A DNA stretch of 33,290 bases from a virus, in IMG/VR virus record IMGVR_UViG_3300027144_000012, positions 1 through 33,290 of that record; one strand, written 5' to 3'. The notes under the pieces were generated by a model, which worked only from the letters and a program-made list of their open reading frames with translations, did no database searches and was not told the origin of the DNA. How positions within the stretch are numbered: position 1 is the first letter of the stretch; each line of letters starts with the position of its first letter. Positions 1 to 33,290 of this stretch are shown here, in pieces. The position numbers and the translations under genes are program-made.

Positions 1-2355
1 GACCCGATCTTTACGGCAAGTGCTGCTGCAGCAATATCATCTACAGATATTACAAACTGGAATACAGCTTACGGATGGGGTGATCACAGTACTGCTGGTT
101 ATATTACAGCAGAGGCAGACACGTTGAATAGTGTAACAACCAGGGGAAACACTACCTTAAACACAATTACTGTAGGTGGTATAACTGCAACAGGTGTTAC
201 CAGTACTATATATGCAGGTACAGCGACCAGACTAAGAACAGAAGCAAACAACCTGGTATTTGAAAGGGAGTCCAGCAGCGGGTTTATGAAGTTTTACATA
301 AACCAGACAACACTTTCTCCTTCTGCTAAATCGTACCTGGGTTACAACAACGCTACACTCAACGTGGTGTTGTCAAATGAATACAGCACAGGAAACTTAG
401 AGCTCAGAACACAGGATATTATAAGGCAGCAGATATTTGCCAATGGAAATGTAGTCATCGGATCCTCATCACCAACAGATGCCGGTTACAAACTGGATGT
501 CAACGGATCTGTCAGAGCACAAGGTATTTTCTACGGTATAGACATTAGAACTGGTGCACACTCTTTTCGTGATCAGATGCATATATCGCATACTGCCGAT
601 GGATTCACCAGACAAAGTGCATATAATGCTGCAGGGGCGCATGCTCTGACTTTTATAGGAGACTTACGATTTGCATCAAGTGCTGCTATCAAATCTGTAT
701 TTGCATTTAATGCTACCTATAGTAACAACGGTACCATACACACTGGAGGACAGTCACTGATTAAAATCTTTACAGGTGATGCAATTGGTAACACAGTTAA
801 TACTACAGGTCTTGACAACTATGGAATAAACCTGATGCCAACGTTGAACTACACAACAGGTACTTCAACGTTCACAGGGTTTTACTACAACCCTACAGTT
901 ACTGCAACAACAGGTCTGACACATTATGCCATGGACCTGGTAACAGGGTTGGTAAAATTTCGTGTGCTTGCAGGAATAGATACCAGAATGGTGGTTGCAG
1001 ATAGTGCAGGTGTATTGTCTACTCAATCAATACCTGAAATGCCTCAGTATGGTTTGCAGGATGTAATAACTAACAATGCATTACTCAACCAGATCAACAA
1101 CATTGATGTGGCAGGATATGACTTTTTTTGGGATAACGTTGGTAAATACTCGTTCAATTCCACCAAGTTTGTGGATATAAACGTAGACGATAGTGTGCAA
1201 CAAGCTCGTCTCATGGTCTCTGTGTTTGGTGGAGGAGACGCTTATATTACACTGATTGCATCAGGTGCCAGTGGAGCTGCAGGTATTGATGTAATGCCTA
1301 CGGGTATATATATCAAAACGCTAAACTACTCATCTGCTTCTACGGGAGACGTGCTGACGCTGGTTGATCCCGCATCTGGTGAAGTTGAATTCCAGACGGC
1401 ACCTGGTGGCGGCATTGCACTGACAGACTTGTCAGCAACAGCACCTGTTCAGTATAACAACACCACAGGGGTATTCAGCATTACGCAAGCCACTACCACA
1501 ACTGACGGTTACTTGTCTGCTGCACACTGGAACACGTTCAATGGTAAACAGGCTGCACTGGTATCTGGTACCAACATCAAAAGTATACACGGTGATACGC
1601 TATTGGGATCAGGCAATGAACTTGTGTTTGATGGTGACCGTTCAAAATACGGTTACGAATTTTTCAATGATTTTTTAACTACGGTTTCTACATCAGGCGG
1701 TACTGATGGTTCAGGTCATACAGCTTTTTGGAGCGGTGCTGGCGCGACCGTTGTACCAAGTTCGGTTCCTACTGTTAGGGCTACCAACCAACAAGGGTTT
1801 ATTCAGCCTGCTACAGGTACAACTGCTACCGGTGTTTCTGGTATTTTTGGCACAACCACTGCATCTAATTTTTTGATTACTGGTGGTGGCGAGATGGTGT
1901 ATGAAACATCGGTTTTTATACCAATTCTGAGTACCGCTACTGAGAGGTACCGTATTGTTATAGGGTATGGTAGTGTTGCCACCAATTCCGCAGAAACCAA
2001 TGGTGTATTTTTTACTTATGATGAGGGTGGCACACTCAATGGATCGGTCGCTTCTGCCAACTGGCAGTGCCTTTCCGTCGCAAACTCTGTGAGAACACAG
2101 ACTACTACGGCGGTGGCAGTGTCAAACAGTGCATGGGTAAAACTAAAGGTCGTCATCAATGCTGCAGGTAATTCTGCACAATACTTTATTAACGACATGG
2201 CTGTGGCTGTGGCAACGCATAGTACTAACATACCAACGGGTGCATCACAAACAATAGTTGCAAAACTAAATATTGCAAAAGCTGTTGGTACCACGTCACG
2301 TACTTTCTTCGCTGATTATCTCTACTATAGGCAGACATACACAAATACCAAATAA
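1..2355 (+). CDS. Tail fibre protein, C-terminal part (cut by left edge)
   Basis: The frame is open from base 1, so the gene begins outside the window; the TTG at 124 is not a credible start. 784 residues are visible. The first residues carry a WNTAYGWGDHSTAGY-type repeat, and a second repeat of this class (DGYLSAAHWNTFNGKQAA) lies near 1500-1555. Around 480-520 is a YKLDVNG segment, common in trimeric fibres of Bacteroidota phages. From about 1630 to the end the sequence changes to a serine/threonine- and valine-rich beta region (FFNDFLTT, FFTYDEGG, WVKLKVVINAAG) that reads like a concanavalin-type jelly-roll lectin domain. I infer a trimeric fibre shaft with a carbohydrate-binding tip used for receptor recognition. 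There is no S74 chaperone signature at the C-terminus. Tail-fibre identity is well supported by composition and repeats; the lectin fold is inference. Confidence 0.85.
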   Translation, partial: DPIFTASAAAAISSTDITNWNTAYGWGDHSTAGYITAEADTLNSVTTRGNTTLNTITVGGITATGVTSTIYAGTATRLRTEANNLVFERESSSGFMKFYINQTTLSPSAKSYLGYNNATLNVVLSNEYSTGNLELRTQDIIRQQIFANGNVVIGSSSPTDAGYKLDVNGSVRAQGIFYGIDIRTGAHSFRDQMHISHTADGFTRQSAYNAAGAHALTFIGDLRFASSAAIKSVFAFNATYSNNGTIHTGGQSLIKIFTGDAIGNTVNTTGLDNYGINLMPTLNYTTGTSTFTGFYYNPTVTATTGLTHYAMDLVTGLVKFRVLAGIDTRMVVADSAGVLSTQSIPEMPQYGLQDVITNNALLNQINNIDVAGYDFFWDNVGKYSFNSTKFVDINVDDSVQQARLMVSVFGGGDAYITLIASGASGAAGIDVMPTGIYIKTLNYSSASTGDVLTLVDPASGEVEFQTAPGGGIALTDLSATAPVQYNNTTGVFSITQATTTTDGYLSAAHWNTFNGKQAALVSGTNIKSIHGDTLLGSGNELVFDGDRSKYGYEFFNDFLTTVSTSGGTDGSGHTAFWSGAGATVVPSSVPTVRATNQQGFIQPATGTTATGVSGIFGTTTASNFLITGGGEMVYETSVFIPILSTATERYRIVIGYGSVATNSAETNGVFFTYDEGGTLNGSVASANWQCLSVANSVRTQTTTAVAVSNSAWVKLKVVINAAGNSAQYFINDMAVAVATHSTNIPTGASQTIVAKLNIAKAVGTTSRTFFADYLYYRQTYTNTK

Positions 2356-2486
2356 TGATCATGCATAAGTACAGGATGCTATTTGACAACGGGTATATTG
2401 AAACGCTAAGTCTGGAGGAGGCCCAGGCTCACGGCAACTATGTAGAGATCTGGGAGGAAGTACCTGACCCAGACCCAGCACCATAA
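2355..2486 (+). CDS. 43-aa tail-associated small protein
   Basis: The ATG overlaps the stop of the fibre gene by one base (TAATG), so translation is probably coupled. The product is 43 residues, begins MIMHKYRMLFDNGYIE, is acidic overall and ends PDPDPAP. Very short ORFs directly behind fibre genes are common in phages of this type. I recognise no family and assign no function. The tight junction and uninterrupted frame are the main support. Confidence 0.6.
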   Translation: MIMHKYRMLFDNGYIETLSLEEAQAHGNYVEIWEEVPDPDPAP

Positions 2487-2514
2487 GTCCAACCTTATTT
2501 TTTCACAAGTATAA

Positions 2515-2787
2515 ATGAATGACATGATCAATGACATCTCTCCGGTAAACATCTGGAAGGACGGAATCACACAATCAGCTACTAAACTTTTACTGCGGGT
2601 AATAGCAGACGACCTGTACAGTCAGGCCGTGTTCTATTATGAGCTGCGTACCACAGGTGACGATATTGTCACCAATGGTAATCTTACGCTGAGCGGTGCC
2701 GCATATACCACCTGGAACACCGGTGCTAATGCAACACCAGAAGCGTTTATCTGGGCAGCTGACCAACTGAATTTAACTCTATCGTAA
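2515..2787 (+). CDS. Hypothetical tail-region protein, 90 aa
   Basis: The ATG lies 28 bases after the previous stop, in an AT-rich leader without a Shine-Dalgarno sequence. The protein has an amphipathic first half (WKDGITQSATKLLLRVIADDLYSQAVFYYELRT) and a small polar second half. It has no signal peptide, membrane segment or cysteine. It lies between the fibre and the beta-helix protein, with only one base (T) between its stop and the next ATG, so it is co-transcribed with tail genes and is probably a minor tail or baseplate component. I do not recognise the family. Confidence 0.75.
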   Translation: MNDMINDISPVNIWKDGITQSATKLLLRVIADDLYSQAVFYYELRTTGDDIVTNGNLTLSGAAYTTWNTGANATPEAFIWAADQLNLTLS

Positions 2788-2788
2788 T

Positions 2789-4804
2789 ATGGCCACTATA
2801 AAACTTGAAACCTTTGCTCCTGGTACACCGCAAGTATCAGCAACGAACTTTGTTGCTAAACTGCAAAACGCTGTGAACAACGCAGCGCCTGGTACTGTCA
2901 TTGACTGCACGTCTTACGCAGGACGTGTCAATTTCAGAACACCCATTAACATTACTCGTTCTGTCACATTGCTTTTTGGTAACATCACCCTGGGTTATAC
3001 AGGGGCAGGGAACACCAACATGTTCAATGTGTACGCACCCAATGTAAAAATCAAGGGTGTCAGCCGCGCAGGTGTAAGTACTACGGATCAAAGCGTGACC
3101 CGTTTGTTTATGACCACGCAGGGCGCAGGCTACCACATTTTTGTGGGTGCTACCGCTGAGATGGCAGAAACACAGAGCTGGGTATCACGCCACGGGTTTG
3201 AACTGCATGACATAGAACTTAAAGGACTTGCATCTTTGATTGAGGTGGACGATGACAACGAGAGCACTGTATACACAAGAACAGGCGCTGGTGGTTTGCA
3301 CATCATCAAAGGCAGCCCGTTTTCCAGTACTGAATTCATTGATGATGTAGTGCTGAGCAATGTGCTGGTGGATGGCGCGCGTAACCATGGCATTTACATG
3401 CTGGGTGCACGCAGTTCAGCATTGAAGAACTGCACGGTGCTTAACGCTGGTGGTCATGGATACATGATGGATGGCGGTAAGAGCAACATCATTGAGTCTT
3501 GTCGTGCGGAGTTGTGCAAGCTTGCAGGATTTCACATTAAAGAAGAACAATACACCACACTGGAAAGCTGTCTGACAAAGCTGTCAGGACTGGGATTCTT
3601 TTTGCGTTCCACTAAGTCTGTAACATTGTCTACCTGTGGAGCAGAGAACAACATCGACCGTGGTCGACAGCCGTATAACTACAGGGTAACAGTAAACGTA
3701 CCCATGACCTTTACCATAGATGACGTAGGACCCTTACACCAGTTTGCGTTTGACGGCAGCAGTTACCTGGTATATGGACAGCAGAATTATGATTTCTGCG
3801 GTGGTGACGCTCAGACAACACGTTATGGATATACCTGTATTGAAGGCAAGCAAGTACGACAGTTGCAGGTAAGTACTAGTTACACTCGATTTGAATGCAC
3901 GGAAAATGGGGATTGCCCTGAAGGTTTCAAGTGTGTTGAGGGTCTTTCTGTTGTTGATATCAATAACACTAACCAATGGCAGAAAGTCGGTGCTAAACCT
4001 TCTGGAGGTGAGATCTACCGCGGCCCAGGCTCTCAGATGCACGATCCTAATGGTAATGGCGGCATAGAGTTCCACACCGGATGGGATCAAAGAGAAGAAC
4101 TGCGCGTGTATGGTGTCTTAGAAACAGAAGATTATGGGTATGTAAAATTTGGAACAAGGTCTCCGCGTAGAACTGGAGGACCTTTAGGAAGAAGGCTTAA
4201 GTCTATTCTCAACCCTAATGGTAATTCGGGTTGCCCATGTGCTATTGATGCAGATTGCCCTCAAGGTTTTACGTGCGACCCTCAAACAAACTACTGTGTG
4301 CCTGACACCGGAAGCGTGGATGCAAACGATGCACCCTTGTGGACATTGCTGGGTAACAAACCCAACATTGACACACCTGTATACCAGCATGCAACGTTGC
4401 CTGTTCAGTTTCATACCGGTTGGAATGACGGAGAAGAGTTGATCCAGCGCATGTACTACCGCAACAACAACAGTGCGTTTGATTTTGCCAATGAAGCTAC
4501 CGTACTGAACGCGTGTTACTCTCATGATCCTGGCAACCGTGGAACAAGCATTTTCTATGTGAATGGCATGACCACGCACTTTAAGTTTGTGGATGCATTC
4601 TACAACACAGAGATTATCAACCCGCTGATAAAACAGCCTTTTGGTACCAAATACAAGATGATGTTCTTGTTGGATACTGGGGAAACCTGGCAACGTTATC
4701 CGTCTTACAGTATGGAAGGTAGCAACATGCAAACTTATGCTTACAGCACTACGCCTGACCTGGATTACCTGCAGGTGGCAGACGTACTTGACTTAACAGA
4801 CTAA
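2789..4804 (+). CDS. Right-handed beta-helix tail protein with duplicated Cys-rich modules
   Basis: 671 residues. The first 290 or so have the look of a parallel right-handed beta-helix of the pectate-lyase class: a GTVIDC segment near residue 35, then short strands such as NHGIYMLGARSSALKNC, GHGYMMDGGKSNIIESC and GLGFFLRSTKSVTLSTC. This fold is used by phage tailspikes and depolymerases, but I cannot point to catalytic residues, so enzymatic activity is unproven. The second half contains two copies of a module: a DCPxGFxC cysteine cluster (about residues 369-384 and 482-505), then a W-x3-G-x-KP stretch, then FHTGW(D/N)xxEEL (about 427 and 539). The cysteine spacing suggests extracellular disulphides. 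It sits in the tail operon, and the start follows the previous stop by one base. Confidence 0.8.
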   Translation: MATIKLETFAPGTPQVSATNFVAKLQNAVNNAAPGTVIDCTSYAGRVNFRTPINITRSVTLLFGNITLGYTGAGNTNMFNVYAPNVKIKGVSRAGVSTTDQSVTRLFMTTQGAGYHIFVGATAEMAETQSWVSRHGFELHDIELKGLASLIEVDDDNESTVYTRTGAGGLHIIKGSPFSSTEFIDDVVLSNVLVDGARNHGIYMLGARSSALKNCTVLNAGGHGYMMDGGKSNIIESCRAELCKLAGFHIKEEQYTTLESCLTKLSGLGFFLRSTKSVTLSTCGAENNIDRGRQPYNYRVTVNVPMTFTIDDVGPLHQFAFDGSSYLVYGQQNYDFCGGDAQTTRYGYTCIEGKQVRQLQVSTSYTRFECTENGDCPEGFKCVEGLSVVDINNTNQWQKVGAKPSGGEIYRGPGSQMHDPNGNGGIEFHTGWDQREELRVYGVLETEDYGYVKFGTRSPRRTGGPLGRRLKSILNPNGNSGCPCAIDADCPQGFTCDPQTNYCVPDTGSVDANDAPLWTLLGNKPNIDTPVYQHATLPVQFHTGWNDGEELIQRMYYRNNNSAFDFANEATVLNACYSHDPGNRGTSIFYVNGMTTHFKFVDAFYNTEIINPLIKQPFGTKYKMMFLLDTGETWQRYPSYSMEGSNMQTYAYSTTPDLDYLQVADVLDLTD

Positions 4805-4821
4805 TTTTTTTCTCTATAATT

Positions 4822-4959
4822 ATGGCAAAAGCAAAAGGAACTTCGAATAACTTTGCACCCAAGCCACGTCGCAAACGTCCGGGCGTGCACGCAAAGACTA
4901 AAGCCTCTCAGTTGAAAGGCTCTAAGAACTACAAAAAACTTTACAACGGACAGGGATAA
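4822..4959 (+). CDS. Small basic protein, 45 aa
   Basis: The ATG is preceded by an AT-rich leader. The 45-residue product is strongly basic: MAKAKGTSNN, then a PKPRRKRPGVHAKTKAS stretch, then KNYKKLYNGQG. About a third of the residues are Lys or Arg, and there are no acidic residues. Similar small RPGVHAKTK-type proteins are, from memory, frequent in Bacteroidota phages, but their role is not established as far as I know. Nucleic-acid binding is possible from charge alone. The next gene starts five bases downstream. Confidence 0.7.
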   Translation: MAKAKGTSNNFAPKPRRKRPGVHAKTKASQLKGSKNYKKLYNGQG

Positions 4960-4964
4960 CACCT

Positions 4965-5372
4965 ATGGAAAACACCAAAACCAAACTGAGTGTAGCAGAA
5001 CTATGGGCGCTGCACGGAGAACTGACAGGCACGGAAACACAAGCTGCCCTGCTTTCTCAGAAACTTTCTCTAACCACTAAGTTTTATTTGACTAAGCTGG
5101 CCAAGGTCTGCGCTGAACACAAAAGTAATTTTGAGACGGTGCGCAACGAAAAGATCAAGGAGCTGGGTGCAGCAGATGAAACAGGCGCGATCAGCGTACC
5201 TGAGTTTGTCGATGGTAAGGTCAATGAGGACTACATCACACTTCGTGACGCAGTGAATGAACTCCTGAAAGTGGAAGAGGAGATTGAACATCCCGCCTTC
5301 AACATTGAGGATTTCAGTGCAGTAGAGACAGAGGGATTCTACCCTGTGTTCTTCAAACTGCTGGGTTTATAA
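4965..5372 (+). CDS. DUF1617-like phage protein
   Basis: 135 residues, mostly helical and charged. The pattern of an LWALHGELTG start, then LLSQKLSLTTKFYLTKL, a long charged helix, and a C-terminal EIEHPAFNIEDFSAVETEGFYPVFFKLL resembles the DUF1617 family of phage proteins encoded near tail or lysis genes. Its molecular role is unknown. It is the last gene of the rightward structural operon and is followed by hairpins that separate it from the convergent leftward genes. Confidence 0.75.
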   Translation: MENTKTKLSVAELWALHGELTGTETQAALLSQKLSLTTKFYLTKLAKVCAEHKSNFETVRNEKIKELGAADETGAISVPEFVDGKVNEDYITLRDAVNELLKVEEEIEHPAFNIEDFSAVETEGFYPVFFKLLGL

Positions 5373-5374
5373 TT

Positions 5375-5414
5375 GAAGTGCAAGGGGACCTCATCACAGT
5401 CCCCTCACAACTTC
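5375..5414. terminator. Hairpin between convergent operons (1)
   Basis: AGGGGAC at 5383-5389 pairs with GTCCCCT at 5399-5405 around a 9-base loop. The stem can extend outward to GAAGT / ACTTC with bulges. It lies just after the last rightward tail gene and faces the end of the leftward genes. There is no clear U tract, so efficiency is uncertain, but position and stem strength suit a bidirectional terminator. Confidence 0.55.
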
Positions 5415-5424
5415 ACCCCTAAAT

Positions 5425-5444
5425 ATAAGCCAGAGCAGGCTTAT
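5425..5444. terminator. Hairpin between convergent operons (2)
   Basis: A perfect 7-bp stem, ATAAGCC / GGCTTAT, with loop AGAGCA. On the + strand it is followed by CTCTTTATA. It is the second hairpin in the 81-base gap between convergent operons and is read here as part of a bidirectional termination region. Confidence 0.5.
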
Positions 5445-5453
5445 CTCTTTATA

Positions 5454-5834
5454 CTAGAAGGGTACTTCAGGATTTAAGATCTTGTCGTACACCTTGGTTC
5501 TTTCTTCTTCTGTAAGAATGCGCAAGTGTTCAGCAATCTCGACCGCGCTCACCGTGCAATCGCTGCGGTGATTGGTGCCGTCATTGGTGAACAGTAACGC
5601 ACTGTTGAAGATAACCACATCTGGCAGGAATGCCAAAGTAAAAGCGTCACCTACTTTCTCAGCAGGCATAAACGCAATCCCATCAGGGACGTATACCATC
5701 ACAGGTATACCGTTGAACGCACAGTGTTTGGTTCTGAATGTAGAAGACCGCAGATACACATCGATATCCGCGGTCGTTTCCACATCCACTTGACCAACAA
5801 ACTGGGTTGCCGTGTCAATGTAAATTGATTTCAT
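5454..5834 (-). CDS. Hypothetical protein, 126 aa
   Basis: The frame is open to 5846, but that codon is TTG inside the upstream gene. The ATG at 5834 (MKSIYIDTATQF) directly follows the upstream stop as TAA-T-ATG, a junction seen repeatedly in this window, so I choose it. The protein is beta-rich and has no motif I can name. The C-terminus (LRILTEEERTKVYDKILNPEVPF) looks helical. It is the last gene of a leftward operon and ends against the intergenic hairpins. Confidence 0.75.
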   Translation of the reverse strand: MKSIYIDTATQFVGQVDVETTADIDVYLRSSTFRTKHCAFNGIPVMVYVPDGIAFMPAEKVGDAFTLAFLPDVVIFNSALLFTNDGTNHRSDCTVSAVEIAEHLRILTEEERTKVYDKILNPEVPF

Positions 5835-5835
5835 A

Positions 5836-6462
5836 TTAAGGACCAAAGTAGTGAAAACCTGAGCTCACATCATCATTGTTGCCAGACTTTATGTTGTAAC
5901 AAAGGTCTGCCAGCGTTGAGGTTGTGGTTTTGCTCTTGTCTTCTTTTTTGATAAAATATTTGCTGGTCTGCATGAAGGTAAAGTCTGATGCTTCCTCATA
6001 CACACGGACATACTTTTCCGTGGCATCCAGCACATCCTCCCAGCTGTAGTCTGGGTACTCTTTGAAGAACCATCTGAACCGTTCAAACAGATCTTTGGGA
6101 TTGGTTCTGAAACTAACCGATGAACCTTCTTTCTTACCCTTGGGAAAAAAGCTGTTATACTTTTCAATATAGGCTTCCCACTCAGAGAAAGGTACGTCGG
6201 TCTTCTTTGCACGTTTGATTTTGCCAAGGGTATTCTCAGCTTCTCTGATAACGTGCAGGCCTTTGTCAGTGATTTTGTACGTGGGTGACAGCATCTGATC
6301 TGTCTTGAGTTCTTGCAGATGACCGGTCAGGCTGAGCCTGTACTGTTCATGCTTGAAGTTGACAAACCCCGTGTACATGTAATTATGATAGGTGGCGTGC
6401 AGGATGAACAATCCATTGGGAGTGATCTTTTCACGCACCAGGTAATCATATAACTCTTTCAT
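5836..6462 (-). CDS. Hypothetical protein with possible winged-helix N-terminus
   Basis: 208 residues. Residues 1-80 resemble a winged-helix fold: short helices, then LSLTGHLQELKTDQMLSPTYKITDKGLHVI with the ITDKG wing seen in some MarR or replication-initiator-like domains. The C-terminal half is charged and aromatic (RFRWFFKEYPDYSWEDVLDATEKYV). DNA binding is inference. The gene starts only about 10 bases after a strong rho-independent terminator that follows the ribonucleotide reductase, so its expression probably depends on readthrough or antitermination. No other promoter is obvious. Confidence 0.75.
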   Translation of the reverse strand: MKELYDYLVREKITPNGLFILHATYHNYMYTGFVNFKHEQYRLSLTGHLQELKTDQMLSPTYKITDKGLHVIREAENTLGKIKRAKKTDVPFSEWEAYIEKYNSFFPKGKKEGSSVSFRTNPKDLFERFRWFFKEYPDYSWEDVLDATEKYVRVYEEASDFTFMQTSKYFIKKEDKSKTTTSTLADLCYNIKSGNNDDVSSGFHYFGP

Positions 6463-6473
6463 AGTGTTGGTTT

Positions 6474-6508
6474 AAAAAAGAAGGGGCTGCACAAATTACA
6501 GCCCCTTT
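6474..6508 (-). terminator. Rho-independent terminator between co-directional genes
   Basis: A perfect 9-bp stem, AAGGGGCTG (6481-6489) with CAGCCCCTT (6499-6507), and a 9-base loop. On the minus strand it is followed by a CTTTTTT tract (the A run at 6474-6479). It lies between the stop of the ribonucleotide reductase and the start of the next leftward gene. Confidence 0.85.
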
Positions 6509-6512
6509 CTGA

Positions 6513-8432
6513 TTAGCGTACAGGGCAAGCACCTCCTTCACAATCTGAGATGTCCATGTCATTCAGGTTGATGGTGTCATCAAAACTGGAGATGGTCTTT
6601 ACACCTGCAGATAGTTCAAGGTACTTTTCTTCTGTGATCTCTTCCAGTGGAGCCTGGTCAAAACCGTGCTCGTTGTGTAACAGAAAGGATACACTCTTCA
6701 CATTGATGTAGTTCTCAGCCAACCACTGACGGATCGTTTCCAACTCTTCCTTGCGGTAGTAGATGGTGACTGATACTGCGTTGTCAGACCATTCGGCTTG
6801 TAAGCGTTTGATTACTTCCAACTGATCCAGTGCAGTCATGTCATTAGCCAACATAGTTCCTTCAGGAAACTTACATGGGAACGATACCACTACCGTTGAG
6901 TGATCTTCAGTTCCATCAAAGTTGCGTTGGAACTCTACATGGTAACCGTGACTTTTGCACACAGGTACAATCGGGCTGTCAGAAGCCATGCGGATACGAC
7001 GGATGTAGTGCTGCGAATAACCTGGATGAGCGCCTGAAGTCACACCGGCCAGTAAGCTCAATGTACCAGAAGGCTTCACGGTAGTCAGTTTGATAGAAGG
7101 ATTAAATCCTTTAGCTTTGCTGTACTCTTCGTCATAGGCTCTCAGGTATTTGTAACAGTATGATAGCCAGCTCTTTTGTTCTTCAGTAGCTTGTAAGTAC
7201 CCTGTCACTCCAATACCCATACGCATATTTTTGTGTACGATGTCTTCCGTTTCCTGTACCGCGCATTTAATTGCCAGGGAATGTTTGTTGATACGATACA
7301 GCAATCTTGCTACCTCATACAATTCAGTTACACTGGTGATGTTGGGCAGGTATATCTCTGCCAAACAGCAAGTCTCATAGTTTGCCAGGGACTGCTCTGC
7401 GCATGGATTGAATCCCATCACGTCGTGGTCTGGATACTGGATCTCCCCGGTGCGACCCATGCGACGGGCTGCCTCCAGGTTGATGAGGCCATATGGTTCA
7501 CCATTACCTTTGTATCCTTCCCAGAACTCTTCTGGTAACTTGGTCACATCATCACAGATCACGGAGTTGTTACTCATCGCTCTCCAGTTGGGAATGCCAC
7601 CCAGGTCCCAGCGTTTTGCACGCAGGAATTCAAAATCGTCATAGTCACCCAGGGCAATCTGGGCTGAGCGTCTTACGTTACCGGCAACGACAATGCGGCC
7701 AATAATGTTCATGATGTCCAGGCAATCAATAGGGCGTAGGCGTTTGCCAGCACGAGTGTTCAGCAAATCATTGATTGCAGTCATGCCCCAGACCAGATCC
7801 TCCGGTCCAGAAGCTACCCCGCCAAATCCTTTGATGGGTGAACCCTTGGAGCGGATCAGATGAGTGGCAAAGCTGAAGCCTTTACCTGTAACAAATGATG
7901 CTTCCAATACACGCTGCAATAACTCTACCCAGCCTTCTCTTGAGTCTGGTACGATGAAGTCTGCGTCGTTTACATCTTTGCGCTCAATCTTTACTTTCTT
8001 CAGTACCTTGGGAATCTGATATACGTGCTCGCGTTGGATGTTAAATCCAACACCAGAACCTAACATCAGCATTTCAAATGTCCAGGTGAAGGGTCTGATT
8101 GGTGCGTCTACGACAACAAACGCACAGTTTTGTAATGAAGGCAAACCTAAACGGTCTACCGTTTTTGTACCTAACTGCCACAGGAATCGTCCTGCCACAG
8201 TACCTTTTAGGTTCATCATCATATGACGAACCGCAGCTTCCTCCGATGGCGTAAAGCCTACGTTCAACTGCTCGCGGCAAGCCTTAACCACGCGGTCAAT
8301 GGTATCATGCCATTCTTCTGTCTTTCCATTCTTTGTTGGGCGCGAATAGGTGCGCTTGTAGGTTACGTAACCTACTGGTCCCCAGGGTGTTGAAGACGAC
8401 AAGTCCCCTGGGCTGAGTGGTGTTTCTGCCAT
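6513..8432 (-). CDS. nrdJ: Adenosylcobalamin-dependent ribonucleoside-triphosphate reductase (class II)
   Basis: It reduces ribonucleoside triphosphates to deoxy forms using an adenosylcobalamin-generated thiyl radical, needing neither oxygen nor a second radical subunit. The 639-residue protein is the monomeric Lactobacillus-RTPR type (family about 740 residues). Visible key residues are C103 (redox Cys in QNCAF), the finger-loop motif NPCAEQ with thiyl C344 and E346, C355 (second active-site redox Cys), and a C-terminal CEGGACPVR pair (C631, C636) that re-reduces the active site. All catalytic positions are intact. It is the first gene of a leftward operon driven from the divergent region at 8433-8636 and is followed by a strong terminator. 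It supplies dNTPs for phage replication with the dNMP kinase and dUTPase encoded further right. The host must make or import cobalamin. Confidence 0.95.
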   Translation of the reverse strand: MAETPLSPGDLSSSTPWGPVGYVTYKRTYSRPTKNGKTEEWHDTIDRVVKACREQLNVGFTPSEEAAVRHMMMNLKGTVAGRFLWQLGTKTVDRLGLPSLQNCAFVVVDAPIRPFTWTFEMLMLGSGVGFNIQREHVYQIPKVLKKVKIERKDVNDADFIVPDSREGWVELLQRVLEASFVTGKGFSFATHLIRSKGSPIKGFGGVASGPEDLVWGMTAINDLLNTRAGKRLRPIDCLDIMNIIGRIVVAGNVRRSAQIALGDYDDFEFLRAKRWDLGGIPNWRAMSNNSVICDDVTKLPEEFWEGYKGNGEPYGLINLEAARRMGRTGEIQYPDHDVMGFNPCAEQSLANYETCCLAEIYLPNITSVTELYEVARLLYRINKHSLAIKCAVQETEDIVHKNMRMGIGVTGYLQATEEQKSWLSYCYKYLRAYDEEYSKAKGFNPSIKLTTVKPSGTLSLLAGVTSGAHPGYSQHYIRRIRMASDSPIVPVCKSHGYHVEFQRNFDGTEDHSTVVVSFPCKFPEGTMLANDMTALDQLEVIKRLQAEWSDNAVSVTIYYRKEELETIRQWLAENYINVKSVSFLLHNEHGFDQAPLEEITEEKYLELSAGVKTISSFDDTINLNDMDISDCEGGACPVR

Positions 8433-8476
8433 AAGGTTGGGATTAAAAATTAGTGTGTGTACTTAATTGAGGGCTG

Positions 8477-8518
8477 CAAATATAACAGCATATTGTAGAC
8501 CTGCACATATAGTCTACA
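8477..8518 (-). promoter_or_regulatory. Promoter/operator for the reductase operon (TGTAGA element a)
   Basis: Minus-strand -7-type box TATATTTG (8484-8477) lies 44 bases before the reductase start. Upstream of it is a perfect inverted repeat, TGTAGAC (8494-8500) and GTCTACA (8512-8518), with an 11-base spacer. A further direct repeat, CTGCACATAT, occurs at 8501-8510 and 8537-8546. I see no good -33 TTG, which suggests activator dependence. Confidence 0.6.
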
Positions 8519-8597
8519 AAATAATTTCCAGACAATCTGCACATATTAATTAAGTTTTTTAAAGTGCGTGCTGTGTCACCATAATTCCGTATATTCT

Positions 8598-8634
8598 TGT
8601 AGAGGGTGGTGGAGAAGTACTTCTTATCTCTACA
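8598..8634 (+). promoter_or_regulatory. Inverted repeat before the holin start (TGTAGA element b)
   Basis: TGTAGAG (8598-8604) and CTCTACA (8628-8634) form perfect 7-base arms around a 23-base spacer that itself contains the palindrome GAAGTACTTC. The second arm ends two bases before the holin ATG, within CTCTACAATATG, a string shared with element d and nearly with a. A weak -7-like TATTCTTG overlaps the first arm. It could be an operator or an mRNA hairpin masking the holin start. Confidence 0.55.
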
Positions 8635-8636
8635 AT

Positions 8637-9110
8637 ATGAACTTTGCATTTCTTATGAAAACCAAGATCTGGTTATTGGCGTCACTGTCCGTTTTACTAC
8701 CGATCAAAGAACTGATGCTGACCATAGGTTTCCTAGTATTCGCTGACCTGGTGGTTGGTTTATGGAAAGCCATGAAGCTCAAACAACGCATTCGCTCAAG
8801 ACGAATGAGTGACACAGTCACCAAGCTTTTGCTGTATCAATTGGCAATCATCTCCTCTTTTCTCATTGAGAAGTATGTCATCACAGAAATGTTACCCATA
8901 GCTAAACTGGTAGGCACCGTGATTGCCATTATAGAATTCAAGAGCATCATTGAAAGCATTGAAGCGGTAACTAAGCAGGACATATGGAGTCGAATCAAGT
9001 CTTTGATTGGACGCAAGAGCGATGACCTTGTTGACGCTATGGGAGAAGACTCTGAGCCTAAGCCAAAAACCAAGGCCGCCAAAAAACAAGAGGCGACGCC
9101 TGATATCTAA
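8637..9110 (+). CDS. Holin (phage_holin_4 type)
   Basis: It forms inner-membrane lesions that time lysis and release or activate the endolysin. The frame extends up to 8568, but those codons overlap the inverted repeat and are not protein-like; the ATG at 8637 (MNFAFLMKTKIWLL) is chosen, giving 157 residues. Hydrophobic segments lie at about 11-45 (probably two helices), 63-78 and 86-100, followed by a conserved-looking FKSIIESIEAVT stretch and a charged, lysine-rich cytoplasmic tail. This matches the topology of PF05105-like holins. It is the first gene of a three-gene lysis operon and is immediately preceded by a regulatory inverted repeat. Confidence 0.8.
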   Translation: MNFAFLMKTKIWLLASLSVLLPIKELMLTIGFLVFADLVVGLWKAMKLKQRIRSRRMSDTVTKLLLYQLAIISSFLIEKYVITEMLPIAKLVGTVIAIIEFKSIIESIEAVTKQDIWSRIKSLIGRKSDDLVDAMGEDSEPKPKTKAAKKQEATPDI

Positions 9111-9115
9111 CCCCT

Positions 9116-9736
9116 ATGATAGACCGTAAAACCAGCTTCTACACCGGGATCATTCTGGTCCTGGTTTTTATTATTCTCTTACAACGTGCGTGCACGCCTA
9201 AGTGTGAGGAAGTGTCCACCCCTGAGCCAAGTGTCCATGTGGACACCTTGTACAAGGAAGTTGTTAAGACAGAGGTGCAACGCGTACCTGTATACAAAAC
9301 AGACATACAGTATGTCAAAGAACCGTGGATGGTTCCTGACACAAACTATGCAACACTTAAAAAACAGTTTGAACAGCTTGTCAATCGATACGCTGTCAAA
9401 AACATCTATCGTGACACCATATACATTGACTCTATAGGCACACTGGTATTGACAGATACCGTCCGCAAGAACATGCTTGCAGAACGTATGTATATCCATA
9501 ATTACAAGATCCCTACGATTACTATCACTAAGACTATTCCTCTACCACCTAAGCGACAGGTGTTTGTGGGTGGTGCCATTGGTGCCACCTATCCTGTTGC
9601 TATATCCAGTGTGCAGGCAGGGATGTTGTTCAAGAATAAAAAAGACCAGGTGTTTGGCTTAAGCGTAGGCCTTGACACAAGAGGTGTCATGACGTACTCG
9701 CTGTCATCTTACTGGAAGATATCCTTTAAACGCTAA
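9116..9736 (+). CDS. Membrane-anchored lysis-cassette protein, candidate spanin
   Basis: 206 residues between holin and endolysin. An N-terminal hydrophobic helix (about 8-23, FYTGIILVLVFIILLQ) follows a short basic start. Next come two cysteines (ACTPKC), a periplasm-like charged, extended region (VHVDTLYKEVVKTEVQRVPVY) and a C-terminal segment of alternating hydrophobics (RQVFVGGAIGATYPVAISSVQAG, VFGLSVGLDTRG, YSLSSYWKISF) that resembles short outer-membrane beta strands. Position and topology suggest a spanin-like function linking inner and outer membranes in the last step of lysis. I do not recognise a named spanin family, and the lipobox is not convincing. The spacer before the ATG (CCCCT) resembles that of the next gene (CCCT). 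Confidence 0.65.
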   Translation: MIDRKTSFYTGIILVLVFIILLQRACTPKCEEVSTPEPSVHVDTLYKEVVKTEVQRVPVYKTDIQYVKEPWMVPDTNYATLKKQFEQLVNRYAVKNIYRDTIYIDSIGTLVLTDTVRKNMLAERMYIHNYKIPTITITKTIPLPPKRQVFVGGAIGATYPVAISSVQAGMLFKNKKDQVFGLSVGLDTRGVMTYSLSSYWKISFKR

Positions 9737-9740
9737 CCCT

Positions 9741-10397
9741 ATGAACCTCAAACAAGTTGAATTCCCTGCCACGCAGTATTTGCAGGAGGAACATCCTAAG
9801 CGCCAGATCTATATTCACCACACGGCAGGCAATGCAGATGGTGAAGCGGTGTTTAAAAGCTGGGCTAACAATCCTGAACGTATCGCAACCTGCGTTACCA
9901 TCACTGGTAAACTCAAGGGTAAACCTGAACTGGACGGTCAAATCGTGCAAGGCTTTCCTTCTAAGTTCTGGGCGTACCACCTGGGCGTCAAGGAACAAGT
10001 ATTCAAAGACTACAAGGTGCCGTATAAAGCATTGGACAAAATCAGCATTGGCATAGAGATTTGCAACTGGGGACAGCTTACACTTAAGAAAGGTAAATTT
10101 TATAACTATGTAGGTAAGGAAGTTCCTGCGGATGAGGTATGTGAATTAGCTACTCCATACAAAGGAAATAAGTACTTTCACAACTACACGGATAAACAGA
10201 TTGAATCTGTAAAGCAACTGTTGTTGTTGTGGAAAAACAAATACGGCATACCTCTGACTTATGATGAGGACATATGGGACGTAACACCCCGCGCTCTCAA
10301 AGGAGAGGCAGGAGTGTTTACCCACAACTCTGTCAGAAAAGATAAGATAGACATCTATCCTCATCCTAAGATGGTAGAGATGCTCAAAAGCATTTAA
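9741..10397 (+). CDS. N-acetylmuramoyl-L-alanine amidase endolysin (Amidase_2)
   Basis: It cleaves the bond between N-acetylmuramic acid and the stem peptide of peptidoglycan. The 218-residue protein shows the T7-lysozyme/PGRP-like fold: YIHHTAG at about 24-30 with zinc-ligand H26 or H27, WAYHLG with H80, SIGIEICN with E106, and a late GVFTHNSVRKDKIDIYP block with H195, K202 and D204 in the positions of the remaining zinc ligands and catalytic lysine. There is no signal peptide and no separate cell-wall-binding domain, so it should depend on the holin. It is the last gene of the lysis operon and is followed by a bidirectional terminator. Confidence 0.92.
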   Translation: MNLKQVEFPATQYLQEEHPKRQIYIHHTAGNADGEAVFKSWANNPERIATCVTITGKLKGKPELDGQIVQGFPSKFWAYHLGVKEQVFKDYKVPYKALDKISIGIEICNWGQLTLKKGKFYNYVGKEVPADEVCELATPYKGNKYFHNYTDKQIESVKQLLLLWKNKYGIPLTYDEDIWDVTPRALKGEAGVFTHNSVRKDKIDIYPHPKMVEMLKSI

Positions 10398-10425
10398 AAA
10401 AAGACTACTTCAGTAGTTTATTTAT
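10396..10425. terminator. Bidirectional terminator between lysis and replication operons
   Basis: ACTAC (10404-10408) pairs with GTAGT (10413-10417) around TTCA, extended by G-T and A-T pairs. On the + strand TTTATTTATA follows; on the minus strand CTTTTTTT follows (the A run after the amidase stop). It therefore fits both converging operons. Confidence 0.75.
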
Positions 10426-10441
10426 AGTTGGTTTCTTCCGC

Positions 10442-10466
10442 AAGGCCCTCACAACGGTGGGGGCTT
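10442..10466. terminator. GC-rich hairpin downstream of the leftward replication operon
   Basis: AAGGCCCTCAC (10442-10452) pairs with GTGGGGGCTT (10457-10466) around AACG, with one bulged G and one G-T pair. It lies 6 bases beyond the last leftward gene's stop, before the U-tract hairpin at 10404-10417. No U run follows it directly, so it may be a helper stem. Confidence 0.5.
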
Positions 10467-10471
10467 TGTGT

Positions 10472-10798
10472 TCATAGACGTGTCAGTTCCTCGTGCTTCA
10501 GAATCATGACGTTGTTGTCAACAGGATCTATGTGCTGTATAAAGGAAAGCACCAGTTGAAGTTCACGCATCTGGCTGTAATCCAGGTAGTTCTTCTTAGG
10601 CTTTTCCTCCCATTTGATCTTGAACCCGTTACCGTCATTGGTCACTGTCAGAATGGTCAGACCTCTGACATGTTCGCTCCAGTCGTTGCTGTTGCTGTAA
10701 CTTAGGCGACATACGTCCAAGCCTGTCTGGTCATCAATAAGTTCGTCTACGTAATACTTGATGCTGTCATCAGTGGTATCTAAAATGTAATGTCTCAT
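10472..10798 (-). CDS. Hypothetical protein, 108 aa
   Basis: The ATG overlaps the upstream kinase stop as ATGA, so the two are coupled. The protein is acidic, with an N-terminal MRHYILDTTDDSIKYYVDELID and a YSQMRELQLVLSFIQHIDP helix. It has no motif or membrane segment I can name. It is the last gene of the long leftward replication operon and abuts the terminator hairpins. Confidence 0.75.
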   Translation of the reverse strand: MRHYILDTTDDSIKYYVDELIDDQTGLDVCRLSYSNSNDWSEHVRGLTILTVTNDGNGFKIKWEEKPKKNYLDYSQMRELQLVLSFIQHIDPVDNNVMILKHEELTRL

Positions 10799-11586
10799 TG
10801 TTCAATGATGTTAAGTTCTGTCGTTAGTTTTCTGACCTTGTTGATCAGGTCGTTCAGGTCACCGTCGTTGACGATTACGTGTGTGAATGGATAATCATCA
10901 AGAGCTGTCTCAGAAGGATGATCATCTTGTTTACGTTCAGGACGATCTATGCGCAATAGTAATCCGTTATGATTTTTGATTGCTTCAGCTTCGTTGGGAA
11001 AACGCACGTCTGTAACGATCCAATAGCTGGGGTTATACTGTGACAGTTTAGGAAACCTGTAGTCTGCCATCAGTGCATTAACCCACACGTTCTCGTGCAA
11101 TCCTTTGCGCATGGCTTCTGTACCCAGTTCCTGCAACAGTTGGCGCACTGTCATCCGCTGCATACCAACCACATACTCGATATTCAATGTACCAAAAGAT
11201 TCTTTCATGATAGCAACAGCTGCTTCTGCTTCTTCTTTTTTCACAAAGCGACCGGACTGTTGTATGAGTTGACCGTTCATGATAAGAGAAACGGTGTAGT
11301 AGTTCCATTCAGGGCCCAGGTATTCTTTCTTGAACTCCTGGTCTTCAAACTTTTCTACAGGAATGCCAGTCAATAAAGAAGCAGTTTGCTTAAGCTTACC
11401 TGCAAACTTTTTGATTTTGTAATGAGAGCCACGTGCTACATAGCCGTTGTGCTCAAGGTCAGCGATAATATCACCGTTGGTCATACTGTATATCTCAGGT
11501 TCTAAACTGAGGTACTGTATGATGCGGGCAACGGTATCCTTACCACTGCCAATTTTGCCAGAGATGCCAATGAGGTTGGTGTTCAT
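10795..11586 (-). CDS. Deoxynucleoside monophosphate kinase (P-loop)
   Basis: It phosphorylates dNMPs to dNDPs and so recycles nucleotides for phage DNA synthesis. The 263-residue protein begins with MNTNLIGISGKIGSGKDTVA, a Walker A loop (residues 10-18, GKIGSGKDT) of the dNMP/adenylate-kinase type. A YWIVTDVRFPNEAEAI segment, typical of phage dNMP kinases (the T4 gp1 class has the comparable DVR-F-E signature), and an RIDRPER stretch near the C-terminus support this. It overlaps both neighbours by four bases, consistent with coupled translation. Substrate range cannot be read from the sequence. Confidence 0.85.
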   Translation of the reverse strand: MNTNLIGISGKIGSGKDTVARIIQYLSLEPEIYSMTNGDIIADLEHNGYVARGSHYKIKKFAGKLKQTASLLTGIPVEKFEDQEFKKEYLGPEWNYYTVSLIMNGQLIQQSGRFVKKEEAEAAVAIMKESFGTLNIEYVVGMQRMTVRQLLQELGTEAMRKGLHENVWVNALMADYRFPKLSQYNPSYWIVTDVRFPNEAEAIKNHNGLLLRIDRPERKQDDHPSETALDDYPFTHVIVNDGDLNDLINKVRKLTTELNIIEQ

Positions 11587-11741
11587 TTGTTGTAAGTCTT
11601 AATGCGTTTAACCAGGCTGTATTTGTCAATCGTAATGCGATACTTCAGCCTGAGGTATCGCATAAGTAAGTACACTTTGTTGGTGCGGGAGGGTCGCTCT
11701 GCTACCTTGCAGAACTCCTCATAGATTACGTCTTCTTTCAT
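11583..11741 (-). CDS. Small basic protein, 52 aa
   Basis: The frame is open to 11783, but that extension runs through a strong inverted repeat. The ATG at 11741 (MKEDVIYEEFCKVAERPSRT) lies directly behind it and gives 52 residues. The C-terminal half is rich in Lys, Arg and Tyr (YLLMRYLRLKYRITIDKYS). It ends with a four-base overlap with the kinase start. No family is recognised. Its start position makes it the gene most likely to be controlled by the hairpin at 11755-11800. Confidence 0.6.
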   Translation of the reverse strand: MKEDVIYEEFCKVAERPSRTNKVYLLMRYLRLKYRITIDKYSLVKRIKTYNK

Positions 11742-11754
11742 AGGTAGTAGATAA

Positions 11755-11800
11755 AGAGACAACCGGTTACAAATTGTAACCATCTGTAACCGGCATCTCT
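11755..11800 (-). promoter_or_regulatory. Three-half-site inverted repeat, attenuator or operator
   Basis: CCGGTTACA (11763-11771) is perfectly complementary to TGTAACCGG (11785-11793). A second TGTAACC at 11775-11781 can pair with the same GGTTACA instead. The two TGTAACC copies are 10 bp apart, one helical turn. Outer arms AGAGA (11755-11759) and TCTCT (11796-11800) extend the stem. On the minus strand the stem is followed by TCTTTATC. It lies between the DUF932-like gene and the 52-aa gene. Confidence 0.65.
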
Positions 11801-11809
11801 GATTTGTAT

Positions 11810-12619
11810 TTAAAATCCAGCTTCAGCCGCCAGTTCTTCAACTCTTGGGATCAGCAATAGTGATTCGCCTGTAGGCAGAACCGCAGTCTTAGGCTCCAGG
11901 TATAAGAGGTTGTCAAACACCTGGTGTACTTTGCCCTGGTCATTCATCCAGTCAGCAGGGTGACCTTCTTTTAGTGCCAAAGTAATGTGGTTGTACAGTG
12001 CCCATGCAGACTCAGGGTCTACTTTGTAATCAAAGCTGGGTTTGTTCATCTCACTCTTGACAATACCCATCTGCATCCCGTTGAGTACATTTTCTTCAAA
12101 GAAGAGTGTACCCAGGATGTGATGACGGTCTGTCCTGGTCAAGTTGCGATCACGCATGTTGTCCTTGTGACGCACCAGGGTACGCCAGTATTCGTCAGAT
12201 TGGCGGATGTACTCCGCGATGTGGCCTTCAGCCAACACATCAGCAGTGCCGGTGTGCACCCTGCGGTACGCACCGAACTTGCTGTTGTTAATCATCATGC
12301 CGTTCATACAGACCTTCACCATGCCGCCCAGGTTGAACCTGAAGGCATACTGCTTGTTGTAAGAATTCATAAAGTTGGCCGCCAGTTCAATATCCATGTC
12401 TTCTTTGTAGTTGATGCGGAATGAACCAGTAGCAATGTCACCGTTGTTGGAACAACGATAGTCTTCACCAGTAATGACAAACCCAGCGTTGGTGATCTCG
12501 CTTCTCACACGGTTGATAACCTGTGTGTGAGATATGGGTGTATAAGATTTTGTACGCTCAGGCAGCGGAGCGCCTATGATGGTAGCATACGCTGGCATGC
12601 CTTTGATTGTCCTTTTCAT
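11810..12619 (-). CDS. DUF932-like phage protein
   Basis: 269 residues. The block SFRINYKEDMDIELAANFMNSYNKQYAFRFNLGG followed by MVKVCMNGMM resembles the core of DUF932 proteins found in phages and plasmids (pattern N-S-h-D/N ... hAhRh ... h-C-x-NGhh). Their function is not established; some sit beside replication or recombination genes, as here. The gene lies four bases behind the DNA polymerase stop. It is followed by a hairpin that could end part of the transcript. The family link is from pattern memory and should be confirmed by profile search. Confidence 0.65.
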   Translation of the reverse strand: MKRTIKGMPAYATIIGAPLPERTKSYTPISHTQVINRVRSEITNAGFVITGEDYRCSNNGDIATGSFRINYKEDMDIELAANFMNSYNKQYAFRFNLGGMVKVCMNGMMINNSKFGAYRRVHTGTADVLAEGHIAEYIRQSDEYWRTLVRHKDNMRDRNLTRTDRHHILGTLFFEENVLNGMQMGIVKSEMNKPSFDYKVDPESAWALYNHITLALKEGHPADWMNDQGKVHQVFDNLLYLEPKTAVLPTGESLLLIPRVEELAAEAGF

Positions 12620-12623
12620 AATG

Positions 12624-14603
12624 TTAAAACAGACTTAATTGTTGATTTACTAAATGTGCGGGTAACACAGATGCTTGTTTTTCTATCTTGGCGATCTCGT
12701 CATAGATCTTGTCCAGGTAGTACTTCTCATCCACATCATACTCCTCCCAGGTTTTCTCCTGAAACTTGTTGAAAATGGTCTGGTGTATGCTGCCACTTTC
12801 CAACTGCATAGACCGACCGTCAGGGTTGGCTTTCAGCAATTTGGATCCCTTGCGGGAGTTGTAGTAGCGCACCAGTTTCTTGAGTGTCTCCTCCTTATAC
12901 AGACCGTCTTCCACAAACTGACGTATGAAGAACCAGTCGCCTTTTAGTTTAGCACCTGCACAGTAGTCATGAATGTCCCTGTTGTTTTGTACAAACTCTT
13001 TGGGATCTGTGCCGTGTATGAAGTATGCATACCACGCTTTGGGAATGATAAGCATGCTTTTGTTTTTATGCAGGGCGAGCTCATCAAACTCAAAGCGACC
13101 CTTGCACTTGGTCTTGCCATCTTTGAATACAGCAATGTAGTTGTTGACATCGCCAATGATCATCTTGCTGTATTCGACTGTCTCCAGTTGCAGGTTGGTC
13201 ATGGTTTCCCACTCCCTGCATATTTGATAGAACAGCTCCTCGTGTTCCTCATCTATCATGAACTCCAAACCATCGGTGTTTTGCATGAGCGGTTGCGCCC
13301 CAGGTATCCGGGTGGCAAGCATCTCATAGAGCATGCTGAGCAGGAGCTGACCGTTGATGGTAATGCGGAAGGTAAACTCCGGGTCATACAAAAACGAGTG
13401 CTTGTCCTTGCTCAGGCCGTAGGTGGCGTTCAGGATAATCTTGAACAGGTAGTTGAGCGGATCTTTCTTGTCATACTTTTTACGTTCCTCAAAGAACCAT
13501 TCATACAGTTCACAGAATTCATGCTTAGGCAGATGTGCTGGCGACCATTTGTTTCTGATGGCCAGGTTAGGATAGAAGCTGGTTACGTCCGCAGACATGA
13601 TCTTTTTACCATCTTTTGCTTCATATATGCCTGATGCAATACAACCATGCAGACCACCCAGTGCGTAATCGGTGGGGACCTTGCGGTAGTTCATCCTGTA
13701 CTTGGGACCCTTCTTCTTCTCCAGCTCATCCATGTCCACCGTAGTGTCAATGGTAAGGGCTTTGAACCAGTTGTGCACCGCGATGAATTCGGGTGTCTCA
13801 AACTTGATATAGGGTAGCAGGATGTCACGAACCACCACCTGGTCACGGTGGGTGCGCATGTTGCGTATCACTTTCTTGTCTTTTCCAAGCTTATCGCTTA
13901 GGAAATACAGGAAGATCTCCTTGGATATCCGTGGCTCAGATGCACTGTACAGCTTGATGTTGTATCGTTTGCTGAGCTCTGCACGCAGGTTGATCTGGGA
14001 GAACATGACCTTCTCACCCTTGGGGCTGGTCCTGTTGAAGATCGACTTGGTGCTTTGCACGTCATTGATACAATAGCTGACAATCATTTCAGTTGTCCTA
14101 AGATCGCGGACAACTTCATAGTGTGGATGAGGCATCTCCTCCACATTGTGCCAGTCCATAGAGAACTGTATCCACTTCAGACTGCTGCTCTTGGCGCGGT
14201 TGTCCCAGTGGTTAAGCTTAAAGATATCCACACAGGGTATGGACAGTTTGAATTCTGGGTAGTCGAGGAACTCACCGTTTCTGGATTTCTCAATGACAGA
14301 TTGAGCGTACTGGTATATCACCGTCGTATATGTATCCGCATCTATATCTTTGCGGCAGAACATTTCCTGGTTTGCCAGTATGTATTCCGTTATCTGCGCG
14401 TCAAACGCAAGGTTGTTGAAACCAAAGTGCCAGTCTCCACTCACGCGTGATTCAATGAGGAACTCCGTGAAGGAGCGCATATCATTCTGATAGGGGCCTA
14501 CCACAAAGACTTTACGCTCCTCACTGAAGACATCCTCAAACACAGCGATGAAAGAATTGACAATGGTCTCATAGTCCATTACCCAGAACTTTCGCTGTCT
14601 CAT
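12624..14603 (-). CDS. Family B DNA polymerase with 3'-5' exonuclease
   Basis: Replicative polymerase, 659 residues. The exonuclease motifs are complete: Exo I DYE (D10, E12), Exo II FNNLAFD (N63-D68), Exo III YCIND (Y177, D181). The polymerase domain shows the YxGG-like YALGG (313-317), motif A SADVTSFYPN (D339), motif B KIILNATYG (K388, N392, Y395) and motif C QNTDGLEF, where D444 is kept but the classical DTDS is NTDG. It is shorter than cellular PolB enzymes and shows no obvious terminal-protein region. It is clustered with primase, helicase and nuclease genes on the same strand, and its start lies three bases past the previous stop. Confidence 0.93.
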   Translation of the reverse strand: MRQRKFWVMDYETIVNSFIAVFEDVFSEERKVFVVGPYQNDMRSFTEFLIESRVSGDWHFGFNNLAFDAQITEYILANQEMFCRKDIDADTYTTVIYQYAQSVIEKSRNGEFLDYPEFKLSIPCVDIFKLNHWDNRAKSSSLKWIQFSMDWHNVEEMPHPHYEVVRDLRTTEMIVSYCINDVQSTKSIFNRTSPKGEKVMFSQINLRAELSKRYNIKLYSASEPRISKEIFLYFLSDKLGKDKKVIRNMRTHRDQVVVRDILLPYIKFETPEFIAVHNWFKALTIDTTVDMDELEKKKGPKYRMNYRKVPTDYALGGLHGCIASGIYEAKDGKKIMSADVTSFYPNLAIRNKWSPAHLPKHEFCELYEWFFEERKKYDKKDPLNYLFKIILNATYGLSKDKHSFLYDPEFTFRITINGQLLLSMLYEMLATRIPGAQPLMQNTDGLEFMIDEEHEELFYQICREWETMTNLQLETVEYSKMIIGDVNNYIAVFKDGKTKCKGRFEFDELALHKNKSMLIIPKAWYAYFIHGTDPKEFVQNNRDIHDYCAGAKLKGDWFFIRQFVEDGLYKEETLKKLVRYYNSRKGSKLLKANPDGRSMQLESGSIHQTIFNKFQEKTWEEYDVDEKYYLDKIYDEIAKIEKQASVLPAHLVNQQLSLF

Positions 14604-14605
14604 AA

Positions 14606-15007
14606 TTACTGCGCTTGTTCAGGTTGCTGGATAGACTCTACGGCTTGTTGAGGACTTGGAAACAATGTTTCACTGATTACTTCAGCATCTTTGTTTACTA
14701 CAAAGCGCTCAATGAACGAGGTGATATCACCCATGTTGTCCATGTAGTACTCTGTGAACGTGTTCATGATGCGACGCTCTTCTACTACGCGTCCGGGCTC
14801 AGCACCTTTGATAGGCATGGTTTGCCCCTTGTCGTTTAGCTTAGGGAGCATCAGTGGTTTTTCCACGTTGGTCTTACCAATGATGGCAAGCACCTTAGTA
14901 GATGGGTCATAGATTGCCTCTACAAATGGGCAGTCGTTAGTGATTGGCATAAGACGGAACGTCTTGTGTCCGTACCAGTCGGTACTGTAAGCAAGCATGT
15001 TTTGCAT
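14606..15007 (-). CDS. Hypothetical replication-region protein, 133 aa
   Basis: It lies immediately before the polymerase gene (2-base gap) and is translated with it. The N-terminal half is beta-rich (MLAYSTDWYGHKTFRLMPIT, KVLAIIGKTNVEKP); the middle is helical and acidic (NTFTEYYMDNMGDITSFIERF); the tail is Gln/Pro-rich (SPQQAVESIQQPEQAQ) and probably disordered. No family is recognised. The gene order suggests a replisome accessory role, but nothing in the sequence proves it. Confidence 0.75.
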   Translation of the reverse strand: MQNMLAYSTDWYGHKTFRLMPITNDCPFVEAIYDPSTKVLAIIGKTNVEKPLMLPKLNDKGQTMPIKGAEPGRVVEERRIMNTFTEYYMDNMGDITSFIERFVVNKDAEVISETLFPSPQQAVESIQQPEQAQ

Positions 15008-15012
15008 AGCTG

Positions 15013-15564
15013 TTAAGGATTGTTGGTTATTAATTCAGAGTTAGCATAGTCTTCCTGTACAGGGTCGTACATCTCACAAAGCTCACCCACTTCACGGAGG
15101 AGTTCTTCCTCGATGGCCAGTATGTCAGCGTATTGTTTGTAGTACTTCTCTGGAAACAGGAAGCTCTCGATGTACACCCACTCTGGAGTGTGTACACCAT
15201 AATAGTCAGTAAGTATCTTCTTGGCCTCTGCGCTCATGCGAGAGTACTTGCCTTTTATGAAGTTGTCGTAATCTTCTGCAATGCTGTTTAAGTCAAACAC
15301 ATATGCAATATTCTTGTCATCAATGGGTGTGCAGTGGTCAAGGAACTTGTGGGTAATCAATACCTCACTTTCAAACTTGCGCCATGCATCCGTGTCCTCT
15401 TTTTCAAATACGCAGATCAACTTGCGATCACCAGTGCCAAACACCCCAGTCCATGACACAAAGGTTTGGTCAGGCTTGGGGTGCTTAGTTTTGTGGAATC
15501 CAAGTAGCGGGTACAAAAATGTGTAGGACTTTTGAAAATACTTTCTATAGATCTCAGATATCAT
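15013..15564 (-). CDS. Hypothetical protein, 183 aa
   Basis: It overlaps the exonuclease stop by four bases. It contains an aromatic N-terminus (YRKYFQKSYTFLYPLLGF), a beta segment (TFVSWTGVFGTGDRKLICVFE) and a long acidic C-terminal helix (AIEEELLREVGELCEMYDP). It has no nuclease, ATPase or DNA-binding motif that I can name. Co-translation with the exonuclease suggests a linked function in replication or recombination. Confidence 0.75.
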   Translation of the reverse strand: MISEIYRKYFQKSYTFLYPLLGFHKTKHPKPDQTFVSWTGVFGTGDRKLICVFEKEDTDAWRKFESEVLITHKFLDHCTPIDDKNIAYVFDLNSIAEDYDNFIKGKYSRMSAEAKKILTDYYGVHTPEWVYIESFLFPEKYYKQYADILAIEEELLREVGELCEMYDPVQEDYANSELITNNP

Positions 15565-16616
15565 AGTGTTACCTCTTCATGAATCAGGTACTGGAAGGGT
15601 AAGCTAAAGTCACGCTTACTGAAATGGTAAGCAGCTTCATTCAACTTCTCCTTGGTATCACTGATCCATTGGTTCAACTTTTCTTCGCTCACTTTAACAG
15701 GCGCGATTTGCATGTAAGGGTCAATGACGATAAACCTGAACTCAACGCTCCACCCTGTATACTCCGGCTTGGACAAGTACTGGTCTTCTACAAGCATTGC
15801 GTACATTGCTGCCTGTAACCAGTAGCGGAAGTATTCAATGCTGTCAGAAAAACTGTTGAGATCCTTGCTGGTCTTTTTTACGTCGTTGACGCGGATGACT
15901 TTGTTCTGCGGATCAAACACCAGGTTGTCAACAAAACCACGCAAGCCAAAAGGCAAACCTTCAGGAAAGCTGATGATTTCCTTCTCGTTCTCTTTGGTAA
16001 TGCCGTTGAAGCTGTCACCAAAGTAACCCATGCGGTCCATCACTGTAGGATTGGCGGTGATCTTTTCTACCACGGCTTTACAGAACTCATAGGTCTCCTG
16101 GCCTACAACGATCTTGCCTTCCATGGTTGTAAGATACTTCCAGTACTCGTCATGTCTTGGTGTGATCATTTTCTCCAGGCGCTGTGCATCTGTTTTCAAA
16201 GACTGATACAAGTTCATGTCACGCAGGATGTCCAGGATGGCGTCACCAAACTCAGAAAGTTCAATGCGCGTGTCACCATGTGCCTTAAGTTCTTTATGAT
16301 GTACAAGCAAGGTGTCAAGAACCTTGCGTGGATTATCGCTGGGTGGATCTTGTACAGACAACACAAACTGGTTGTCAAAATTGTCAGGATGAAGGAGCAG
16401 ACAGTGAATGAGGCTACCCTCAATCATATTCTGGTCGGTGGTATCATCTCGTTGCTTCAGCACATAGTGCTGGTAAAACAGCGCAGGGCTGTATAGTAGT
16501 CTGTTGAGTCCAGAGTAAGACATCAGGAATGGCTTATTGAAGAACTCATCTTCTTTCTGATAGCGCTCGCTCACAGGAGGTGGCGCTACAAAGGACTTGG
16601 TTAGCGATGATGCCAT
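15561..16616 (-). CDS. PD-(D/E)XK exonuclease, RecB/Cas4-like (DUF3799/PF12684-like)
   Basis: Probable 5'-3' DNA exonuclease for recombination or end processing. The 351-residue protein shows the family order: an N-terminal MSYSGLNRLLYSPALF helix, GSLIHCLLLHP (H71) at 67-77, then the core GLRGFVDNLVFD (D230), RVNDVKK (D245, K247; the D-x-K of the superfamily) and YWLQAAMYAML (Q268, Y272). All expected catalytic positions are present. It lies in the same operon as the Sak4-like ATPase and the ssDNA-binding candidate, a set that commonly makes a phage recombination system. I see no iron-sulphur cysteine cluster. Confidence 0.85.
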   Translation of the reverse strand: MASSLTKSFVAPPPVSERYQKEDEFFNKPFLMSYSGLNRLLYSPALFYQHYVLKQRDDTTDQNMIEGSLIHCLLLHPDNFDNQFVLSVQDPPSDNPRKVLDTLLVHHKELKAHGDTRIELSEFGDAILDILRDMNLYQSLKTDAQRLEKMITPRHDEYWKYLTTMEGKIVVGQETYEFCKAVVEKITANPTVMDRMGYFGDSFNGITKENEKEIISFPEGLPFGLRGFVDNLVFDPQNKVIRVNDVKKTSKDLNSFSDSIEYFRYWLQAAMYAMLVEDQYLSKPEYTGWSVEFRFIVIDPYMQIAPVKVSEEKLNQWISDTKEKLNEAAYHFSKRDFSLPFQYLIHEEVTL

Positions 16617-16618
16617 AG

Positions 16619-17071
16619 TTAATTGCAGTTTTCCATATCCCGGTTGAAGTAACGGCCCAGGATGTTACCGTTGTAGCTTTCTTTTTTCAAGACGTCAAGC
16701 TTGACCTGCCAACTGAGCTCGCAGTAGGACAGATATTTTTTGGAGCAACACAGCTCCAGGATTTCACGCTTGAAATACTTATTGCCCAGCTTACTGATGT
16801 CTTCACTGAGATCCTTGGAGGACCCGTGATACAGCAACCAGTCTGATTCTTTGATCTCTATGCGGAACTTTTTGCGGGTTCCGGTGAGACGCTTCTCAGT
16901 GGCAGATATCTTTTTCTTGCGTGAATGGTATAGGCTCTTCTGGCCTATGTAGAACTTACCTGTTTTCAGGTTAGTAATTTTGTAGACAAAGCCAACAGTG
17001 GCTTCATGATTAGGCAGTTGGTGCACCTTGGTAATCTCATCACCAGAGGGTACATAAATCCAGTTGTTCAT
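16619..17071 (-). CDS. GIY-YIG endonuclease
   Basis: 150 residues. The catalytic N-terminal module reads GFVYKITNLKTGKFYIGQKS (FVY at 28-30, YIG at 41-43), followed by a basic stretch with Arg and Lys, an SDWLLYHGSSKDL segment and a C-terminal SYCELSWQVKLDVL...YNGNILG that supplies the expected Glu and Asn. This matches small GIY-YIG nucleases of phages, including putative homing or Seg-like enzymes. It sits between the primase and exonuclease genes and has its own promoter-like region, which fits a mobile insertion. There is no sign that it is spliced or fused. Confidence 0.8.
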   Translation of the reverse strand: MNNWIYVPSGDEITKVHQLPNHEATVGFVYKITNLKTGKFYIGQKSLYHSRKKKISATEKRLTGTRKKFRIEIKESDWLLYHGSSKDLSEDISKLGNKYFKREILELCCSKKYLSYCELSWQVKLDVLKKESYNGNILGRYFNRDMENCN

Positions 17072-17087
17072 AGGGGATAAGCGTGTA

Positions 17088-17128
17088 CAAATATAATCAA
17101 CCTCTACAATGTGTGTTCCTGGTCTACA
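17088..17128 (-). promoter_or_regulatory. Promoter/operator upstream of the GIY-YIG gene (TGTAGA element c)
   Basis: Minus-strand box TATATTTG (17095-17088) lies 16 bases before the GIY-YIG start. Upstream are two direct repeats on that strand, TGTAGAGG (17108-17101) and TGTAGACC (17128-17121), 20 bp apart. One overlaps the primase stop codon and the other the last primase codons, so the element constrains that C-terminus. Confidence 0.55.
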
Positions 17129-18129
17129 AAATTATTTTGTAAACCTTGATAACTATTTACCGCACGGTCCAGTATAGGGACAATATAGTGCAGCGCGTTG
17201 CGTGCACCGTGCACTTTGATGATATCGCTCACATCCTTTTCCTTAGGCAGGTATACATAAGGAAGGCCGTAGAGTTCTTTGTATTTATGCATGCTGGTAA
17301 TACCCGCCTGATCAGAATCAAGCATGGTCACCACTGCACTGTAACGTTCTTTGAACTCCAGGATCCTATCCTCTGAAATCATTGTGTTCTCAGAGTCAGG
17401 GGCGATTACGTCCACTTTGAGCAGCGGCAGGCTTTGCAAACTCATGCAGTCTTTAAGACCGGAGGCAATCACCAGGTAACGGTGACCCTGCAACTGGTCT
17501 TCACCTTGCAGGTAATCACAGATCTTGATGAACTTGCGCTCTCTGTTCTTAGGCTGATAAATCTTGTACAGCACACCGTCTGCGGTGAAGTAACCATAGA
17601 TGTTGCGGTTGGTTACCACAAACTCCTGTACCTGGATACCATCATCCATGGTTTTGCTCATGACATATCGTTCCAGTGGACGTACGTTATAGCGCTCCAG
17701 CAACTGACTGGAGATATTGTACGGGCTCCAGAACTCTGCATCAGCTGTTGTCCAGCTACGTTCTGTGAAATCAGCAACCTTCCAGCTGGCATGTTCAATG
17801 ATGCGCGTGTCACAGCGTCGTCCCGTTTTGATATAGTGGCTGTAGTCGGTCATGATACGCTCTGCTGCCTGGGCAAAGTTCATGCTCCACATATGCATCA
17901 TCAAATCGATGGCACTACCACCTTTACCGGTAGAGAAACATTTGTAGCGATACGCTTCTGCGTCCTTGTTGTAGTAGATAAACATGGACGGGGTTTTGTC
18001 AGCAAGGTTGAACATGCTATGAATACGTACACGCTGGCCGCTTAGCGGTTCAAGACCCAGGTAGGTCTCAAAGATCCAGTGCGCAGGCACAGCATGCACA
18101 TCATCTATAAAGCTTTTACTTGAGAACAT
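17104..18129 (-). CDS. DnaG-type primase (CHC2/Toprim), divergent
   Basis: It synthesises RNA primers for replication. The frame is open to 18156, but those codons lie in a terminator stem, so I choose the ATG at 18129 (MFSSKSFIDDV), giving 341 residues. The N-terminal block RIHSMFNLADKTPSMFIYY...YKCFSTGKGGSAIDLM is the primase zinc-ribbon region, but most zinc ligands are gone: the usual C-x-F-H and C-x-x-C reduce to one Cys. The Toprim core has ASGLKDCMSL (catalytic Glu position replaced in the SGLKD variant, residues 223-227), MLDSDQAG (D271, D273) and KDVSD. It is followed by the DnaB-like helicase set upstream in the same operon. Confidence 0.82.
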   Translation of the reverse strand: MFSSKSFIDDVHAVPAHWIFETYLGLEPLSGQRVRIHSMFNLADKTPSMFIYYNKDAEAYRYKCFSTGKGGSAIDLMMHMWSMNFAQAAERIMTDYSHYIKTGRRCDTRIIEHASWKVADFTERSWTTADAEFWSPYNISSQLLERYNVRPLERYVMSKTMDDGIQVQEFVVTNRNIYGYFTADGVLYKIYQPKNRERKFIKICDYLQGEDQLQGHRYLVIASGLKDCMSLQSLPLLKVDVIAPDSENTMISEDRILEFKERYSAVVTMLDSDQAGITSMHKYKELYGLPYVYLPKEKDVSDIIKVHGARNALHYIVPILDRAVNSYQGLQNNFVDQEHTL

Positions 18130-18140
18130 GTGATGAGAAT

Positions 18141-18170
18141 AAAAAGGGGAGAGCATTCACCCTCCCCCTT
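18141..18170 (-). terminator. Rho-independent terminator between ssDNA-binding candidate and primase
   Basis: On the minus strand AAGGGG-G-AG pairs with CTCCCCTT (one bulged G) and is followed directly by TTTTT. It starts about 19 bases past the stop of the ssDNA-binding candidate and ends 12 bases before the chosen primase ATG, inside a co-directional operon. Confidence 0.8.
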
Positions 18171-18188
18171 ACGTTATTCTTAAGTTGA

Positions 18189-18926
18189 TTATGGCAACTG
18201 TAAGTCACCAAGACCTGCTGAAGGAGCAGAACCTAATCCACCAAGTGGATCAGCTTGGCCACCGAAGCCACTCACGCTTTCAACAGCACCCTCCTGTGGA
18301 CGGTTCTTGTCTGCGATGATGTGCTTCTCACGGTCAAATGGTAACAGGTTCAGCGGCTGACGGTCGTCATTCTCCAATGCTGAGAATGGGAACAACTTGC
18401 CTTCGTTCTTTGGGAAGAACATGCGGTAGTTTGGTTTGTCATACCCGTCTGTGAAATACTCCTGGCCACCAACGGTGAAGTATGCCCACAATTCAGGGTC
18501 AGTCAAATACTTGGCAACGGCAGATACATAGTCCTCAATGGTCTCTGCCTGCACACCGTCTGCATTCATCTTTTCCAACATACCCATCTGCTTGGCAAGG
18601 TTGTTTACCCAACGGAAGATCTGCTCGTCGCGCTGAATTTCCTTACCCTGGTAGGTATAGGTTGAGAAAGGATAGCGTCCTGAACGCACGTTGGCAATTT
18701 GGCCACGGTACGTCCCTAACTCCGGACGGTGTTTGTCAATAGCTACACCCTGGAAATCATCACCACGGTCGGTGCCTTCCAAAAGCAAGTTGATGCTGTA
18801 CGCCTGAGGATCATATGGAGGCGTGTCCAATTTCATCTCAATGATGCGACAGTAGTGGGTACCTGGTGTTAAGATTTTAGGTACATTAGAACCCGCGTTG
18901 GGGTTGAAGTTTGATGCTTTAAACAT
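18189..18926 (-). CDS. Candidate ssDNA-binding protein
   Basis: 245 residues. The N-terminal two thirds look like a beta-barrel with inserted helices (KILTPGTHYCRIIEMKLDT, YSINLLLEGTDRGDDFQG, NYRMFFPKNEGKLFPFSALEND). The C-terminal 45 residues are low-complexity and Gly-rich with an acidic patch (GGLGSAPSAGLGDLQLP), as in many phage ssDNA-binding proteins. No OB-fold signature can be proven by eye. Position is the main argument: the next gene upstream is the Sak4-like ATPase, whose family is regularly paired with an SSB. A terminator follows it, which would raise its transcript level relative to the genes downstream. Confidence 0.6.
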   Translation of the reverse strand: MFKASNFNPNAGSNVPKILTPGTHYCRIIEMKLDTPPYDPQAYSINLLLEGTDRGDDFQGVAIDKHRPELGTYRGQIANVRSGRYPFSTYTYQGKEIQRDEQIFRWVNNLAKQMGMLEKMNADGVQAETIEDYVSAVAKYLTDPELWAYFTVGGQEYFTDGYDKPNYRMFFPKNEGKLFPFSALENDDRQPLNLLPFDREKHIIADKNRPQEGAVESVSGFGGQADPLGGLGSAPSAGLGDLQLP

Positions 18927-18947
18927 ACTCGTTGTTAATTATGATTT

Positions 18948-19748
18948 TTAGTCTATGAAAATTTTACTCCAGTCAACAGTCATGTTGCCGTCTTTGTCAA
19001 TGGTTGAGATCTCAATCTCTTTGTTGCGCAGATGCTCAGGACGGGCACCGCAGTTTACTTCGTCAGTTGTTTTGAAACTCAGGATGTTCTTGTCACCCTT
19101 TCTGTGCAGATAACCGATGGCGTCTGAATACGCAGCCGTAATGCTCTTGATGCGACCGGTAAGTTGCAAGTCAAGTGCGTTGAACTCTGTACCGTTTTTC
19201 TCCAGCAACGTGTCTTTTACGTGACCCAGCAAGATCACATGTGGAGCAAGCGTCTTGATATAAGCAATGATTTTCTCAAACGCCTGGCGAAGATATGGGT
19301 AACCTGCACCGTTAGGCATGTTAGTGATCGAGCCATACTTTGTCTTACCATCCGTGAACCAGTTCTTACCCATCGGAGTCTTGCTGTACAACTCCTCTGC
19401 ATACGGGATGCACATTTCTTCCAGCGCGGTGATGGTATCTACCGCAATGTATTTGTAAGGTCTGCCTTGTGAGATGATAAGCGTACCAATCTTCACGATA
19501 TCAGAGATACTGTGAGCTTTCAGCTTTATCGCATCCACATAATCAGAGCCGTTCTCCAAATCCAGGATCAAACAGTCATCCAGCGTGGCCAGCAATGTGG
19601 TCTTACCCACCTTGGGCTTACTGAAAATGATCATGTTCTTGGGATTCTGTGACACAGCTTTGATTTTCTTAGTGGGCAACACAAATTCTGGTTGTGGAAT
19701 ATCAGCTCCAACCACCGTTTTCTTTTCTGCTACTTTTGATTCTGCCAT
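18948..19748 (-). CDS. Sak4-like RecA-type ATPase (AAA_24)
   Basis: Phage single-strand annealing/recombination ATPase. 266 residues. Walker A is SKPKVGKT (43-50), followed by LILDLENGSDYVDA as in the AAA_24/Sak4 family. Walker B is YIAVDTITAL (about 100-109). A VILLGHVKD segment corresponds to the sensor region, and a TTDEVNCGARPEHLRN stretch follows. It lacks the N- and C-terminal domains of RecA. It overlaps the upstream gene by 19 bases and precedes the ssDNA-binding candidate, its usual partner. Confidence 0.85.
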   Translation of the reverse strand: MAESKVAEKKTVVGADIPQPEFVLPTKKIKAVSQNPKNMIIFSKPKVGKTTLLATLDDCLILDLENGSDYVDAIKLKAHSISDIVKIGTLIISQGRPYKYIAVDTITALEEMCIPYAEELYSKTPMGKNWFTDGKTKYGSITNMPNGAGYPYLRQAFEKIIAYIKTLAPHVILLGHVKDTLLEKNGTEFNALDLQLTGRIKSITAAYSDAIGYLHRKGDKNILSFKTTDEVNCGARPEHLRNKEIEISTIDKDGNMTVDWSKIFID

Positions 19749-20383
19749 TGTTTACCTTTATGAATAAGTTGATTCAGCCATTTCTTGTTGGACAAAGGAA
19801 CGTTCTGCATGATGCAGTACAGGTCGCGGATGGTCATCTTGGTGTAGTGATCATCATCCATCTCGCTGTACGCTTCTGTGTACTTTTCTTCGTCAAGCAG
19901 GTCCTCAATCTTGGCTGAAAAAAGATCGGGCGTCGCTGCTTCTTTACTTGTCATCTCAGGCACGAGTGCCTTTACGGTTGTCTTGTTCACTTGCTTAAGG
20001 TGGCTAAGCTTTACCACATAGGTAGGTGTGGTCAGCTTGGCACCGGATGCAGTGGTAGTCACCTCTTTGTAGTCAGGGCTTGTTCTCCAGTGCGGGTCAT
20101 AGGGCAGATGATAAAGCACCCTGTAGCCTTCATGGTAGTGTCCTTGCTCCCAATTGAACAACTCACAGTATACACCGTCTTCATTGTTGAGTTCATTGGG
20201 GAAGAAGCGAATGCATTCCTCACGCGATGAACCTCCGCTGAACTCTTTGCCCATATAGCAAAGCTTGGCGGAAAAGAATGGGTTGGTGTTGGGGTGTGTG
20301 TCAAACACCGTTTGCCAAAACGGGCGCCACTCTGCGGTGATTTCCGTGATGTGTTTTTTGGATTCAGTACTTGTGTAACTCAT
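19730..20383 (-). CDS. Hypothetical protein, 217 aa
   Basis: It lies between helicase and Sak4 genes, starting 12 bases past the helicase stop. Its last six codons overlap the Sak4 start. The N-terminal half has many aromatic residues (WRPFWQTVFDTHP, FNWEQGHYHEGYRVLYHLPYDPHW); the C-terminal half is helical with acidic runs. There is no nucleotide-binding motif. Given its place, a loader or accessory of helicase or recombinase is possible, but this is only context. Confidence 0.75.
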   Translation of the reverse strand: MSYTSTESKKHITEITAEWRPFWQTVFDTHPNTNPFFSAKLCYMGKEFSGGSSREECIRFFPNELNNEDGVYCELFNWEQGHYHEGYRVLYHLPYDPHWRTSPDYKEVTTTASGAKLTTPTYVVKLSHLKQVNKTTVKALVPEMTSKEAATPDLFSAKIEDLLDEEKYTEAYSEMDDDHYTKMTIRDLYCIMQNVPLSNKKWLNQLIHKGKQWQNQK

Positions 20384-20395
20384 ACGTGTAACTGT

Positions 20396-21406
20396 TTACT
20401 TTCTAGGTTGTTGATGCGGTGTGGCGGTCTCTGTGACGGTCATCAGTGCATACTCTGCACGATACCATTGGATACCGGTGTCACCAAAACGATTTTTGAG
20501 TACGTGCATGGCCAGCAGAAACTTATCATCAGGAGTGATGATGTACTTCAGCGGACCATAGATACTCAGATTGTACTTGGCAGGACGGTTCCATGCCACC
20601 ATGACGTCTGCACATTGCAGCAGGTAGTCAGAGCCATACACGTCCGCCTCTGTAGGGTAGTTGCTCAACGAGCCAGGTCGCTGGCGTTCAGGGTCATCGA
20701 TCTCACGGTTAAGCTGGGTGAGGATCAGAAAGGTAACAGGAAGAGCGTTCTTCATTTCTGTCAGCATGGTTGCCAGGTTCTGCAATGTTTGCTGGCGACT
20801 GGTCTCTGTTCCGCTTTGTTTAACCAGGAGCGTATGGTCCAGTGTAACCACAAAAGGTTTTTTTACGTCTTTGTAAAAATCAATAAGGGCTTTGCGCATC
20901 TCGCTTACCGTAAGGGCCGTGTCAATGACATAGTCCTGGCGGTGTCCCTGCGTAGCTACATAGTCAGTGAGTTTTTTCATATCACTTGCAGTAAGCGGTG
21001 GCATGTCGTCATCTCCTGAACTTTGCAGATAACGGATGTTCAAACGGTTGGCACTGGACAACTCACGCAATGCAATGTTGCGACCCAGCATCTCAAACTG
21101 AAAGTGCAGCACTGCAAAGTCCTGGTCTTTGTTGAGGCGTTGCAACTCACGGGTAAGTGAGGATGCAATCAATGTCTTACCTACGCCCGGTCTGGCTGCC
21201 AGTACGTAAAGCGATTGCCACTCAATACCGTTGAGTCCGATCTTGTTGAACCCTTCCCACTGAGTCCTTAAGGATTTAATCTCTCCCTTTGCGCGGGAGG
21301 ATATGTAGTCAATACCCTGTTGCATGATTTCCGTGTACTTCTTCCAGGGTTTTGAAGAGACGGATTTAGTGGTGCTGGCGGTTCCAGCAGGCGTTGGTGA
21401 ATACAT
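20396..21406 (-). CDS. DnaB-like replicative helicase (RecA domain only)
   Basis: Unwinds the replication fork. The 336-residue protein has the RecA core of DnaB: Walker A AARPGVGKT (70-78), the catalytic Glu in HFQFEM (E105), Walker B VVTLDH (D190), LTQLNR (Q231) with the arginine-rich stretch after it, and ADVYGSDYLLQCADVMVAW near the end. The N-terminal DnaB domain is absent; only about 60 residues precede the core. It is the second gene after the UDG on this strand but has its own promoter-like region at 21444-21471. Confidence 0.88.
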   Translation of the reverse strand: MYSPTPAGTASTTKSVSSKPWKKYTEIMQQGIDYISSRAKGEIKSLRTQWEGFNKIGLNGIEWQSLYVLAARPGVGKTLIASSLTRELQRLNKDQDFAVLHFQFEMLGRNIALRELSSANRLNIRYLQSSGDDDMPPLTASDMKKLTDYVATQGHRQDYVIDTALTVSEMRKALIDFYKDVKKPFVVTLDHTLLVKQSGTETSRQQTLQNLATMLTEMKNALPVTFLILTQLNREIDDPERQRPGSLSNYPTEADVYGSDYLLQCADVMVAWNRPAKYNLSIYGPLKYIITPDDKFLLAMHVLKNRFGDTGIQWYRAEYALMTVTETATPHQQPRK

Positions 21407-21443
21407 TAAATATGCGGAAAAGAGTTTGCTAAGATATGCATAT

Positions 21444-21471
21444 TGTAGAGCTATTGCAACTTACCTCTACA
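21444..21471 (-). promoter_or_regulatory. Promoter/operator upstream of the helicase (TGTAGA element d)
   Basis: TGTAGAG (21444-21450) and CTCTACA (21465-21471) form perfect 7-base arms with a 14-base spacer. On the minus strand a TTG within the spacer is followed, about 20 bases on, by TATCTTAG, a variant of the TAnnTTTG -7 box, before the helicase start. CTCTACAATATG is shared with element b. Confidence 0.6.
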
Positions 21472-21498
21472 AAAAAATTGAGCGGTGTTCATAACTTT

Positions 21499-22215
21499 TT
21501 ACCACACAATGGGATCATGAATCAGCGCTTCGTTCACCTTGTTGAATACGTCGTTGCAGTTCCATAGCTGTTGTTTTTGGTATGCAGCAGACGCAGGGTG
21601 TGAACAGGTAAGCACCGTATGATGATCATCCACCATATCTGAGAGTGCCTGGGCTTGTTTACCCATGAATACCCATACAAGCGAGCGGTCGTTCTTGCTA
21701 AGCATGTCTATGAGATATGCAATAAAAGGTTGCCATATGTCAAAGTGTTTACCTATCTTGCCTACCTCGGTTGTCAGAGCCGTGTTAAGCATAAGTACTC
21801 CCTGGTTTGACCAGCGTGTCAGATCAGGATCAACTTCTTTTATGTCTAGTTTACCGCTGTACACTGTTTCATTTACAGCTTTTAGAATGTGGCGTAGTGA
21901 TGCTTCAGGTTTTTTAGTGTTGCCACATGAAAAGGCAATGCCATCCGCAACTCCCAACTGGGGGTAAGGGTCCTGGCCCACTACAACCACACGCAACTGA
22001 TCGTATGGACACTCTTGAAATGCCCTGAACACCTGTTTGAGCGGTGGTGTGAACCGCTGTCCGTCATTGACCATGGTGTTTAAGGTCATCAGGATATTTT
22101 TGAAATCCTCAGAAACCAGGAAACCCTTAAGCACATTGTGCCAGCCGGAGTCTTTAAGCATACTGGAGAGCTTTTTTACAACCTCTTCATGATTTACTGT
22201 AACATTTTGTGTCAT
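21499..22215 (-). CDS. ung: Uracil-DNA glycosylase, family 1
   Basis: Excises uracil from DNA. 238 residues, normal family length. Visible motifs are the water-activating loop GQDPYP (80-85, D82), the FSCGN segment (95-99), LMLNTAL (141-147) and the minor-groove loop HPASAAY (206-212), a variant of HPSPLS with the catalytic His kept. With the phage dUTPase it would keep uracil out of phage DNA. It is the first gene of the leftward replication block, directly behind the divergent promoter region at 22216-22276. Confidence 0.93.
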   Translation of the reverse strand: MTQNVTVNHEEVVKKLSSMLKDSGWHNVLKGFLVSEDFKNILMTLNTMVNDGQRFTPPLKQVFRAFQECPYDQLRVVVVGQDPYPQLGVADGIAFSCGNTKKPEASLRHILKAVNETVYSGKLDIKEVDPDLTRWSNQGVLMLNTALTTEVGKIGKHFDIWQPFIAYLIDMLSKNDRSLVWVFMGKQAQALSDMVDDHHTVLTCSHPASAAYQKQQLWNCNDVFNKVNEALIHDPIVW

Positions 22216-22216
22216 G

Positions 22217-22255
22217 TTTGTAGAGTCAGATTAATTTACGTTTACATTTGTAGAA
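22217..22255 (+). promoter_or_regulatory. Promoter with paired TGTAGA motifs (element e)
   Basis: TTTG (22217-22220), a 22-base spacer and TACATTTG (22243-22250) match the Bacteroidota -33/-7 promoter pattern and point at the rightward gene at 22277. Each box runs into TAGA, giving direct repeats TTTGTAGAG and TTTGTAGAA. The same 61-base gap must also hold the leftward UDG promoter. Confidence 0.7.
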
Positions 22256-22276
22256 CAATATCTATCTTAAGTTTAC

Positions 22277-22588
22277 ATGGAAACTCCAAAATCAGAACAA
22301 CGCTTTGACGTGATTACGCAGGAAGCTGTAGTCAGCGTCAAGATGAGCTCAGGTTACTATCGTCGTATTCAGGAGGCAACTGCCCATTTTGTGAAAGGCA
22401 AGAACTCCGAACAGATCAACGGTGCTCATGATCAGATCCGTAACCAAACGATTACAGAAGACTGGGTGAAGCACTATGAAACCATGCTCATTCTTTGCAA
22501 AGAGTTTGAAGCCATGGCAAAAGAACAGGGATTCATCAAGCAAGTCACTGCAGAAGAACTGCGAGACATGCTTGACTCTGAGCTTTAA
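22277..22588 (+). CDS. Hypothetical protein, 103 aa, isolated rightward gene
   Basis: The only rightward gene between 10.4 kb and the right edge. It is helical and charged (YYRRIQEATAHFVKGKN, WVKHYETMLILCKEFEAMAKEQG), with no membrane segment or named motif. It has its own good Bacteroidota-type promoter just upstream. Its stop codon overlaps that of the convergent leftward gene through a shared TTAA, with no terminator between. Its orientation and separate promoter suggest a distinct expression time. Confidence 0.75.
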   Translation: METPKSEQRFDVITQEAVVSVKMSSGYYRRIQEATAHFVKGKNSEQINGAHDQIRNQTITEDWVKHYETMLILCKEFEAMAKEQGFIKQVTAEELRDMLDSEL

Positions 22589-22977
22589 TCAGCGTAGAAA
22601 CCCACAAGGTGACCGAGCTGTACACAGATCTCAATGGCTGAGGATATCTCTTCTTTGGAGCATTCTGCAAAGCTTTTGAGTTCTGTGCCTTTTTCATCTG
22701 TCCCTGTGATGACATAGAGACCTGCCCGTCGTTTAACTTCATCCTTCAAATCGTCAAAATCATTGCCGGTAAAGTTGGCCAGGTCACGTATCATCTTGTG
22801 GATCTTGGCCAGTTGACCAAGAGTCTTCTTGTTGCCGTCTGTTTTTGTCAAATACACCTCAATGGTGTCGCCCTCTTTGAGAGACATGTTGAACAGCTTG
22901 AGGGCACCCGCATCACGGTCGGATGCAAGTACCAGCTGTCCATCTTTTTTGATGTAATGTACTGTAGCGTTCTGCAT
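22585..22977 (-). CDS. Hypothetical protein, possibly NinB-like
   Basis: The open frame reaches 22986, but that codon is TTG inside the helicase gene; the ATG at 22977 follows the helicase stop as TGA-T-ATG and is chosen (130 residues). The N-terminal half is beta-rich (VHYIKKDGQLVLA, DTIEVYLTKTDG). The second half is helical (KTLGQLAKIHKMIRDLANFTG, SSAIEICVQLGHLVG), with an order that reminds me of NinB-type recombination mediators. That comparison is weak. It is coupled to the SF2 helicase. Confidence 0.7.
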   Translation of the reverse strand: MQNATVHYIKKDGQLVLASDRDAGALKLFNMSLKEGDTIEVYLTKTDGNKKTLGQLAKIHKMIRDLANFTGNDFDDLKDEVKRRAGLYVITGTDEKGTELKSFAECSKEEISSAIEICVQLGHLVGFYAD

Positions 22978-22978
22978 A

Positions 22979-24109
22979 TCAGTCAATCATAGAGTACGTA
23001 TAACTTATTTTCTCAGGGTCCAGATCCTTAAGTGCTTCCTGCACCCACTGCTCATCCTGCGTACCGCGGTACATCAGTATGTGAATCACAGCCTTGTCAT
23101 CAGGATTAAGGCGAAGCAACCTGCCTATTCGCTGTGCACTCTTGCGTTCATTGCTGTACGCATGCAGGATAATACCTGCTTTGAGGTTTGGAATGTTCAC
23201 ACCTTCGCTGAGTTGCAACACGCAGCTAAGCTGCTCAATCTGGCCATCCTTGAACGCAATGAGATTGTCTTCACTGTCAGGATTTTTAGAGTGGTAGCTG
23301 TCGCGGCAGATGCGGTCGGCCTGTTCAGTAGTATTACAGAACACAATACACTTGTCGTGGATCATGTCAAGCAATGCCTTGCTGTAGTTCTCCTTGGTTC
23401 TGTACTCCATCATGGCTTTCATGCGCATGATGCGAAAGATCTTTTGCTGTGCAAAATTGGTGGTATCTGCAATGCGATTGGTCCAGTATGCATAATGATC
23501 CTGCTCAGAGGTCATGAACTGCCCACCTGTCTTTGTCTTGACAGGATAGTTCTTCTGAGTGGACAGTTCCAATTGGTGTACAATGATCTTGTAATCGTTA
23601 AGGATCTTGTCATCAACTGCATCGTCAGTGATGTAGCTGTATGCAATGGGACAGAACTTGCTGACCATCTCACCCTTTTCAGAATTTTTGTAGCGCGGTG
23701 GTGTACCGGTTAATCCCAGGATCTGACCAGGGAACGTGCCCAGGTAGAATTCATGGCTGTATAACAAACTGTGACATTCGTCCAGGTAGATACAGGTATA
23801 GTCATTGTGCTGTTTGGACAGCGATATGTACGTTGTAAAATTGATGAACTCCAGCAGGTGATCGAGGCCAAACTTTTCAGCGTCGTCTTTCCAGCTCTGG
23901 AATATGGCCACCTTGGGTGCCACTACCAGGAACTTGGGGATAGTGCCCATCTGTTGAGCATAGGTATACTCGCGCTGCATGTGCTGCAAGCCAATGTATG
24001 TTTTACCTACACCCATAGAGACGGCAAGACCACAGCGGTATTTACCCACTGTGGCTGCCAGGGCCTCCTGCTGGATCATCTCACGTTTAGATGATCCTGT
24101 GCTTATCAT
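22979..24109 (-). CDS. SF2 DEAD/DEAH-type helicase
   Basis: ATP-dependent DNA or RNA translocase/helicase. 376 residues. Motif I is SMGVGKT (31-37), motif Ia VVAPKVAI, motif II DECH (110-113), motif III TGTPP (134-138), motif IV region CIVFCNT, motif V LSEGVNIPNL and motif VI QRIGR (326-330). It is short, with little beyond the two RecA lobes, like the SSL2/UvsW-type helicases of phages. It starts on the last base of the upstream stop (TAATG). Confidence 0.9.
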   Translation of the reverse strand: MISTGSSKREMIQQEALAATVGKYRCGLAVSMGVGKTYIGLQHMQREYTYAQQMGTIPKFLVVAPKVAIFQSWKDDAEKFGLDHLLEFINFTTYISLSKQHNDYTCIYLDECHSLLYSHEFYLGTFPGQILGLTGTPPRYKNSEKGEMVSKFCPIAYSYITDDAVDDKILNDYKIIVHQLELSTQKNYPVKTKTGGQFMTSEQDHYAYWTNRIADTTNFAQQKIFRIMRMKAMMEYRTKENYSKALLDMIHDKCIVFCNTTEQADRICRDSYHSKNPDSEDNLIAFKDGQIEQLSCVLQLSEGVNIPNLKAGIILHAYSNERKSAQRIGRLLRLNPDDKAVIHILMYRGTQDEQWVQEALKDLDPEKISYTYSMID

Positions 24110-24348
24110 TATTTTTCGTTTGGTTGTTTGCTCCAGCGTACTTTATGTAACTGGACATCAGGATTTCTACTTTCTTTCTCAGCGCTGTAGCGCTCTTTGT
24201 CTACCCAATAGATGTTTAACAGCACACGATTCAGTGTACGTTTAAACCAGCTGGGTTTAACTGTTGTCCATAACAACAATCCTTTTTCGCTTTGTGCGTC
24301 TTGTTGATTTTGCGCACCAATGATGTAGTAACCAATAAACTTTTTCAT
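24109..24348 (-). CDS. Small basic protein, 79 aa
   Basis: The open frame extends to 24429, but the ATG at 24348 (MKKFIGYYIIGAQNQQDA) lies two bases past the upstream HNH stop and is the sensible start. The product is basic, with WTTVKPSWFKRTLNRVLLNIYWVDKERY in the middle and a charged tail. It is coupled to the SF2 helicase by a TAATG junction. No family is recognised. Confidence 0.65.
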   Translation of the reverse strand: MKKFIGYYIIGAQNQQDAQSEKGLLLWTTVKPSWFKRTLNRVLLNIYWVDKERYSAEKESRNPDVQLHKVRWSKQPNEK

Positions 24349-24350
24349 AG

Positions 24351-24764
24351 TCAATTTCTGTGTTGTGATAGGAACATATCTTTGGCTTCCGCATGGTGTT
24401 CCTCGACCCAGCGGTGGCATGCCATACATAACGGCACCCAGGTGGTGGCGTCCAGGTAATACCTGCCACGACCCTTGGTGTGATGTACGGTGAGTTGTTG
24501 TTTAAATCCACCCTGGCATACGGGCAGCTTGGCGCGACAGGTGGCGTTCTCTGGTTTCTCCAGGAATTCCTTGCGCATTTTTGAGTATAAGACATCCAGG
24601 ACGTCTTTCTTGTCAGAGACAGGCTTCAGTGGCCTGCGTTGGGAGGGTGTCTTTACGACATCTTGTTTGTGCCAGCAGTCCTTGCAGTACTTCTTACCTT
24701 CATGGTTCTTCCATATAGGCTTGAGCTCACTGCAACCTGCGCACATTTTAGGTTTAGCTTGCAT
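24351..24764 (-). CDS. HNH-type endonuclease with N-terminal zinc finger
   Basis: 137 residues. An N-terminal zinc knuckle (C8, C11, C27, C30) is followed by a basic linker and an HNH-like core: C76 and C83, the VHHTKGRG motif (H94, H95), YYLDATTWVPLC and C113-x-x-C116-H117, then WVEEHH. This is a beta-beta-alpha-metal nuclease arrangement common in phage recombination or homing proteins of the NinG/HNH class. It lies beside the SF2 helicase, suggesting a joint role in recombination or DNA processing. Confidence 0.82.
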   Translation of the reverse strand: MQAKPKMCAGCSELKPIWKNHEGKKYCKDCWHKQDVVKTPSQRRPLKPVSDKKDVLDVLYSKMRKEFLEKPENATCRAKLPVCQGGFKQQLTVHHTKGRGRYYLDATTWVPLCMACHRWVEEHHAEAKDMFLSQHRN

Positions 24765-24803
24765 AGGTGCATAGTTTTTTCAGGCAGCGTAATGCTACAG
24801 TGA

Positions 24804-24828
24804 CTAACCGTATATGCAATACAGTTAG
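24804..24828 (-). terminator. Hairpin at the stop codon of the acidic 94-aa gene
   Basis: A 10-bp stem, CTAACCGTAT (24804-24813) with ATACAGTTAG (24819-24828), has one G-T pair and loop ATGCA. The right arm overlaps the TAA of the 94-aa gene. No U tract follows, so it may stabilise the mRNA end rather than terminate. Confidence 0.4.
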
Positions 24829-25109
24829 GTTTCCAGGTTGTCAAAGTCTATGAAGTCATCATCATAAAGCTTTTCTTCCAGGTCAACTTCCGTAAGATCA
24901 GAAAGAGGGACTTCTTTGTAATCGTCAACGTCCTCTACATCCTCACTCAGGTGATGAGGACCGTAGCGCAAAACACTCAGGGCAAACGGGTCGTTGACCT
25001 CATCCCCAGCATTGAAGGCTACCATTCCTTTCAGTTCTTCATCTGTCATCCGCAAGAACTGCTCTATGGTCAATTCCACACACTTACCGTTGGGTAGCTG
25101 ATATAACAT
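24825..25109 (-). CDS. Acidic hypothetical protein, 94 aa
   Basis: The N-terminal half (MLYQLPNGKCVELTIEQFLRMTDEELKGMVAFNAG) looks folded; the C-terminal half is strongly acidic (SEDVEDVDDYKEV, YDDDFIDFDN). This start-rich conserved layout recurs, from memory, in Bacteroidota phages without assigned function. It is the first gene behind promoter element f and so probably an early product. Acidic small phage proteins can be DNA mimics, but there is no direct evidence for that. Confidence 0.75.
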   Translation of the reverse strand: MLYQLPNGKCVELTIEQFLRMTDEELKGMVAFNAGDEVNDPFALSVLRYGPHHLSEDVEDVDDYKEVPLSDLTEVDLEEKLYDDDFIDFDNLET

Positions 25110-25149
25110 AGTGCAAGTCTAAAAACTAGTCACTAAAGTATACCAAAAC

Positions 25150-25187
25150 TGTAGAGGTAGGTCTACAAATATATGAACACTTCTACA
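25150..25187 (-). promoter_or_regulatory. Promoter/operator for the 94-aa gene and downstream (TGTAGA element f)
   Basis: On the minus strand TATATTTG (25173-25166) runs into TAGACC. TGTAGA (25150-25155) and TCTACA (25162-25167) form a short-spaced inverted repeat over the expected start point, and a third TCTACA lies at 25182-25187. This is the densest copy of the element family. Confidence 0.6.
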
Positions 25188-25220
25188 TCTTTGCCACTAC
25201 ATTGCTATAATTAATTATGC

Positions 25221-25258
25221 ACAGCAAAAAGCCATCCCTTTTCGGAGATGGCTTGTGC
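25221..25258 (-). terminator. Rho-independent terminator after the integrase-HTH operon
   Basis: AAGCCATC (25229-25236) pairs with GATGGCTT (25247-25254), and inner CC pairs with GG. On the minus strand GGCTTTTTGC follows, giving a U tract. Outer GCACA / TGTGC can also pair. It closes the HTH-integrase unit and separates it from promoter f. Confidence 0.8.
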
Positions 25259-25279
25259 AATTTATATGCAGAGAAAACT

Positions 25280-25618
25280 TTAGAAGCTTACGGTAAGGGT
25301 GTCAGGACCGACAGACACATGCTTGGCGGAGTTGGCTACGTAGATAGAGATACCGTTTATGATCACGGTAAATCCGGGGGCGTTCTTGGCAGGAGTAATA
25401 GCATGAAGTGTTTCTACCGCGGGACCATCTTTGTCAGAAGGTTTTTTACCCCTGATGTCAGGAATACTTACACCGGCATCTTTTAGCTGGCGCTTGTAAT
25501 TGTGTACACTGCTTACTGCAATGCCAAAATGTTTACTAATCTCTTCTGGTGTGATGCCTTGTGTAACCATGTCCTTTAGAACTTTGAGTTGAACATCACT
25601 GATTTTCTTCTTTGCCAT
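25280..25618 (-). CDS. Helix-turn-helix regulator overlapping the integrase gene
   Basis: The open frame reaches 25639, but the ATG at 25618 (MAKKKISDVQLKVL) is the better start, giving 112 residues. It overlaps the integrase end by 23 bases. Residues 10-47 form a resolvase/Hin-like HTH (VLKDMVTQGITPEEISKHFGIAVSSVHNYKRQLKDAG). A basic linker (RGKKPSDKDG) and a C-terminal beta region (PGFTVIINGISIYV, VSVGPDTLTVSF) follow. It is probably a DNA-binding regulator or directionality factor for the integrase, and is also the best candidate in this window for binding the repeated TGTAGA operators. Both roles are inferred from position and HTH. Confidence 0.75.
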   Translation of the reverse strand: MAKKKISDVQLKVLKDMVTQGITPEEISKHFGIAVSSVHNYKRQLKDAGVSIPDIRGKKPSDKDGPAVETLHAITPAKNAPGFTVIINGISIYVANSAKHVSVGPDTLTVSF

Positions 25619-26771
25619 TAACTGGAATTTGTGTGTCAAAAAATTGTAGCTGTGCAGGTAAATTGTACAGCTTGTTTACTTTCTTACTTGCCTTTTTGCA
25701 CGTCAAACGTATGTCATTTTCATCCAAACGTGCATAGTGTTCCGTTTGTTTGATTGTCGCATGACCCAACAACTTTTGAACTGTTTGCAATGATACACCA
25801 TTTTTTAAGTTTACGGTTGTTGCGTATGTGTGTCGTGCTACGTGCGTGGTGAGTTTCTTAGATATGCAACAAATGTCTGCGATTTCCTTAAGATACGCAT
25901 TCATTTTCTGATTTGAAACTATTGGCAATTTGTAGTGGTATTTTTCCAATATGTTGCGTGCAGTTTGATACATAAATGCAAGTGTTGGTTCTCCACTTTT
26001 TTGCCTGGTAGTTTTGATTATCATCTGATCTATCCACTCTCTCCTTAGATTGCGCATGTCAGCGTAAGCCAGGCCGGTAAAGCATTGGAACAAGAACAAG
26101 TCCTTGACATGCTCCAGTCTTGGCATCGCCATCGTTTTAGCAATGAGCATCTTAAGCTCCGTTTCTGTGAGGTACACAGGTGATACTTTCTTAAGGGTAA
26201 GGAGCTTACCCACAAACGGGTCCTCGGTGATGTAGCGCTTTACTTTATAGGCATAGGTAGTCACAGCCTTTAGCCTGTAAAGGTTTTTCATAGCGGTGTT
26301 ATGCCCGTTGAACTGCCTGAGAAAGTCATCAAACTCTTCGACAAAGGAAGCGGTAACCAGCAACAGGTTGATGTCGCTTTTGCCACGGCTGTTGAGAAAG
26401 TCTTTGAGGTGTTCGTATACACACATGAACTTCTCCAGCGTGGCTTTACCCAGGTCATTCTTCTCTACCTTGGGTTTGATCTTCTTGTCCATGAATTCCT
26501 CATAGAGCTTCAGCAGGTAGTGCTCCTCCGTTTTGTTCAGGTACAGATGCTTAATAACCTGGGGGTCTGTGGTAAGGTTCCTGATCAGGCGTAGGTTAAA
26601 CAGCTCCATCAGATCCTGCATGACCTGAGCTTTGTACGTACCCACCTGGTTGTCCAGAGGGGTTATAACATAGTTCAGTTTAAACTCCGCATTCTTACCT
26701 TTGTAAGTGAGCCTGCAGTACAGGTAACGCTGTTCCCTTCTGCCAGGTCTTGTAAAGAAGTATACTATCAT
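25596..26771 (-). CDS. int: Tyrosine recombinase (integrase), IntDOT-like
   Basis: 391 residues. An N-terminal arm-binding domain and SAM-like core-binding domain (about 85-190) precede the catalytic domain. In FTGLAYADMRNL the usual first catalytic Arg position is Ala (A235), as known for Bacteroidota conjugative-transposon integrases such as IntDOT, where Arg I is also missing. The other residues are present: K258 (RQKSGEP), H310-x-x-R313 (HVARHTYA), H337 (LLGHATI) and the nucleophile Y346 (TEHYARL). The ATG lies in one arm of a hairpin. The attP-like site is directly upstream of the start, the usual phage order. The HTH gene follows with overlap. Confidence 0.92.
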   Translation of the reverse strand: MIVYFFTRPGRREQRYLYCRLTYKGKNAEFKLNYVITPLDNQVGTYKAQVMQDLMELFNLRLIRNLTTDPQVIKHLYLNKTEEHYLLKLYEEFMDKKIKPKVEKNDLGKATLEKFMCVYEHLKDFLNSRGKSDINLLLVTASFVEEFDDFLRQFNGHNTAMKNLYRLKAVTTYAYKVKRYITEDPFVGKLLTLKKVSPVYLTETELKMLIAKTMAMPRLEHVKDLFLFQCFTGLAYADMRNLRREWIDQMIIKTTRQKSGEPTLAFMYQTARNILEKYHYKLPIVSNQKMNAYLKEIADICCISKKLTTHVARHTYATTVNLKNGVSLQTVQKLLGHATIKQTEHYARLDENDIRLTCKKASKKVNKLYNLPAQLQFFDTQIPVNGKEENQ

Positions 26772-26796
26772 ATGGTTTATTTTTTACCTATGATAG
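26765..26796 (-). promoter_or_regulatory. Hairpin enclosing the integrase start codon
   Basis: CTATCATA (26765-26772) and TATGATAG (26789-26796) are perfect 8-base arms; in the mRNA an inner GGU-ACC pair extends the stem past a bulged A. The AUG of the integrase lies within the 3' arm, so folding would hide it. An alternative reading is a dimeric operator. Confidence 0.6.
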
Positions 26797-26839
26797 CGTG
26801 GACAGGGCTTTTGAACAGTTTTCAGATTTTCAAACCATA

Positions 26840-27014
26840 CACGTAACTCCACAAAAGAATCACTGTTTATGACCTGTTTTACACTGACAAAACCATTGAT
26901 TATCAACGAGTTAGGTGCAACCAGCGGAGAGAGAGGGATTCGAACCCCCGTTAAAACCCGCTACCACACTGCGTTTCAAAAGCTTTTGGTCAATCATCCA
27001 CGTATCTCCACAAA
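26840..27014. other. attP-like attachment site with tRNA-Ser 3' end
   Basis: Bases 26924-26949 (minus strand) read as the T-arm and 3' acceptor strand of a tRNA-Ser: GGGGGTTCGAATCCC then TCTCTCTCCGC. No matching 5' half (GGAGAGA) or anticodon arm is present, so it is a fragment and not a gene. It is flanked by direct repeats CACGTAACTCCACAAA (26840-26855) and CACGTATCTCCACAAA (26999-27014), one mismatch, which look like integrase arm-type sites. The palindrome AAAGTTTAAACTTT (27023-27036) and a partial second copy at 27038-27047 lie beside it. Everything is adjacent to the integrase start. Confidence 0.72.
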
Positions 27015-27042
27015 TGTATACAAAAGTTTAAACTTTCAAAGT

Positions 27043-27411
27043 TTAAAATTGTGCACCTCTGGTATACTCTTCTACAAATTCCTGGAATGTGCCCTGGTAT
27101 CTGAACGACTTGTCTTTGGCTGAAGTAATGGTGACTTGTTGCTTGACGGTGTCTACTGTAATCAGCAGGTTTATGTCAACGTACAACTGTGTACCAATAC
27201 CGTAACCTCTGTCTTGTTCCCAGCACTCCAGTGGTACCATATGACAGAATACAATCTTTGCAAGATAGTCTGCATCATCCCAGCGCTGACCGGCAGCAAG
27301 GGCTGAGTATACGTCATTGGTCAGCCGGGCGGCATGATCATGAGTATACAAATAGATGCGACCGTAGGGGCTAATCACCTCTACTTGGCCGCTATTCATG
27401 TTGATTTCCAT
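27043..27411 (-). CDS. Hypothetical protein, 122 aa
   Basis: A beta-rich N-terminus (GQVEVISPYGRIYLYTHDHA), a helical centre (LTNDVYSALAAGQRWDDADYLAKIVFCHMV) and a C-terminal beta hairpin (TVDTVKQQVTITSAKDKSFRYQGTFQEF). No family or membrane segment is seen. Its 3' end touches the palindromic repeats beside the attachment site. It lies between the dUTPase and the integration module, separated from the dUTPase by a structured 139-base gap. Confidence 0.72.
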   Translation of the reverse strand: MEINMNSGQVEVISPYGRIYLYTHDHAARLTNDVYSALAAGQRWDDADYLAKIVFCHMVPLECWEQDRGYGIGTQLYVDINLLITVDTVKQQVTITSAKDKSFRYQGTFQEFVEEYTRGAQF

Positions 27412-27436
27412 GGCGGATTAAATTTAAGTGTTGCTT

Positions 27437-27515
27437 CAAGAACCAGTACATGTACCAGAATCTTGTAGCGGTAGCGCTCCCTAAGGGGCTGTCTCTTGGC
27501 ATAGAGACAAACCCC
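27437..27515. promoter_or_regulatory. Structured intergenic region (two hairpins)
   Basis: In the 139-base gap after the dUTPase, GGGGCTGTCTCT (27485-27496) pairs with AGAGACAAACCCC (27503-27515), about 12 bp with one mismatch or wobble and one bulge. A perfect 10-base palindrome, GTACATGTAC (27446-27455), is flanked by CAAGA / TCTTG. There is no U tract. It may be a terminator, an RNA element or an operator for the 122-aa gene. Confidence 0.45.
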
Positions 27516-27550
27516 GAAGCGTGTTGTGTTAAAACCTATAGTTCCTTTCA

Positions 27551-28051
27551 TCACTTTCCTGTTGAGCCAAATCCACCTTCACCACGGTCTGAACTACCCA
27601 GTTCTTCAGTCTCTACCAACTCTACGTGTGGGTAAGGGATGATCATCAACTGGCCGATCTTGTCACCCACTTTGTATACGTTGGCGTAAAACCTGCGGTC
27701 ACCTTCTTTGTAGTACAGTTGGTCATCTACCCAGGAATCTAAAGCGTCAAACGTCTGCTCCAGTTTGAAGCGAAGCTTGATCTCTCCTCTGTAACCAGAG
27801 TCAATTACACCTACTGCATTTGCCAGGAACAAGTCTTTCTTACTGACAGATGATCTGGGAAAGATCAGGCCTACATGGCCCTCAGGAATTTCAATAGCGA
27901 GACCTGTACCATACTCCAGGTAGTCTCCGTTCTCATCAGTGCCTGTCTCAGTGCGTTGAGAGATGGCGGTCAGGTCCATACCTGCATCACCCGGCTTAGC
28001 GTAGCTGGGGATTACTGCATCAATGTGCAGCTTCTTGATCTGTATCTTCAT
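27551..28051 (-). CDS. dut: dUTP diphosphatase (trimeric dUTPase)
   Basis: Hydrolyses dUTP to dUMP and pyrophosphate, lowering uracil incorporation and feeding dTMP synthesis. 166 residues with all five motifs in order: DAGMDL (22-27), PRSSVS (65-70), GVIDSGYRGE (81-90, catalytic D84), KIGQLMIIP and the C-terminal RGEGGFGSTG (156-165), whose Phe stacks on the uracil. A short insertion (LDSWVDDQLYYKEGDRRFYANVY) lies between motifs 3 and 4. The start overlaps the end of the upstream gene by 32 bases. It works together with the UDG and class II reductase encoded elsewhere in the window. Confidence 0.95.
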   Translation of the reverse strand: MKIQIKKLHIDAVIPSYAKPGDAGMDLTAISQRTETGTDENGDYLEYGTGLAIEIPEGHVGLIFPRSSVSKKDLFLANAVGVIDSGYRGEIKLRFKLEQTFDALDSWVDDQLYYKEGDRRFYANVYKVGDKIGQLMIIPYPHVELVETEELGSSDRGEGGFGSTGK

Positions 28052-28373
28052 TTTGTTTATAGATTAGTTTTGCAAACGTTTTCTTGGTGGCAAACTTCTT
28101 GAACGCCTCTGATGGATAAAGCTCAGAATAGCTTCCGTCTGGTGAGCTCCATAGGTCTTCAAGCTCAGCTTTGATTTCCTCACCACGGTATTCCATGTTA
28201 TGTGTAGCTCTCAAATCATCTGCGTGAAAGCGCACAACTTCTTGGTCAAGGGGAGTAATGGGGTATGAATGCACCCCACTTAGTTCACTGTGTCCATCTT
28301 TGCGTGTGAAGCGGGTGATAAAGACCCATTCATTGTCAGTAGTCTTGGTAAGTTTTCCTTTCACAAATCTCAT
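28020..28373 (-). CDS. Hypothetical protein, 117 aa
   Basis: A beta-rich first half (FVKGKLTKTTDNEWVFITRFTRKDG) and a helical acidic second half (EEIKAELEDLWSSPDGSYSELYPSEAFKKFATKK). It overlaps its upstream neighbour by four bases and the dUTPase by 32. No recognised family. Position in the same transcript as the dUTPase gives no specific functional clue. Confidence 0.7.
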   Translation of the reverse strand: MRFVKGKLTKTTDNEWVFITRFTRKDGHSELSGVHSYPITPLDQEVVRFHADDLRATHNMEYRGEEIKAELEDLWSSPDGSYSELYPSEAFKKFATKKTFAKLIYKQNEDTDQEAAH

Positions 28374-29011
28374 AGTGACTTTTGTATTTGTTCGTAAACC
28401 TTTGCTGTCATTTCCATCATGAATTCCTCTGACCAGGTATGAGTAGCGTCTGGCCGTTTGACTGATATAACATGATCATGGTCAGTAGTTGCAGAATCCT
28501 TGGTCATGAATTCTCCAGGGACGATCTTGTACCCACGGCTTTCCCTGTAGGTAGAGCTGTCTGCTATGCGAATGTTTTGTACAAAGCGAGATTGTTTTTT
28601 GGTAGGAATAGCGCTGTATATAAAACTACCAATACTAACGTGGTGGGAGTTCATCCAGTCCTGATATCCTTTTATACCCAGGGTTTCCATAGCGATTGCT
28701 GTCAGTTCTCCCCACTGCTCAGCCGTAAAGAACTGCATGTAATCAACACCCTTTGGTATGTCAAACATAACTTCTTCTTTAACCGGAAGTGTTATAGGCA
28801 TATCAGACTTAACTCTTCTGTTAATTTCAATCCAGTAGTCAGCCCCCTCAGGAGTGTCCATCCAGGGAAACGCGCCTCCGACAACCACGTCTTCTGTAGA
28901 TTGTTTTACAAACCGTTCATAGCTCAACGGACAATCGCGAGCAATAAGGTTTTTCTTGTAGTTTTCCAGCTCTTCCGCTGTGAGATAACTCTCAAATTTT
29001 TCTGGTTCCAT
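28370..29011 (-). CDS. Hypothetical protein, 213 aa
   Basis: The N-terminal segment LTAEELENYKKNLIARDCPLSYERFV and the following VVVGGAFPWMDTPEGADYW are distinctive and, from memory, recur in Bacteroidota phage proteins of unknown role. A centre with FFTAEQWGELTAIAMETLGI and a C-terminal helix follow. No catalytic motif is evident. It overlaps the zinc protein upstream by 20 bases and the next gene by four. Confidence 0.72.
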   Translation of the reverse strand: MEPEKFESYLTAEELENYKKNLIARDCPLSYERFVKQSTEDVVVGGAFPWMDTPEGADYWIEINRRVKSDMPITLPVKEEVMFDIPKGVDYMQFFTAEQWGELTAIAMETLGIKGYQDWMNSHHVSIGSFIYSAIPTKKQSRFVQNIRIADSSTYRESRGYKIVPGEFMTKDSATTDHDHVISVKRPDATHTWSEEFMMEMTAKVYEQIQKSL

Positions 29012-29237
29012 AGAGGATTCTCTTGATTATGTCCAACTTAGATTTAAACTCCACCCGCTCAAATTTCTGAGTAGATAGGTTGAGCAACCACGTGTAGCCA
29101 TCGCGTGACCAGAACTTGTAGTTGCATATGTGACAAGACTTGCACCGACCCTTGTCTTCAGGGCGCTGGTACGCTCTTCTGTTCAGACTGAACATAAAGA
29201 GGGGGAGCTTGCGCTCACAGTAAAAACACTTCTTCAT
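28992..29237 (-). CDS. Small zinc-finger protein, 81 aa
   Basis: Five cysteines form CFYC (C4, C7) and CKSCHIC (C32, C35, C38), the arrangement of a treble-clef or HNH-like zinc site, but the His and Asn of an active HNH nuclease are not clear. The C-terminal half is basic (FKSKLDIIKRILYGTRKI). The start overlaps the stop of the upstream 31-aa membrane peptide as ATGA. A nucleic-acid-binding adaptor is plausible. Confidence 0.72.
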   Translation of the reverse strand: MKKCFYCERKLPLFMFSLNRRAYQRPEDKGRCKSCHICNYKFWSRDGYTWLLNLSTQKFERVEFKSKLDIIKRILYGTRKI

Positions 29238-29329
29238 CTGTTCTTGCTTTTACGTTTAAGTACAAAGAATGCAATGGTCAGTGCTGTAGAAAGCACAACC
29301 ATCACTAGACTTCCTGTGAAGTTTTCCAT
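29234..29329 (-). CDS. 31-aa single-span membrane peptide
   Basis: The ATG at 29329 opens a 31-codon frame: MENFTGSLVM, a hydrophobic stretch to FFVL (about 7-24), then a basic KRKSKNR tail. That gives one transmembrane helix with the positive end predicted cytoplasmic. Its stop overlaps the next ATG (ATGA), typical of a translated gene. It is the first ORF after the tRNA block on this strand. Its function is unknown; small phage membrane peptides can act in exclusion or lysis control. Confidence 0.6.
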   Translation of the reverse strand: MENFTGSLVMVVLSTALTIAFFVLKRKSKNR

Positions 29330-29344
29330 AAGGATTAGGGTTTG

Positions 29345-29426
29345 TGACCATGACAGGAGTCGAACCTGCACATCGTGAGATACACGCTTCTGAGACGTGT
29401 GTGTCTACCAATTCCACCACATGGCC
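29345..29426 (-). tRNA. tRNA-Leu (CAG)
   Basis: Minus strand. The acceptor stem GGCCATG pairs with CATGGTC (one G-T). The D arm contains GGAATTGGTAGAC. The anticodon stem CACGT/GCGTG encloses loop CTCAGAA, anticodon CAG, reading CTG codons. A class II variable arm precedes T-arm GCAGGTTCGACTCCTGT. Discriminator is A; no CCA is encoded. Length is 82 bases. Confidence 0.92.
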
Positions 29427-29628
29427 AAATGATACCCTGTTTTATCCAGCTACAGGTATCGCGGTTGTCCCTCATAGTCAGCAGTCTGTTAGACGCAGAG
29501 GTTAGGAATAGACGGTCTGTGTAGGACGTCACCCCAAATAGACCCTTGGTCTATCAGCAATTCCATACGGGCATCACCCCGTTTCTCATCGTGTAGGACA
29601 CACTATCTGCTGTTTGTGGCAGAACGTG

Positions 29629-29718
29629 TAGCACAGACAGGAATCGAACCTGTACCTCTGCCAACTTGCGTTGTTTAGGTTTATACCTTACAGTGCAAAC
29701 CAATTTTGCCACTGTGCC
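29629..29718 (-). tRNA. tRNA-like gene, class II size, isotype unclear (Tyr GTA possible)
   Basis: Minus strand, 90 bases. Acceptor GGCACAG pairs with CTGTGCT (one G-T), discriminator A. D stem GCAAA/TTTGC has GG in the loop. T arm ACAGG-TTCGATT-CCTGT is perfect, and a long variable region contains CAAC-GCAA-GTTG. The anticodon arm does not fold canonically: loop CTGTAAG would give GTA (Tyr), but its flanking bases do not pair well. It may be a degenerate or unusually processed tRNA. Confidence 0.6.
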
Positions 29719-29838
29719 ATGTTGCAATACAGAACCCAGTCTCTTGGTCACTACGTCTATGCGCACTAACGTAGATGTTCCTCACCTGGGGTTGTCAGTA
29801 GCTACTCTGACAGACACTCTGTATTGCGGGTAAGCCTG

Positions 29839-29991
29839 TACATGGATAGCAACGTGAGATAGACGCCTTTTAGTTCTCCCAATGGGCGCGTTTCTCTCTG
29901 GCTGTGATCTCTATAATTTAGCGTTCACGTGGAGCCGACTGGCTAATCACACCAGCTTTGGTATAGCTCTACCATTGTTGTTATCCATGTA
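29839..29991 (-). ncRNA. Candidate structured RNA in the tRNA block
   Basis: It falls within the 405-base ORF-free stretch 29719-30123. TACATGGATAGCAAC (29839-29853) and GTTGTTATCCATGTA (29977-29991) form 15-base arms with one mismatch, closing about 123 bases. Inside, on the minus strand, are hairpins TGGTA-n6-TACCA, CTGG-n9-CCAG and GCGCC-n17-GGCGT. A D-loop-like AATGGTAGAGC follows the 5' arm, but no T arm can be found, so it is not an ordinary tRNA. The rest of the stretch holds another stem, GCACATGTAC with GTACATAGGTGC (30017-30044), and no ORF I would support. Confidence 0.4.
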
Positions 29992-30123
29992 TAAACCTGA
30001 GGAGGTGCATGCAATCGCACATGTACATACTGGTACATAGGTGCTGTCTAGAATCTAACCGTCTCGTTCTGCATGTGGTCTTTTATGCTCACTCCTTAAT
30101 TTTGTTGTCAAAGAACGTTGTTG

Positions 30124-30194
30124 CACGCCCACCTGGATTCGAACCAGGACCAACGGTTTTGGAGACCGTCATGCTACCGTTGCACTATGGACGC
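30124..30194 (-). tRNA. tRNA-Trp (CCA)
   Basis: Minus strand, 71 bases. Acceptor GCGTCCA pairs with TGGGCGT (two G-T pairs), discriminator G. D arm is GTGC-AACGGTA-GCAT. The anticodon stem ACGGT/ACCGT encloses CTCCAAA, anticodon CCA. T arm CCTGG-TTCGAAT-CCAGG is perfect. It is the first RNA gene after promoter element g. Confidence 0.95.
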
Positions 30195-30238
30195 GGGCGT
30201 AGCGCTACACCTGTTACACAAAATACAGTGTTCATAGA

Positions 30239-30275
30239 GGTCTACAATATTACTACAAGATCATGCACGTCTACA
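30239..30275 (-). promoter_or_regulatory. Promoter/operator upstream of the tRNA block (TGTAGA element g)
   Basis: On the minus strand three copies follow each other: TTTTGTAGAC (ending 30269), TTGTAGTA (around 30257) and TATTGTAGACC (30246-30239). TAATATTG (30252-30245) is a one-mismatch -7 box, and a TTTTG lies 21 bases upstream of it. It would drive the tRNA-Trp to tRNA-Leu block and the genes beyond. Confidence 0.6.
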
Positions 30276-30301
30276 AAATCCAGAGCAACTTTTTTTGACA
30301 A

Positions 30302-30580
30302 TTAGTCAAAAATGTAGCCTACCGTGTTGTCAAACGGGTTGAACTCTACCTGCAGGGTGCGGGTGTATACGCCTGGATCCAGCACGATGGGAGAATGTTC
30401 AGGGTGCAACAGGATTGCTTTCTCTGTCAGCCTGAATTCTACCGTGCTGATGTTACGGCCTTGAGTTTCAGTCCACTCAATGGTCTTCTTGCCACTCATG
30501 CTGGTCAACACGTGACCGTTGCCGGTCCTGCCCATGGCAAGAGCCAGCTTGTTGTCGATGTTTTCGTATCTTTTTTCCAT
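30302..30580 (-). CDS. Hypothetical protein, 92 aa
   Basis: The ATG shares its first base with the upstream stop (TAATG). The protein is mostly beta (GHVLTSMSGKKTIEW, STVEFRLTEKAILLHP, YTRTLQVEFNPFDNTVGYIF) and has no hydrophobic span. It resembles small host-takeover-type phage proteins only in size and place. No family is recognised. It is the last gene before promoter element g. Confidence 0.72.
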   Translation of the reverse strand: MEKRYENIDNKLALAMGRTGNGHVLTSMSGKKTIEWTETQGRNISTVEFRLTEKAILLHPEHSPIVLDPGVYTRTLQVEFNPFDNTVGYIFD

Positions 30581-31326
30581 TAGCTCTGTGCTTTGATGTT
30601 GGTTAAGTAGTTTTCTTTGCTCAACTGGTAGGTTGTACCCCAGTGGTTTTGCCCTAGTTCTTTAACGCCATCGTGCTTGGCAATGATCACCTCGCCCTGG
30701 CGGTAGATACTGTTAGTGTATACTCCTGACTTCATCTGGTAGGTCCAGGCAATGGCTTCCAACGCATCACCGTCCTTAGCTGCATCAGCGTGTACATAGA
30801 TCCAGTACTCCCTATCAGTAGAAGCATCCTTGCATTTCACAGCATACACGCTACGATCTCTTTGCCAGCGATCTGCATTACCTGTTCCTTCAAACAAGCG
30901 GTCACCGTCAATCTTGTACAACTCATAGGTATCCAGCAACAATTCTGTCTTGCTGTTACCATCTTTGTCAAACACCAGGTTCTCCCTGCTAATGGTCTTG
31001 CTGTCCACCAACTCTGGTTTTAGCGTGGCCATCAGTTTGTCTACTCCAATCACATTGAAAATCACCCTGCGGTGTTCAATGTTGGGGGCAGTGAATGCCT
31101 GCTCTGTGGTAAGGGCAGGAGCGTCAGCCCACGCTTCACGTATCACGTCAAAGAAGTCGTTGAACTCTGTGCCGTCATAGTTACCGCGCATGGTGCGCTC
31201 AAATTTGTCAAAGGTTTGGTGCTGTGCTTTCCAGATACTAACCGCCAGGGGGAACTCAAATCCCCCTATGCGGTTAATATTGTACGTCAGCTCTTTGTAA
31301 TTGGGTGTGGTCAGTGTCTTACTCAT
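30580..31326 (-). CDS. Hypothetical protein, 248 aa
   Basis: It begins MSKTLTTPNYKELTYNINRIGG and has a helical N-terminal half (IWKAQHQTFDKFERTMRGNYDGTEFNDFFDVIREAW). The second half is beta-rich, with DREYWIYVHADAAKDGDALEAIAWTYQ and HWGTTYQLSKENYLTN. No catalytic motif is evident. It overlaps the upstream acidic protein by eight bases and the next gene by one, so all three should be translated together. Confidence 0.72.
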   Translation of the reverse strand: MSKTLTTPNYKELTYNINRIGGFEFPLAVSIWKAQHQTFDKFERTMRGNYDGTEFNDFFDVIREAWADAPALTTEQAFTAPNIEHRRVIFNVIGVDKLMATLKPELVDSKTISRENLVFDKDGNSKTELLLDTYELYKIDGDRLFEGTGNADRWQRDRSVYAVKCKDASTDREYWIYVHADAAKDGDALEAIAWTYQMKSGVYTNSIYRQGEVIIAKHDGVKELGQNHWGTTYQLSKENYLTNIKAQS

Positions 31327-32008
31327 TTTCTAACATGTCTTTTAGGTCAACGCAAATGTCTTTGTCAGTCGTGTTTTGTACAGAAAAGTGTACTTGCTTC
31401 AGGGTATGAACCATCATGTCATCTTCACGCTTGAATTCGTTACGGTCAATGACGTAGTGATGCCAGAAACTGTCAAGCTCCTGCTCACCACCTTTCTCAT
31501 AATGCTTATCCACAGCTGCAGTAATCTCATCCGTCAACTGGTGTTCCAGGCTGGTCATCACATCATGTGCAGCAGGGTGTACGTATCCATTGTCCAAAGC
31601 AATGTCACAGCTTACTTGACACTCCTGATCTTCCGTTTGGATTTCCAGGCGGTCAAAAGGTATGAATGCAGGGATCTCAATGCGGATCTCAGCATCGCAA
31701 GAGGTATTGTCACTTTCGCTGTAATAGTCTGTACCTTCAAAACACTTGGTCTTTGTATTGTACGGTGCTTCACCGCTGGCGTTGAAGTCACCGGCCCATG
31801 ATCCATAGTCCAGGGTGTCATACATGTGCTCCATTAAAGCTTCTGCTTCAGGGTGCGAATCCAAACGGTCTCCGTCTTCATCTTCCATGTAGCACCATCC
31901 TGAGTCACCACCACCCTCCCATTTGATCACGGGGTTATTGCCTTCTGCGGCCATCTTGTCGCACCAGTCAATCAATTGCTGTGCTGTAAAAATTGTTTCT
32001 CTACTCAT
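31319..32008 (-). CDS. Acidic hypothetical protein (possibly DUF6878-like)
   Basis: 229 residues, strongly acidic. An N-terminal helix (TAQQLIDWCDKMAAEG) leads to PVIKWEGGGDSGWCYMEDEDGDRLD, which resembles the GSGDSG segment of DUF6878-type proteins. A second folded part (EIRIEIPAFIPFDRLEIQTEDQE) and a long C-terminal region with HWHHYV-like aromatic and His residues (SFWHHYVIDRNEF) follow. Function unknown. Its four-base overlap with the DUF6915-like gene indicates coupled expression. Confidence 0.7.
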   Translation of the reverse strand: MSRETIFTAQQLIDWCDKMAAEGNNPVIKWEGGGDSGWCYMEDEDGDRLDSHPEAEALMEHMYDTLDYGSWAGDFNASGEAPYNTKTKCFEGTDYYSESDNTSCDAEIRIEIPAFIPFDRLEIQTEDQECQVSCDIALDNGYVHPAAHDVMTSLEHQLTDEITAAVDKHYEKGGEQELDSFWHHYVIDRNEFKREDDMMVHTLKQVHFSVQNTTDKDICVDLKDMLENE

Positions 32009-32400
32009 GGTAATTGTGCTGTTGATTTAACATAATCTGATTTGTCCTGAGCAATTTCTTTCAGGACCTTTCTGCCCTCACCGGGCTTGTACATCCACCC
32101 TTTTTGCTCCATGCAGTCCAGGTAGTCTTTGATTGTAGGGATAAACCCAATGTCCTCCAGGACATGTTGTTCACCCACCGCACGGGTGGGGACCATTTTG
32201 CCATCTGAGTTGGTGATGTATACACCAAACTCTTTCTCTGCCCAAAAGATTCCTTCTGAATGATGTCGCAACGCACGATGACGCATGTCAGGGTAGTGTT
32301 GCTTGGTCTCATCAAACCAGTTGTGAATGGGCAGGTAGTCTTCTATTGTTCCGCCAAACTTTTTGACAGAACTAATAGCATGATGTAACGGGTGACTCAT
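32005..32400 (-). CDS. DUF6915-like protein
   Basis: The open frame reaches 32409 at a TTG; the ATG at 32400 (MSHPLHHAISSVKKFGG) follows the upstream stop as TGA-T-ATG and is chosen, giving 131 residues. The N-terminal block with FGGTIEDYLPIHNWFDETK, HRALRHHSEGIFWAEKEFG and VGEQHVLEDIG matches the DUF6915 pattern found in phages and bacteria. The many conserved His (H5, H8-H9, RHRALRHH, EQH) could bind metal, though no activity is known. Confidence 0.8.
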   Translation of the reverse strand: MSHPLHHAISSVKKFGGTIEDYLPIHNWFDETKQHYPDMRHRALRHHSEGIFWAEKEFGVYITNSDGKMVPTRAVGEQHVLEDIGFIPTIKDYLDCMEQKGWMYKPGEGRKVLKEIAQDKSDYVKSTAQLP

Positions 32401-32401
32401 A

Positions 32402-32920
32402 TCATACAATTTTTGCTAATCCGTTGTCCAGAAAAATATTATTAAACTGTGGGTTGTCCTGAAGAGAGAACATGCCTAGATAAATATCACTACGTATACC
32501 TTTGTTTTCCATTGCTTCACCAGGAGTATTGTATCCACCATTAAGAAAAATGGTATTCCTCACAGGATCATGGTACACATTGTAGATTTTGAATTTAAGA
32601 CCAGGTGTGTATACTACTTTTTCTGGACTACCATCACTCATGACCAGGTCATACTTGCCACCCCCATTGAAGGCTTTCATCTCATCTGAGCTACTATCAA
32701 CGGTAAACTGTCCAGACATGGTCCACCCTTCAAAGTCTTTATCTTCCCCAAGAAAGCTACAGTATGAGGTAGGACCTGTAGCCAGCTTACCCCAAAGCTT
32801 CCATACTTCTTTATCACCACAATGGTGAAAGTCTAGCACTTCAATTCCACCCTTGGTAAACACTTTAGGTCTAGGGAAGGTGGATATGTATTTGTCATAA
32901 TCAAAGGGTGTTGTTTTCAC
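32402..32920 (-). CDS. Hypothetical protein, 172 aa, GTG start
   Basis: The frame begins with GTG at 32920, 10 bases past the previous stop; no ATG is better placed. The product is Gly- and aromatic-rich with alternating strands (TSYCSFLGEDKDFEGWTMSGQFTVD, KYDLVMSDGSPEKVVYTPGLKFKIYNVYHDP, NTIFLNGGYNTPGEAMENKG), which looks like a small beta sandwich. No family is recognised. It is in the same operon as the DUF6915-like gene. Confidence 0.7.
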   Translation of the reverse strand: MKTTPFDYDKYISTFPRPKVFTKGGIEVLDFHHCGDKEVWKLWGKLATGPTSYCSFLGEDKDFEGWTMSGQFTVDSSSDEMKAFNGGGKYDLVMSDGSPEKVVYTPGLKFKIYNVYHDPVRNTIFLNGGYNTPGEAMENKGIRSDIYLGMFSLQDNPQFNNIFLDNGLAKIV

Positions 32921-32930
32921 AGGTCTGTTA

Positions 32931-33290
32931 TTAGTAGTTGAACTTCACCAATCCCCAGAAGAAAGAGAAAGTTCTCTTAGCCTGGCGTTTGGTCTTTGAG
33001 ACAACCGGTGTCACACGTGTTTCTGCGCCCAGGTTCATCTGTAACTGATCTTTGACCACAGCTCTTTGCTTATAGGTCATTTCCCTGTGGTACTGCATGG
33101 TACCGTTACGCATGGTTGCTATGAACTGTGGAGTAGGAGCGGGTCCTATCCAGCGATAAGTGTTCCTGTGCCCTCTGCGTAGTACACCACCTTCTTGTAA
33201 TTTTGTGCAAATTGTGGTAGCCACCCTGTGCTTGCGGCAAAGCTGCTGCATCGACACTTCTGTTGGTGCCTTATGTGTCAAGTCATACAC
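32931..33290 (-). CDS. Hypothetical protein, cut by right edge
   Basis: 119 residues are visible. The first codon in the window is GTG at the very edge, so the true start may lie outside. The N-terminal part (VSMQQLCRKHRVATTICTKLQEGGVLRRGHRNTYRWIGPAP) reads like a winged helix-turn-helix. The C-terminus is basic with an aromatic end (KTKRQAKRTFSFFWGLVKFNY). DNA binding is plausible but unproven. Confidence 0.65.
   Translation of the reverse strand: MYDLTHKAPTEVSMQQLCRKHRVATTICTKLQEGGVLRRGHRNTYRWIGPAPTPQFIATMRNGTMQYHREMTYKQRAVVKDQLQMNLGAETRVTPVVSKTKRQAKRTFSFFWGLVKFNY

Follow-up and report, generated by a model that had tools for sequence, protein, structure and literature searches.

Paired TGTAGA sites over host-type promoters suggest a repressor operator network in possibly temperate crAss-like phages

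RESULTS

Pairs and triplets of a short TGTAGA/TCTACA site recur at seven gene boundaries of an uncultured crAss-like phage, and our best reading, which we rate as somewhat probable, is that they form a network of repressor operators that spans the genomes of temperate crAss-like phages and is probably bound by a small HTH protein, HTH-A. The window, by which we mean the whole stretch of 33,290 nucleotides analyzed (positions 1 to 33,290 of IMG/VR record IMGVR_UViG_3300027144_000012), forms part of this phage. By tblastn, the phage shares homologues of the large terminase, the portal, and replication genes with phi14:2 and crAss001, which places it in the Crassvirales, and PHROG matches identify a terminase large subunit and a major head protein. 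A 4,198-amino-acid protein of the 109-kb relative G001 carries GSDFDVD, the DFDxD motif of the giant virion RNA polymerase, and shows local similarity to phi14:2 and crAss001 in their polymerase regions.

TGTAGA sites are enriched as close pairs

The repeat unit is asymmetric and about 12 bp long (WTTTGTAGANSTW), and it is repeated many times, both on promoters and in the short gaps between genes. Within the window, there are 32 exact TGTAGA/TCTACA hexamers (20.5 expected), and single copies, which the preliminary description also noted in coding DNA, are common there. Adjacent copies no more than 45 bp apart form nine pairs, compared with 0.53 ± 0.73 in 300 dinucleotide shuffles (maximum, 3), which bears out the enrichment over shuffled controls; when all hexamers are ranked by close pairs, TGTAGA/TCTACA comes first and the overlapping word CTACAA next, with eight. 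The nine include a coding pair (16948/16981, inside the GIY-YIG gene at 16619 to 17071) that was outside the earlier list. G001 has 119 hexamers, with 19 intergenic copies against 4.8 expected and 19 close pairs against 5.1; here and throughout, genes were called by a simple longest-ORF method and the coding rate was taken as the background for intergenic expectation. Nevertheless, a motif-free relative, G018, also shows an excess of close pairs (17 versus 8.5).

All seven boundary sites of the preliminary description are present, with small slips in position, and all lie at gene starts or ahead of the tRNA block; a strict -7 box of the form TAnnTTTG accompanies four of them. The ribonucleotide reductase promoter carries an inverted pair with starts 19 apart (8494/8513, spanning 8494 to 8518) and the -7 box TATATTTG on the minus strand (8477 to 8484), an arrangement that recurs in G002, G003, and L010. 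A second inverted pair, with starts 31 apart (8598/8629, spanning 8598 to 8634), precedes the likely start codon (8637) of a holin-like gene, lacks a strict -7 box, and is conserved in G002 and G003 with a changed linker. At the promoter of the GIY-YIG gene, two direct minus-strand copies lie 20 apart (17103/17123, spanning 17103 to 17128, and beginning at 17103 rather than 17101), with the -7 box TATATTTG at 17088 to 17095. The inverted pair ahead of the DnaB-like helicase gene (20396 to 21406) has starts 22 apart (21444/21466, spanning 21444 to 21471) and only a -7-like sequence, TATCTTAG, at 21429 to 21436; it is also present in G002, G003, and L009 and ahead of the same gene in G004, G005, L018, L027, and L051. 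Two direct plus-strand copies 30 apart (22219/22249, spanning 22219 to 22254, with a start formerly placed at 22217) occupy the space between divergent genes at 21499 to 22215 (UDG-like) and 22277 to 22588 and overlap the -7 box TACATTTG (22243 to 22250). Three copies (25150/25162/25182, spanning 25150 to 25187) lie over the minus-strand -7 box TATATTTG at 25166 to 25173, ahead of a gene at 24825 to 25109. Finally, the minus-strand array ahead of the tRNA block (29344 to 30194), described as three direct copies at 30239 to 30275, consists of two exact copies (30241/30270, spanning 30241 to 30275) and a degenerate middle copy, TGTAGT; it lacks a strict -7 box and resembles an array at 43710 to 43744 of G002. 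Conservation of pairs at the same boundaries in related phages, e.g., G002 and G003, was thus recovered, as was the reported repeated sequence: CTCTACAATATG is exact at 8598 to 8634 and, on the other strand, at 21444 to 21471 and is missing its first base at 8494.

The sites overlie Bacteroidota-type promoters

Promoters of Bacteroidota have the -7 element TAnnTTTG, and a TGTAGA overlay is not known to be part of their consensus. The boxes under the sites are of this type, the difference being the overlay itself: across 17 motif-bearing records, 72 of the 83 TAnnTTTG boxes that lie between genes carry a site, but sites are rare on those of 10 motif-free relatives (4 of 82), a comparison that is partly circular in that the motif itself was used to sort the records. 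Moreover, G035 to G042 were selected for having at least one composite site each, and the records include close relatives (G004, G005, G019, and G020). With orthologues removed, sites remain on 21 of 26 boxes in eight motif-bearing records versus 2 of 48 in six motif-free records (Fisher test, 9e-12), and a fused form, TAnnTTTGTAGA, is found at 11 of the 26 and 1 of the 48.

Because motif-free relatives keep TATATTTG promoters without TGTAGA at several of the same gene boundaries, we regard TGTAGA as an overlay and not as a promoter class. A core promoter class was rejected on account of those promoters and of an orientation and position that are too variable: sites fall anywhere in the examined span from -45 to +20, in both orientations, often overlapping the -7 box, and in the replication and structural halves alike, late operons included. 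Between the two options proposed initially, a regulator or a phage-modified promoter class, the former is supported by enrichment, conservation, position over -7 boxes, and linkage to an HTH gene, and the latter is not supported. A repressor operator accommodates these mixed orientations, copy numbers, and placements on the -7 box. In the -33 region, where the Bacteroidota element is TTTG, a TTG occurs at 8 of 26 motif-bearing and 14 of 48 motif-free boxes, such that motif-free boxes are no better.

Along a DNA polymerase tree (88 sequences, reduced to 45 by removal of near copies; labels are weak where a row covers 9 to 20 kb), the motif state changes at least five times. An apparent dependence on G+C content was broken by motif-bearing G039 (0.36) and G041 (0.35). 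Direct repeats gave no clear helical phasing, with P of about 0.2 for 14 intergenic pairs and of 0.03 to 0.2 for 20 coding pairs, which are phased as strongly. A scan with the composite pattern returned 100 stretches (control pattern, 18), 80 of which were listed and examined. Among these 80, 43 lie within predicted genes, mostly encoding one conserved peptide, and were set aside; the other 37 are noncoding, compared with 5 of the 18 control stretches (three of which likewise come from this family of phages), and 31 of the 37 listed come from this phage family.

HTH-A adjoins a tyrosine integrase and a tRNA-like fragment

The candidate repressor by family and gene context, HTH-A, is a 112-amino-acid protein encoded on the minus strand (25280 to 25618; PHROG 323, D5-like, E value of 1.7e-5), and the gene at 24825 to 25109 is directly downstream of it. 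The predicted fold of the G040 member combines an N-terminal HTH with a small C-terminal beta domain, and the predicted recognition helix is nearly invariant across six diverged members; a fold search with HTH-A gave weak HTH matches, none at an E value of 0.001, and a search of solved structures gave nothing useful. Overlapping HTH-A on its upstream side is a 391-amino-acid tyrosine integrase (25596 to 26771, minus strand; phrog_1 integrase, E value of 2.1e-33; PF00589 in G001). Upstream of the integrase, also on the minus strand, a tRNA-Ser-like 3'-end fragment (26925 to 26951), the putative attP core, matches Rfam RF04351, a plastid element that extends over the end of trnS, at an E value of 0.003, below the gathering score. 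This fragment is also present in G005. The integrase and the fragment together hint at the meaning of the sites.

Of 28 records, six have HTH-A, and these are precisely the six that have a PF00589 integrase, which it adjoins; none of the 10 motif-free records has either gene. Both are absent from site-bearing G002, G004, G039, and G041 among the 28, and site-bearing G038 has only a paralogue, HTH-B. Rfam detects tRNA-like pieces beside the integrase in five of the six HTH-A records, all below gathering scores (E values of 1e-4 to 0.44); the piece in G037 was recognized by eye (Rfam E value of 3.7). When loci were collected by HTH-A alone, an integrase lay within 462 bp in 24 of 26, and 17 had a tRNA word nearby. 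These 26 comprise the six from G001, G005, G035, G036, G037, and G040, four more on pattern-scan contigs, and 16 on contigs new to the analysis, some being near copies; a 27th locus, L086, from the window's own species, was left out of the counts. The 26 loci contain 183 intergenic sites (58.1 expected), with sites on 38 of 54 -7 boxes, and the 16 new ones contain 110 (38.1 expected), with sites on 22 of 30 boxes; individually, 8 of the 26 show no significant intergenic excess. Promoters of the module carry sites in 5 of 10 cases, versus 28 of 35 elsewhere, a difference only at a P value of 0.10, so there is no clear autoregulation. HTH-A could also be an excisionase.

No CI-type HTH_3 repressor scored above the cutoff in 20 records. 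The phage winged-helix proteins wHTH131 and HTH_36 were rejected as binders on putative recognition helices, assigned by eye, that differ little from those of several motif-free relatives. Among the genes listed as tracking the motif, the best is present in seven of nine motif-bearing records and one of eight motif-free records, and none fits fully. Two DNA polymerase scans of 84,980 species genomes for an integrated copy found no prophage and a single contig, from a Sphingomonadaceae bin; the same genomes gave no host identification.

DISCUSSION

We propose that the TGTAGA sites serve as half-operators for a single DNA-binding protein, which would act on the majority of host-type (Bacteroidota sigma) promoters in this phage and several sister lineages, with copies over the -7 box, spacer, or start region blocking host RNA polymerase. 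The binder is most likely the phage's own repressor, since the sites track, if imperfectly, a lysogeny-type module of tyrosine integrase, tRNA-like attP, and HTH-A, and it would silence the genome in a dormant state in the manner of the dispersed operators of L5 and P1. HTH-A is the probable candidate, but its role is not settled, because the close relatives G002 and G004 carry sites without its gene. Extending this scheme, and with about equal weight for and against, a large environmental group of crAss-like phages may be temperate, integrating at tRNA genes via a swappable integrase/attP/HTH cassette while one repressor silences almost every host-type promoter; loss of the cassette would yield virulent forms (G002 and G004) that keep their operators and lie open to the immunity of a resident prophage.

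A regulator encoded by only some hosts might instead bind the sites, with phage promoters adapted to it and the integrase module a separate, loosely correlated trait. The sites of G002 and G004, unaccompanied by HTH-A, the repeated changes of motif state on the tree, and, among the genes listed, the lack of any common to all motif-bearing records and missing from the rest would follow, as would the two winged-helix proteins, whose putative recognition helix is nearly unchanged between motif-bearing records and several motif-free ones, such as G008, G010, G011, and G016. Other phages of the same hosts might be expected to use such a regulator too, yet most noncoding composite matches listed belong to this family, and the motif is present at loci chosen by HTH-A alone; we think a host regulator unlikely, if well worth considering. 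Chance or a compositional artefact of intergenic DNA would explain the single hexamers common in coding DNA but is contradicted by the shuffles, the motif-free relatives, and the orthologous conservation, and its probability is negligible.

The scarcity of TTG at -33 makes help with initiation conceivable, as by a phage activator or an RNA polymerase appropriator that turns on host-type promoters of the middle or late class; however, -33 regions are no better in motif-free relatives, and sites occur in both halves of the genome. A T4 MotA box precedes the -10/-7 element at a set distance and in one orientation, whereas TGTAGA sites vary in position (-44 to +20 within the examined span), use both strands, and often overlap the -7 box, which is unsuited to a fixed contact; a MotA-like mechanism is improbable. 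Still more doubtful, to the point of being very improbable, is TGTAGA as the recognition element of early promoters for the virion RNA polymerase. The phage does encode a giant DFDxD-motif protein, and we know of no promoters for the virion RNA polymerase of crAss-like phages, but the motif-free G009, G012, G015, and G018 have this protein too, late operons carry sites, and over the 110 bases ahead of the UDG-like gene, no copy points in the sense direction. A virion-polymerase promoter was rejected on the mixed orientation of sites relative to the gene and on the lack of enrichment in two phages with a polymerase named in their records, phi14:2 and crAss001.

Were the repressor network real, crAss-like phages thought to be strictly killing could lie dormant, and with genome-wide operators linked to an integration module, lysogeny in the Crassvirales could be put to the test, the DNA sites being defined and a candidate protein named. 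It would also raise the question of how repression at promoters read by the host polymerase fits with the injection of a virion polymerase. At the level of titles and abstract openings, the literature retrieved gave no description of such operators. Integrases are mentioned for a subset of crAss-like phages in the pertinent part of one report (PMC9980608). Signs of temperate life in the Crassvirales also come from the epsilon crAss-like phages, in which genes for repressors and anti-repressors occur along with partial prophages; their anti-repressors are of the BRO_N/KilAC type, and the relevant sections of that account describe neither an integrase module nor an operator network (PMC11054128).

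Cluster A mycobacteriophages (L5 type), according to the pertinent portions of two papers, have dispersed operators, or stoperators, and a monomeric immunity repressor (PMC9283540, PMC5712189). As in the crAss-like phages, one short asymmetric site recurs many times, scattered among short intergenic regions and across a promoter; an HTH protein is the repressor, as proposed here; and the lytic relative D29, said to derive by deletion from a temperate phage, retains its sites, as G002 and G004 do without HTH-A (PMC9283540, PMC5712189). L5 sites, as these sources present them, follow the direction of transcription, whereas the crAss-like sites are mixed in orientation and cluster on the -7 box in twos or threes. 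The two systems also differ in host polymerase, phage family, and repressor. The C1 operators of phage P1 are dispersed, asymmetric, single or paired, and in either orientation, all features shared by the sites described here. They differ in sequence, host, and repressor, and P1 is a plasmid prophage, in contrast to the integrase and tRNA-like attP of the crAss-like phages.

Paired TGTAGA sites in a crAss-like phage and its relatives

The DNA polymerase encoded in the window matches 948 phage records, each at less than 60% identity; that of G001, a 109-kb IMG/VR record, is 100% identical to it, and the HTH proteins of the two share 99% identity. Since G001 encodes a 4,198-aa protein with a DFDxD motif, large terminase and major head protein families, and a terminase, portal, polymerase, primase, and glycosylase that resemble those of phi14:2 and/or crAss001, we regard the phage, on sequence similarity, as a member of the Crassvirales or a close ally.

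A preliminary description placed paired TGTAGA operators at seven gene boundaries and proposed comparing such pairs with shuffled sequence. Among the 32 exact TGTAGA/TCTACA hexamers in the window, 9 neighboring pairs lie within 45 bp (mean of 0.53 and maximum of 3 in 300 dinucleotide shuffles), more than for any other hexamer, which bears out the enrichment. All seven sites are present, mostly at the positions described, with two starts 2 bases off; at 30239-30275, reported as three copies, the outer two are exact and the middle one reads TGTAGT. A strict TAnnTTTG box, the -7 element of Bacteroidota host-type promoters, occurs at four of the seven. One of the nine close pairs, 16948/16981, is coding and had not been listed. 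The tRNA block at 29344-30194 comprises tRNA-Leu (CAG), a tRNA-Tyr whose anticodon (ATA) is unusual, and tRNA-Trp.

Conservation in related phages, named in the same description as a check, also holds: the window's sites recur in G001 in the same order (window x = G001 36267 - x), and G001 and a second relative, G002, have sites at the same boundaries with changed linkers. Some more distant relatives share the arrangement at the helicase, glycosylase, reductase, and 11158-type genes. G001 has 119 hexamers, 19 of them between genes (4.8 expected), and 19 close pairs (5.1 expected). Intergenic hexamers are also enriched in G002 to G007, G013, G019, and G020 (Poisson p <=0.02) and are not enriched in G008 to G012 and G015 to G018 (p >0.4), nor is TGTAGA enriched in phi14:2 and crAss001. 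Close pairs split the records less cleanly, as motif-free G018 has 17 (8.5 expected) and G020, though enriched in intergenic hexamers, has no excess. The DNA polymerase tree has 45 rows, 13 bearing the motif, 30 lacking it, and 2 unclear; its supported branches force at least five changes, and by this reconstruction the motif comes and goes.

A composite pattern (TGTAGA, 7 to 9 bases, TATATTTGTAGA) scanned on viral contigs gave 100 matching stretches, 80 of them listed, against 18 for a control that reversed the first word. The matches listed divide into 43 in predicted genes, most encoding one peptide, and 37 noncoding ones, of which 31 come with protein similarity to the phage family; no such similarity was found for L213, L227, L233, L245, L257, and L264. 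Of five noncoding control matches, three are from this family. The coding matches (within L192 to L271) include many small viral contigs sharing a conserved stretch, TGTAGA...TATATTTGTAGA, that reads roughly DVERVSIFVDR and is a trap in pattern scans for the motif.

The element overlies host-type promoters

The unit has the asymmetric consensus WTTTGTAGANSTW (91 nonredundant intergenic sites, 103 before redundancy removal, from seven genomes). We scored intergenic TAnnTTTG boxes upstream of genes, counting a site within -45 to +20. Sites accompany 32/38 boxes in eight motif-bearing records versus 4/76 in nine motif-free ones; with orthologues removed, the values are 21/26 (same eight) versus 2/48 (six motif-free; Fisher, 9e-12), and for the fused form TAnnTTTGTAGA, 11/26 versus 1/48. 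Including all records fetched later gives 72/83 (17 motif-bearing) versus 4/82 (10 motif-free), omitting G042, which has 0/2 boxes and no similarity to the family. This contrast is partly circular because the motif itself sorted the records, a circularity from which a sample chosen on HTH-A (below) is free. Corresponding values for phi14:2 and crAss001 are 0/7 and 2/10.

Sites lie anywhere in the -45 to +20 span, on both strands, at one to three per promoter. Direct repeats are often spaced near 20 and 30 bp, but the periodicity is not significant, and coding pairs show it as strongly. At several shared boundaries, motif-free relatives also have TAnnTTTG boxes, and a divergent promoter near the late operon reads TTTGTAAAAG in motif-free versus TTTGTAGAAG or TTTGTAGAGG in motif-bearing records. 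TGTAGA is an overlay on promoters of the host type.

An HTH protein, integrase, and tRNA-like fragment

The gene for HTH-A, the window's small HTH protein (25280-25618, minus strand), overlaps the end of a tyrosine integrase gene. A profile search of 28 records finds its family in G001, G005, G035, G036, G037, and G040, exactly the six with a PF00589 integrase; these integrases are of three kinds by eye, each adjoining HTH-A. Neither gene was found in the 10 motif-free records, and when only records of 80 kb or more are counted, 5/9 motif-bearing versus 0/8 motif-free ones have HTH-A. Beside the integrase lie a tRNA-Ser-like 3' end (window and G005) or tRNA-like halves (G035, G036, and G040), all below Rfam gathering scores (E of 1e-4 to 0.44); the piece in G037 is seen by eye (Rfam E, 3.7). 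By eye, an inverted repeat, TTGATAATCAA, recurs beside integrases and tRNA pieces in G001, G035, and G040, with similar ones in G005 and G037; it is possibly an integrase or excisionase arm site.

HTH-A is predicted to fold into three helices with a small beta domain at the C-terminus (mean pLDDT, 70), and the protein weakly resembles HTHs of the invertase and D5-like types. Diverged members share an almost unchanged putative recognition helix, as expected if the TGTAGA site is invariant too. A paralogue, HTH-B, is encoded at G035 108016-108363, G036 6679-7035, G038 44867-45217, and G040 38757-39074, beside HTH-A in three of the four and alone in G038.

Scanning viral contigs with the HTH-A alignment gave 27 loci, of which 26 were examined, omitting L086, the window's own species. 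An integrase lies within 462 bp in 24 of the 26, one of the other two beginning at a contig end, and a tRNA word is nearby in 17 (a simple word search with no control). The 26 loci contain 183 intergenic TGTAGA sites in all (58.1 expected). In eight loci taken singly the excess is not significant at 0.05 or just at the limit, and 38/54 boxes have a site. Six of these loci are records used before and four more lie on contigs from the pattern scan; the remaining 16 have 110 sites (38.1 expected) and a site at 22/30 boxes. Near copies occur among the 26.

A putative repressor for a possible integrated state

The sites, integrase, tRNA-like fragment, and HTH-A suggest a putative repressor that would silence the phage genome in integrated dormancy. 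A polymerase-blocking repressor would use sites placed like these, over the -7 box, spacer, or start, with either orientation and in varying number, and the candidate may exclude host RNA polymerase through them; sites mark the majority of the phage's host-type promoters, in its replication and structural halves alike. L5-type repressor and stoperators are treated in passages of PMC9283540 and PMC5712189. The module's own promoters have a site in 5/10 cases versus 28/35 elsewhere (p 0.10), so autoregulatory logic is not clear, and two genome scans found no prophage.

What speaks most strongly against HTH-A binding the sites is its absence from G002, G004, G039, and G041 (G004 and G041 being short records); a host regulator may bind them instead. 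G002, whose polymerase is 94% identical to the window phage's, also lacks the integrase and resembles G001, by eye, as far as the border of the tRNA-like fragment; G004 lacks the cassette present in its close relative G005. Both could be deletion derivatives that kept their operators, like D29 relative to L5-like phages (as presented in part of PMC5712189), or else G001 and G005 may have acquired the cassette.

According to sections of one review, crAss-like phages apparently have a strictly lytic life style, with early genes read by the virion polymerase and late genes probably by host polymerase (PMC10136315). The crAss001 paper's abstract calls them incapable of lysogeny (PMC8375218), a passage on crAss002 reports lysogeny genes absent from both phages (PMC8042965), and the words integrase, lysogen, temperate, and promoter are absent from the main text of a survey of gut crAss-like genomes (PMC7886860). 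Repressor and antirepressor genes and partial prophages are described for Epsilon crAss-like phages in part of PMC11054128.

Other genes and words in relatives

G002 (IMGVR_UViG_3300016467_000502) encodes a Tad2-like protein at 20120-20569, minus strand (PF11195; E, 5e-24), a Thoeris antidefense homologue with relatives in G004, G005, G006, G007, G012, and G019. Its operon at 30487-36127, preceded by three direct TGTAGA copies 20 to 21 bp apart, encodes a winged-helix HTH_36 protein, an AAA (MoxR-like) ATPase, and a VWA protein. At 36171-37037 lies a radical-SAM protein resembling spore photoproduct lyase (PF20903; E, 4e-21). Homologues occur in G004, G005, G013, G015, and G018, the G005 copy starting with an apparent intein end. 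The most enriched intergenic 7-mers of G004, G005, G012, and others also include AACCAAC and GGTTAAA-type words, and CTATGAA is enriched in the intergenic DNA of G001 and G002, probably at gene starts.
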